A stretch of 64,000 nucleotides of DNA. Origin: Owenia fusiformis. Taxonomy: Eukaryota > Annelida > Polychaeta > Sabellida > Oweniidae. Below the pieces are notes generated by a model. That model saw nothing but the letters and a program-made list of their open reading frames with translations, did not search any database and was not told where the DNA came from. Made by a program: the position numbers and the translations under genes. Numbering within the stretch: position 1 is the stretch's first letter; the number at the start of each line of letters is the position of its first letter. Below are positions 1-64,000 of the stretch, in pieces. The DNA lies in the NCBI GenBank assembly GCA_903813345.2, contig CAIIXF020000003.1, positions 32,301,151-32,365,150 of the forward strand, given 5' to 3'.

Positions 1-39
1 CTCAAAATATTGCCCTTTGCATGTTATGTACTTTTGATC

Positions 40-265
40 CCTGTCAGGTCAAACACTCTCGGCAATTTCTTCCACTGTGACTGTGGAGTTTTTCCCTCCC
101 ATGTTTTGAGTTATCATACAGGGTCAAATCGTCTCTTTTAAATCTCTTCTGCCACCCCATAATTGTACTTCTATCTGGTATATACTCCATATATACTTTC
201 TTCATGGTAGCATTGTTTTGCGTGGCTGTGAGTCCAAGTGAAGTATGAAATTAGGCCACCAAACG
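40..265 (-). mobile_element. mariner-type transposase N-terminal remnant
   Basis: Read on the minus strand from about 262 down to 49, one frame gives a helix-turn-helix-like stretch containing KKVYMEYIPDRSTIMGWQKR followed by FKRDDLTLYDNSKHGRE. It matches the usual mariner N-terminal pattern of a YG..-like helix, a W.kRF motif and a GR motif. The fragment runs off the window start and no terminal repeat is visible. It is a decayed DNA-transposon piece, not a host gene. The family call rests on motif memory only. Confidence 0.45.
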
Positions 266-2149
266 CAAGGCCTTCTGTTATCAGGTGAGAATTGCAGCTA
301 TTTTTGCAATTTCTTGACTGTGGCTGTATTTGAATTCGAGACTATTGAAATGTGGTATTATGACATCACAGTGCTAAATGTCATTATTCGTACTTGGTTA
401 ACATCATGCTGAATAATTCTAACAATTTCCCAAACATTTTGACCATTTAAAAGAAAAGAAATATTAATAAAATAACACTTTAGATCTTTTCATAATTAGA
501 AAAATTGGTACCTGCCCCGCCCACCCCTACCCCCATGTTGTTATAGCAACCATATTAAGACTTAATATTAATGTTGGATGCTGAAACTTCAGGATATAAT
601 AGATAAAACTTCAATTGTTATATACACAAAATTTCAGCTGAATTAAAGAATATTAAAGAAAGTTAGAGCATATAGTGCATTACTTCTGGGACAACCCTCG
701 TATATAATGTAACCCGGCATTGTAATAAATGCAAAATGTATATAATGATTCAAAAATTGGCATTGCTGATGTTTGTAAATTCCATAAATCCCTACTAGGC
801 TATATAAAGAAGATGTCATTGGTCACGATGAGATATGTTCAGGACCGCATTGTCAGGTCACAATGTTTCCTATACATGCTCATATTTCCATCAACTAAGT
901 TTATTGAACGTCTACTTCATGAAGTACATGTGTAAGGCTTAGTTTACATTTATTGTCTGATAGCAATCCATTACTTTAACAATTGATGGATCGATTGTAC
1001 GAGTCTCACAATGGCAAATCAGATGACATGAAACAATGGCAAATCAGGTGACATGAAAAGCCTCGGATCTTGTCAGCGACAGTATCGTAAAACGTGTGTT
1101 TATTGAACATTTTTTTGCCGAGAGAAAAATGTTTAGTCTTGGTAAGTGTTCACTACAATGAGGGTCATTTATCCAACAATCAGTATGTGTGGAGGAAAGG
1201 TGTTCACTAGGAACAGGTGTTCACTAAAGAGAGTTGTTCACTAAGACAGGTTTTACTGTATAGTGATTATCACCCGGCAAGGTAGTCCAGATGAAGGATG
1301 GGCGTAGATGGTTAAATGGGCCTTATTTGGGTACAATGGAGAAAGAGATTGGGGTCTTTCAAAAAACATTCCTCCTCCGTTTAATTCCAGGTGGCATCTC
1401 ACTTTAAAATATAGATGAAAGAGAACTGTCAAAATTTGTGAACCGAGTGATATGTCATGTTGAAAGTCCCTTTAAAAAGTATGGCCTATTTACATATATA
1501 CAGAAACCATGTACTAAGCAAAGGACACGGATACAGTACGTATACTAAGTGTCTGTCCCCTATTTTCCCCAATCGTGTATAGTATACAAAGGAGGGATGA
1601 CTTGAATCTAACAGTATACTACACCCACCTTTCCATTTCCGTACAATGCACTCCTAATAGGCAATGTACTCCTAGTACACATTGCACTCCTGGTTAACAC
1701 TCCCAATCTGCAATGCACTTGATGTTTGCACTCCTAGTGTACAATGCAACAATGCAATACGCAATGCTCTCCTAGTTGGCATCTTCCTTAAAGTAAAGCT
1801 CTGACATGATCCACTCAGAGTCAGTCATTCGATTGCAACAAATCTGAGATCAAAACAAATGTATCTTATTCCCGATTCTCTCGCTCTATGCCCTATTTTT
1901 GCTGTTCGCACATGTTTTCTTTCATTCACCAAGGACTGCATTCATATATGCAGAATAAAACCAGTACTTAACTTTACGCTTATAATCGTGATATTTATCT
2001 TCATTTATCATTTATGGTATATCACATCGTATAGATCGAGTCCTCCAATACCATTGTATAAGTTTACATGCAAAACACGTATTTATCCTGACTTGTTAAT
2101 TCCTAAATCTGGTTATGAATACTAGGTATGAATAGTATCATTGATTTAA
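266..2149. other. intergenic, no gene seen
   Basis: AT-rich sequence with no exon-like reading frame. About 1640-1750 holds a degenerate direct repeat around 'aatgcactcctag'. About 1150-1250 holds a loose repeat around 'gttcacta'. Nothing else could be supported. Confidence 0.5.
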
Positions 2150-2309
2150 GGAATAAATAATGATAGGCCATTCAATATGGTGAAATTCAGCACTCGTTGG
2201 ACAGAATGTTGTACAAAGCACGAACCGAAGGTGAGTGCATTTGTACTAACATTCTGTCCAACGAGTGCTGAATTTCACCATATTGAATGGCCTATCATTA
2301 TTTATTCCG
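2150..2309. repeat. inverted-repeat (foldback) element
   Basis: The left arm starting GGAATAAATAATGATAGGCC returns as its reverse complement at the right end, with arms of about 65 bp around a ~30 bp centre. The sequence to about 2735 contains a partial further copy of the outer motif (GCCATTCAA-like, then TAATGAT), so the palindrome may be one end of a larger decayed element of about 585 bp. No target duplication was found. Confidence 0.65.
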
Positions 2310-5296
2310 ATTCAAACATAAAAATTGGGTAAAAGTCGTGTCTGTGGAACGGGCATGAAGGAAGAATACGCATGCTGTCAAGATTCTGAAGTCCGCGGCC
2401 GGAAAATTTTTAGAATTTGTTTGGGCTGTTCTATTTTACTCCCCGTTTTAGATTTTATACGGTGTATGCAAACATGGAGTGTTGATAAAATATAGTTACA
2501 GTAGTTACGGAGGGAGTAAAAAAAGAACAACTATCCCCGGACAGAGCCCCAGATGTGCAGCTGAGATGTGACGTCACTCAAAACAATGCAAATTGCAGAT
2601 TGAATAGAGCATGGTCGTGCATCTATGGAGAATTAGAGAACGTTCTATATTGGCTATGCTACATTCTGATTGGTTGAGAAATTCGAATAGAGCACGGTCA
2701 TGTTTGAATGGGCATCATTATCAGGATTAACATGTGACTTTGCGTGTCATCATTGACTCCGACCAGGTGCTCCGATCTATACATTTTATATTTTTACTAT
2801 CTAAGGAAGTGCGTCAAGTTTATATACGATTGTTTTGAAATTTACTTCACGAAAGTCCACCTGCAGTAAAACATGTGTCGAACGCCACCTCTGCACTTAC
2901 AACCTTTGAAGCGTTTCTTTTCGCATCTCCAAACGCAAAGACGAATTAAATACATGATTGCCTCTCGGTCTCAGAGCGAAAGTCACCAGGACATGCCCGG
3001 AGTCAAACGAATTCAAATGGTATAAATGTTCAGACATAACACGGCATAAATGAATATATTTTTTCGTGCATTTGTACATAAAAATAAATAATTTCATTTT
3101 TTTCAGTTTTCTTGTAAAAATTGTACGATCTTGGGTTTTACTAGTGCAGAAACAGTAACGATGTCTTTAGTAAAAATAAATTCGCCAATCGCGACAACGG
3201 ATTCCGATTGATTAATAAAAAGTTTGGATAATCTTTAATTTGCTTACTTACAATAACTGTAATTCATTTATCATTTTGTTGGGAGGGACATCTTTTTCTG
3301 CATGGTCACCATTTTATTCCGGTGTAACATGTACACCCCATTCATAAGTATTGTTACACTCTCCTTCATAAGTATTGTTACACTCTCCTTCATAAATATC
3401 GTTACACTCCCCTCCATAAGTTTGACAACCCGAAGTTTTATTGGAAAGCATGTTGAAGCCTGTAAATGTCTGAATCTTAATTTTATTTCATTATTACAAC
3501 ATTTCGGAAATTATGATTTTGATCAATGTTCAGTCGCCAAACATTAACAGACTCTACTTTAATTGATACAAAAAGCGGTTGCCAAATTTATGAAGGGGAG
3601 TGTACTACCATGATGGTACTACATAGTACTAGAATAGTATTTGTCTACAATACAATACTTACAATACAATTATTTTTCAAGGTTATTTTATTTCCATATT
3701 TGAATCATATATCATACAATAACTTACACTACAATGTCTAACATAAAGAGTCATCCACATAACTCGATGTCGTAAAATTCGTCCTACCATGCTTTTATCG
3801 CCTATTTGTCGTATATACAGCAACTTTTATTGTATAAGGATGTTATTTTACACGTCTTTAATCATAATGTAAATCAAACAATGGGACTTATATTCAATAT
3901 CATTATCATTGTTGATCCTTTCTGCTTTGCACTGTATTTGTAATTTATTTTCACACGTAATGTTTTCTATTTCAATATTTTGACATTGCGTTTATGGATA
4001 TCAATCTACTTCGACATTATTAAGAAACAATGGTTCAAGTTAAAATATGGCGGAATTAAAAAATCTGACAGGTCGGAAGTCAGATAACAAATGATAACAA
4101 TGAGAACGCCAACCATGGTAAACATGCCAACGGAAAATACTAAGAGGTGTTAAAAACAGAGCAAGAAAACGAAATATTTACGAGGACAACCATCATAAGG
4201 AAGGCAAACCCCAAATATCCCAGACTATCATCTACCATGTAAAGATACAATGTCGAATACCCCTTCCCCACCATTCAGAATCCATTATCACAATCTTAGA
4301 CCACAATATCACGGGGCATTTCATTAATATTGAACACCATTACAACAAATGTTGAAAAATACATTTCACATAATTATAAAAACAAAAACTCGTGACATCA
4401 AAAATAGTTTTAGAAACTACAGTAAATTATTCTTTTAAAATACACGAAAACAAGCAACAACGTTGAAAAAGCATTTCCTGCACATTCATTACTATTACAA
4501 ACTTTTAAGCTAAGACACGAGGTTTTATCTATGAGCTCTAAAAATCTTGTTGAAATCAGTGTTTAAATGAGGAGTTATGGCCAATAACGATATATAACTC
4601 TAAATGACATCTCTAGCAAGAACAGTGGATAATATGAGACGCTGTATCGATGGACATGTATGTAAACAACAAAGCAAATAGTAAACAAAAATTACAATTG
4701 ATATTATAACTATTATTCAATTTAATCACTTAACCTAATACATTTTTCAAAAAGTTGTATTTTATTTCCTCAATTACACATAAAAATACATATTAAAATG
4801 AACGGGGAGCCAGAAATTAGTATTCTTTAAGTTAACAAGTTTAGAAGACTTTGGAATCTTTAAACCGGACTTCATCCATGTTGTTGCGGGAATGACTTCT
4901 CTCGTAGGTGAGCATATATGAGAAACACTTTGAAAAATGGAATGATTATGCACCAATGTGGCGGTAAACATACACAAATTACGTGTTTTTATAACAACGA
5001 GAATAAAAATAACTCAGAATATTAAAATTACTACATGTAAAGAGTAATATACTGGACGGATATATATTTTGGTTGTGGCATTGATAATGAATGAAACACA
5101 CTGCAAAATGATGCTTGGTATATTGTACATCGCGTGTTCATCATTTGTAAGTAGATCTAGTTTATAGTATAGCAATATGTTCTTTAGTTGAAAATAGATC
5201 GTCATGGTACCAGCACGTCATCAGTTGTAAGTAGATCAAAGCTGACGTCGTCTACATGTATTTTACAGTATTTTCTTTGCAATGTGTATAATAATA
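2310..5296. other. intergenic with short repeats
   Basis: No host exon seen. At 3345-3425 a 24-bp unit (TTGTTACACTCTCCTTCATA plus four bases) repeats about 3.5 times. At about 4130-4440 lies one copy of a dispersed repeat that recurs at 6845-7070 and partly at 62960-63060; the shared part includes CCCTTCCCCACCATTC. The rest is AT-rich without recognisable features. Confidence 0.45.
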
Positions 5297-5843
5297 TACA
5301 GGGTGTCTCAAAATATTGTACTGAGATTAACACGGAATAACTCTGTGAGCAATGAACGAATTGTCTAGAAATTTGATCATCTGATAGAGAGTCATTAACA
5401 TCTAAAATTTTCACCAGGTAGATCTACTTAGTTTTAGAGAAAACCACCATCCATATTTCATTGTCAAGAGGGAATAACTCTGAAGGTGATTAAGAAATAT
5501 ATTTGGAATTCGGCCAGCTGACAGACACTTTAATTGACATAAATAATCTGAAAGTTTCATTAGCCAACTTTTTTAGTTTTTGCGAAAATCTTGTTTTAGA
5601 ACCATCACCCGTTTTCAACCTTTGAAATTGCATTCATTTCTGCGTTGATTATGATGTAGGTAATCTAGAGTATGTCACCTAGAATGTCAAATTCCCCAGG
5701 AAGCAATGAACCACAGATTTCTATAAATTTTTAACTGCTTATTGAAAAAATGAATTTTTCTTAAGTGAACTTTCTATTTTTTCGATGAAGAAAAAGGCGT
5801 TATTCTCGTCTCATTTGGTTAAAATGTTTTGGGACACCCTGTG
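5297..5843. mobile_element. mariner-like MITE (cagggtgtc family)
   Basis: Starts TACAGGGTGTCTCAAAATAT and ends with the inverted form (TTTTGGGACACCCTGTG), giving terminal inverted repeats of about 20 bp next to TA-rich flanks. Internal sequence of about 500 bp has no transposase frame I can recognise. The terminal motif and TA target fit the Tc1/mariner superfamily. Confidence 0.6.
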
Positions 5844-5907
5844 CAAATATACATACAGTGTATATACAAACCTTTGTGATTTACTTTTTAGGTTTTCCTT
5901 AACACAG

Positions 5908-7845
5908 ATGCGTCGAGGACACGAACGAAAAGGTCGTGCGTATGTCCAACCATCGTGGGAAATGCGCTCTGTGACGGGAAATGCGACGGGAACGGGACAC
6001 GTCCCAACGGGACATGTCCATTAGGCACGAAATGTTGTCCTGTGAAGTGTCCATCAGGTGTCGAAAGCATGTGCCTTACACCGATCCGTGAGTTGAAACA
6101 GATTAATAATTAACGACGATAATTAACTAACGATTAATAATACCTATGTAATTATAGTAATGAGGAGAGGTACGGGAGTATCTCCAGCAGACAAATGACG
6201 TTTGGGAGAGGGTTAAAAACGAGCTTTATTTAAGCTTCATCTTCGAATGTTTTCTTGAAAATGATATTTTAACGCTTGAACTTGTAATAGTTTATATGCA
6301 TTTGCAATATTTTTTCATTGTTTACACATACAGTATAGACATGTTTCGACTTCTAACTTATTATTGGCAGTTTCAGTTACCATGGCAACGATTATATGTT
6401 AGCGTGGAAACAGTTTATTTGACTTAAAACATTTCTCACAATTCTTACAAACTGTCAACTTCAGAATGCAGACTTGAAATGTTACCATGGCAACAAATAA
6501 GTGAACTTGTAACATTTTGTAACCATTTTAACCAATCAGAAAGTAATTTTAATGACAGAATTTTAGAAAATAAGGGAAAACGTAACATTGTGTATGGAAA
6601 TCATACTTTTTAGATATTTTCATTACAAGTCGTAGAAGTAGGGGCTAAGTAGGGGTTAAGTGTTAGAAATTATGAGTACACGCAGATTGAGCCTTGAATA
6701 TATTGTCCTTACAATAAAATGTCTTATTCAATTTCAGTTGTTTTAAAATGCTTTTAAGTATGAAAAGAATCTAAGCACACTATATACACGTACACACGTA
6801 CCATGGGCCTTCAACAAATGCACGTACTAAATGTAGCAAGAAAAAGAAAACATCTAAGAGTAAACCAATTATAAGGAAAACAATCCCCAACTATCCCGGA
6901 TCATGATCTAATGTGAAAAGAAACAAATTCTTATCCCCCTTCCCCACCATTCAAACATAATAACAATCCGAGACCCAAACGCCAAGGATACAATGTTGAA
7001 GAAGAATAAATTGATAACCACCATGCCCAATACTCATGACATCAAAAATAGTTGTAGATACTAACCCTGTATTGAGTATGACAAAAACGTAGAAAAGCAA
7101 TTCGTCCGAAGTATAAATATTATGTGGGGCTATTTTCAGCACCCAGGTTCCACAAAGGTAGAACGTGCCCCAGAATAGTCAACTACGGCGCCCCGAAATC
7201 GCGCAGTCCTCGAAGTGCAGAAAAACGCAGTGCCAGTGACGTCAACATATTTGACCTGCAACCCTTACTTGTGAAATGTGAGAGTACGTGCGACTGTCCC
7301 ATAGTGAATCGTACAAGGCAGCTGTGCTGTGACAGTATGGTGCATGGGAAGATTTGTTTAAACCCAGGTAAATACAATCCGATAACCACAACCTTTTCGG
7401 TAGGTGCACTCTTGCCCCATTGTGGGATCCACAGCCTTTACTATCTTTTTGGAATAGTTCTCTCAAAAGCGTTAGGTAAAGAGGGACTCTGGTAAATCAG
7501 AATGCTCTCAAAAGCGTTAGGTAAAGAGGGACTCTGGTAAATCAGAATGCTCTTGCCCGTTTTCAGGGTATGACCTTTATTAATTACATCATCGCATTCG
7601 GGGGTATTAAACTCTAGTTGTTGTTTTCAGTAAAAAAGCAGAGCCCAGGTGCTCTGGTCTTTTACGACCCAAATCTGAATGGCACCCGGATGTCTAAACC
7701 GTGGAAAGAACTCTGGGATAAAATGCTGAAGTACCAGGGAGCATGTTGTTGTGGTGGCGATTGTATCGAATGTCCAAATGAGAACAGTTTTGGCGGCTGC
7801 GCATGCTCTTCATCTGGAGGCGATTGTCAGTGCACATGCGCATAA
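5908..7845 (+). CDS. cysteine-rich, probably secreted protein; last three exons
   Basis: Three exons join in phase: 5908-6087 (after AACACAG, donor GTGAGT), 7140-7367 (after TTTTCAG, donor GTAAAT) and 7631-7845 (after TTTTCAG, stop TAA). Together they give about 205 residues with 26 cysteines. The first exon carries a basic RTKRS step before a nine-cysteine block containing CPLGTKCCPVKC. The second has seven cysteines and KCESTCDCPI. The last ends in a ten-cysteine tail starting ACCCGGDCIEC and finishing CQCTCA. The 5' exon or exons, including any signal peptide, were not found. The CPLGTKCC spacing recalls WAP-like or granulin-like disulfide domains, but the pattern is not a clear match to either; the Cys-rich tail recalls metallothioneins. 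The dibasic step suggests proprotein processing (inference). No function is assigned. Confidence 0.7.
6376..6494. promoter_or_regulatory. pair of RFX X-box-like palindromes
   Basis: The exact 14-mer GTTACCATGGCAAC occurs at 6376-6389 and again at 6481-6494, inside the intron of the cysteine-rich gene. It fits the known RFX X-box consensus (GTNRCC, short spacer, RGYAAC) on both strands. Function is inferred from sequence alone; a repeat origin is possible. Confidence 0.35.
6845..7070 (+). repeat. dispersed repeat copy
   Basis: Second copy of the repeat seen at 4130-4440, sharing CCCTTCCCCACCATTCA and a downstream 'catcaaaaatagtt' block. It lies in the intron before the second cysteine-rich exon. 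Class unknown. Confidence 0.5.
7461..7550 (+). repeat. 45-bp unit, two copies
   Basis: The unit beginning TCTCAAAAGCGTTAGGTAAA is repeated exactly once with a 45-bp period within the last intron of the cysteine-rich gene (7368-7630). It contains GTTAGGTAAAG, a weak donor-like string. Confidence 0.85.
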
Positions 7846-8734
7846 CGCACATAGGAACAAGTAATCTCTTTGTCCATGCGCTGAAAGCTATAAAACAGAA
7901 ATACGTACCAATAGGCCTATTATACACCAACAAAAATAAAAAATAATTGCAAATTTATCAAAAATGTATTTTGTATTTTTTTAAATTCCGAATTCCCTTT
8001 CAATTATTTTGATAAGGGCCAGGCTTTTAAACAGATTACAAGGAGTGCAGTCAATAATAGTGTCATACACAAACGGTATTTCCAGCAATTTTTTATATAT
8101 TGTGATGAAAATTGATTATTGATTTTAGTGTTTTCGTTTCACCATTACCGGTTTTAATAAGAAATTCCAGAAATAAGGAAGTCAATGTAATTTTTCTTTC
8201 GAAAATCGGAAAACGAAGCCATTTTACAGGAATTTCAGTGGAACTGGTGAGTTTAGGCGAGTGGCGGATTAATTATTGGCATGTAATCTTTCATAGGAAC
8301 TTTGATTTTTAATCATTTTCGAGTTAATTGATCACGTTTTAGCATTTTAGTGACCTGATCATCCACGGAAATTTCATATTATCGCCCATTGAGGTACCTC
8401 ATCGGCATACTAACCTAGTTTTTTGGCGGAATTAACCAATCAGATTTATGCAGTCCAAAACGTCCGCGCAGGGCATATAAAAGGAATTTGACCAGTTTGT
8501 CAAGTTGTTGTGCGACAAATAATTAACGGATTTACAGACTGGAACAACCACGGGGTCGTAAGTAAGAATATTTTGTTGAGTAATTGACGAAAGATTGTCG
8601 ATCAAATATCATCACAGTTTGTCCATTTTTTAGTCTGGACATTTTGAACATTAATTTAGAGAGTCATATCGGATTGTATAGAGATTGTGTGTGTATTTTT
8701 ATTCATTCTTTTTACTCAACATTGTATTGTTATT
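7846..8734 (+). promoter_or_regulatory. possible core promoter and small non-coding exon before the TTGCACC array
   Basis: A strong TATA box, TATAAAAG, lies at 8476-8483. About 75 bp downstream is a consensus 5' splice site GTAAGT at 8558-8563 (exon end GGGGTC). This would suit a short first exon of a transcript running into the array. No coding start is evident and the downstream exon was not found. The rest of the interval is AT-rich and featureless. Confidence 0.3.
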
Positions 8735-10025
8735 TGGGAGAGTTGCACCCAACTTTGCAACCCCATACTCAATTCAAGGACATTTGGGAGAGTTGCAACC
8801 AACTTTGCAACCCCATATCGGTGCAAGGAACATTTGCACCCATATCAACTACCTGGAATAGGTGTGAAGGATATTTGGGAGAGTTGCAACCCAATTTGCA
8901 ACCCCATATAGGTGCAAGGGATATTTGCACCCATAACAACCACCTTGAATAGGTGTGAAGGATATTTGGGAGAGTTGCAACCCAATTTGCAACCCCATAT
9001 AGGTGCAAGGGATATTTGCACCCATAACAACCACCTTGAATAGGTGTGAAGGATATTTGGGAGAGTTGCACCCAATTTGCAACCCCATATTGGTGCAAGG
9101 GATATTTGCACTCATATCAACCACCTGGAATAGGTGTGAAGGAATTTTTGGGAGAGTTGCACTCAATCTTGCAACCCCAGGAGATTTGGGAGAGTTGCAC
9201 CCGACTTTGCAACCCCAGATTGGTGCAAGGGATATTTGCACCCAAGATAATCAACGGAAGGATATTGTGGAGAGTTGCAACCAACTTTGCAACCCCATAT
9301 TGGTGCAAGGAATATTTGCACCAGGTGTGAAGGTCATTTGGGAGAGTTGCACCCAACTTGCAACCCCATATCGGTGCAAGGAACATTTGCACCCATATCA
9401 ACCACCTGGAATAGGTGTGAAGGATATTTGGGAGAGTTGCAACCCAATTTGCAACCCCATATAGGTGCAAGGGATATTTGCACTTATAGTAATCAACAGA
9501 AGGACTTTGGGAGAGTTGCAAGTAATTGCGCATACCCCATATCGGTGCAAGGAATATTTGCACCCAATAGTAACTAATTGAAGGACATTTGGAAGAGTTG
9601 CAAACCAACTTTGCAACCCCATATCGGTGCAAGGAACATTTGCACCCATATCAACCACCTGGAATAGGTGTGAAGGAATTTTTGGGAGAGTTGCACTCAA
9701 TCTTGCAACCCCAGGAGATTTGGGAGAGTTGCACCCGACTTTGCAACCCCAGATTGGTGCAAGGGATATTTGCACCCAAGATAATCAACGGAAGGATATT
9801 TTGGAGAGTTGCAACCAACTTTGCAACCCCATATTGGTGCAAGGAATATTTGCACCAGGTGTGAAGGTCATTTGGGAGAGTTGCACCCAACTTGCAACCC
9901 CATATCGGTGCAAGGGATATTTGCATCCATAATAACCATCTGAATTAGGTGTAAAGGATATTTTGGAGAGTTGCACCCAACTTGCAACCCCATATTGGTG
10001 CAAGGGGCATTTGTACCCATGATTG
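8735..10025. repeat. minisatellite A, ~95-bp units with TTGCACC core
   Basis: About 13 irregular units, each holding GGGAGAGTTGCAACC, then GCAACCCCATAT, GGTGCAAGG and ATATTTGCACCC. Some units lack the middle block, and one block of about 250 bp (from about 9100) recurs almost exactly near 9640, so segments have been duplicated as higher-order units. Frames that stay open across it look like by-products of the periodicity. Confidence 0.9.
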
Positions 10026-10290
10026 CAACCTGGACATAGGTGCAAAGTATAATAAGAGATATAAAGGACTTGCACCCTGGTTAAGGGACAGGGGCAAGGT
10101 GCACCTTGGTTAAGGAACAAGGGCACATAAAAGGACTTGCACCCTGGTTAAGGAACAGGGGCAAGATGCACCTTGGTTAAGGAACAAGGGCATATAGAGG
10201 AATTGCACCCTGGTTAGGAACAGGGGCACACAGAGACATTGCACCTATGATTAAGGATATTTGCACCCGGTTGCAACTATAGCGTATATT
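10026..10290. repeat. flanking block, left copy
   Basis: A segment of about 210 bp with CTTGCACCCTGGTTAAGG and GGTGCACCTTGGTTAAGG motifs. A nearly identical copy lies at about 11437-11655, on the far side of the 69-bp array, in the same orientation. Confidence 0.8.
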
Positions 10291-11095
10291 TGCACCCGAT
10301 TGCACCCATAGTGGATATTTGCACCCGGTTGCACCTCGGATTAAGGATTTAAGGACATTTGCACCAGGTTGCACCCCATAAGGACATTTGCACCCGGTTG
10401 CACCTCGGATTAAGGATTTAAGGATACTTGCACCAGGTTGCACCCCATAAGGACATTTGCACCCGGTTGCATCTTGGATTAAGGATTTAAGGATACTTGC
10501 ACCAGGTTGCACCCCATAAGGACATTTGCACCCGGTTGTACCTCGGATTAAGGATTTAAGGATACTTGCACCAGGTTGCACCCCATAAGGACATTTGCAC
10601 CCGGTTGCACCTCGGATTAAGGATTTAAGGACATTTGCACCAGGTTGCACCCCATAAGGACATTTGCACCCGGTTGCACCTCGGATTAAGGATTTAAGGA
10701 TACTTGCACCAGGTTGCACCCCATAAGGACATTTGCACCCGGTTGCATCTCGGATTAAGGATTTAAGGATACTTGCACCAGGTTGCACCCCATAAGGACA
10801 TTTGCACCCGGTTGCACCTCGGATTAAGGATTTAAGGAAACTTGCACCAGGTTGCACCCCATAAGGACATTTGCACCCGGTTGCATCTCGGATTAAGGAT
10901 TTAAGGACATTTGCACCCGGTTGCACCTCGGATTAAGGATTTAAGGACATTTGCACCAGGTTGCACCCCATAAGGACATTTGCACCCGGTTGCACCTCGG
11001 ATTAAGGATTTAAGGACATTTGCACCAGGTTGCACCCCATAAGGACATTTGCACCCGGTTGTACCTCGGATTAAGGATTTAAGCACATTTGCACC
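10291..11095. repeat. minisatellite B, 69-bp units
   Basis: About 11 units of 69 bp, each with CATTTGCACCCGGTTGCACC, a GGATTAAGGATTTAAGG linker, then TTGCACCAGGTTGCACCCC. Because 69 is a multiple of three, one minus-strand frame stays open for about 249 codons as a 23-residue repeat (GCKCPYGVQPGASILKSLIR and three more). Differences between units change amino acids rather than being mostly silent, so coding is not supported. Confidence 0.9.
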
Positions 11096-11655
11096 TGATT
11101 GCAACTTGGATAAAGGATTTAAGGACATTTGTACGTGATTATAATTTGGATTAAGGATTTAAGCACATTTGCACCTGATTGCAACTTGGATAAAGGATTT
11201 AAGGACATTTGTACGTGATTATAATTCGGATTAAGGATTTAAGCACATTTGCACCTGATTGCAACTTGGATAAAGGATTTAAGGACATTTGTACGTGATT
11301 ATAATTTGGATAAAGGCTTTAAGGACGTTTGCACCTGATTGCAACTTGGATGATGGAATATAGAGGACTTGCACCCTGGTTAAGGAACAGGGGCAAAATG
11401 CACCTTGGTTAGGAACAAGGGCATATAAGGGAATTGCAAACTGGACATAGGTGCAAAGTTTAATAAGGGCATATAAAGGACTTGCACCCTGGTTAAGGGA
11501 CAGGGGCAAGGTGCACCTTGGTTAAGGAACAAGGGCACATAAAAGGACTTGCACCCTGGTTAAGGAACAGGGGCAAGATGCACCTTGGTTAAGGAACAAG
11601 GGCATATAGAGGAATTGCACCCTGGTTAGGAACAGGGGCACACAGAAACATTGCA
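11080..11655. repeat. minisatellite C (~79-bp units) and flanking block, right copy
   Basis: From 11080 to about 11345 the unit changes to about 79 bp, alternating CACATTTGCACCTGATTGCA with ACATTTGTACGTGATTATAA. From about 11437 to 11655 the flanking block of 10026-10290 recurs almost unchanged. Confidence 0.8.
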
Positions 11656-13322
11656 CCTATGATCAAGAGATATAAGGGCTTTTGCACCCATTGAGTAGGA
11701 TCGTTGCTTGGATTCCGGATTTTAAGAATATTTTGCACCAGGTTGTACATTAATAAACTAGATAAGTAGACAGTGGGGTCCCGTGGCCAGGAGCGCCATT
11801 TTATTTCAGGACAGACAACGGAATACAAAGACAAGAGGTGCATCCCACAATTGCTGAAGAAGACACAAACAAAGACATCTAATGTTATAGTGATTGTTTA
11901 ATATGAGTTCATGATTATTTTATGTGGCGACTTTAGAGACATTCAAGTGATATCAACCTTTATCTTTTGCGGGAACTTATCAAAGTGATATCCTCTTTTG
12001 ATCTTACTTTCTTATAGTAACTTAAAGACATTCAAGTGACATCACATGTTTTTCTGCCTTAAGGCATTAGTGATTATATAGTTTAGGGTAGTTTGAGCTC
12101 GACTTTGTACATAATTTTCTATTGTTTCTAAACCATTGTTTGGCTCATAAAGAGCAAATATATAACTTTACTTTTATTCTGTACTTGAATGTTCATTGTT
12201 GTATTGTAGTGAGTTCCAGAGGGAACTTGTGTAGTGCAAACCCAGATTGCGTAATACTTTCTTTCCCCTTGCATTCCCTTGGAGTAACATCTCAGGCGAC
12301 TGTAGCGAGTGGAGTCAACGCCGCTCCGTATAATCCCGCAATTAAGTAACACACGGGAGGGTCCATCTTCCCCACATTTTCCCCGCATTCCTGACCCACG
12401 GGAAAAACGTTACAATATATAATATCATATCACATATGAGAGTGGTCATGGACTTCCAGAAAGTCTATTTAGGCCTTATAGATCAGACAGTCGATGGTAC
12501 ACCTGCATTCGATTACAAACCTTGTAAAAACTTGATTTTGAATCCATTGAGTAGTAAATGAAACATTTGCATCCATTCGATTTATACATATACTCGTATG
12601 TTGTGTTTCTGCAATCTAATTCACTTTCTATTAATTTAAATATTTATTATTTATCATTATCAATTATGTTATTCATCTTTTTGTGTGTGTAAAGAACATG
12701 AAAGAAAAGGACCACTTTTGACAGAAGCGGGAACGATTGACAACTTATTTTTCAGTTCATTAGACATTTATTTTAATTATTATGCAGTGAAGTAGTTACA
12801 TAGGTCGCTGCCTAGTGCAATGTGCATTACAAGCTAACGTTTTTAGCTAAACATATATCAAATGAACTTATTAAAACATTCTCAACATTTCACCCAGTGT
12901 GCTTATATGGAGATCTAGCAATCACATCACACATGCTCGAATGCCTTTGCTTTGAGATATCCAAATGGCGTCGTAGCCCGGTGTCCGAGCAGTCGCTTTC
13001 TTTATTACAAGGACTTTGACATTTGAAATAATCGTGTTCATCTGCTCAAAATTGAATAATACTGCACGTCATATTTGTATTAGTAGTAGATAATAATTAA
13101 TGCTATTAATGCCAGTGGTAGATTATGCATGCCATTTGATTTCAACCATCAAATCAGGTAGTTAATTGCGGAACAGTTGTTTAAAGCAGAGACATATAAA
13201 ACATGTCTCTGTTTAAAGATATAATTCAAATCTCCCCAATAAATCACGATTTGATTAGAAATGGCTATGGTATGAGTCTAGCTTAATTCAGCGGAGATAT
13301 TTTCTCATTTGCAAGACTATTA
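11656..13322. other. intergenic, no gene seen
   Basis: Unique-looking sequence. A pyrimidine tract followed by TTGTAG near 12210 resembles a 3' splice site, and a relatively GC-rich stretch at about 12290-12410 could be an exon of the transcript suggested to start near 8500, but no conserved coding sequence is visible. Confidence 0.4.
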
Positions 13323-16300
13323 TCATTTTATCAATGGTTTAAATTCCTTCGGTCCCACAAGCTCATAATTGTCTTTTTTATACAGCATGATATCAGTGAA
13401 CCTGCGTTGATGGACAGCGTCATAAAGCATACGAATCACTTGTGGTATTGGTGTAAAGTTACCCAAATAGGCTAACTCATCGTTATACTCCCATTGTAGC
13501 TTCCCCATGTGATGTGCATGCCTAGCAGGCATGTTTAATTCTTCTGCACGCCATTCAAAGTCCCGATTTGTATCCTTACGCATTTCTTTAGCAGACGGCA
13601 GCACCATGCTGCCATCTAGTGATGAAATAAAGAACCTTACTTGGCAGTCAAATTGGGGGAAGGGACATATGGTTTTACATAACCCCATCAGAGCTAAGGT
13701 AGGGAATTCAGTGTGTATCAGGTGTTTATACAAAGGAGAGACTCTTTCATCAGTTGTATCTATGTGGCATTTCTCAGAGAGAAATGGGAAGGTGTAGTGA
13801 TATCCTGTGCAGAGGAGTAATAAGTCCAGGGGGACTTCTTTTTCGTCCTTGAACACCACAGAATGCTCCTTCAAGTGAGAAATCCCAGGCACCTGGACCA
13901 TGTTGCTTGGCAACGCAGCTAACAGGGGAGCTTTGTTGTGACTTAGATATACCTGGAGATATAAAAAATATGACGACACATTTTGAATATAGGTCATGAG
14001 AACCTAGGAGTAATAGGAGCTTATCTCCAATGGATCAGAATCTCTTATTTACTCAATTCAATGGTCTCACCTTAACTTATCCACAATGGAAAATATCAGT
14101 ATCAGCCTATCCCGAGGGCCTATCATTTTTCAATTATGTCACACGTGATCTAATCTAAAACCTTATAAAATTCTAGATGGCTATATAATACACGATTTCT
14201 TTTCACAATGCGAGTATGTCAATTGTTAAACCTGTATTTAAATGATGTCACTTGAATTTGGTGGCCATTTTTTCCAAATTAATTGCAGGTACTTGTGTAT
14301 CACAGTTTTAACCATTGACCAATACATATGTACATGTACACTGTATACGGAGATGGTGAAAGAGGATGACTGAAATACAATGATGACAATGTAAATGAAC
14401 AAAACTTTGGCATGTCCACTTACTGGATTTTTTTATCCCTACTTGCTGGATTGAAACCTACATTGGAAGATACTAGTATCCTAAAAAATTCCTATCCATT
14501 TCTTCATGTCTAAGAGCAAAGACATCTCTCTCAAAAGAGTAAACCCCTCTAGTGAATATATGCCATAGCCAGCTTTTGTCAAGGGGGTTCACTTTTCAAA
14601 AAAATCCAGGGGGGTTTCACATTTGACATCTTTAGCCCAATATCACTGGAAAAATGCTAAGAATGATGGGCCTGTCTCTCCACTCTTCAGTGAACATCAA
14701 CATTACTCTCACAATCACATCTCCCTACACTGTCAATCTCAAACAGCATCAAACAGCGCTGTTTATGAAACAGTGCTGGACAGTGCTGTAAAAACAGTAC
14801 TGTGCATCGCTGTTTTGAAAAACAGTACTGTACAGAGCTGTAAAAATAGTACTGTAATACGCTATTCAAAACAGGTGATGCTAAAATAGTACTGTACATC
14901 GCTGTACAGCGCTGTGCTTGATCTGCACTGTTCAGTACTGTTTACAGCGCAGTACAGCGTTACAGGATGATGTTGCGGATTGGGGGTGCAGTTGTAACAC
15001 TATTAAATTTAAAACAAGGCATTAACATGACAAAATGTCACCACCTAGTTGCTCACAATATTAAGTCAGATTTGAATTTCTGAGAACTTGTAAAGTCAAA
15101 TTTGAACTTCTGAAAAGATGTAGATAATTTTGAAAAAAAAATTTGGTCAATTTGAAGCAAGTTGAAAACAGACCTTTTTGACCTTTTTTGACCTTGAGAA
15201 GGTCATTAAAGGTCAAATGTCAAATCTAAAGTCAGATTTGAATTTCTGAGAACATGTAGATGATTTTGAAAAAAAAAATTAGTCAATTTGAAGCAAGTTG
15301 AAAAAAGACCTTTTTGACCTTTTTAGACCTTGAGAAGGTCATTGAAGGTCAAATGTCAAATCTAAAGTCAAATCTAAAGTCATATTTGAATTTCTGAGAA
15401 CATGTAGATGATTTTGAAAAAAAAAATTAGTCAATTTGAAGCAAGTTGAAAAAAGACCTTTATGACCTTTTTTGACTTTGAGAAGGTCATTGAAGGTCAA
15501 AAGTCAAATCTTAAGTCATATTTGAATTTCTGAGAACATGTAGATGATTTTGAAAAAAAAATTAGTAAATTTGAAGCAAGATGAAAAAATACCTTTTTGA
15601 CCTTTTTTGACATTGAGAAGGTCATTGAAGGTCAAATGTCAAATCTAAAGTCAGATTTGAATTTCTGAGAACATGTAGATGATTTTGAAAAAAAAATTTA
15701 GTCAATTTGAAGCAAGTTGAAAAAAGACCTTTTTGACCTTTTTTGACTTTGAGAAGGTCATTGAAGGTCAAATGTCAAATCTTAAGTCAAATCTAAAGTC
15801 AGATTTGAATTTCTGAGAACACGTAGATGATTTTAAAAATTTTTTTTAGTCAATTTGAAGCAAGTTGAAAACAGACCTTTTTGACCTTTTTTGACCTTGA
15901 GAAGGTCATTGAAGGTCAAATGTCAAATCTTAAGTCAGATTTGAATTTCTGAGACCACGTAGATGATTTTGAAAAAAAATTTAGTCAATTTGAAGCAAGT
16001 TGAAAACAGACCTTTTTTGACCTTCAGAAGGTCACTGAAGGTCAAATGTCAAATCTAAAGTCAAATTTGAATTTTTGAGAACATGTAGATGATTTTGAAA
16101 AAAAAATTTAGTCAAATTGAAGCAAGTTGAAAAAAGACCTTTTTGACCTTTTTTGACTTTGAGAAGGTCATTGAAGGTCAAATGTCAAATCTTAAGTCAA
16201 ATCTAAAGTCAGATTTGAATTTCTGAGAACACATAGATGATTTTGAAAAATTTTTTTTTAGTCAATTTGAAGCAAGTTGAAAACAGACCTTTTTGACCTT

Positions 16301-19300
16301 TTTTGACCTTGACAAGGTCATTGAAGGTCAAATGTCAAATCTTAAGTCAAATCTTAAGTCAGATTTGAATTTCTGAGAACACGTAGATGATTTTGAAAAA
16401 AAAATTTAGTCAATTCGAAGCAAGTTGAAAACAGACCTTTTTTTACCTTTTTTGACCTTGAGAAGGTCATTGAAGGTCAAATGTCAAATCTAAAGTCAGA
16501 TTTGAAGGTCAAATGTCAAATCTAAAGTCAGATTTGAATTTCTGAGAACATGTAGATGATTTTGAAAAAAAATTTAGTCAATGTGAAGCAAGTTGAAAAA
16601 AGACCTTTTTGACCTTGAGAAGGTCATTGAAGGTCAAATGTCAAATCTAAAGTCAGATTTGAACTTCTGAGAACATGTAGATGATTTAGAAAAAAATTGA
16701 AGTCAGTCTAAACAGTATTTGTTAAGTTATAGGAAGTTGTAAGAAATTGTTACAGACGCCAACCGCCGGACGCCAACCGCCAACCACCAACCGCCGGACG
16801 CCGTCGAAAAAAAAACGGAGACCATAACAATATGTCACCACTTTTGGTGGTGACATAAAAACAATGCTACCTTAACTGCCGTTTACCTTATTTGCAGCTG
16901 ATGCTACTTCCAGTCCTATATCCTGACCTGATGCACCTGCCCCTAGACATACAACATTGAGACCCTGACATGACTCCTTATGTCTGTAGTTATGGCTATG
17001 CAAAACTTTGCCCTTGAAGTCATCCATTCCCTTGATGTTTGGGATGATAGGGGTAGAGTAATGCCTGAAATGCACCATGGAATATTGCTGTATAGAGTTG
17101 GTAAAAATACTTGACTAGACACAGAGTATTGCTATACAAAGTTGGTAACAATATGTAACTAGACACAAAGAAGTATTAGCAATACAAAGTTGGTAACAAT
17201 ACTTGACTAGACACAAAGAGTATTGCTATACAAAGTTGGTAACAATACTTGACTAGACACAAAAAAGTATTGCCATACAAAGTTGGTAACAATACTTGAC
17301 TAGACACAAAGAAGTATTGCTATACAAAGTTGGTAACAATACTTGACTGAACACAAAGAAGTATTGCTATACAAAGTTGGTAACAATACTTGACTAGACA
17401 CGAAGAGGTATTGCTATACAAAGTTGATAACAATACTTGACTAGACACAAAGAAGTATTGCTTAACAAATTTGGTAACAATACTTGACTAGACACAAAGA
17501 AGTATTGCTAAACAAAGTTGGTAACAATACTTGACTAGACACAAAGTATTGCTAAACAAAGTTGGTAACAATACTTTACTAGACACAAAGAAGTATTGCT
17601 AAACAAAGTTGGTAACAATACTTGACTAGACACAAAGAAGTATTGCTATACAAAGCTGGTAACAATACTTTTCTAAACACCAAGGAGTATTGCTATAAAA
17701 AGTTGGTAACAAAACTTGACTAGACACAAAAAAGTATTGCTATACATAGTTGGTAACAATACTTGACTAGACACAAAGTATTGCTATACAATTTGGTAAC
17801 AATACTTGTCTTAACACCAAAGAAGTATTGCTATACAAAGCTGGTAACAATACTTGTCTAAACCAATGAGTATTGGTATCCAAGTTAGGCTCATCTAGGC
17901 TGATCTTAAGAATGCATATTTGAATTGAGAATCTCCCTCCACACCCATAATAACAACTTACCCATTGCATACCATCACAGCATCTGCAGTCTCCTTGGTA
18001 ACACCCATAATAACAACTTACCCATTGCATACCATCACAGCATCTGCAGTCTCCTTGGTAACACCCATAATAACAACTTACCCATTGCATACCATCACAG
18101 CATCTGCAGTCTCCTTGGTAACACCCATAATAACAACTTACCCATTGCATACCATCACAGCATCTGCAGTCTCCTTGGTAACACCCATAATAACAACTTA
18201 CCCATTGCATACCATCACAGCATCTGCAGTCTCCTTGGTAACACCCATAATAACAACTTACCCATTGCATACCATCACAGCATCTGCAGTCTCCTTGGTA
18301 ACACCCATAATAACAACTTACCCATTGCATACCATCACAGCATCTGCAGTCTCCTTGGTAACGCCTTGTTCATTGTCCTTTACAGTCACCTCCCATTGAA
18401 TATCATTCTCATCAGTTTTTATTGGATCAACATGTTCTACACTTGTGTTGAACTGAAAAATAATTGTAAACCTATCAGGGTTTTCATTAGCATTATAGCA
18501 GAAAATATAACAACAAAGAGGTGAAATTATCATTTTACGTGGAAATACATGTACAGTAGTTGCGCAATTCTCTGAAACAGCAAGATGAAGCAATTATCTT
18601 TTACATTGATTTTTTTGATTTTTCATCAGTACATTTCAAAAGTTAATAAAAAAACATGTACAGTATGTATATATACATTAGTGAGAGAGAAGTTAACACA
18701 AGATACCCTTAAAAAACATTGATCAACAGAAATAATTATTAGTGAAGCAATCATGGAGTCCGATTCTGAACTTTTCCGTATTGTAAATTCAATTGTTAAT
18801 TTTCGGTTTACAGACTGTACTTGTCCTATCGTAAATTATTTACAGCAAAAATTTATGGAAAAGTTCAGAATCAGAGTCCAGGTATTGTTTTATACCTTAA
18901 TGTATTTATAGAGGTCATTTTGTTGAGTGTAATCTTCTAGGTACTTCCTCACATCACTGTGGCGTACAAATGATGGTAAACTCTTGTCAAATGGAAAATC
19001 TGGAAAAGCCATCACTTCTTTGGGAAGGTTAGTCCTAAAACAAAGTAACAGATTTGTAGGCCTAAAACATATAAATAAAATTAGCGGCCCATCTTATTTA
19101 AGGTCCTACCTCTGAAAATGTAAAGTGGCAAAGTGGGAAAGAAAGAAGCTGAGATATGAAGCAAATCTAAAATGAGCACTTATTTATGGTGAAATTATTT
19201 CATATTTGGAGGGTTCTGTTTTTTGGGCCACCCTGTATGAGGAATACATTTCTGTGAATGAAAACATAACAGTCTTTAAGACCTTGTAATATTTCTATGC

Positions 19301-20617
19301 CGTTCATAAATGTATCCACTATTTGTAGAATTCTGATTAAGTCAGGTTTCCAAGCCATCAATAACAATCACCTCTAGAAATACTTAATTAGATAAAATCA
19401 ACCATCCTCTTTGGCTAATGGATTTACTAAGTATCAAGTATAATAGTTCTATGGTATAATTGGTTTTCAATAATTTAAGCCTTCACCTGATAAATTAACT
19501 GATTAGTTGAGATACATTTAAGTAAGATGTAAACAGCTTGTTTTCATCAACAGATCAAATTCACAATTCCATTTTCCTCATAAAATAGTATTATGTACAA
19601 AATAGAAAATGAAGTAACTTTGAACATCACATTTCTCGGAACTATTTAGTTGGAGTTAATATTTGAATGGCAAAAGTTGATGTTGAAGAAACTTGAAAAC
19701 AGTGACTTCTGATAATTTTAATGTTCTTATCAATTTACACCGTGTTTCTTGATAATTCTTGGCGGTTGATGTGTCTGAACTAAATACTTGTATTCTATTG
19801 ACTACATGTATGTGATATAAAGAAGTTATTCACCAGGAGGGATTTGATATGGGGAATATCACAAGGATGATATCCATATATGGATATCATCCAAGGGATA
19901 TTCCTCCCAACAGCTGAATAACGACCTTATACCATGGTCGAGAGCAATACAGATGTATGTACTTAAAATCCTCTGTTGAATGAGAGAAAAATTGTAAGAA
20001 TGACAATTTTTGAAAAAATGAAAATTCAATTGTGAAATACAACAGGACAAAATGTAAAAACATCAGTGTGATGTATCTTTGTATTGGCAAGATATCAATA
20101 AACATTTTTGAACATATGAATTTTTGTGAGCTAAATCTAAAATTACATAATAATTTTTATTCAACATTTTCTTTTTATTAAACATAACATCAGGACTGCC
20201 AACAATATTAAATCAACTTATAGCTTAATCAGTGTCAAACATTTTTTTCTTTCTGTTTATTTTTAACAATCATGATAACAAAAAGTTCCTTAAATGATGA
20301 CAATGGCAATGCATGAGCTAGATCAATCTCAATCTAGTCTGCCAGCTATAAAGTGACTGCTCCTCTTGGTCCTTATAACAATTAACAAACATATTCAGTA
20401 TTCAATGTGTAGTAAAATACCTGAGTTCTTTATACATGCTTGAGTGTATAGGGTTCCCCCTATCATCTTTATCTGTTTGTTCTGTGTACACCCACGTCCC
20501 TCCTACAACAGAGCTTTGTTCATATGCAACTGCTTGGAACAGATCTGGCCTCGCTGTCAGATGCCTAAGAGCACATAGCCCAGCTGCTCCAGCTCCTATC
20601 ACAATAACCCTTTTCAT
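13323..20617 (-). CDS. flavin-containing monooxygenase (FMO GS-OX-like)
   Basis: NADPH- and FAD-dependent monooxygenase that oxygenates soft nucleophiles (N or S) in xenobiotics and metabolites. Five exons read in phase: 20421-20617, 18896-19034, 18322-18452, 16887-17064 and 13323-13952, giving 424 residues, the size of the short GS-OX-like FMOs. The FAD Rossmann motif GAGAAG is at residues 8-13. The FMO signature FKGKVLHSHNY is at about 172-182, the NADPH motif GAGASG at 197-202 and the CTGY motif at 263-266. The C-terminus has no clear membrane anchor. All donors are GT and acceptors AG. The start chosen is the ATG directly before RVIVIGAGAAG; upstream in-frame ATGs belong to a tandem array. 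Three of its regions carry tandem arrays (exon 1 edge, intron 3, intron 4). Any 5' non-coding exon would lie above 21.8 kb. Confidence 0.93.
14555..14645 (-). repeat. dispersed repeat fragment
   Basis: In FMO intron 4. The minus strand shares 'aaaagtgaaccccc' and GCAAAAGCTGGCTA-like blocks with 33740-33835 on the plus strand. Class unknown. Confidence 0.4.
14740..14965. repeat. array of short palindromes (ACAGYRCTGT)
   Basis: About 16 short self-complementary motifs such as ACAGCGCTGT, AACAGTACTGT and ACAGTGCTG follow one another with irregular spacing. Both strands could form alternative hairpins. It lies in FMO intron 4. Confidence 0.7.
15020..16860. repeat. ~150-bp tandem array rich in AGGTCA half-sites, hairpin at its end
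   Basis: About 12 units of roughly 130-165 bp in FMO intron 4, each with ATTTGAATTTCTGAGAACA, CAATTTGAAGCAAGTTGAAA and a block of TGACCT and AGGTCA motifs. The right end has GCCAACCGCCGGACG repeats and then a perfect hairpin, ATGTCACCAC with its complement GTGGTGACAT, at 16832-16856. The left edge has a related ATGTCACCACC at about 15035. These edges suggest that the array was carried in by a non-autonomous mobile element with a tandem-repeat core (inference; Helitron-like or another class). Confidence 0.85.
17079..17882. repeat. ~47-bp minisatellite in FMO intron 3
   Basis: About 16-17 copies of a 47-48 bp unit containing AGTATTGCTATACAAAGTTG and GTAACAATACTTGACTAGAC. It begins about 15 bp from the exon 4 acceptor and runs to within about 60 bp of the 60-bp array, so intron 3 is almost wholly tandem repeat. 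Confidence 0.93.
17941..18360. repeat. 7 x 60-bp perfect array spanning the FMO exon 3 donor
   Basis: Seven identical 60-bp units. On the minus strand each carries the last ~38 bases of FMO exon 3 (encoding TKETADAVMVCNG) joined to its 5' splice site, AATGG then GTAAGTTG. The unit next to the exon body is the real exon end (18322). The other six lie downstream in intron 3. No base difference was seen between units. Confidence 0.97.
18754..18880. mobile_element. small MITE-like inverted repeat
   Basis: Ends match as inverted repeats of about 24 bp (TGGAGTCCGATTCTGAACTT at left; complement of TGGACTCTGATTCTGAACTT at right) around about 80 bp. It lies in FMO intron 2 and stops 16 bp from the exon 2 border. 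Confidence 0.6.
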
Positions 20618-21790
20618 TATCACTGAAATAACAATAACCCTTTTCATTATAACTGAAATAACAATAATCATTTTCATTATCACTAAAATAACAATAACCA
20701 GTTTCATTATCTTTGAAATCACAACAATCTTTTGCATTATATTATTTCTGAAATCAAAACAACTATTTTCATTATCTCTGAAATCACAGCAAAACTTTTC
20801 ATTATCTCCATGAAATCAAAGCAACCTTTTCATAATGGGTGAAATCACGACAATTTTTTTCACTATCACGGAAAACGCAACGAAATAACCCTTTTCATTA
20901 TCTCTGAAATCCCAACAATCATTTTCATAATCTCTGAAATCCCAACAATCATTTTCATTATCTCTGAAATCCCAACAATCATTTTCACTATCTCTGAAAT
21001 CCCAACAATCATTTTCATTATCTCTGAAATCCCAACAACCATTTCCATTACATGTATCTCTGAAATCAAAAGAACTGAAGTCATGACAATCCTTTTCATT
21101 ATTTCTGAAAAAAAGAAAAACCCTTTTCATTTTCTCTGATACTTTTTCTGAAATCAAAAAAACTATTTTCATTAACTCTGAAATCACAATAACCAGTTTC
21201 ATTATCTCTGAAATCACAATATTCATTTTCATTATCTCTTATATCACAGCAACTATTTTCATTGAATCTGAAATCACAACCAGTTTCATTATCTCTGAAA
21301 TTACAATATTCATTTTCATCATCTCTGAAATCACAATAACCAGTTTCATTATCTCTGAAATCACAATAAACCTATCAAAACAACCATTTTGATTATCTCT
21401 GAAATCACAACAATCATTTTCATTATCTCTGAAACCACAACAATCATTTTCATCATCACAACAAACCCATCGCAACAACCATTTTGACTATCCCTGAAAT
21501 CACAACCATTTTCATTACCTCTAAAATCACAACAATCATTTTCATTATCTCTGAAATCACAACAATCATTTTCATCATCTCTGAAATCACAACAATCATT
21601 TTCGTCAACTCTGAAATCACAACAAACCCATCAAAACAACCATTTTGACTATATCTCTGAAATCACAACCATTTTCATCATCTCTGAAATCACAACAAGC
21701 CAATCACAACAACCATTTTGACTATCTCTAAAATCAAAACAAACAACTCTTTACCTCTGAAATCACAACAACCTTTTTCATTTACTCCAA
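20600..21790. repeat. ~30-bp minisatellite seeded on the FMO start exon
   Basis: About 39 units of 30 bp. On the minus strand a typical unit reads GTGATTTCAG then AGATA, ATG and AAAATGATTG. The true start is the last such unit: TTATTTCAGTGATAATG followed by AAAAGGGTTATTGTGATAGG. Each unit thus repeats an acceptor-like TTTCAG, a start codon and the first codons of the FMO. The nearest three units stay in frame with the FMO start and would add MKRVIVISVI-type decapeptides if translation began upstream. Confidence 0.93.
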
Positions 21791-22416
21791 ATGGCTTGCT
21801 TGATGTAAAAAAGAAAATTTTTGGGGCACAACAATCCTACTTTTTAGTAGCTAGACTAGTAGCCTACATCTTGGATACACCCCTGGTGTACAGTGGTCAG
21901 TAGACTCAGTGAAACAAAGGATCATGGAAAAGCATACCATTTACTACGTACATGTATTGGTACACGTACACACACAGGTACAGTAGCAGTAAATAGGGCC
22001 TGGCCAACGAACTTGAAAATTAGAGAATTTCATTATCTTTCATGCAAAATCTGGACGAAATTTGGAAGTTTTGATTCACCGTATATATATTTACAGACAT
22101 ATTTCTTCTATTTCAAGACAATTTATCATAAAAGAGTAACTTTGGTCAACAAAAATCCATGGAAACTGATGAATAGTAAAATGTTACAAAATATTTTCCT
22201 TACCGGAAGTTTGATAGTTGCCGGATTACGTTTTCTAACTTAATATACGATGGCCCATAATAATCGATGTTCAGCAAAAGTCCCATGTAAAAATTGCATA
22301 TAGCACAAACAGTTTAATCATAAGCTTTCGAGCCAATTGTCATTTTAGTCAATTTTGTCAATTTAGTCATATAAATTGTCCACTGGAGTGTTGAACATCG
22401 TTTGTAGGCTAAAGAT

Positions 22417-23080
22417 AAAGAGTGGGCCAAAAACGCTGACGTTTTTAAAAACACTAACTGAGGGAGTATAAGTTAATAAGTTTTTTATTTGCCAACCCGG
22501 CATTGTACATATACACCAAATGCAGTTATATAGCGCAAGAGGTCCCAAGTAATAAAATAATGGAAAAAGTCCTTCAACTTGGATTGTATTTGATCTAAAA
22601 GAGAGTTCAATTGTTCAACCCCCCCAGTCCGGCTTTGATGATAGGTTTTAGTTTTAGTCGCCATGCTGATATGGCAGTATCAATGACATGTTGGCTTAGT
22701 TTCTTTCAATTTGTTTTGAATATTGCCAGCTTTAGTTGGGCAATGAGATTGGGTGCCCATGTTCAATCTCCGAGATTCCTCCCCATATCCTATGACTACT
22801 GCACTGGGGTTTGCACCAGGACTATGAGCTGGGTGGTCATCAGGCCGTGTCAGTTCAGGAACATTATGCAAATTATGTTTATTTCTCATGCTATACCGTA
22901 CATGTTTAAGTTAGACGCATGTGGATATCTTTTTATTCAAGTAAAAATGTACAATTTATGATGCATGACTAGATTATATGTACATCATCAAAGTTTGATT
23001 TGGTATTCAAATTAATGGTTTTAGATTAACAAATAATAAAAAAGCATTTCGAAAAAGTGGCGTTTTTGGTCCACCCTGTC
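22417..23080 (-). mobile_element. mariner-like element with transposase remnant
   Basis: Degenerate GTGGGCCAAAAACG start and GTTTTTGGTCCACCCTGT end form inverted termini. Minus strand 22889-22680 encodes RNKHNLHNVPELTRPDDHPA then HSPGANPS, a worn form of the mariner 'SPDxNP' catalytic region. The same peptide occurs in the copy at 30255-30861 in the other orientation. Confidence 0.75.
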
Positions 23081-23519
23081 TGAATGCATATTGATTATAT
23101 TTATTACTATTTTAAACTGTACACACCCATTTCAAATGGCCATGTGCGATTCAGGCTGCTTAAACAGTAGATTATATACACGTTACAAATCATTTGATCG
23201 AAGCATGTCCATTCTAGGAACCCTACATGTAAAAATAAAGTGAATATATTTTGGCAACGTCCATGACCAGACGTACAGTGTATATGTACACAGGGTAGAC
23301 CACTTATGCAGTATGTCCAGTTGTGTCTACCAAGTATGTATTGGTTATATTATTTTAAGTTGCACATAGCATGGAATTTACACAATATATTGTTGATAGC
23401 ATTTTCGGTCCAAGTGTATTTCACTTCTTCCCATAAATTGAAAAAGCAATGAAGTCTATAAAGTGGTTTAATTCGATGAAAACTAAAAATATTGAAATTG
23501 ACACTTCCCGTCCGCCATC

Positions 23520-24027
23520 TTAAAGATGCATTATGCCATAGGTGTCTCCCCCAGACAATCAATGATGTCCTATTGTTATTGCTCATATAATATCTCACAT
23601 ACTATGGATATATCTTGAGAATAACTTTTGGGTATATTATTGCCGAAATATCGGAAATAATCAACAGAACAACCAAACTCCAGAATTAAACACAATCGAT
23701 TCCTCGACTAGCGAGGGGAATCCCCATTGAGTTACACAAGCGCCCACAAGCGCCTTGAAACAGACAGCCAATCAGGTTTATGATAAACAAATTCAACGAC
23801 CAATCAGATAACAGGAGGACTTTCCCGGTATATTCAAACTGCAGATTGAATTAATTTCTTAGAAAATAATTAGATCTGCCAGCACAATCGCAAAATTAAC
23901 ACTGAAAGAGGGGGATTTGGGACTTCTTCTTTGGTAAGTAGATTGGTATATATGTGGTGAAACTCAACATGCAAAAAAGTCCAGAGGGGTGTTGATTGTG
24001 CTTTCCTATGGCATAGTGCCTCTTTAA
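23520..24027. mobile_element. TTAA-target MITE, full copy
   Basis: Begins TTAAAGATGCATTATGCCAT and ends with the inverse (ATGGCATAGTGCCTCTTTAA), terminal repeats of about 24 bp, with TTAA at both ends. The uninterrupted flanking sequence exists at about 60540-60650, where CCGCCATCTTAAATGCGA is continuous with a single TTAA. TTAA duplication suggests the piggyBac group (inference; other TTAA-using groups exist). No coding frame inside. Confidence 0.85.
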
Positions 24028-24061
24028 ATGCGAATATGACGGTCGTTACCTTCGCTTGATA

Positions 24062-24175
24062 CTGACCAGTGATTAAGGAACAAAATTAAGATTCAAATAA
24101 TGACAGGATTTGATATGATAGTACTATCAAATGGAACTTCCGGTTGTCAAACTTATGGAACAGGGAACGTACACA
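24062..24175 (+). repeat. dispersed repeat, fragment
   Basis: Shares GGAACAAAATTAAGATTCAA and the following 'gacaggatttgatatgat' with 36895-37095 and 56285-56460, which also carry 'aagttttgtaaccggaagt'-like sequence. Unknown class; three copies in this window. Confidence 0.5.
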
Positions 24176-24607
24176 GCAAATGTAAGGTAACATAACATAA
24201 ATTGTTTTGTATCATTGTTTTATATCATACATTTTACAATGTAAACAATATATATTTGATGGATTTGTTTAACCCATGATTTCTAGAGCTAATAAAGATA
24301 ATACAACAAAGAACTAAGTATTCTACAAATCAAAAACGTTTGAACAAATAAAAAATTACACATCGATCATAACATCACTTGTAATCATAATAATTGTAAC
24401 TGTAAATGGGGAAGATAATTTAATATACTTGTAAAATTGATTTTGTGGCAACATGTCTGTGTCTTCTAAATGGTCAAATATTGTCACAAATTATACATTC
24501 CACACATATTGCACATGGAAAAAACATTCACCTGGTTCCAAAAATGATTTGCGAGGCCCATTCCAAACAATACATATCTACACGATTATATACAGTCGAT
24601 TGATATA

Positions 24608-24897
24608 TACAGGGTGGGCCAAAAAAGCCACTTTTTTCAAAATGCTATAACTTTTTTAATTTTTGATCCAAAATCATAATTTTCCTATAATTTGCATACC
24701 AAATGAAACTTGAAGATGCAATATAGCCATGGATTATGAATTGTACACTTTTATTTGAACAAAATATGTCACCAGCGTTTCATTTAAACATGTGGTGTGC
24801 CATGAGAGATGAACAGAATCTAATTTGATGTATGTCGGTTGGAAAATGAAAAAGTTATAGTGTCTTGAAAAAAGTGGCGTTTTTGGTCCACCCTGTA
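24608..24897. mobile_element. 290-bp mariner-like MITE
   Basis: Clean terminal inverted repeats (TACAGGGTGGGCCAAAAAAG at left; GTTTTTGGTCCACCCTGTA at right) with TA at the edges. Internal 'aacatgtggtgtgccat' is shared with the longer copy at 30255-30861, so this is an internal deletion derivative. Confidence 0.85.
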
Positions 24898-25201
24898 CAA
24901 CTCCTATCTGTTTGCATTTGGTTTGGTTTACAATTTATCGGTCTTTGCAATGGAATTGAGTATTTCAAGTATCATATAAACCATCTTTATCCATGACATT
25001 GTTTAACTAAAAGATGATGAAGTCAACATATCATAACGTTTGATGGAATGTTTTTTTAAAACACGAACATCCATTTTGCAGAATGTTTCTAAATATATAT
25101 TGAACATTCAGGAAAATTCCCTTTTCTAAATTGATGTGATTCCATTTGTTTTTGAAATGTTGTTAAAAGCATTCATTGCGGAATGTGCCTTAGTAAATAA
25201 T

Positions 25202-28200
25202 TCAGCAACATTTCTTTTTCTTCGTTGTTGCAGTTCCTTTGAGATTGATCCTGTCATTATTAACTGAGCTTTGTAGAAAATCCTCATCCGGTAATTTTCG
25301 ACCTGTAAATAATAATTTTTTTTCAATCTATAACACAAACTACAGAGGGCGAGAAAATTAAAAGTTTGTGAAATTATCAAATGCAGCCATAATTTATCCT
25401 ATTTGGTGAAAACTGCTTATGGTGTGACCTAACATATCATAATATTAGTATTTGCAGGAATATAAATTTCAGTATACGAGAATAATAAGAATAAATTGAA
25501 AATAAGAAACTAGAGATATATGAGAACTTTGTAATCAACCCTCGTATGTTACATGTTATTATCTGCTTGCATTAATGGAGTGGAAGATAGTCATAACTTA
25601 CATATAGCCTCAAACATCTCGCTGACATTTGTAGCATTTTTGGCACTCGTCTCTACAAATATTGCATTTGTTTGTTCAGCATACGCCAGAGCATCTACAA
25701 TGAGACATCCTTGTGTTACATCGGTCATTGACATACGTTTTGAAACAACATCTCAATCTGAGGGTCAAACAAATACTGACACAATTTGACAGAAGCATAG
25801 GAGAATATATGAAAATAACAATGCAATATGGTTTAGCTATAAATCTGATGCTCGGATTTTGTCATTTTAAGTCTGTGTTTTATTCAATCAAGATCTACTT
25901 GGGTATAGGCATAAGGACAAACTCTCGGCACCAAGTCGACAGAAAATGTCAGTAATGTCGATGTACCTTTATATTGCACTTCCCGTAGGTCAGCGAGATC
26001 ACATTTATTGCCAGCAATTGCTATCACAATCTCTTGTGGACCATGTCTCTGAAGCTCCTTGATCCAATCTTTTAGTACACCAAAACTTGACTGAAATTTG
26101 GAAAACGTTTTCAGGTGACAAGTAACGGAGACACATGTGCCTGATGCAAAATGGAAGTCAGAACGATTTTAGATACATGTAGAATTCTCCAAATTTATTT
26201 GAACATAACAACTTTCAAAATTATTGAAAAACAACCTCCAAGTCATTCAATTAAGTCAGAGCTGTTTGACACTACACACTGTAATTTGAATTGGATCATT
26301 GTTCATTTGTGTTCTTCTAACCCGTTGTTCTATTTAACTTATATGGGTTTGCAACTTAGGTCATGGTATTTACACTTTCCCCACTCTATAAATACCTTAC
26401 CTCATTGGTGACATCGTATACTATCACAGCAGCAGCAGCTCCTCTATAATACATAGGTGCTAAGGCCCGATACTGAAACAGAAAGTCCTCTATAATACAT
26501 AGGTGCTAAGGCCCGATACTGAAACAGAAAGTCCTCTATAATACATAGGTGCTAAGGCCCGATACTGAAACAGAAAGTCCTCTATAATACATAGGTGCTA
26601 AGGCACGGTACTAAAACAGAAAGTCTTCTATAATACATAGGTGCTAAGGCATGATACTAAAACAGAAAGTCATCTATAATACATAGGTGCTAAGGCCCGA
26701 TACTGAAACAGAAAGTCCTCTATAATACATAGGTGCTAAGGCACGGTACTAAAACAGAAAGTCTTCTATAATACATAGGTGCTAAGGCACGATACTGAAA
26801 CAGAAAGTCATCTATAATACATAGGTGCTAAGGCACGATACTGAAACAGAAAGTCCTCTATAATACATAGGTGCTAAGGCACGATACTGAAACAGAAAGT
26901 CTTCAATAATACATAGGTGCTAAGGCACGATACTGAAACAGAAAGTCCTCTATAATACATAGGTGCTAAGGCACGGTACTAAAACAGAAAGTCTTCTATA
27001 ATACATAGGTGCTAAGGCACGATACTGAAACAGAAAGTCTTCAATAATACATAGGTGCTAAGGCACGATACTGAAACAGAAAGTCTTCAATAATACATAG
27101 GTGCTAAGGCACGATACTGAAACAGAAAGACTTCTATAATACATAGGTGCTAAGGCACGATACTGAAACAGAAAGTCTTCTATAATACTTAGGTGCTAAG
27201 GCACGATACTGAAACAAGAAAGTATTCTATAATACTTAGGTGCTAAGGCACGATACTGAAACAAGAAAGTATTCTATAATACTTAGGTGCTAAGGCACGA
27301 TACTGAAACAAGAAAGTATTCTATAATACTTAGGTGCTAAGGCACGATACTGAAACAAGAAAGTATTCTATAATACTTAGGTGCTAAGGCACGATACTGA
27401 AACAGAAAGTCTTCTATAATACATAGGTGCTAAGGCACGATACTGAAACAAGAAAGTATTCTATAATACATAGGTGCTAAGGCACGATACTGAAACAAGA
27501 AAGTATTCTATAATACTTAGGTGCTAAGGCACGATACTGAAACAAGAAAGTATTCTATAATACATAGGTGCTAAGGCACGATACTGAAACAAGAAAGTAT
27601 TCTATAATACTTAGGTGCTAAGGCACGATACTGAAACAAGAAAGTATTCTATAATACTTAGGTGCTAAGGCACGATACTGAAACAAGAAAGTATTCTATA
27701 ATACTTAGGTGCTAAGGCACGATACTGAAACAAGAAAGTATTCTATAATACTTAGGTGCTAAGGCACGATACTGAAACAAGAAAGTATTCTATAATACTT
27801 AGGTGCTAAGGCACGATACTGAAACAAGAAAGTATTCTATAATACTTAGGTGCTAAGGCACGATACTGAAACAAGAAAGTATTCTATAATACTTAGGTGC
27901 TAAGGCACGATACTGAAACAAGAAAGTATTTTATAATACTTAGGTGCTAAGGCACGATACTGAAACAGAAAGTCTTCTATAATACATAGGTGCTAAGGCA
28001 CGATACTGAAACAAGAAAGTATTCTATAATACATAGGTGCTAAGGCACGATACTGAAACAAGAAAGTATTCTATAATACTTAGGTGCTAAGGCACGATAC
28101 TGAAACAGAAAGTCTTCTATAATACATAGGTGCTAAGGCACGATACTGAAACAAGAAAGTATTCTATAATACTTAGGTGCTAAGGCACGATACTGAAACA

Positions 28201-31200
28201 AGAAAGTATTCTATAATACTTAGGTGCTAAGGCACGATACTGAAACAAGAAAGTATTCTATAATACTTAGGTGCTAAGGCACGATACTGAAACAGAAAGT
28301 CTTCTATAATACATAGGTGCTAAGGCACGATACTGAAACAAGAAAGTATTCTATAATACTTAGGTGCTAAGGCACGATACTGAAACAGAAAGACTTCTAT
28401 AATACTTAGGTGCTAAGGCACGATACTGAAACAAGAAAGTATTCTATAATACATAAGTGCTAAGGCACGATACTGAAACAGAAAGTCTTCTATAATACAT
28501 AGGTACTAAGGCACGATGCTGAAACAAGAAAGTCCTCTATAATAGACGGTTGCATATGCAGTATGCTCGTTTAGGTGCGGAAACTCACTAGCGATAATTT
28601 TTATTATTACCAAAGAAAAAAGTCCTCTGAAAATGAAGGAGCTAAGGCACAATGCTGAAACAGAAATTCCTTCATGCATAGCGTGGCCCAGAAAAATTTA
28701 TATTTTTATTTTATTTAGTGATAATATCTGTAATAATGAATATATTTAAGAATACTATTGATGATAATGCAGGGATCATTAATTACAGAACTTACTTTTT
28801 CTTGACCAGCAGTATCCCAAATTTGATATTTGTAAGTTTTTTCATCCACAGTTAATGTTTTACTCATGAACGAGGCCCTGGAATAAAGCAAACACAACGA
28901 ATTGAATCTTGAAGATAAGGTAAACATAGAGAAGAGCACAAATAGGCTTGCTATTAAAGTCAAAAAGAAATTAATAGAGAGATATCAAGTATATTGGAAG
29001 AATCTGATAAGTGGGAATGGGGGGAAACTTAGATTATTTAAACAACTAAAATCGCACTTTGGGTTTGAACACTACCTTTCAGAAACGAGACTTTCAAACG
29101 CTAAACATTTAACTAGATTACGTATAAGCGCCCACAATCTAGAGAGAGGCCGATATACAAAACCAATTACTGATCTTAATAGTCGATTTTGTAAAATATG
29201 TAAGGACTCGGTTATAGAAGATGAAACACACTTTTTATTCAAATGTAAAAAATTGGAGTTTATCAGAAAATCCCATATTGAAAAACTTGAAAACCTGTGT
29301 AGTAATTTTAAAAACATGAATGATCACCAAAAGACAATTTTTCTATTGACGAGTGAGGGGATCATATTAAAAGAAGCTGCTGACATGATAAAGTATCTAA
29401 TGATTGGTAGAGACAGGATTCTTATATCAAAGTAACATTTTATATATGTCATTTGAAGAATGTAATCCTATTTTCTTTACTTTATTGCTATATTTACTGT
29501 TATTAAAAATTGTATATCGGATGTACGTTTGGCCCTAAAAGGGCATCAGTACTAATAAAATCCTATATCTATAACACTGTATTTACTTGTATCAATTAAT
29601 AAGTATACATACATGTATCATAAGTTCATGTCCACGTTTTACAATAATAACTATTGACAAAACAAATATTATATTATGTCAAAATGTGAATTCTTCCATA
29701 TTTGTTATATTTTTGTTATATTCTTCATTTTTCAAGAAGATAAATTATAATCCTTCCAGAAAGTTTTTCTAGCTCTTTGTGCGTGTACCAGAAAATCTAG
29801 CAGCAAAATTATGTTATACATATTATATCGATGGAAATATTTGGTTTAAAAAGTGAAAAATGTAGTCACAAGATGTGAGTCTACATGAATTGTGAAGCAT
29901 TTGTTTTCAACACAAATTCTTTCGTTTTAATTATACGTATTGAGAGTATTGAAAATTGAAATGTCATTATTGTGGTCGTGTTGACATGCAATATATCATG
30001 GCTGCAATTCTCTATTAGGTTTTAACTCATCAAATCGGTAACCCTTTGCAAGAGAGTGCATCAATTTGAACTGTTTTTTTCTTATGTTGCCCTTTGTACG
30101 AATATCTGCTTATAGAAATAGAAAGCTTACCCTATTGTGCTTTCCAATGCTGGCTTGAATGTGTCGTGGACAAATCGCTGGACAATGCTAGATTTTCCTA
30201 CGCCACTTTCCTATCAAAAATTATTCAAATATTAAACTTTTCCCCACAAATATATACAGGGTGGGCCAAAAAACACCACTTTTTTCAAAATGCTATAACT
30301 TTTTTAATATTTGATACAAAATCATAATATAGATACTAAATGAAACTTGAGGTTGTTATCTAGCCATGGATCATGAAATATGCACTTTTACTTGAACAAA
30401 ATATGTCACGAGTGTCTCACTTAAACATGTGGTGTGCCATAAGAAATAAGCATAATTTGCAAAATGTTCCTGAACTGATACGGCCTGATGACCTCCAAGC
30501 TAATAGCCCTGATACAAACCCCAGTGAGGGTATGGAAAAGTCTCCAGGAGTTTGTATGAAATCTAAAAAATTGCTCAACTAAAGCTGGCAATTAAGACAG
30601 GATGAAAAAAACTAAGCAAACATTTTATTGATACTGCTATATCAGCAAGGCGACTAAAACTAAAATCTATCATCAAATAGGGTGGCGGACCAATTGAACT
30701 CCTCTTTTAGATCAACTATAATCCAAGTTGGAGGACTTGTTACATTACATTATTACTAAGAACCCCTGGCACTACATAACTGCAAAATTTGGGGTATGGA
30801 GGTTGGAAAATAAAAAAGTTATAGTGTCTTAAAAAGAGAAGCATTTTTGGCCCACCCTGTACATCAGCTTTGATATGCTATTTCACTATTGATATCAAAG
30901 CATTGACATTAGACCTAAAAAACTTTGAATTATATACTATATTCTAGTATATTATTTGAAAATCAAATTTTCATAATGTGAAAACTCTTTAAATTAAATG
31001 GTACTTTAACTAAGGTGTCAATGACACGTAAACATGGAATATACACTCTTCAACTGATTACATGTTAGGTACATAAAGGACTTTGAACATTATTTATTAT
31101 TTATTTATGAGACTGCAACCGTAGTATTCCTTCTTTTATGATTTTAACTTCTTCTATTGAATAACATATACTCCCGCACAATAATTTCGGGAGGAGGGGG

Positions 31201-31688
31201 GGGGGGTGGTACCGATTGACTCCCCACCCGGATGCGAAAAAGTTGCTCCTTCAGAGAATATTTTGGTTTAACTTTAGAAATTTTGGACCATTTGATTCAA
31301 AAAGTTCAGTCCCATTCTCCCCATACTCGCACTTTTTTAAAAATGACCCGAGAATTCCAATTTTCATATTTGCAGTTAAGATAAGTGTGTAAAGATGTAG
31401 ATCATATGCAATGAGTTTAGTTATGCATTCTTGAAAATGATATGTGATTTCAAAGAAGACTGCATAAAAATTCCAAACGTACACATTCATCTTAAGATAG
31501 TAAGGAATCGATTACTCTTTGAACATTGAGGCGAGGAAGGTTCGTCCAGACCACCAGAACCCCAGTATTTACGGTACGAGGAGAATCCGATTGAAAAAGC
31601 AATGATGGGCGTTAATCATGACTGAATCAAATAGAGGAAGTACTATACCTACCCCTAAGAGGCACACTTTCACTTCCCTCAATGCCAT
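25202..31688 (-). CDS. Rab22/Rab31-type small GTPase
   Basis: Membrane-bound GTPase of the Rab5 subgroup, expected on early endosomes. Seven exons read in phase: 31653-31688, 30131-30210, 28796-28877, 26401-26472, 25967-26090, 25602-25694 and 25202-25302, giving 195 residues against 194 for vertebrate Rab22A. The first exon encodes [12 protein letters not shown]. The P-loop GESGVGKS is at 12-19, the switch region STIGASF around 36-42, WDTAGQE at 59-65, [10 protein letters not shown] just after, NKCD at 118-121 and ETSAK at 146-150. The protein ends KKKKCC, a double-cysteine geranylgeranylation tail. Switch Gln64 is present, so GTP hydrolysis should be intact. Donors are GTAGGT, GTAAGC, GTAAGT, GTAAGG, GTACAT and GTAAGT. 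Intron 3 is mostly a tandem array of its own 3' splice site, intron 2 holds a LINE fragment and intron 1 a mariner copy. Rab22A versus Rab31 cannot be separated by eye. Confidence 0.95.
26440..28546. repeat. ~45-copy array spanning the Rab exon 4 acceptor
   Basis: Unit of 46-47 bp. On the minus strand it reads CTTTCTGTTTCAG then TATCGTGCCTTAGCACC and TATGTATTATAGA: the 3' splice site of exon 4 and codons for [10 protein letters not shown]. The unit at 26440-26472 is the real exon start. The next units upstream are identical to it (CGG for Arg); farther units mostly carry the silent CGT and a longer TTTCTTGTTTCAG. A worn extra unit lies at about 28621-28670. Confidence 0.97.
28887..29580 (+). 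mobile_element. 5'-truncated LINE, 3' end with zinc-knuckle domain
   Basis: An open frame to 29435 (about 180 codons) encodes the C-terminal part of a non-LTR retrotransposon protein: [14 protein letters not shown], then [17 protein letters not shown], the usual CxxC...HxxxxC knuckle after the reverse transcriptase. It is followed by a ~145-bp 3' region with GGCCCTAAAAGGGCATCAGT and TAATAAAATCC. It lies antisense in Rab intron 2 and begins only about 10 bp beyond the exon 3 acceptor, leaving a short pyrimidine-rich tract. Confidence 0.85.
30255..30861 (+). mobile_element. mariner-like element with transposase C-terminal remnant
   Basis: Starts TACAGGGTGGGCCAAAAAAC and ends TTTTTGGCCCACCCTGTA. 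The plus strand encodes [20 protein letters not shown] then [10 protein letters not shown], the mariner SPDxNP motif. It lies in Rab intron 1 about 40 bp from the exon 2 acceptor. Confidence 0.85.
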
Positions 31689-32640
31689 TTTATATGCTGT
31701 TGTATACTTATTACGTTAGATCTCCTTATAAGGTCATAAAACGTCCAGGTAGTTAGTAAAACTCATAGTTGATACATAAAGTTCTTATAAGTTCATTTCT
31801 TTATAGATATTCCATCCACCATGTTGTATGTTTCATCATGTGACTTGAGTGGTGATGACCTGACCTAATTCCCGTTACTGTATGCAAGTATGTACCTATG
31901 GACCTTTACTAACTTCCCCCTAAGCTACTACTCCACTACTTAAGACAATGTTTGATAATGATTTACGTGTTGATTAATTATTATTCAAAATGTAAACATG
32001 ATATCTGATTTCAAACAAAAGAAGGGATCGTTTTCAAGTATAGATCTTTTAAGGGTATCGTTTAGAGGAGGAGGGGGGGGGGGTTGAATACAAGAAATAA
32101 TTTTAGACCATCTGTTGCAATTCGGAAGTTGGGCTTATTAAGAGACAATTTTTAAATTTTTATTTTTTAAAGAAAACTGCCAATAGGGCAGACCTGAAAT
32201 AAGCAGAAACATCACTACTATACCGCTATTAGCAATAATTTGATATTGGGATTGAATGTCTGACTGGCAGTATTCGTATTTGATAAAAAGCTCGTTTAAA
32301 GAAAAGTTCGATATATGAAAAATTAGAAAAATTATGCCCAAGACAAAAAAGCAATGTTATCGCTATTAGAATACTAATTTCAAGTGTGCCCTGCTCTTAG
32401 AGTTATATGCCTAAGACCAAAAACGGGGTTTTCGGATTTAGACTTTAGCAGAATAAGCGACTCTTTTATCAATTTTGTAAAACCATTCCATTGCAATAAC
32501 ATGGAAACTGAAAATTATTAGCAAGTAAAAGTGACATTCCGCACCAAGATCGAAAAACGGCAATTTCAGTGAATTTTAGGAGCTTGTTTGGAGAAAAAGT
32601 GCATGCGCTACCACGCGCTGTCCGAACAGCCTCAAAAACA
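31689..32640. other. intergenic between Rab and rolling-stone-like genes
   Basis: Head-to-head spacer, likely holding both promoters with the stretch up to 33070. A poly-G run lies near 32070. No TATA box could be assigned and no exon was seen. Confidence 0.4.
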
Positions 32641-32643
32641 TAT

Positions 32644-32822
32644 GGCCTGCCTTGTTCATCAGTGTGGTCTGCCTTGTTCATCAGTGTGGTCTGCCTTGTT
32701 CACCAGTGTGGTCTGCCTTGTTCATCAGTGTGGTCTGCCTTGTTCACCAGTGTGGTCTGCCTTGTTCATCAGTGTTGTCTGCCTTGTTCATCATTGTGGT
32801 CTGCCTTGTTCATCAGTGTGTA
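32644..32822. repeat. 22-bp minisatellite
   Basis: About eight copies of GTCTGCCTTGTTCATCAGTG plus two bases, with CATC/CACC variation, ending about 250 bp before the rolling-stone-like start codon. It stays open in all three plus frames because the unit is stop-free; coding is not supported. Confidence 0.92.
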
Positions 32823-33070
32823 TCATTGGCAAGTTGCGCTCTTTCTCAATGTCACACTTACCGATATTTCTCAAACCGAATTGTTGTTAATGGGTAACGT
32901 TTGACACTACAAGTTCGAATTCGAACTCATAATTTACCAAATTTCACTTTCTCGTTGAAATACGACCATTGATAGTTGCAAGTGGTGGTATTTATGGTAC
33001 GTAATCCTCAGTGATCAATTCATATACACGTATAGTCCTCGTAAAAACTACCAAACAGGTTGACGGTATA

Positions 33071-35479
33071 ATGGGCTGCTCGTGTCGATCGTGCTGTGCG
33101 AAAACATTTCAAGAAGAATTTCGATTGAAAAATTTCGGATTACATGACAACAGGACTTGGCTTTTCGTCACTCCTCAGGTAAATGTGGAACTCTGAAACG
33201 TGGGAAGCATTTAAAGGTCCCATGCAAAGTATAGATAAGAAGTCGTATGTTAAAGCTTAAAATTCCATAAATTCATTAATGATTTTGCATATTACAGTGG
33301 CCTATTCCTTTAAAATTGTACATCGGGTACAGATGTTTCTGGGCGCTATGGCACGTGACCTGGACGATCCTTAGCGGAGTTCTGGTCTACCCATGGTACT
33401 CTAAGGAGGCCAATAGGGTCACGTGGTTCATCTATCTTACCAATTGGTCTTACCTCTTGCTGACTCTCACCTCATTGGTCCAGGTGCCATGTTGTATTTA
33501 TTACATGACCAAAATCGAAGGTGAGTTTTAAATTTTATTTAGTCTTCGTCCGCCATTGCAGAAATTCAGAGATCTTTAAAAGACTATGGACAATGCCAAG
33601 CGGATCGGGACTCAGTAACAATAAGGACACCCATCCCGACCAGCCCCATAGCCAGGGGGTCGAGTAAACCCCCTTTGGCCAAAAATTCTTTCAAAATCAT
33701 GTAGTTTTTCAACATTCTGAGCACTTTTCAAAGTGATTTGGGCAATGTTTGGGCCAAAGTTGTCAAAAGTGAACCCCCCTGGACATTTTTAAAAAGTGAC
33801 GCCCCGCCCCTTGGCAAAAGCTGGCTACGGGTCTGCCGACCATGTTATTGTAGCAAAGACACCATGAGAAGCTTAGATGATGCAAACCCCAACCCTGACA
33901 CATTGGAAAGTGCGTTAAATGCTTTTGTTGTTGGCAATTTCCTCATTTCCTCAAGTAAAGTCTTCAAGTCCTGGCCTATTGTGATTATAATTGACGGAAA
34001 ATTCTAATTCAGACAAAAAGTTTTGAAAAGAGCTTTGAAAGCGCTTACTCTAGGACTTTGTGTTTTCAAACTCTTGGAGGGGTTTACATCTTCATATTAT
34101 GTCATATTTATTCCTATAATAAATATTTGACAAGTTCTTCATAGATGCAAGGAGTCGAGCGTTCTCCATGCATCTACTTCACAGTTCTGCGACTCTGAAA
34201 GAAAAAGAGATATTTTTTGTTTTCCCGTAAACACATTCCCGTGATTTAGCAATCTGAAACTTTAACACTCTATACGAGAATGTAACTGAACATCGCGACA
34301 TAAAAATTGAGTTTTAAGACAGAAAAAAGTTGCATGCTTTTTGTCAGTATTTAATGAACGCCATGTTATAACAGAATGCATCAAAATAAGTTACAATTTG
34401 AATAATGGTCATTGAGGGTAGAATGGTTCACTTTTAGGAATGTCTGAACGCTGCCAGCTCCACGTGGGTGCACTAAGGAGACCAGTAGGGTTACTATGGT
34501 GTCTCTACAACATTTCAACATCAGTAGCGATACTTGTCACCCTTGGCTACTGGCTTCTCATATATTCAGGTGAGGACGTTTGTTATGATTATGTAATGGG
34601 AAGTTCGGGATATAGGGTTTATCCCAACGTATATGTATTCAAATAGCAAGGGACACCACAGAATAGATGGCGAAGGCGTCGACATAAATCTTGTTTGAAA
34701 TACTATTAATATAAAATAAAAAACGTCAATAACTTATAGGTGGCAGACTTTACAGTTACCAGACCAGACATAAACTAACTTTTATGTCTCTGCATTCTCC
34801 GTACATTGCCGTTAGCTGATGATATCAAGAGCAAAACCCCTGGACATTATTTGTAATTTGCATGCTCATGAGTCATGGGCGGCACATGCCTTATTGCAGA
34901 TGCTTTACTTTTATTGATTTTATTTATTGTATGATTACAAGAGTTTTATGATCACCATAGTAATATTATATTTTATTAGGTGGGATTGTTTATCCAGTAG
35001 ACGCTGCAACTCATGCGGTCAACAGTGTCTATGTAATAATTGACTTACTATTCACCGCCATCCCCGTGCGACTTCTCCACTTCATCTATCCGCTCATTTA
35101 CGTCATAATCTACGCACTATTCAGCGCCATCTATCAAGCTGCGGGTGGCACCAACGCTTATGATTTAGAGTACATCTACAGTGTATTGGACTGGCGGAAT
35201 CCAGGGAGAGCAATCCTAGTTGTTTTCATCCTAGGAATAATTGTCCTACCTCTACTGCACACTGGGGTCTTCGGTTTGTACAAACTTCGTGTTTTCACAT
35301 TTAACAAATATTTTCCTGGGAATAATGATGATATAGATGGCGCTGAAAAATACAGCGTAAATCAGCAACAGCTAGACCAAAACAATAAGAGCGGTACAAA
35401 TGAAATGAGTAACCCTGTATATCTCATTTCCTTGACAGAGACAGGAACCGGTGATAAACCTACGACTATTTCAGCGTAA
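33071..35479 (+). CDS. rolling-stone-like multi-pass membrane protein
   Basis: Four exons join in phase: 33071-33178, 33298-33520, 34438-34569 and 34980-35479, giving 320 residues. The start is the ATG of MGCSCRSCCAKTF, with a cysteine cluster suited to lipidation (inference). NRTWLFVTPQW, WFIYLTNWSYLLLTLTSLVQ and the later LDWRNPGRA are typical of the family of Drosophila rolling stone, a myoblast-fusion membrane protein. Hydrophobic stretches lie at about residues 46-62, 77-96, 132-153, 170-180, 185-205 and 225-245, so about six or seven spans. The tail of about 70 residues is polar and Asn/Gln-rich. Donors are GTAAAT, GTGAGT and GTGAGG. A foldback transposon begins one base after the TAA stop. 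Molecular function is unknown. Confidence 0.88.
33600..33840 (+). repeat. dispersed repeat in intron 2
   Basis: Contains CCCCTTGGCAAAAGCTGGCT and an 'aaaagtgaacccccctgg' block, related to the minus strand at 14555-14645. Unknown class. Confidence 0.4.
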
Positions 35480-35480
35480 T

Positions 35481-36311
35481 CACAGGCTAGTATCGAAATA
35501 TTTGTCCGCTGTGACGGAGCATGCTATTTTTCATAAAAACACTAAGAATAATTCACGATTTATTTTTTAACTCATATGTTTCGTTATACCATACAAAATT
35601 ACCTACTCCATGCAATGGATATATCATTTGCGGGTAACTTTCACTCCTGTTTGAAGTCCAATTACGCTGGGAAGAAAAGGTATTGAAAATGGCGCCGGAG
35701 TATCATACTTCAAAATGTACCATTTCTTGTTTAACTTTCTAATGGCACGATATAGTGACACGATAATATTTACACATGGTTTCAGCATAACTTTGAAGGT
35801 ATAAATGAGATGTTGATGTATTTGGTCTTTTTAATTCTTTTATAAAAAATAATGTTTAATTTTTTTGTCCGCTGTGACGGAGCAGTTGCAAATGTGAACT
35901 GTGAAAATGCTCCGTCACAGCGGACAAAAAATATTAATATTATTTTTTATAAAAACATTAAAAAGACCCAATGCATTAATATCTCATTAATACATTCAGA
36001 CTTATGGTGAAAACATATGTTAATATTATCGTGTCACTATATCATGCCATTAAAAAGTTAAAAAAGAAATGGTACATTTTAGAGTTTGATACTCTGGCGC
36101 CGTTTTCAATAGATTTTACTCCTAGCGTTATTGGACTTCAAACAGAAGTGAAGGTTACACGCAAATGATATATCCATTGCATGGAGTAAGTAATTATCTT
36201 TGATATAACGAAACATATGAGTTAAAAAATAAATCGTGAAGCATTCTTAGTGTTTTTATGAAAAATAGCATGCTCCGTCACAGCGGACAAATCTTTCGAT
36301 ACCAGCCTGTG
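35481..36311. mobile_element. foldback element, CACAGGCT family, copy 1
   Basis: Near-palindromic, 831 bp, arms of about 400 bp. Starts CACAGGCTAGTATCG and ends CGATACCAGCCTGTG. The centre has TTTTGTCCGCTGTGACGGAG and its inverse about 30 bp apart, and the same GTCCGCTGTGACGGAGCA motif lies near each outer end. Target duplication GTAAT at 35476-35480 and 36312-36316. The duplicated left GTAAT contains the rolling-stone-like stop codon. An AATAAA lies near 36227. No coding frame. Confidence 0.93.
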
Positions 36312-37643
36312 GTAATACTGAATTACCTCACAGACTTCATCATTCAACCCTTTTTTGTAATCAACAATTGAAGTATTATAGAATTATTCAGATGGGAAAC
36401 GCTGAGATTACTAGACAATTATATAATAGTACAGTGCAGTTATTGTGTAATTGGAAGTAGTTGTTTTCACTAAGATCGCTTATACTGCTGTTATATTTCA
36501 TAAACGCGTATGGCATGCCAATGAAGAATTGAACTATAACACTTCCGTTTTGAGTTCATGATTAAAGATGAAGTGTTCATATTTGACATTGTACAGTCCC
36601 ATCGCATTCATATACGTACATTGATTGCTGGTCATATCTAGCATTTAAAATACAAATAATAAAATAATTATTCAAAATTGTTTTGATGGACTTATTTTCT
36701 GCAAGAGTTATGTATTTTTCCACCCAACCGAGTAGTTCATTTGTAGTCAAACACAATGGCCCTGGATCGACCCCCGTATCAAGCAGGACTACTCTTAAGA
36801 AATTATCAGGAGTTTTGACCAATATGTCTACATCTCATAGGATAGAATTGTGTAAACTTGGTAACTTGTTTCCGGGCACTTGTACTTACAAGTACGTACG
36901 TCTATGTACATTTCCCTCCTTAAGTTTTGGAACCGGAAGTCCCATTTTGCCTGTTTGTGTTTGGCGATTTAAAAAATCATCAAAATTAGCATACAATTCC
37001 GAACTATAATTAAAAAACAAAATCAAGATCCACACATTGGCAGGATTTGATGTGCTATCCAATGAGAAGTTCCGATCGGGGATGTATGCACGTACATGGA
37101 AGAACACATGCATGGCTCATTCAAAGAGGGGTTTCTGGGTCATTGTCTTCCATGATTACGTGCATGTATTAAGGCCATTAATATCCAAAAGGTAATGCTC
37201 ATCTTCTCATCTTCACTGGTGGTTGAAAAACGTAAAAACACAAAATAGATGTTTAGTTTGACCCATTGCCCTGTCACTTTTGTAAAATGTAACTCCCTCT
37301 AGTTCTTTAAACTTCATACGTGAGAAAGGGTACATTGACAAGTGTTTTAGGTAATTCATAATTCCCAAATAAAAGCAAGGAGGAATCGGGATGAGAAATG
37401 GCAAAGAGACCTAAGTTCATAACGGTAAACCCCATCGTACAATGACACAATACACGCCATACGCCTCCAGTAGTTATAACTTAGAAACTGCGACAGAACA
37501 AGTTCTGGGTCACTGTTCTCGATTTTCTGTTTAGGTATTTTTTATGAGATTTTGACACAACATTCCTGACATAAAAAGGTTTTATTTCCAAGTTACACAC
37601 TTTCATTTTTAGAGGGATGTTTCATAGACTGTGTCATATTCGT
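36312..37643. other. no gene seen; one dispersed repeat copy
   Basis: Holds a copy of the dispersed repeat at about 36895-37095 ('ttaagttttggaaccggaagt', then 'aaaacaaaatcaagatcc'). The remainder is unremarkable. Confidence 0.45.
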
Positions 37644-37782
37644 AATAGGGAGTTTAAGCTAGCCTTTTTTCACAACCTAAACCCCCGGGACCTAAACGTG
37701 AACGGAAAATATTTAAGCGATGCATTTGTATATACATATAGGTTGGCGTTTCGATTTTATATGCAAGCTTAAACTCCCTATT
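37644..37782. mobile_element. 139-bp MITE (GGGAGTTTAAGCT family), copy 1
   Basis: Starts TAATAGGGAGTTTAAGCT and ends AAGCTTAAACTCCCTATT. It shares its interior (ATATAAAATCGAAACGCCAA on the minus strand) with 39551-39697, which is inverted relative to it. Confidence 0.75.
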
Positions 37783-38410
37783 GTCGTTTAGCGTTGTGCG
37801 TTGGAAGCAGACCTCTCGAATGTTTTCCTGATTGTTTAGATGAATCAACAATCCAAATTAGGACATCGGTCCATGGCTTGTGTTAATTGTAAACAAATTG
37901 GTACTCTCATGTATCATAAAACGTTTCAGGCACAACAGAATACGATAATATGATAAAAAAAATATACGTTGTTCATAATTCATAAATACCATTACCGATT
38001 TTAATGCGTTCTGAAATATCAAAGAATTGATTTTTTAAATTACTTGTTCATAAAATACGGTAATATTATTGAGTTGCATTTCAGAAATAATTGCTCTTAT
38101 GGAATCCATACATATGAGCAACAGTGTATGTAAAAATAACTCCAACCTTAACATTGTTCAACCTTCAAAGGTAAAAGTACATGTCGTCAAATACAACCAC
38201 ATGGACAAATGAAACCAAAAAAGATATCAAGAGTTAATCTGATCTGCAATTTACATAGATTTTAACTTTAAATTAATCATCGACTACGCAGCGTCCATCC
38301 TACCCCAAAGCTACCCAAAAGCTGTCTCCTTTGATTGATAATTTCTACATTTTCCAATCGGAGGATACAATGGTTCAGCACGATTTGCCTCTGCAATCAT
38401 TTCGTAAAAT

Positions 38411-38752
38411 ATATTTGTACATGTATGTCATGATAACTCAACAGTACAATTTGACAATATCATGAATAACATGACTTTTCGTTTTTAATAAATATACTTA
38501 TATATTTAATGTTTATGATACATACGTATACACAAAGTCAGGTTAAAATATAAGTCCACACATCAGAATCGAACATGAACAAATACATGTTCGATTCTGA
38601 TGTGTGGACTTATATTTTAACCTGACTTTGTGTATACGTATGTATCATAAACATTAAATATATAAGTATATTTATTAAAAACGAAAAGTCATGTTATTCA
38701 TGATATTGTCAAATTGTACTGTTGAGTTATCATGACATACATGTACAAATAT
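38411..38752. repeat. perfect 167-bp-arm palindrome
   Basis: The left arm 38411-38577 and right arm 38586-38752 are exact reverse complements over all 167 bases, with an 8-base loop AACAAATA. No target duplication or terminal motif stands out. Confidence 0.95.
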
Positions 38753-39084
38753 AAACGAACGTGTATATTTAATGATGAAAATAAATTACGCATTCAAAGA
38801 CATTTTTGACATCATATTGATTTACAAATGATAGCTCACACTTTAGATAAAAAATATATTATGATTACAATGGCTAAAAACTGTTTAGTGTAAATATAAA
38901 ACAGATCATTTTGCCCTTCCTAGACGGAGTCATGGCGGCACTGACACAATCATATCTGATCGCCTTCATGTTTGCCGTGGTATCGTAAACAATAAATCAA
39001 TTTTAAATGTGTAAATAATTTCTAGTAAGGTATTCACGACGATACTAGCTCTCATGAACTCTCATGAACTCTCATGAGATATTA

Positions 39085-39390
39085 AATTGATTTAGAATTA
39101 AAGATTGTTCATTTTGTGAAAATTGTAATACAATTGACTACATTGAACACCATTTTTATGAATGTAGAAAAATAAGAAGTAATGTGAGAACTTTTTGATA
39201 GAATTATTTTTGACCAAATAATAGGGATATATAAATATAAAAGATAAAAAGAAGTTTCAATATCCAAGAGAAGTCAAATTCTTAACCAAAGCAAAACTGG
39301 TAATATACATACATTGAAAATGAAAATCTGATCAGAAATAAGACATTGTAATTGTTTGTAATTGTATGGTATGATTATTCTTGAAATATA
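39085..39390 (+). mobile_element. LINE 3'-end fragment
   Basis: The plus strand encodes RIKDCSFCENCNTIDYIEHH then FYECRKIRSNV, the CxxC...HxxxxC knuckle of LINE proteins, followed by a short 3' region. Related in motif but not in close sequence to the fragment at 28887. Confidence 0.6.
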
Positions 39391-39429
39391 GTTTTATATA
39401 ACAAAGCTCTCGTGAACATTTTTCTCTGC

Positions 39430-40075
39430 TGTGATAAATTCGATTACGCTGGCTACCGATACGAACCGTTTCGGTAACAAAATGTCGGACCTCGAAGGTA
39501 CGATTTGTCTTTTTTCTTATTTCATGCGTTGTCGGCTGAATTCCAACGACATAAGGGAGTTTGAGCTTGCATATAAAATCGAAAAAATCGAAACGCCAAC
39601 CTATACGTATGACCAATCGCCCATACAAATGCATCGCTTATTATTTTCCGTTCACGTTTAGGTTGTGAAAAAACATTGCAAGCTTTTACTCCCTATTTTT
39701 ATCACAAACGTGTATCAGTTTCACATGCCTATGAAAATGCATGTATGTTTACGAACAAATAGTACAGAAGACAACAGAATCGTCAATTTGATACCTCACT
39801 TTTGTTACCTAAACGGAACTTCAAAAACGGTTAAGGTCTGCGCTTTTAACCCGTTCCGTTTCGGTAACAATAGTGACGAATTAAATCGACGATTTTGTTG
39901 TCTTCTGGAGTATTTGTTCGCAAACATATACATTTCTCAAACATATGATACTGACACACGTTTAGTGATAAAAATGTCGTGGGAATTCTGCCGACAACGT
40001 TAAATTAGGAAAAAGGAAAAATCGTTCCGACATTTTTTTACCGAAACGAACCGTTTATCGAGTGGATCACCAGTG
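39430..40075. mobile_element. foldback element with a nested MITE
   Basis: Outer ends match in inverted form (AACCGTTTCGGTAACAAAAT left; complement of GGTTCGTTTCGGTAAAAAAA right). A second inverted pair inside (CGAACAAATAGTACAGAAGA and its worn complement) spans about 39745-39925. The 147-bp MITE at 39551-39697 lies within the left part. Ends are too worn to fix a target duplication. Confidence 0.6.
39551..39697. mobile_element. MITE (GGGAGTTTAAGCT family), copy 2
   Basis: Starts ATAAGGGAGTTTGAGCTTGC and ends GCAAGCTTTTACTCCCTAT. Same family as 37644-37782, opposite orientation. Confidence 0.7.
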
Positions 40076-41490
40076 CAATGAGAATGAAATTAAGTGGCGA
40101 GTAGACTAAACTTTTCGAATATTCGGTCTGTACATTTTTATTTACACTGTGTATATGCATGAAACAACTCACTTCTTGGGCAAGACATATTTTTGATTAC
40201 TAATATTTTCAAAACCTCATCTCTCCTTGATGACTCGTTTTACAGTATAAGCGCAGACGGTAACAGATCCATCAAAACCATTGAAATCAGATACTAGGTC
40301 ATGGAGTTCGTTTGATAAAAAAGCCCCATCCAATATTCAAAACAGGCGCATTCAAGTTAAAACTGCCAGCATAGGTTACACGTACATGCATCGACTCTCG
40401 ATTTCATGAGAGTTCTTGGCTAGGATGATGCAATTTTTGCAAGAGTCCTAGATATTAACTCGGAAATAAAAAAGTTTCTCAATTCGCCTTAGTTGTTGGT
40501 AACTTGATGGTAACAATAGGTAGAATAGCGTTTAATATGTCCGTCCTTGTAATAAGTCTTCGAACTCATTTTTGAAATCGGAGATTGCTCTATAGGTAGA
40601 GAGGGGGCTTCAATGTAATTTTCGTGTCAAGACAACCATTCAATCCAATATAAGCCTAATGCATTGCCTAAAATCCAATCAGTCAACAATCATGTACAAG
40701 TGAAAGATGTTACGTTGACTTTAGACTTTTGTGATTTAGATGTTTTTAATGTGTATGTACTCTTATATTATTGGCTAAAACATATCTATTACCTACAATC
40801 CAGCGCACATATCAAAGAAAGCACGACAGAAGCATCTAACTTCCTGTATTTCTTAAAGCTTTGCACCGGGCTTTGCCTCAGGCATAAAACTATAAAATAC
40901 TTCTGATCATTCTTGTTTGTACATCGCAACCTGAAAGTACATGTTTTGTTTTTATGAGTAAAGCGTAAATAGAATAACGTGATCATGCTCTTTTAACCTT
41001 CGGGAGAGGAGCATGAGTTCGCATTTGTTTGACTACAGCTTCTTAAAAGATAGCTTCCCTACTTTATACCTAACCTCTGTTGCCAGGGGAATGGGATCAA
41101 AATAAATCTATTAGAGGGTTCTGAGACAATAAGCAATTAAAAGGGGACACGGAAAGGGACATGCGATAATTATCGATTGGACCTATGACTTTGGTTTTAG
41201 ATAATAACTGATAACAATAGTTATGGGGAGAGATATCGAATAACTATCGTATGAACCTGAAGAAAGGGACATGAGATAACAGATAGGGGATAAATGGGAT
41301 AGTTCATATGATTCTACAATGGAGGCATTGGGCGTTTGGGCAAGCTGTGAGACATGAGGATGGGACAATTATATGAGATAAACCTGATGCATGCCTCTAT
41401 ACATTGGCTAATTAATGTCTATCACTCAATAGCCATTGTCAATTTGAATATCGAACATATCAATGGCCTTTGATTGTAAGTCGAATTAAA
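40076..41490. other. no gene seen
   Basis: AT-rich sequence without recognisable exons or strong repeats. Confidence 0.45.
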
Positions 41491-41493
41491 TGC

Positions 41494-41939
41494 ATGTACA
41501 GGGTAGCCCTAAAGAAAAAACAGTATACCATTGTATGTATGCATTATCTGAACATCTCATTTTGATCATGGTGGTCGCCGGAAAATATGGACCGCAATTA
41601 ACGTTAAATAACAAATTTTGTTTTGGCTTACCTTTCAACAATGTATGCTAATTTTAATTCTTTGTCATATTTAGATCTAGCTTGAGCTACATATGAAAAA
41701 TAATTTTTGATCGGGCGCCTATATATCCACCTTTAGCCTAAAACGATTGAGGATCTGGTCAATAGGGCTTGCAATGAGTGGACATTTTAAGAACGTTCCA
41801 TTCGGTGTAAATTTCTCGTATATGTTAACATGCTGTGTTTTCTTTCAAAAACTTCACAATTATGTGCCATGAAGTAATTAAATGTTTATTTCAATTGAAT
41901 TTGATTTTTGTATTGGATTTTATGGCCCACTCTGTATGC
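41494..41939. mobile_element. possible mariner-like MITE
   Basis: Begins TGTACAGGGTAGCCCTAAAG and ends TTATGGCCCACTCTGTATGC. The inverted ends agree only roughly. No coding frame. Confidence 0.35.
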
Positions 41940-43765
41940 ACTAGACTTAGTAATTCTTCAAAACTATATTTCATTATACTCAAGGTGATGACCTTATACA
42001 TTAACCACTTTGATTTGTGTACTGCAAGATATGCGAACAACTGCAAAAGATAGCGACCTACACAGTGATTCAGCGCTCCAAGAACTTCTATAAATAAAAC
42101 AACTTGTTTTCCTATTGCGGTTACCATGACCACCGTTTTTGTTTATCACGCATATACAATGCTAATAGTGCTTTTAAATGCATGTTAATGCAAGCTTAAG
42201 CCTATGGGAATAAAACTTAGCACAAGGAGCTCGATTGAATCACCAGCAACTACAAATTAGTAACACCTAGTTATCATTTGGGTCTTGTCTTTCCAATGCA
42301 TGCTTCTTATCGATTTCCAATACAACAAAAAGCACGTAATTTTTAATGCGTCACCCTGTATTTTCGACTGCGAGAATGTACTATAGTAGATATTTACACC
42401 ATTGAAGCACCTTGATACACTTTTTGAAAAGCAAAATCTCTATAAATAACATGAAGGTTTCACGCATTTAGCCACAGCCAGGCATATATAAACTGCCGAT
42501 GCTCACTCTGGACGCGTGATATCTCTGTCTAACCAGGGTCACCCCATCCTTCAGAATACAATAAATAACTTTTGTGTTTTTCTATGCAAGCACATAACCG
42601 GTTCTCCTAAAACATGTTTACAATGGATCCTTAGTTGTGCCCATTGTGAGGTCATTTTGACCCGTCGCGGAGGCGAATGACGTCATGAAATGAAATATGC
42701 CCTAGTTGAAATCAATCAATTAAAAGAATAAAAAATCTAAATTATCCATTCTCTTGAAAAAATAAATCCGTTCCAGATTTGTTGAATTTTCTAGCAGAAA
42801 TTGTCTGCCCCCCCCCCCCCTCCGTCTCATTTTCCGATCACCGGGCGTGTGACACATAGTGTGTCCTGCCTGTGTTCAATCATCGTTAATAGTGTTAAAC
42901 AGATGTGTTTTCCACTGCATATTGGAATATTTGATAATTAAAAAAGTTCAAATTTGAATATTTGAGAAATAAAATCTTACAACTTAATTTTCGAATATAT
43001 ATTTTTCAAAAATATCTAAAATGACTATTAAAAACATGAAAAATAGTAAATGATAAAAAACATATTATCAAAGTTAGCATAGAGCCTTTAAAGACATCGA
43101 CGCTCCTAATGAATTTTGTCTAAAACCAAATAAATTACTAGATATAGTAGTTTCAGATGACTTACTTTCTTAAATATTCTTTCCGGTCATTTTCCAAATA
43201 AAAGTTAACGTTTCAGAAAACTTGAAAGATGGCAGCCCATAGGAAATATCTGAGTGTTATATTTGTATAAATACTCAGTTCTAACCTTACCAAAGCTTTT
43301 CTCACATTTTCTCCCAGGATAAAGAGGAACACTGGGTTACAGCATGGACTATCAAGCTATCTCTTGAAGGCCCGTGGTTACAGAGAGACATGGTATACTC
43401 TCTGGTCACAATAATCAAAATTAACATGAAGGTATTAATAATGGCTTACAAGGAGTGTCCTGTTGCAAACAGCACACAAAAAAAGCTGTAAATCTGTGTT
43501 TTATCAAGATATATGTAATCCCCATTTAATAGAAACGTCTAGAGGATTCACGTGTACACAGAAATAGGTGACAGGAAAGCGGTAGATAACATGAAATAAG
43601 GACAAATTAAACTGCATATAGCTCAATTTTGCACAAAGCTATACTTGAACGTATGGTCAAGCTTTAAAAATGCCTTCGATTTTAGAATTTGGTTTATAAA
43701 TAAAGTTGAAATCCATATATTATTTAGTTCCTCTTTTGTTACATTGACGAAAATCCATTATTATA
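41940..43765. other. no gene seen
   Basis: Contains a lone mariner-type terminus (GTCACCCTGTATTTTC) near 42350 and a poly-C run near 42810. Otherwise unremarkable. Confidence 0.45.
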
Positions 43766-44747
43766 TACAGGGTGTCCAAAAAAAACAGGACCGTAAGAAA
43801 GTTGAATAACTCGGTCAATTTTAGAATTATTTAGTTCATTCAATGTGAATTTTGTTCTGAAAGTTTGATGATAATCTGTTTATTGTGTCAGAAACTACAG
43901 TCCTTTACAAAACATGCTCAAAGTGGGCACTTCTCCTCTCTATGCACAAACGAATCCTGCGAACAAAGTTGTTGATGACCCTTACCTATACACATTAATG
44001 TGGATGGTAAATATTGGGGTAGTTATTGCCCTCTAAAGATTGTTAGGGGCCTGTCAGTATACACACTGGCTTTGAGAAATCCTCAAAGATAAAAATTTGG
44101 GGGATTTAGATCAGGCGAATGAGCTGCCCATTTGGTTTGCGTTCTGCAACTGATGAGCTGACCACCAAAGCATTGCCTAAAACATTTCAGCATATCATTT
44201 GCAGTGTTGGGGTGGTATTGGCTTGTTGAAACCACTGCTTAATTATCTCCTTAGATGTCCCTTCTGGTGCTTACTGACCTCCAAAACTTGGTGAGAACTT
44301 ACTGGTCCTTGTTCATGGTGATAGCAAGTCCCCAGTCACCTTCGAACCAAAAGGGACTGATGATTCCATGTTTCCCTCATTGCCATTCAGGGAGTATATT
44401 GTTCAAAATGCAATGGGTGCTGTAACACTTCATCAGGAGGATGTAAGCCCCAGTAGCAATTGTTCTTGGAACAAACTTGTCCATTCAGATAGACATGTGT
44501 GTAGGAGGATCATCAACAGCTTTGTTCGCCGGATTGAATCGTGCATAGAGATGAGATTTGCACATTTGGGGCATGTTTTGTAAGGAGCTGTAGTTTTTGA
44601 CTCAATTGGTAGATTATTACCAAACTTTCACAACAAAATTCACATTGAATGAACTAAGTAATTCTGAAATTTCAAGGCAAAATATGCAAAATTGACCGAG
44701 TTATTCAATTTTCTTACGGTCCTGTTTTTTTTTTTGGACACCCTGTA
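43766..44747. mobile_element. mariner-like element with inverted duplicated 3' ends
   Basis: Starts TACAGGGTGTCCAAAAAAAA and ends TTTTTGGACACCCTGTA. Both ends carry the transposase C-terminus reading outward. On the minus strand, near 44137, WAAHSPDLNPPNFY is followed at 43990-43915 by VINNFVRRIRLCIERRSAHF then EHVL and stop. On the plus strand RRIINSFVRRIESCIEMRFA then HLGHVL ends at 44583. The arms match over more than 200 bp, far beyond normal mariner termini. Confidence 0.85.
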
Positions 44748-45411
44748 TTTCAGAGGATTTTGAAAAAAGGTTTTCAGCTTTTCATTTATCAAATGTTCAA
44801 ATTCCCCGCCATTTCTCAAATAAAAGTTGAAATTTTTTAATCATCAAATATTCCATTATAGCTTTTTTTACACCAATGGAAAGATTGAACAAAGGACGCA
44901 CTATTTCAATTAAATAATGTCGTATCTAATGTGCAACTTCAATGTTTTAGCATATCAACAATATTTTGCAACCTAAGTGACATCATCGTGACATCACTCA
45001 GGTCGTAAAACATTTTGAAAGGAATAAGAAGAAAATATTTTGAATATTATCGTACCATTGGATTCTACTAAAATTTAGAATGGCATTTTTCTCTGAGTGA
45101 ACAATTTTCGTGCATGGATGAATTCATTTCTCGCTTATTGATAAACCAATTTTCTTAATTTTTCGGCAAAAAAACACACGCGAGGATGACCTCTAAAAGT
45201 TAGTTTTAAATAAATTCACGATTTTTCGAATAAAAAGTCATTCAAAAAACAATTTTTGAAATTAATGCACATATCATTTTGATAACATTGGGTAAAGACT
45301 ACGATATAAGCCAAAGTGGTAATGAAAATTTTAAGAAAATTGTATAAATTCTTAAAAGAGCATTCAGTTAGATTTAATGGTTTTCCAAGGCGAATTTTTT
45401 AATGGTGCATA
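44748..45411. other. no gene seen
   Basis: AT-rich, no repeats or exons recognised. Confidence 0.4.
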
Positions 45412-45584
45412 TACTTGGTGACCCAAAAGTAAGTTTACAGTTCTTCAACAATCTCTTTCTGAAATACACCAGATGCGAGTAAAAATAAGCTTGATTTACT
45501 TCATTAAAAATTCTGTCAAAATGATTTCATATTTGGAATCTACATGTAAAATTACATCTAGAAAAGTGGTCACCCTGTATAGTA
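45412..45584. mobile_element. possible very short mariner-type MITE
   Basis: Begins CATATACTTGGTGACCCAAA and ends AAAGTGGTCACCCTGTATAG; short inverted ends around about 130 bp. Weak. Confidence 0.3.
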
Positions 45585-45682
45585 ATGGATGATTCCAAAT
45601 TAGTGCAAATTAGCATAGACACTGTTTTAACTAATCGGGGCATTATGGCGGACATAACCGTCGCTTCAAGCAATCGTCGATT

Positions 45683-46049
45683 ATTGCCGAAATATCGGAA
45701 ATAATCAACAGAACAACCAAACTCCAGAATTAAACACAATCGATTCCTCGTCTAGCGAGGGGAATCCCCATTGAGACACACAAACGCCCACAAGCGCCTT
45801 GAACCAGGCAGCCAATCAGGTTTATGATAAACAAATTCAGCGACCAATCAGATAACAGGAGGACTTTCCCGGTATATTCAAACTTCAGATTGAATTAATT
45901 TCTTCGAAAATAATTAGATCGGCCAACACAATCGCAAAATTAACAATGAAAGAGTGGGAGTAGATAGGTATATATGTGGTGAAACTCAATATGTAAAGAA
46001 GTCCAGAGGGGTCTTGATTGTGCTATCCCATGACATAGAGCCTCTTTAA
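45683..46049. mobile_element. TTAA-target MITE, left-truncated copy
   Basis: Closely matches 23636-24027 (shares ATCGATTCCTCG, GCGAGGGGAATCCCCATTGA and the rest) and keeps the right terminus ending CCTCTTTAA. The left ~115 bp of the full copy, including its terminal repeat, is missing. Confidence 0.8.
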
Positions 46050-46375
46050 TTGAGCGACTAAATTAAATTCCTTTGATACAGCAATCACTCAGTATTTTTC
46101 TATTGATCATATAGTTAAATATGTTCTACCATCATATAGTAGGTCAAATGCGATATAAAATTGATGTGACAACGGTATAAGTAAAGACAACGTTAAAGTG
46201 TCTATATACCGTTGTCATTTTCCTATGTTTCAATGCAATACATCCACCATAGTCCGTTGTCACATTTCCCCATATGCCGTTGTCTTTAATTGTTAATTAT
46301 TTGAAATTCCGATTCCCACGCGGTACTAACTTCGACCGTTAATTTGAATTTTTGACCTACCAGATGTTTGAAAAT

Positions 46376-46672
46376 CAAGGATTGCGAGTCTCATACTTCA
46401 CCGTTTTTCTTCAAACTTGTTTCATTCAAAGCATAACAAAAATGCCCTTCTGTTGGTACACTATTCTGCTATACAGAGTCCCTACTTTCAGCGGCATTTG
46501 GGTCCCCAGCTGTGAGAAGGGCAAGGGCTTCTCACAACTGGGGACCAAAACGCTGCTAAGACGAGGGACTCTTTACAATAAAGCAATGTACCAACAGAAA
46601 GGCAATTTTGTTTTGCTTTGAATGGAACAAGTTTGAAAAAAACGGTGTAGTATGAGACTCGCTTGACAATTT
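46376..46672. mobile_element. foldback element, ~145-bp arms
   Basis: The left arm (GCGAGTCTCATACTTCACCG, later TTCTGTTGGTACA) is repeated in inverted form on the right at about 80-85% identity. The centre pairs GGGTCCCCAGCTGTGAGAAG with its inverse. No target duplication is clear. Confidence 0.75.
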
Positions 46673-47537
46673 AGACTCGTTGAAAAGACTGAGATAGTAT
46701 ACATAGGCCTAAGTGGGGAGAAAGTTGATGCTGTTAACAAAGTATAAATATGAAGAATATTCATTTTTCTGGCTTAATCGAGAAAATCGTTCAATTCAGA
46801 CACCATCAATTACGAAGGTCACGTGATAACTATCCCCACCGTGTTGTAGTAGTGCTCTTTAAATTAGTAATCTTACCGATCTCTAAACACTCATAGGGCA
46901 ACGAACGTAGTAAACTGTAGTCGGTCTGCATATAAACAACAATCATGAGTTCACCTACTTCACACCACATACAGTTCGTACTTCAACTTGGTTAACGAGT
47001 TGAAGGTCAATTTCACCTCATAATTCTGTCAGTTAAAAATTAAAAGCAAAGGATGTTCATATTAATCTCTGGCACACATAACCTTGTGGTTTTTCACCTT
47101 AAAACACGCTCTTGGGAGCCTGCAGTGTTTTAATAGTTGTTTAAATTGTTTCATTCGAGTAACTTGAAAAATAATGTTGATCCTATGGGTAACCTTTTTA
47201 AAAATTGTAATGTTTTACTATAGTGTTAACAACTTTTTCTAAAACATTTGTAATAAAAGCATGAATTAATTATCATTATCAATTATACATATATTTCCTG
47301 CGTTCGGTCAGTCAGTTATACTTAAAGATCGGACGTTTCTTTTTTAGTTGTAATGAATATTTCTGCATCTCTATCTATTTCCCTTTATTTGATCTCATTC
47401 TGATATCAACTCTTCGTCCAGGTAAATTACAACTTTCAAACTTGACACTCTTTATCCTTTACAGCCACATTAAAATGTTTAAAGTGTTTTTAAAACTTTC
47501 GATTAAAATCAATTTGTATCTTTTAATGGTCCCATAT

Positions 47538-48368
47538 CACAGGCTGGTATCGAAAGATTTGTCCGCTGTGACGGAGCATGCTATTTTTCATAAAAACACT
47601 AAGAATGCTTCACGATTTATTTTTTAACTCATATGTTTCGTTATATCAAAGATAATTACTTACTCCATGCAATGGATATATCATTTGTGTGTAACCTTCA
47701 CTTCTGTTTGAAGTCCAATAACGCTAGGAGTAAAATCTATTGAAAACGGCGCCAGAGTATCAAACTCTAAAATGTACCATTTCTTTTTTAACTTTTTAAT
47801 AGCATGATATAGTGACACGATAATATTAACATATGTTTTCAGCATAACTCTGAATTTATTAATGAGATATTAATGCATTGGGTCTTTTTAATTTTTTTAT
47901 AAAAAATAAAATTAATATTTTTTGTCCGCTGTGACGGAGCATTTTCACAGTTAACATTTGCAACTGCTCCGTCACAGCGGACAAAAAAATTAAGCATTAT
48001 TTTTTATAAAAGAATTAAAAATATCAAATACATCAACATCTCATTTATACCTTCATAGTTATGCTGAAACCATGTGTAAATATTATCGTGTCACTATATC
48101 GTGCCATTAGAAAGTTAAACAAGAAATGGTACATTTTGAAGTATGATACTCCGGCGCCATTTTCAATAGCTTTTCTTCCCAGCGTAATTGGACTTCAAAC
48201 AGAAGTGAAAGTTACCCGTAAATGATATATCCATTGCATGGAGTAAGTAATTTTGTATGGTATAACGAAACATATGAGTTAAAAAATAAATCGTGAAGTA
48301 TTCTTAGTGTTTTTATGAAAAATAGTATGCTCCGTCACAGCGGACAGATATTTCGATACCAGCCTGTG
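47538..48368. mobile_element. foldback element, CACAGGCT family, copy 2
   Basis: 831 bp, same length as the copy at 35481 and inverted relative to it. Starts CACAGGCTGGTATCG and ends CGATACCAGCCTGTG. Target duplication CATAT at 47533-47537 and 48369-48373. Arms of about 400 bp with the GTCCGCTGTGACGGAGCA motif near the ends and at the centre. Confidence 0.93.
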
Positions 48369-48545
48369 CATATATGTGTATAAAGTAAGTCAACATCAAC
48401 AGTGTCCAATTTAAAATGTATTATATATATTTTAATATTTAACAATCTTATACTGCTATATAATTATGAATAATATAAACAAATACAAGGCGTCTATGAC
48501 TACAATAAATATATTTGCAAATGAATGGCAAAAGTGTATATGTAC

Positions 48546-49250
48546 ACTCCTGTCCAAAGTTTGGAAACTTTTTACTTCAAAAACCAGTAAGTATTGGGCT
48601 TATTTTAGTAATGCTTATATAAATTGACTCCATTTCCATCGCCTCATTTTTTGTCTGAATTTTTTCTCCACTCACAAAACGTCAAACTTTGATAACATAA
48701 GTGATGAACATTTAAGAGTCGCCATTTGTGTGTAATCCAATTGACGCTGTTGGGCTTGCTGATATCTCATATATGCGGGCTATCCATTTATGTCAGCATT
48801 CCATAAATAAAAAAATGATTTTGCAAACTTCATTTGACAAAAAAGTAATAAGTTTTAAGAAGCCAAAAAGTTATAGTTCCTCAAAGTCAAATATGATTTC
48901 AAAAATCCGTTTTATGTCATAACATTGGAGGCGAGAATGATTTTCATAATCGACTTCGAAACTCCGTAACTTTTTATTTCACGAAGCAAAAGCAGCATGT
49001 TATCATGATTGTGGCAAACCCATCGTTTCGTTTTGAAATAACATGTAGATCATGGCGATTTCTAAATATTAATCAAATGTCTCATCACGGTACGACATTC
49101 TGTAAGTGAGGGAAAAAGTCAGACAAATCAGAGGAACTGAAAATGAGGTCAATTTATAGAATCATCAATAAAATAAGCCAACCCTTTTACGAGTTTTTAA
49201 ATAACAAAGAGGGAAAAGGTTTCCAAACGTTTTAAACATTTTGGTCATCC
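48546..49250. mobile_element. degenerate Tc1-like MITE
   Basis: Left terminus CTGTCCAAAGTTTGGAAACT and right terminus GGTTTCCAAACGTTT with subterminal GGCTTATTTTA blocks in inverted arrangement. The 'ccaaagtttgg' core recalls Tc1 termini. Identity between ends is low. Confidence 0.5.
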
Positions 49251-49610
49251 ATTTGACACCACTGGTTTTACTCAACATGAGACATGGATTGCTTAAATGA
49301 CATGGTTAGTTCGTCTTTTATGACGAGGTATAAAATATATGTTGGTGATATAAAAGCTAAAAGGTTAACGAGACATGATAATGAAATGAGAAATGGAGAT
49401 CCAAATCACATTCAACCTCTTAAGCTGATCATTTGTGCTTTCATAGATACAACGACTAGAGCAAATGCAAACAATGTCCTGTGTCAAAATTTTATCTTGA
49501 CCACAAGATTTCGTTTCAGTTGTTCAAAGTTGCATTTTAGAGAGATATATTATTGAATAACATATCTGACTGACTGTACATTAGCAGTTAACAGTATATA
49601 GTAACAACCT

Positions 49611-49964
49611 GTCCTGTTTGAGAACTCCTTTTCTAACTATTGAAAATGGATTCTAGCAATACCCACAAACATGAATCTACTTGTTGAGACTCAATCAACT
49701 TGAGTTCTTCTGAGAAAATGAGGATTTTGATCAGCAAGGGTGTAACTGAATTAACATGGGGATATTCAATAGTGATTTCATCCTGCATATGTACTGTGGA
49801 GATACAGGATGAAATCAATTGCATCCCAATAATAAGTCAATGGCACCCTTGCTGAAATCATCATTTTCTCAGAAGAACTCAATTTTATCGAGTCTCAACG
49901 AGTAGATTCATGTTGGCTGAGTATTACAATTCATTTTCAATCAATAGGGGTTCATAAACAGGAC
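49611..49964. mobile_element. foldback element, ~150-bp arms
   Basis: Starts GTCCTGTTTGAGAAC and ends GTTCATAAACAGGAC. Arms share ACATGAATCTACTTGTTGAG and TTGAGTTCTTCTGAGAAAAT in inverted form, and the centre pairs GATTTCATCCTG with CAGGATGAAATC. Confidence 0.75.
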
Positions 49965-50386
49965 ACTAAAGCTTGACTAAGGCCTTTTTGAAATTTTTGT
50001 TTGGTACTTGTAGTGACGATATGGAATGATTATGGCATCTAAGTTGGTTTCTCTTTAAATGGCTTTGTTCAGCGATGCTTCAATGACTTTTCATATCCAT
50101 ATTTAACATTTAATATAATTCTCGTCTATATATCAACACAGTTACTGCAGAGTGGCCTCTAATAAAAAATCTACATTTCTGACCACTCTATTGTTCTACA
50201 AATATAACATTCAAACGGCTGCAACAGATTTACATCCATCAATTTGCAATTTCAGAGGTGTGTTCAATTTAATTGATAACACTACTGCAACTATCCTTAA
50301 TTTTATATGGCATCATATGGTTCATACTCCCACAACATTCTGGTCGTTCCTCGTACATGAGTTAAGATTCTTAATATCCACACAGC
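49965..50386. other. no gene seen
   Basis: Short unique interval between two foldback elements; no recognisable feature. Confidence 0.4.
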
Positions 50387-50391
50387 ATATT

Positions 50392-51239
50392 CACCCTATG
50401 CAGACAGAGCCTGTGGGAAATATTGGGTGCGGAGCAAATGAGCGGAGGGTGCGGAGCTAACGGTTATTTTTGAATTTAAATTTGGGATATTTCTGAAACT
50501 AAGCCGTTTTGGGACTTCAAATATACCAAGATATGTGTATTTGACACCAAATATCAATACAATTGTGAAAATAGTAGCGCAATTCATTCTATAGCGACGC
50601 AGTGTGCCTTAAACCTTTCCCAGACCTATATATTTTGAAATTATCCTTTTAATACTGAGTCCCCAGCATTCATAAAAAATGGTGTTCAAGGTGCACTATC
50701 TATACAAATTATTTTTGCATCTTGGAAGCCAGGCAGTATCTGTGTGATTTTATAAAAATTCGGAAATTTTTCAGATATGAGCCCCCTCTAAATATTGGGT
50801 GCGGAGCAGCTCCATAAACGTAGCTCCGCACCCAATATTTAGAGGGGCTCATATCTGAAGAACATTTCCGAATTTTTATAAAATCACACAGATACTGCCT
50901 GGCTTCCAAGATGCAAAAATAATTTGCATGGGTAGTGTATCTTGAACACCATTTTTTATGAATGCTGGGGACGCAGTATTAAAAGGATAGTCTCAAAATA
51001 TATAGGTCTGGGAAATGTTTAAGGCATACTGCGTCGCTATAAAATGAATTGCACTACTATTTTCACAATTTTATTCATATTTGGTGTCAAATACACATAT
51101 CTTGGTATATTTGAAGTCCCAAAACGGCTTAGTTTCAGAAATATCCCAATTTTAAATTCAAAAATGACCGTTAGCTCCGCACCCTCCGCTCATTTGCGCC
51201 GCACCCAATATTTCCCACAGGCTCTGTCTGCATAGGGTG
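50392..51239. mobile_element. foldback element, CACCCTATG family
   Basis: 848 bp, arms of about 400 bp. Starts CACCCTATGCAGACAGAGCC and ends with its inverse. Target duplication ATATT at 50387-50391 and 51240-51244. A TTGGGTGCGGAGC motif lies near each end and at the centre, where its two copies flank a short loop at about 50815. No coding frame. Confidence 0.92.
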
Positions 51240-51418
51240 ATATTATACGACACGTGATTACTCGTCTTAAGGGGCCAATAGCTGTTGTTCTTATCCTTAA
51301 ATATCCTTCCAATATCTATTGATTCATCATAATATGTAACTTACACAATTAATAGACGTGGATAAAAACTTTATTTTTCTGAAAATACCATATATGTTTG
51401 ACAAAACGTCTTTACGTA

Positions 51419-51602
51419 CAGTAAAATTTTAAATGTTTGGAATTATTTGAATCTAAAAATAAGCAATTAAAGGACCATATTGAAACAGAATATGTAAAAC
51501 TAAAATTATTATACATTATTATACATATTTCAAGTAGTTATACATATTTGATTGCTTATTTTTCAAATTCAAAGTAGTTCCTAACATTTGAAATTTTACT
51601 GT
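51419..51602. mobile_element. small foldback element
   Basis: Arms of about 50 bp (CAGTAAAATTTTAAATGTTT at left; complement of CAGTAAAATTTCAAATGTTA at right) around about 80 bp of AT-rich sequence. Confidence 0.65.
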
Positions 51603-52059
51603 AATAAGGAATACAATCACCACTATTTACACATTTTCTATTATGACATAAACAATTATTCCAAGCTTGGATGATTACAGAAAAGAAAATTTATCTCCAT
51701 GTCTATTGATTTTGCAAGCTACGTATGATTATGAATTATTAAAATCTAAGTTTTTTTTATTTTGATGAGAATTGCAGCTATAAGCCACATAAAGGCAATA
51801 ACTGTGGCTGTTTATCGTTTTCCTTCAGTCTTCACGAAATACTTTGTTTGTTTACACGACTCCTAATCATAATTGCACAATTCAACGCCTGGAATGAAAT
51901 TTGGAATTAATTATTTAATCAAAAAGTGAATTTTGGAAACCAATATGTATTACAATTTTGTTGATGAATTAAAAGGGTCCAATAGCTTAAATGAGTGTGA
52001 AATTGAAACACTTGTTGTTTAGATATTTATAAGTCTATGGGTTTAAAGTTCTTTCTTCG

Positions 52060-52720
52060 AAACATAATTAGTTAAACGATTGAGAATTTAAAGCCTGAAA
52101 TAATGAATGAGAATCGTTGTCTATCACAAAAGACATTTGATCGAGAGGTATCACTCTAAAACGTAATGATATTACCAAACACGTCTCTGTTGCATGAAAT
52201 ATAACCGGCAGACCTTCTACATTACACGAAGCGTGACTTCTGTTGAACAAAAACCATGATAAACAAGTTATTTTACCAGAAGCATCAAAGAAAGACCTAC
52301 AAGAATCTATGTTTCGAATAAGATGCATGTTATATCAAGGTTTAACTTATTTTATCAATGGTCACTCATGTCTAATTCCAAATAGCTGATATGATCTGTG
52401 TCAAAGGATGCCACGATTGAAAAAACAACTGTTGTGAAGTTAATGACTGGTCAGTTGTAAGGTCTAAACGGTCACAAAAAGTGGGATAGAGCAAAAGAAA
52501 ACGGTCGATTGTGTGATGTCTGCAACTTAAATAAAATAGAATCAATCGAACATTTTCTTTGTCAATGCGAGATGTACGATCAAGAAAGGCTAGCACTAAA
52601 CGAAATCTATGTATACAACGATACAACTAGTGTTGAAGATCTGTCTGTCTTATTTATGTGTTTATTCACAATTAATGTACTATTGTAACTCTCTTATATA
52701 CTTCAGGTAAATATAGAATA
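52060..52720 (+). mobile_element. LINE 3'-end fragment
   Basis: At about 52474-52600 the plus strand encodes HKKWDRAKENGRLCDVCNLN then KIESIEHFLCQCEMY, the CxxC...HxxxxC knuckle of LINE proteins. It is followed by a short tail with AATACAATACAATC near 52720. The upstream 400 bp probably belongs to the same element but is interrupted in frame. Confidence 0.55.
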
Positions 52721-52889
52721 CAATACAATCAAACACTACTCTTGTGTGGAGAATTACTTAACTCTCTAGTACTTGAATCAGTAGAGACATTCCTCTTTTA
52801 TATGATGCATTGTCTATCTCTCTTGTACATGAACATTACAAAACACTCATTTTTGTATGTGTTACCCAACTCTCTAGTTATCGAATATA

Positions 52890-53230
52890 GAATTTCTAGG
52901 AATTAAGTCTCTAGGGATGGACGACCCATGAAATATCTGGGGATGGAGTGACTTGGGGTGATAGATCTTAGGGATGGAGGATCTAGTGGGGAAGTATGTA
53001 TGAGGGAAGTATCTACGAGGGAAGATGTCTATGGGTGAACGATCTGGGGATCAAAGATTTAAAGGTGAAATATTTGAGGATGAAGTCTCTAGGGGTGTAC
53101 GATCTAGGGGTGAAATGGGATGGGGTAGTTTGGGGTGAAGGACCTAGGGATGGCATGTCTTGTGCCGAAATATTAAGGGATAAAAGGTCTTGGGAAAATA
53201 CACTGGGGATGATATGCCTGAAGAGTGACC
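52890..53230. repeat. degenerate G/A-rich ~20-bp repeats
   Basis: Loose repetition of GATCTAGGGGTGAA-like and GGGATGGAG-like motifs, purine-rich on the plus strand. It begins about 100 bp beyond the stop of the PPP1R3 gene, so it may be part of its 3' untranslated region. Confidence 0.5.
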
Positions 53231-53334
53231 CGTCCAGAAATCACAAGGAAGATATCGAAAGACCATTTGACATCAGTTTCACAGTTAACAAGAATATAGT
53301 ATACATACCTATTTACAAGCCATGATGCATGGCA

Positions 53335-54627
53335 TCACACAAAATGCATCCAACTTGAATCTGACTCCACTGTGGGTGAAGCTTTTGCAAAACACGTGAA
53401 CCCATAATTACTGTCGTCATTGTTGTCCCAGAAGGCTTGGCCACTTGGAAGGCGAAAACACAGGGCCACCTCCATCCTATGCCCGACGTTGAACTCTGGG
53501 GGAACACTGATTGTAAATGAGAATCTATCTGTGCTTCCGTCACACGAATCTTGGACATATGTACAAGCAGCTTCCAAAAAGGAGTTCCAGTTATCAAAAG
53601 TGTATCTTACACGTACTGTTTTATCAAAGTTTATGTTAGAAACCCGTACCGTCCCCATGACGGTCATACCTGAGATTAAGGCATTTTCTAAGCACACCTT
53701 TTTCTCGTGGACTCTTTTGATAAAGTCAGGCCTTGACCCTGGTTGTTCAAACATGGGGGATAGTATTTTAGATCCTTGTGTCTTTTGTTCTTCGTCTAAT
53801 GTATCTTTAAGATCTTTGATTGCTGAGATGGGTATTAAAGGGGGCGCTTCCATGTTTAATATGTGTCTGACCGATTCCAGGTCAAGGCCTAGTGCATCCG
53901 CGAAGCGCACGACCTTTTTCCGTCCGGGGGTCCCCGGTGGAGTTTTTGAAGTTTTAAGAGATGTACTCCTTCTCAGTTCTTGTTTCTCGAAATTAAACTC
54001 GCGGTCTTCAAAAAGCATAGGTGACTGTGACCTGTGAGCAAACTTGAAAGCTGGCATTTTAGTGGCATCAGTCACCGGCCGGTTGTCCACACGAATCATT
54101 GGGATAGTGTTGTCTTCGTCTTTTAAATGATTAACGAATTCAGAAACATCATCATTCTTGAGCCCAGTATTCGAAAGTTCTTTGGTTATTAAGTCCAAAT
54201 CGTCATTTAAGTGGCTGAAGTCAAGTTCAGTATCAGCGTCCTCTGAAACAAAAGATTCAAGGTCATCAGAGCAGACGCTTAAAGATCTTCCTGGGGAGCA
54301 GACGTCCGAATCAACATCAGTTATTGTTCTATCTGAATCCGAGTACATATCAGAATCGTCCGAGTAGAATCTTGGTGACGTAACACCCTCAGGTAACTGT
54401 GATTCTCCACTGAAATCGTTATTGCCCTTTAGAATGCCCTCTTCAGTCGTAGGGGTCAAAATGGATTCCATATTCCGTCGGCGGCCTGATCTATACTTCC
54501 GTGTTTTTAGTTTGCATATTCGTTCAGTGTCATTGAAAATCCAGCCATGATGTTCTTCGTGATAATCAGAATAGCTGAGGTTCCTATGAAGACATCTCAG
54601 CACTTGATTTACTACAGGATCCTGCAT
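53335..54627 (-). CDS. protein phosphatase 1 glycogen-targeting subunit (PPP1R3 type)
   Basis: Adaptor that tethers PP1 catalytic subunit to glycogen and steers dephosphorylation of glycogen synthase and phosphorylase. A single exon encodes 430 residues from the ATG at 54627. The N-terminal half is acidic and Ser/Asp-rich. The PP1-docking RVxF motif is VVRFADALGLDL at 239-250, in the sequence context usual for this family. A CBM21 carbohydrate-binding domain occupies about 300-415: GTVRVSNINFDKTVRVRYTF early, and WDNNDDSNYGF at 400-410 as the conserved glycogen-binding strand. The protein ends after MHFV. The intronless layout is shared with several vertebrate PPP1R3 genes. Which vertebrate paralogue is closest (B, C, D or G) cannot be judged by eye. 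An upstream non-coding exon is possible. Confidence 0.93.
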   Translation of the reverse strand: MQDPVVNQVLRCLHRNLSYSDYHEEHHGWIFNDTERICKLKTRKYRSGRRRNMESILTPTTEEGILKGNNDFSGESQLPEGVTSPRFYSDDSDMYSDSDRTITDVDSDVCSPGRSLSVCSDDLESFVSEDADTELDFSHLNDDLDLITKELSNTGLKNDDVSEFVNHLKDEDNTIPMIRVDNRPVTDATKMPAFKFAHRSQSPMLFEDREFNFEKQELRRSTSLKTSKTPPGTPGRKKVVRFADALGLDLESVRHILNMEAPPLIPISAIKDLKDTLDEEQKTQGSKILSPMFEQPGSRPDFIKRVHEKKVCLENALISGMTVMGTVRVSNINFDKTVRVRYTFDNWNSFLEAACTYVQDSCDGSTDRFSFTISVPPEFNVGHRMEVALCFRLPSGQAFWDNNDDSNYGFTCFAKASPTVESDSSWMHFV

Positions 54628-57600
54628 CTATCCATCTGTAATCTCCACATTAGACTCTACTAAAATCCATATCACAACATCTAAATCCAGCACAACTCAT
54701 TCTGTTTATATTCACAAAAATCAGGCATAATGAATGTTCTCGATATTTTGACATTGGAAAAAACAAATGTTACATTAGCATAAAGGGTGCACGTATCCAA
54801 GGTATGATCTAAATGCTCAACTCATATGCCAAACCATCGATACCATTACAATGTTTGTAAAAGATAATTATACACAGCAACACCTCAATGCAATTTAAGG
54901 TCATGTCGACTGTATAGAGTGTTGCTCTTTATGCACTGTGACTGATTGATTCAACAGATTAACATTGTTTTTTAATAACAACCATGATTTCGAACGACTC
55001 GTTACTGTTAGTATTTATGCTGTACCAGATTGCTCCCGATAGCTCCGCCTTTTTCACCATATTAGGGAGATCATTCAGTATTCGGCTCATAATAAAGTAC
55101 ACACCATGTGCTTGAAGGTTAACTGAAGGACGAATTGCCTTTTAAATAATGCTAATCAATACCACTGCTTGCCAGTTTGAGCTAGTTAGCAGCGCAATCT
55201 ATCTGTTTACATGTGAGTGAAATCTCTATTCATTATTGAGTTTTGTGCTGAATTGTAAATAGAGTGATCGATAAAATGGCGGGGTCGACTGAGGACATAA
55301 TACATAAGATAGGTCGATATTAGGCGATACATGCAACTGTTTTACGAAAAAGAAATAATATAGAAGAAGTTCAATACTTATATGTGAATGTCCAATCAGT
55401 GATGCCTAACTGTCTACCAATGTCCAGTTCAGCAATTATTCGGTTCCCGTTGATAGCTGTCAAATTGATGATTAGTGTTATACTATTTGCCAGCTCAAGT
55501 CTGCACTCTTGCTGATATCTTAGTTTCCAGAATTTGACAAGTTCTAGAACAGCAGCATTTTGATTTGACATCTCCAGTCACTAGCTAGTACTACGGCCAA
55601 GGCCATTGTGTCCAAAACACCTAGATTCAATTTGACTTAAGATTTGACTTTAGATTCTTGTAGGGGACCCCAAGGCATGTAAAAAAAATTGTGAACCCTT
55701 GCAAAGCAGGCTCAAAAGTGCTGAGTCAGCAAATGTTATCATTTTCGAGTCGGAGTTTGACCATATGCTTGAAACTATTTAATCTCTCATTTAATCAGTC
55801 ATTTAAAAAACAGTAAGGGCCTATGGTGTATAAAACTTGATTAAAAACTTCACTGATGATGTTAGCAAATATCCATTGCATAAGTTTCAATAAAAAGTAC
55901 ATGCATCTATTTTTCTGATTTTTCTCTTTGCCTTCCCCTAAAAATTCAAGAAAGGGGGCGTGGCACCTTACACTTCAGTTGTTGAACTTATTGCTAGGGT
56001 CAAATAGATTATAGCAAAATGTGTTATTCTAAATAAATCTTAACACTATATGTGACATCATGATATGCTAAACATATTCATTATCTACCATTTTATATTT
56101 TTTACAGCTTATCATTGCCATACCCCATAAAACCGTTTAGGGTATGTGTGGTCAGCAATAGGAAATACATGTATGTGTACTTATAACATTTTTCAAAATT
56201 GTATTTCAGATGCCATTTTATCCTAATGTTGTTCATGTAGTTATGGTATGTTAAGAATGAATTATGATGATAATATGTTATATTACACTCCCCATCATAA
56301 GTTTTGTAACTGGAAGTCCCCCTTTGAATCACTTATCAAAGCTTGTCATGCTGTTTGGCAATTTTAAACAAGTCATCAAGTTTTTGAAATAAAGCAATAG
56401 GGAACAAAATCAAGGTTCAAACATTGACAGACCTTGATATGTTATCATAAGAAAACTTGCAGTTGCTTTGTATTATATGTGTCATAAATTGTTTAGTTGT
56501 AGAACATAATAACATGTGTCTCTTATGTTTATGTAAAAATTGCCTCTAGTTGAGCAATGTTCAAGGAGGGAAATAATCTGAAAGTGCATAAAACCTGAAG
56601 CCAAAAGAAATATTAGTGCTTTACATCCTCTCCAAGGTTTTGTCGCGGTCATTTTGATCCCAAGTTAGCTGACACATCCCATGATCAAAAGTTCCACGAT
56701 GCCCAATGGAAAGAATGAACAGGTTCATTCTCAATGGGGCTTCGTGGGCTTCAATGTCGTATTGGTGTATGTTAGGCTTTAGCGAACTAACTTCCTTTGT
56801 TTACATTCATCAAAACGTTAAAACAGTTGTCAAAACTTTGTAAGAGCGTGATTTTTTGGACCGAATTCACTTGTCTGCTATGGATATTTTAGTTTTTTAG
56901 CCACCATTTAGCTTCTGGAGGCCGGCGCCACTGGGGGCCCTGTTTAACTTCTGGGGGCCACTAGGATCCATGGTATAGCTTCTTGGGGCATTTTTTATTT
57001 GAACCTAGAAAATTAATGTATTTTGCCAGACCATAATCATCTTTGGTGGCTGTCGAGATGGGGTAAAATTAAGTTATAATTTTTTTAACAAATTCATATG
57101 ACTATTTATCTCTAAAGCAGCACTTTCTTTTACCCAATGGGCATAACCTTTTCAAGAAGTGTTATTTTGGACCACCTTTTTAAAGAAAGTGAAATGTAAA
57201 AACCTGATGATGTTACCATAGCAACTGAAATGTTAGATGTATTACATAAACCAAATGATGAATTATTATCTTTACTTCTAATCATGTATATAATAGATAA
57301 GTATATACTTCAGATGCTTTAAGAATCAAGAATATGAAGAAATTATGAAAATCTGTGTTCTGTTACTGTTGCTATAGCAACGGATTAAGATTTTTTCTTG
57401 ATCTTTGTCACACGTGTCAAGCATCATACTAAAACTAATTCCCCAAAATTTCAAGTTAATATATTTATTAGTGTCTGAGATATGAGGGTGCCTTATAGTA
57501 CCCCCTGTATATTTTATCAGGAGTAAAGTAACGTAAAATGATTGGAGACGAAATAAACGACACTGATGTCAGTTATTTTAGCAAAACTTATTTAAAAATG
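54628..57600. other. intergenic; dispersed repeat and X-box-like motifs
   Basis: Upstream of the PPP1R3 gene. A copy of the dispersed repeat lies at about 56285-56460 ('cataagttttgtaactggaagt'). X-box-like palindromes GTTACCATAGCAAC (57212-57225) and GTTGCTATAGCAAC (57368-57381) lie near the 3' side of DHRS4. A minus-strand AATAAA near 57465 could serve as the DHRS4 poly(A) signal. No exon seen. Confidence 0.4.
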
Positions 57601-57619
57601 GATTGGATAAATGTTGTTA

Positions 57620-58585
57620 CAGAATAGAAGTCACACTCGAACTACCGTTCGTTGTTATAGTTTCTTCAGTTATGTATACGCGCCATCACTAAACACGAGA
57701 AATGTTAACGTCTTGACTGTGAACCATCATTCATCATCAGCATAGTTTTTCCAGTTATATATGAAGCATCACTGGACACTAGAAATGTTAAAGTCTCGAC
57801 TGTGAACCACCATTCATCACTATAGTTTCTCCAGTTATGTATGAAGCATCACTGGACACTAGAAATGTTAACGTCTTGACTGTGAACCACCATTCATCAC
57901 TATAGTTTCTCCAGTTATGTACGAGGCATCACTGGACACTAGAAATGTTAAAGTCTTGACTGTGAACCACCATTCATCACTATAGTTTCTCCAGTTATGT
58001 ATGAAGCATCACTGGACACTAGAAATGTTAACGTCTTGACTGTGAACCACCATTCATCACTATAGTTTCTCCAGTTATGTACGAGGCATCACTGGACACT
58101 AGAAATGTTAAAGTCTTGACTGTGAACCACCATTCATCACTATAGTTTCTCCAGTTATGTACGAGGCATCACTGGACACTAGAAATGTTAAAGTCTTGAC
58201 TGTGAACCACCATTCATCACTATAGTTTCTCCAGTTATGTATGAAGCATCACTGGACACTAGAAATGTTAAAGTCTTGACTGTGAACCACCATTCATCAC
58301 TATAGTTTCTCCAGTTATGTATGAAGCATCACTGGACACTAGAAATGTTAACGTCTTGACTGTGAACCACCATTCATCACTATAGTTTCTCCAGTTATGT
58401 ACGAGGCATCACTGGACACTAGAAATGTTAAAGTCTTGACTGTGAACCACCATTCATCACTATAGTTTCTCCAGTTATGTATGAAGCATCACTGGACACT
58501 AGAAATGTTAAAGTCTTGACTGTGAACCACCATTCATCACTATAGTTTCTCCAGTTATGTATGAGGCATCACTGGACACTAGGAA
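57620..58585. repeat. ~12 x 80-bp array spanning the DHRS4 coding end
   Basis: Unit of 80 bp. On the minus strand each copy reads CAGTGATGCCTCATACATAA, then the codons for [18 protein letters not shown] and CATTTCTAGTGTC. The true 3' end of the coding sequence is the unit nearest the gene (58508-58585). Several differences between units are silent (GCC/GCT, TCA/TCG), and some units change the last codon CTT to CGT. Confidence 0.96.
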
Positions 58586-61500
58586 TGATACAGCTCCTGC
58601 GCACTCATCGGGTACACCAAGCCTTCAAATACAAAGTAAGTGTTAGCTACCACTGCTTACAATGTTAAAATAATTGTGTTCTTTAAAAAGCTCCTCGGAA
58701 TACAAAAAGACACAAAGTGAACAATATATACTTTTGAACAGAATATTAAGATGGACAAGTACTAGTTAGTATATGTATACATGGTACTCGCATATGTACT
58801 CGTATATGTAGATCATATTCAAATTAAGATCGCATCATAATGTTCAATTCGCAAGTAATCCTTTTTACTGACATACATTTAATGAGACGAGTTCCGGTTC
58901 CCATACCTTTTCATTGGGATTCGTGCGGCGATTTCATCGGACACCGATGGATCTTTCCACAGCTGAAAAATATTCAGTTAGTGTGTAAGCTTTATGCTGC
59001 ATGTTTCAGGGGTAGCCGCAGAGTATTACAAATGTACCAATCGCAATTACAGTTTTTCTGACTGACATCGTCTTGATGAATAACATGCATGTACTGTAAA
59101 ACATCAAAAACTCAATTCTCTTCTATACAAATATGATCTTACTGGAGGGGCCTAAAGAATAATTAAGCAATGGCGACATTTTGGTCCACCCTGTAAAAAT
59201 AAATATGATGGTGACTTACAGCTCCGCTGAAGTTAGTCTTGATGACACCAGGGGCGATCGCATTAACACGAATGTTCATCTGAGAGAGTTGTGGTACGAG
59301 AGCCTTAGTCAACCCGAGCATGGCAGTCTTACTAACCGAATATGCGGCAAGGAACTGAATAGAAAGACAAGATGTATGAGATATTTGACCTGACTACTTA
59401 AGTTATATTGAAGTACAGAAAATGGCTTCAGAAAGTTCATTTATTTATTTATTTATTTATCGGGGTTTCCTTTATGAATGCATATTAATCATTCTGATAC
59501 TCACAGTATCTTTCTGTTTTACCTCAAGGCTGAGAAGAAATGAGATGTCATGGTTTATCGATTCATATTTTTAAACAATAACCTCAATGGTCTATGTTCA
59601 TTGCTATTTGATTGATTTAGATCAAATATTTTAAAATGGTGGATGCAAAATCTCATGACTTCATTGGTCTATGAGCAAATAACTTTGATAAAGGTACTGG
59701 TACACGCCTTACCATCGCGTAAGCAGGCGTCACCGTACAGCGTCAAAAAATAGCGGAGTACAGTTTTCTGTACGGTAACGCAAATTAACTGCTTTGAAGC
59801 AAAAACTATGACACGGGTTTAAAAAAAATTAATTTGATGAAAACTAATACGATTTCATGTGAAATAAAAACAGCATTCTCTTAGAAATGGTTTTAACTTA
59901 CTGATTATGATAAACGTTTTACGAGCACTGTTCGGATTTTTTCTGAGTGAATCGGCCCACATAATCGACCCAAGTGAAAAAAGGTTGTTTTTTCACATTT
60001 CGTTTGGTTATTATTTTCCCTGCCTTCTGAGAGTATGGATTATTTTTATGAGAATATGTATTTGTTGACTACTTATTTTAGAACGGGCGAAGATTCAGCA
60101 AACAACCATGCATTATGTATATTTAAAAAAGATCAAATTTGTACGGTGACGCACCAGCTGTACGGTGACGCTATGCTTTGATGAACTAAATGAGACTGAG
60201 ATTGTATGAAATGGAAACTCTGGAGTATGATCATTTGTTCATATATAGCGCATGGACGCTACAGTTCAACGATATCTTCCACCGGTTAATGGAAGGTTAC
60301 TGGAAATGTATGATACGGTAAAGATCATGAAACCAAAAACTCTCTTGTTGCTATGTTATTGATGTTTTAAAACAAGGGATGTCACAAGTAAATCTCATCT
60401 TGCACGTGTGACTTTTTAGAATGAAAGATGCAATATCTTGCATGGGGTAAAGATGGCTGTGTAGGCTATCTTTGTTAGTCATATGAGAAAAGTCTGGTTT
60501 AGTTTAAATGATACCAAAGCATTACGTCAACTTTCAAATAGTTAATTCCATGAAAACTAAAAATATCGAAATTAATACTTCCTGTCCGCCATCTTAAATG
60601 CGAAGGTGACGGCTGTAACCTTCGCTTGATACTTACCAGTGATAATGTACATGTAGATCTGACGCTTCTTTACCTCTTGTTCGAACAGTAAGCTTAGAGC
60701 ACTTCATAAAATCTAAGGAAGCGTCACCGTACAGCTGATGCGTCACCGTATAGTTCTGATCTTTTTTGAATAAATACAGTGAATGATTTTTTGCCGAATA
60801 TTCATCTGTCCTAAAATGTGTAGATAACAAATACATATTCTCATAAAAATAATCCATACTCTCAGACGACAGGGAAAGTAATAACCAAACGAAAAGTGAA
60901 AAAACAACATTTTTCTCTCGAGTCGAATGTGTGGGCCGATCCAGTCAGAAAAAATCCGAGCAGTGCTCGAAAAACTTTTATCATAATTAGAAAGTTAAAA
61001 ACATTCCTAAGAGAACGCTGTTTTTATTACACCCGAAATCGTATTTATTTATATCTAATTAATCTTTTTAAAACCCTCATTATAGTTTTTGCTTCAACTC
61101 AGTTAATTTTCGTCACCGTACAGAAAACTGTACTACTGTATTTTTGACGCTGTACGGTGACGCCTGCTTACGCGATGTTTAGGCGTGTGGTAACTACCCA
61201 ATAAAAATGTGTTCACTTCCTCTCGGGGTGGACAAGGAAGCATTTAAGCATTTATCTACACATCTACATAGTTACAGTAAGTTCGCTTTGTCCATGGGCT
61301 CTGGTGGTAGAGCCCATGCTTTGTCGAAGCTCGAAATCATAATGACACCAAACAATTTGTTAAGATTTTGCATATCATGCGAACAAAAACAGATTTGGGT
61401 ATTTAAGCAATTCTCAACTTGCAAACACCTTATTATAAGCACTTTGAATATGCGGTTACTACACTAGAAGTTAGGTCACGTGGTTGGGTTCTACATTAGG

Positions 61501-63583
61501 CGCAATATCTGATTTTCCTCACCGACCACCACCGATGATAACTATAATGCTAGCTAGCAAGAGAGGAAAGATTCACTAAAGAATGGTGGGATAAGAGTAC
61601 CTCTTCTGGAAGATAACCCGTATATGACGCAGTCAGAATCACCGACCCACCTCTATTGAAAATATATAAAACCCATTAATACATAAGTAAGCCACAAACT
61701 GAGATATGATGTAGAACGTATTAGAGGAGGTGGATTCCCATGGAGCAAGAGTGAAGAGCTTTGTCGGCCCACATCGACAGTCAATGTGCAGTAGGAAAAC
61801 CAAGAACAAGACGAATACTCAATCCCATTACTTCCAGTAGACTATAGTCTTGCCCCGGATTTCCCTATTAAAATGGGACAATAATGCACGCTTGCGCAGT
61901 TCAGTTTTCTACCTCGGAGGGAATATATCCGCCTTGAGATGACACCAAAATCACGGAACCTCCCCTGTAAAAACCATTAATATTTTTCACATATTTACAG
62001 AAAGCTTTACTCAGTGCAAAGTTTAATATTTATTCATACAATTAATACATAAGAAGAATTCTGGGAACTTACCCCCTGTTTTCAATATGTGGGGCCGCTT
62101 CTTTGATAAGAAAAAACGTTCCTTTTAAATTCACATCGAATATCTGAAAATAATCATATTCTTCCTGTAGTTTTAGTTTGTTATGCTCCCATATTATTCA
62201 TGTCACAACACTTGTGAGTCATGTTCAAAACACTTAATAATTGGGACAACATTGTTGCATAGTTCTTTTTTTGCTGTGACATATAATTTTACATTTTTAA
62301 ACAAAATGACGTCTAGACTCTTAAGGTAGACCCACTGAAGAGTTGATTGTCAGAAAATCTGTATTTCATATTTTCTACCTTCTATACCTTGAACTACATT
62401 ATTTATATTATGTACATACCTTATCCCAAACAGTCTCTGTAGTCTGAAGCACAGGTCCAAATGTTGGGTTGACAGCTGCATTAGATACCAAAATGTCCAA
62501 CCCACCCAGTGTCCTGACAGTCTACAAGTAAGTACCACTTATAAATGAAGAACTGCCAATCACATCCGAGGAGGCCTTGCTGTTTAAAGTTTAATTTGGT
62601 GGAGTGGGGTAGCAGAATAGAATTGCCTGGGTTGTTATTATAATCATACTCAATAAGAACTGAAGGATGAATCCTTCGATCTGTTGAATCGGACAAAAAC
62701 AGCAGATATATTTTAAAACAGTGCGTACAAACCAACCAGTGACAACCAACCTCGTTTATGAGCTTCAGTCTGTCTTCAGCCTTGCCGACATGACACACAA
62801 TTCCACTGGCACGTAGACCTTCTTCCTTCAATGCTTTCACGGCATCATCCACGTGCTTCTGATTCCTGCTGCTAATGACAACGTGTGCGCCATCTTGGGC
62901 AAGACGCCTCGCTATTGCGAACCCAATGCTGAAAGTAGATTATTCCTATGATGTCAATCTGTTAGTGCAAGTGCCAACGGGAAAACACCAAAAAATGGTT
63001 ACAGAACACAACAAGCCAAAGAAAACATCTCAGACCACACCAGTAATAAGGAGATCGAAATTATGAAAGCAAGTGTACATGCTTTGCATCTCTGCCTTTC
63101 CATTATTGAATAACCAACGGAGACAAACAATAAACCCTTGCAAGCAATAACTGTACATTATTAAAATGTTTCCTAAAATTCAAGATGCGGAAGTTTCAAA
63201 TGTTTTTGGAAATAAAAGGGGACTTTCTCAAAAGTATTGCAACATAACCTTGAAAATGAAAACATTGATATGACCTTTAGAATTGTTGTATGACAATATT
63301 TATTGCTTGTGGCAATTCTGTCTTAACTCTTCTTTTAAGCTTTTGCTGACTCTTGAAGTAAACAAATGCATCAAAAGGCATCCGTATATCTAGACATAGC
63401 CAATCAAACCAATAACCAAATGCGATTAAAATCCTTACTATTGAGCTACATTCGCAGTGACATTGTAGAATTTGATATTATGGAAGCCATATGCACATAT
63501 CAAATCACTTACCCCGTACTTCCCGCTGTTATAACGGCAACTTTGCCGCTCAACCCCCCAGCTCTGACCGGGGCCTTGGACAT
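58508..63583 (-). CDS. DHRS4: DHRS4-type short-chain dehydrogenase/reductase, peroxisomal
   Basis: NADP(H)-dependent carbonyl/retinal reductase of the SDR family. Eight exons read in phase: 63513-63583, 62751-62928, 62420-62521, 62073-62143, 61601-61652, 59220-59354, 58907-58962 and 58508-58622, giving 259 residues. The cofactor motif TAGSTGIG is at 19-26, [18 protein letters not shown] follows, and SNAA is at 96-99. Catalytic Ser is 150 (LTAS); Tyr163 and Lys167 lie in [16 protein letters not shown] near the end is typical. The protein ends SRL, a type 1 peroxisomal targeting signal also found in vertebrate DHRS4. A TAG directly precedes the ATG in frame, fixing the start. Donors are all GT, with the exon 2 donor GTTGGT the weakest. 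Its last codons and stop seed the 80-bp array, and a 1.5-kb foldback element lies in intron 5. Confidence 0.95.
59168..59198. mobile_element. lone mariner-type terminus
   Basis: GCGACATTTTGGTCCACCCT then GTA, matching one end of the cagggtgg elements, 16 bp from the DHRS4 exon 6 donor. No partner end was found. Confidence 0.45.
59703..61187. mobile_element. foldback element, CACGCCT family
   Basis: 1485 bp, arms of about 480 bp at roughly 80-85% identity. Left end CACGCCTTACCATCGCGTAA, right end the inverse of CACGCCTAAACATCGCGTAA. Target duplication TGGTA at 59698-59702 and 61188-61192. The motif GTACGGTGACG, sometimes changed by one base, recurs near both outer and inner ends of the arms. 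The ~540-bp centre includes a copy (about 60540-60650) of the sequence that flanks the TTAA MITE at 23520-24027. No coding frame. It lies in DHRS4 intron 5. Confidence 0.9.
62945..63065 (+). repeat. dispersed repeat fragment in DHRS4 intron 1
   Basis: Shares GAAAACATCT and 'taataaggag' type blocks with 6845-7070 and 'gccaacgg' blocks with 4130-4440. Weak similarity. Confidence 0.3.
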
Positions 63584-64000
63584 CTATGCCAATGGTGTTT
63601 AATGAATTCAAATGATTGACTCGTAAGTATAACTTTGTAATTCAACTTATCTTCTTGCATTTAGTAGACACAAATACGTACTTTGAGAAGATCAGGACTG
63701 TCCAAAGGTTCACATTAAATCAAGTACGATGGCCCATGTATGAATGGTGAGATAAAGGCTAAGCTATTTATGAGCAAATCTCGTATGGCAATACAAATTA
63801 ATCATTTTAAACAGGTTGAGTTAAAACCCGATCCCCGATGTTGGACAATCCCAGGCATCACTTTACACCCTATGCTTAGTGAGCGGAGCTAATTTCAAGG
63901 GTGATGGTAAGACGAGGCATGGCGCCCAAAAACCAAAGAATATTAGTACCATCATCTTTTAAGTCGTATTATTGCAGCATAAGGTGATGATATTGTGATA
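63584..64000 (-). promoter_or_regulatory. DHRS4 upstream region
   Basis: Presumed 5' untranslated region and promoter of DHRS4, judged by position only. No TATA box or specific factor site could be assigned. Confidence 0.3.

Follow-up and report, generated by a model that had tools for sequence, protein, structure and literature searches.

Gene Models and Tandem Repeats

The window, the 64-kb stretch of DNA analysed here, contains six genes that were modelled from GT-AG exons read on both strands. The models comprise 29 coding exons and 5,590 coding bp, including one alternative exon. They correspond to an FMO gene, a Rab22/31-like gene (Rab), a DHRS4-like gene (DHRS4), a rolling-stone-like gene, and genes for a CBM21 protein and a cysteine-rich protein. 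The cysteine-rich protein, whose model lacks a 5' end, has no Pfam match, and the window has no Rfam match at the gathering threshold. Three of the genes were modelled in frame with GT-AG introns and by alignment; the alternative exon of DHRS4 comes from the in-frame GT-AG model:

13323 to 20617, minus strand: FMO gene, 5 coding exons (20421-20617, 18896-19034, 18322-18452, 16887-17064, 13323-13952)
25202 to 31688, minus strand: Rab22/31-like gene, 7 coding exons (31653-31688, 30131-30210, 28796-28877, 26401-26472, 25967-26090, 25602-25694, 25202-25302)
58508 to 63583, minus strand: DHRS4-like gene, 8 coding exons (63513-63583, 62751-62928, 62420-62521, 62073-62143, 61913-61964, 59220-59354, 58907-58962, 58508-58622)
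61601 to 61652, minus strand: alternative fifth exon of the DHRS4-like gene

FMO aligns with its solved relative 5nmw (5e-81), Rab with Rab22A (2e-70) and DHRS4 with a solved DHRS4 (3o4r; 5e-91), the last alignment reaching the final residue. The array-borne junctions of all three genes are ungapped against the solved relatives, including VMVCNG|HYSTP, and SRL-stop in DHRS4. From the model coordinates, coding sequence makes up 17% of the gene span in FMO, 9% in Rab and 16% in DHRS4. When the arrays are collapsed, coding sequence occupies 10.2% and gene spans 36.7% of the window, so that exons fill about 28% of the collapsed gene spans. The "few percent" of these genes that an earlier note on this DNA had allotted to exons is therefore too low.

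DHRS4 exon 5 is present as two 52-nt copies in the same phase (61601-61652 and 61913-61964), and either copy used alone gives an open, full-length protein. The two copies are candidate mutually exclusive exons at a serine that we take to be catalytic.

Tandem repeats were collected as TRF rows. The 52 rows in the window were merged into nine large arrays (at least five copies) and ten small ones, with the array at the TTTGCACC region (8732-11657) entered as two large arrays. TRF at score 30 gives 131 rows, and the counts below are without these extra weak rows. TRF recovers all four of the minisatellites that the earlier note had placed on coding edges in three genes, together with a fifth array in FMO that is absent from its list:

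17941 to 18362, minus strand: 60-bp array in FMO, 7.0 copies, 100% matches
20598 to 21781, minus strand: diverged 30-bp array family in FMO, main row 20598-21625 with 33.3 copies
26443 to 28544, minus strand: 46/47-bp array in Rab, 45.2 copies, 96% matches
57656 to 58587, minus strand: 80-bp array in DHRS4, 11.6 copies, 95% matches
17083 to 17883, minus strand: 47-bp array in the same FMO intron as the 60-bp array, 17.3 copies

Arrays at the Edges of Coding Exons

The FMO 60-bp unit consists of the final 39 nt of exon 3, the donor GTAAGT and 15 nt of intron. The seven copies show no differences among them. The functional copy is the high-coordinate unit, and the array covers 41 bp of coding sequence. 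GTAAGT is kept in all six decoy donors, each of which would lead to a stop after residue 156.

In the FMO 30-bp array, the start codon lies in the gene-side unit, together with the opening 20 nt of coding sequence. Identity to this functional unit ranges from 67 to 93% among 22 units of 26-36 nt, out of 30 delimited. Because 30 bp is divisible by three, the array offers five in-frame upstream ATGs, up to an upstream stop at 20818. The motif TTTCAG ends 5 nt upstream of the ATG, and the gene model has no 5' exon.

The FMO 47-bp array does not overlap an exon. Its gene-side end lies 18 nt upstream of the exon-4 acceptor, and a reading in which it spans the acceptor was rejected, as the frame and the FMO alignment place the true acceptor 18 nt further on. 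The 60-bp and 47-bp arrays share an intron of 1,257 bp and together fill 94% of it. The next FMO intron is 54% array, with none at its edges. A 148-bp array with a 419-bp higher-order period occupies an FMO intron (15091-16538), 348 bp from the nearest exon.

The Rab unit joins an intron end with TTT[CT]AG to the first 30-33 nt of exon 4, and the array covers 30 coding bp. There are 45 regular acceptors (44 decoys and one functional site), and a degenerate additional copy is found at 28660. Among the decoys from 28524 to the real site, AG is kept in 44/44 and the exact TTTCAG in 40/44. AG was part of the pattern used to delimit the units; the spacing is unbroken at 46/47 nt, so the pattern passed over none of them. 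Joined to the real donor and the later exons, every one of the 44 decoy acceptors would bring in a stop ahead of residue 194. The further a unit lies from the exon, the less it matches the exon (rho -0.64, with units that are not independent of one another). Two of the nine distinct changes are synonymous (neutral 0.25). The array accounts for 89% of its intron. A plus-strand open frame in a Rab intron (28887-29435) has no Pfam match and gives the impression, from its sequence, of a retroelement reverse transcriptase tail.

The DHRS4 unit is the last 80 nt of coding sequence including the stop codon. The functional copy is at 58508-58587 and the others lie downstream of the stop. All 11 delimited units, counting the functional one, retain TAA, and one more degenerate unit follows them. 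In the coding frame, four of five distinct changes are synonymous (neutral 0.27, P 0.02), a count made on nine of the ten delimited decoys with an 83-nt unit left out. This suggests that the decoys passed through, or were copied from, the functional place. The 2/9 synonymous changes in Rab indicate that exchange with the functional copy is not general. The identity gradient away from the exon is not significant in DHRS4 (rho -0.60, P 0.065), the FMO 30-bp array (P 0.21) or the FMO 47-bp array (P 0.42).

The four edge arrays share a common anatomy. The units are unrelated to each other, as the earlier note had observed, and lie at real exon edges in models that are in frame with GT-AG introns. 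All four arrays grow outward, and in each the gene-side unit is the functional copy. Coding-derived bases make up 30/47 of the unit in Rab, 20/30 and 41/60 in FMO, and 80/80 in DHRS4. The nearest decoy matches the functional edge at 100% in the FMO 60-bp array, 100% over 33 nt in Rab, 97.5% in DHRS4 and 93% in the FMO 30-bp array. The likeness between the gene-adjacent unit and the real edge, previously counted in three of the four, thus extends to all four (93-100%). None of the nine large arrays is inside coding sequence. The cysteine-rich gene has one small TRF row (15 bp, 1.9 copies, 5991-6019) within one of its coding exons.

Placement of the Arrays

Four of the nine large arrays are on coding edges, or five of nine when the array within 20 bp is included. 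The earlier statement that four of four were on edges does not hold for this inventory. The remaining four large arrays lie in approximately 47 kb of other non-coding sequence, compared with the 3,429 bp that lie no further than 30 bp from an edge.

In the main null model, each array is collapsed to one unit and dropped at random. All P values given here are uncorrected for the selection of the window and of a finding that a reader had noticed, and two of the four edge arrays lie in one gene. Across the whole window, 0.60 edge arrays are expected among the nine large arrays and four are seen (P 0.0016); P is 0.0020 when seeds inside exons are excluded and 0.0071 for all 19 arrays. Within gene spans, 1.89 are expected among the nine large arrays (P 0.093) and 2.65 among all 19 (P 0.26). 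Without DHRS4, P is 0.011 (window) and 0.21 (gene spans). For five of nine within 20 bp, P is 0.0009 (window) and 0.057 (gene spans). With the set limited to the six large arrays that lie in genes or touch them, a choice that is partly circular, P is 0.00023 (window) and 0.019 (gene spans). The excess of edge arrays over random placement that had been proposed thus depends on the null, with P for the four edge arrays running from 0.0016 (whole window, nine large arrays) to 0.26 (gene spans, all 19 arrays). When arrays are placed at full length, 3.4 edge overlaps are expected (P 0.46). The main null was not built in this way, since full-length placement gives credit to arrays that engulf an entire exon.

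Of 57 coding edges in total, 52 are outside arrays (20-bp margin), and none of these has a local ungapped copy of at least 24/36 bases within 2.5 kb. There is accordingly no sign of further or decayed cases at these edges. The same level is reached by 3.3% of 3,000 control positions, which corresponds to about 1.7 expected at 52 edges, and zero is not clearly different from this value.

G-skew of the coding strand would favour R-loops. Among the 57 edges, the two FMO edges rank 1 and 3 in coding-strand G-skew, whereas the Rab and DHRS4 edges rank 28 and 37. Since the skew is extreme at two edges and ordinary at two, the R-loop origin that had been suggested for the arrays was not adopted.

Origin of the Arrays

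The arrays are probably mirage-type minisatellites that arose by duplication across an exon boundary followed by multiplication, with outward growth alone surviving. A short segment across a coding-exon edge would have been duplicated in tandem, and the duplicates would then have been multiplied by slippage or unequal exchange. The outward pattern is observed in all four arrays; outward growth alone would survive, since gaining or losing copies within a coding exon would change the protein product. The unit still attached to the body of the exon is the functional edge, and the remaining ones are decoys that lie in the intron or outside the coding sequence. Most decoys equal the real site in splice dinucleotide and hexamer, so the correct site is most likely told apart by position. 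It would be recognised through exon definition, paired with the other splice site of the genuine exon, and nonsense-mediated decay may serve as a backstop against errors. Intron growth would be a by-product, in keeping with the array shares of one FMO and one Rab intron given above.

It is very unlikely that the copy numbers were invented or inflated by the assembly. The FMO 60-bp array is without variation, and copy numbers at lancelet PGBD5 vary by assembly (2 vs 7; 3 vs 6) in the available excerpts of PMC3902484, but the Rab and DHRS4 arrays have patterned unit variants.

Three accounts of why these arrays lie on edges were weighed. Transcription- or splicing-linked breaks may start tandem duplication more often at exon edges, a possibility that we regard as unlikely on balance. 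The four of nine arrays on edges, the fifth 18 nt away and the window-wide seed nulls (P 0.0016, and 0.0009 for five of nine within 20 bp) favour such hot spots. The gene-span nulls (P 0.093, 0.26 and 0.057, and 0.21 without DHRS4) speak against them, as do the lack of additional cases among the 52 array-free edges, the ordinary G-skew at two of the four edges, and the selection of the finding by the reader who noticed it. Duplication starting at exon junctions, which the earlier note had offered as a hypothesis, is not established, given the dependence of the enrichment on the null and the absence of local copies at the other 52 edges. In addition, two of the four cases are start-codon and stop-codon edges and not demonstrated splice junctions.

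Seeding may instead be random and followed by better persistence, where purifying selection keeps one unit intact and edge arrays stay recognisable or expandable for longer. The Rab units nearest the exon stay most similar to it (rho -0.64) and the DHRS4 unit changes are mostly synonymous, as this account would predict. It must be set against a similarly homogeneous large array off any edge in the FMO intron at 15091-16538, Rab changes without synonymous bias, and gradients in the FMO 30-bp, FMO 47-bp and DHRS4 arrays that are not significant; it is likewise unlikely on balance. The pattern could also reflect chance and attention in a repeat-rich gene region where some arrays touch exons. This would agree with full-length placement (3.4 expected, P 0.46) and with the gene-span seed nulls (P 0.093 and 0.26). 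Full-length placement, however, counts arrays that swallow exons, of which there are none here, the repeated units themselves contain the edge, and the window-wide seed null gives P 0.0016, or 0.0071 with small arrays; chance is a rather improbable explanation. A single window is too little to demonstrate that repeats are drawn to exon edges, and preferential seeding is unproven. It is doubtful whether exon edges, those at translation starts and stops among them, act as general hot spots of minisatellite birth well outside lancelets, with such mirages as one of the main ways in which introns and UTRs grow.

If boundary-straddling duplication with outward growth is general, it would offer a way for introns to lengthen with the coding sequence spared. 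It would also provide a natural test of splice-site choice, in which 45 near-identical acceptors lie in series and the last one alone keeps the frame. Again if the pattern is general, a simple genome-wide count could tell whether exon junctions are places where transcription units give rise to tandem duplications.

Comparison with Lancelet Mirages and Other Systems

In amphioxus, "mirages" are tandem repeats over exon-intron boundaries. The available excerpts of two reports (PMC3087553, PMC3902484) describe them in the globins BflGb6 and BflGb9 and in PGBD5, and cite Adh3 and TnC. Units are 150-160 bp in BflGb6, with six or three copies depending on haplotype, and 60 and 108 bp in PGBD5. Either exon end can be duplicated, and splicing is reported to be regular for Adh3 and the globins and inferred to be so for PGBD5.

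The FMO exon-3 donor array and the Rab exon-4 acceptor array span an exon-intron boundary, as do the amphioxus mirages in these excerpts, and their decoys likewise carry splice signals while the open reading frames stay complete. Judged by sequence, these two arrays are mirages as so defined, and the likeness pointed out in the earlier note stands for them. The DHRS4 array is at a stop codon and falls outside the definition, which is based on the exon-intron boundary. The FMO 30-bp array copies a start codon instead of a demonstrated splice boundary, unlike the amphioxus mirages. Up to 45 copies are present here, also unlike the mirages in the excerpts.

Window GC is 35.6%, with 3/32 two-kb windows at 40% or higher, and coding GC is 44.8%. 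Cephalochordate genomes have a GC of 40-42% and lancelet coding sequences 53%, according to the available part of PMC9956151. Both values are lower in the window, which as a single window may be atypical of its genome. This base composition argues against a lancelet, and mirage-type arrays may thus extend to another animal lineage. Among the matches listed, no mirage-type arrays outside lancelets were recognised in the literature.

Several other systems share part of this structure. In amphioxus VCBP3, whole or partial copies of exons, each with canonical splice sites, lie in introns beside the real exons (PMC2632668). Exon copies with splice sites in introns are common to VCBP3 and to these arrays, but the VCBP3 copies are not described as tandem minisatellites in the available text. 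A tandem duplication across an intron-exon boundary in potato RdRp also carries splice signals (PMC4974935); boundary crossing with splice signals is common to both cases, and the excerpt describes the potato case as a duplication and not an array. Earthworm metallothionein has first-intron arrays, and fourth-exon duplications that are absent from the final transcript (PMC12783039). The available excerpt does not describe these arrays as exon-edge minisatellites. Ordinary intronic minisatellites share unit size, homogeneity and tandem structure with the arrays in the window and differ in that their units do not contain coding exon edges. The arrays also differ from intron gain by tandem duplication, as they occupy introns that were already present and leave the coding sequence unchanged. 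FMO, Rab and DHRS4 can each be modelled without array-coded sequence or an extra intron beyond the existing edge, their protein alignments to relatives are ungapped there, and no new intron derived from a duplicate is found in them.

Other Repeats and Elements

The region 8732-11657 contains approximately 2.9 kb of nested TTTGCACCC/GGTGCAA arrays. A minus-strand open frame of 251 aa within these arrays (10177-10932) results from a 69-bp unit that keeps the frame, and no gene was recognised in it. One intron of the cysteine-rich gene carries an exact 45-bp duplication (7460-7553, 2.1 copies), with 77 bp between it and the next exon. A 22-bp array (32643-32820, 8.1 copies) precedes the start codon of the rolling-stone-like gene by 250 bp.

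Four similar open frames (NIIVSLY...KKWYIL...) form two divergent pairs, at 35624-35830 and 35980-36168 and at 47681-47869 and 48019-48225, as would be expected from a dispersed inverted element. A further pair with a similar arrangement and other sequence is found at 50396-50608 and 51023-51235. With arrays removed, TACATGTA occurs 14 times in the window, 7.9-fold over dinucleotide expectation, and CACCCTGT nine times, 19.8-fold over dinucleotide expectation; the latter presumably fits the terminal repeats of dispersed transposons.
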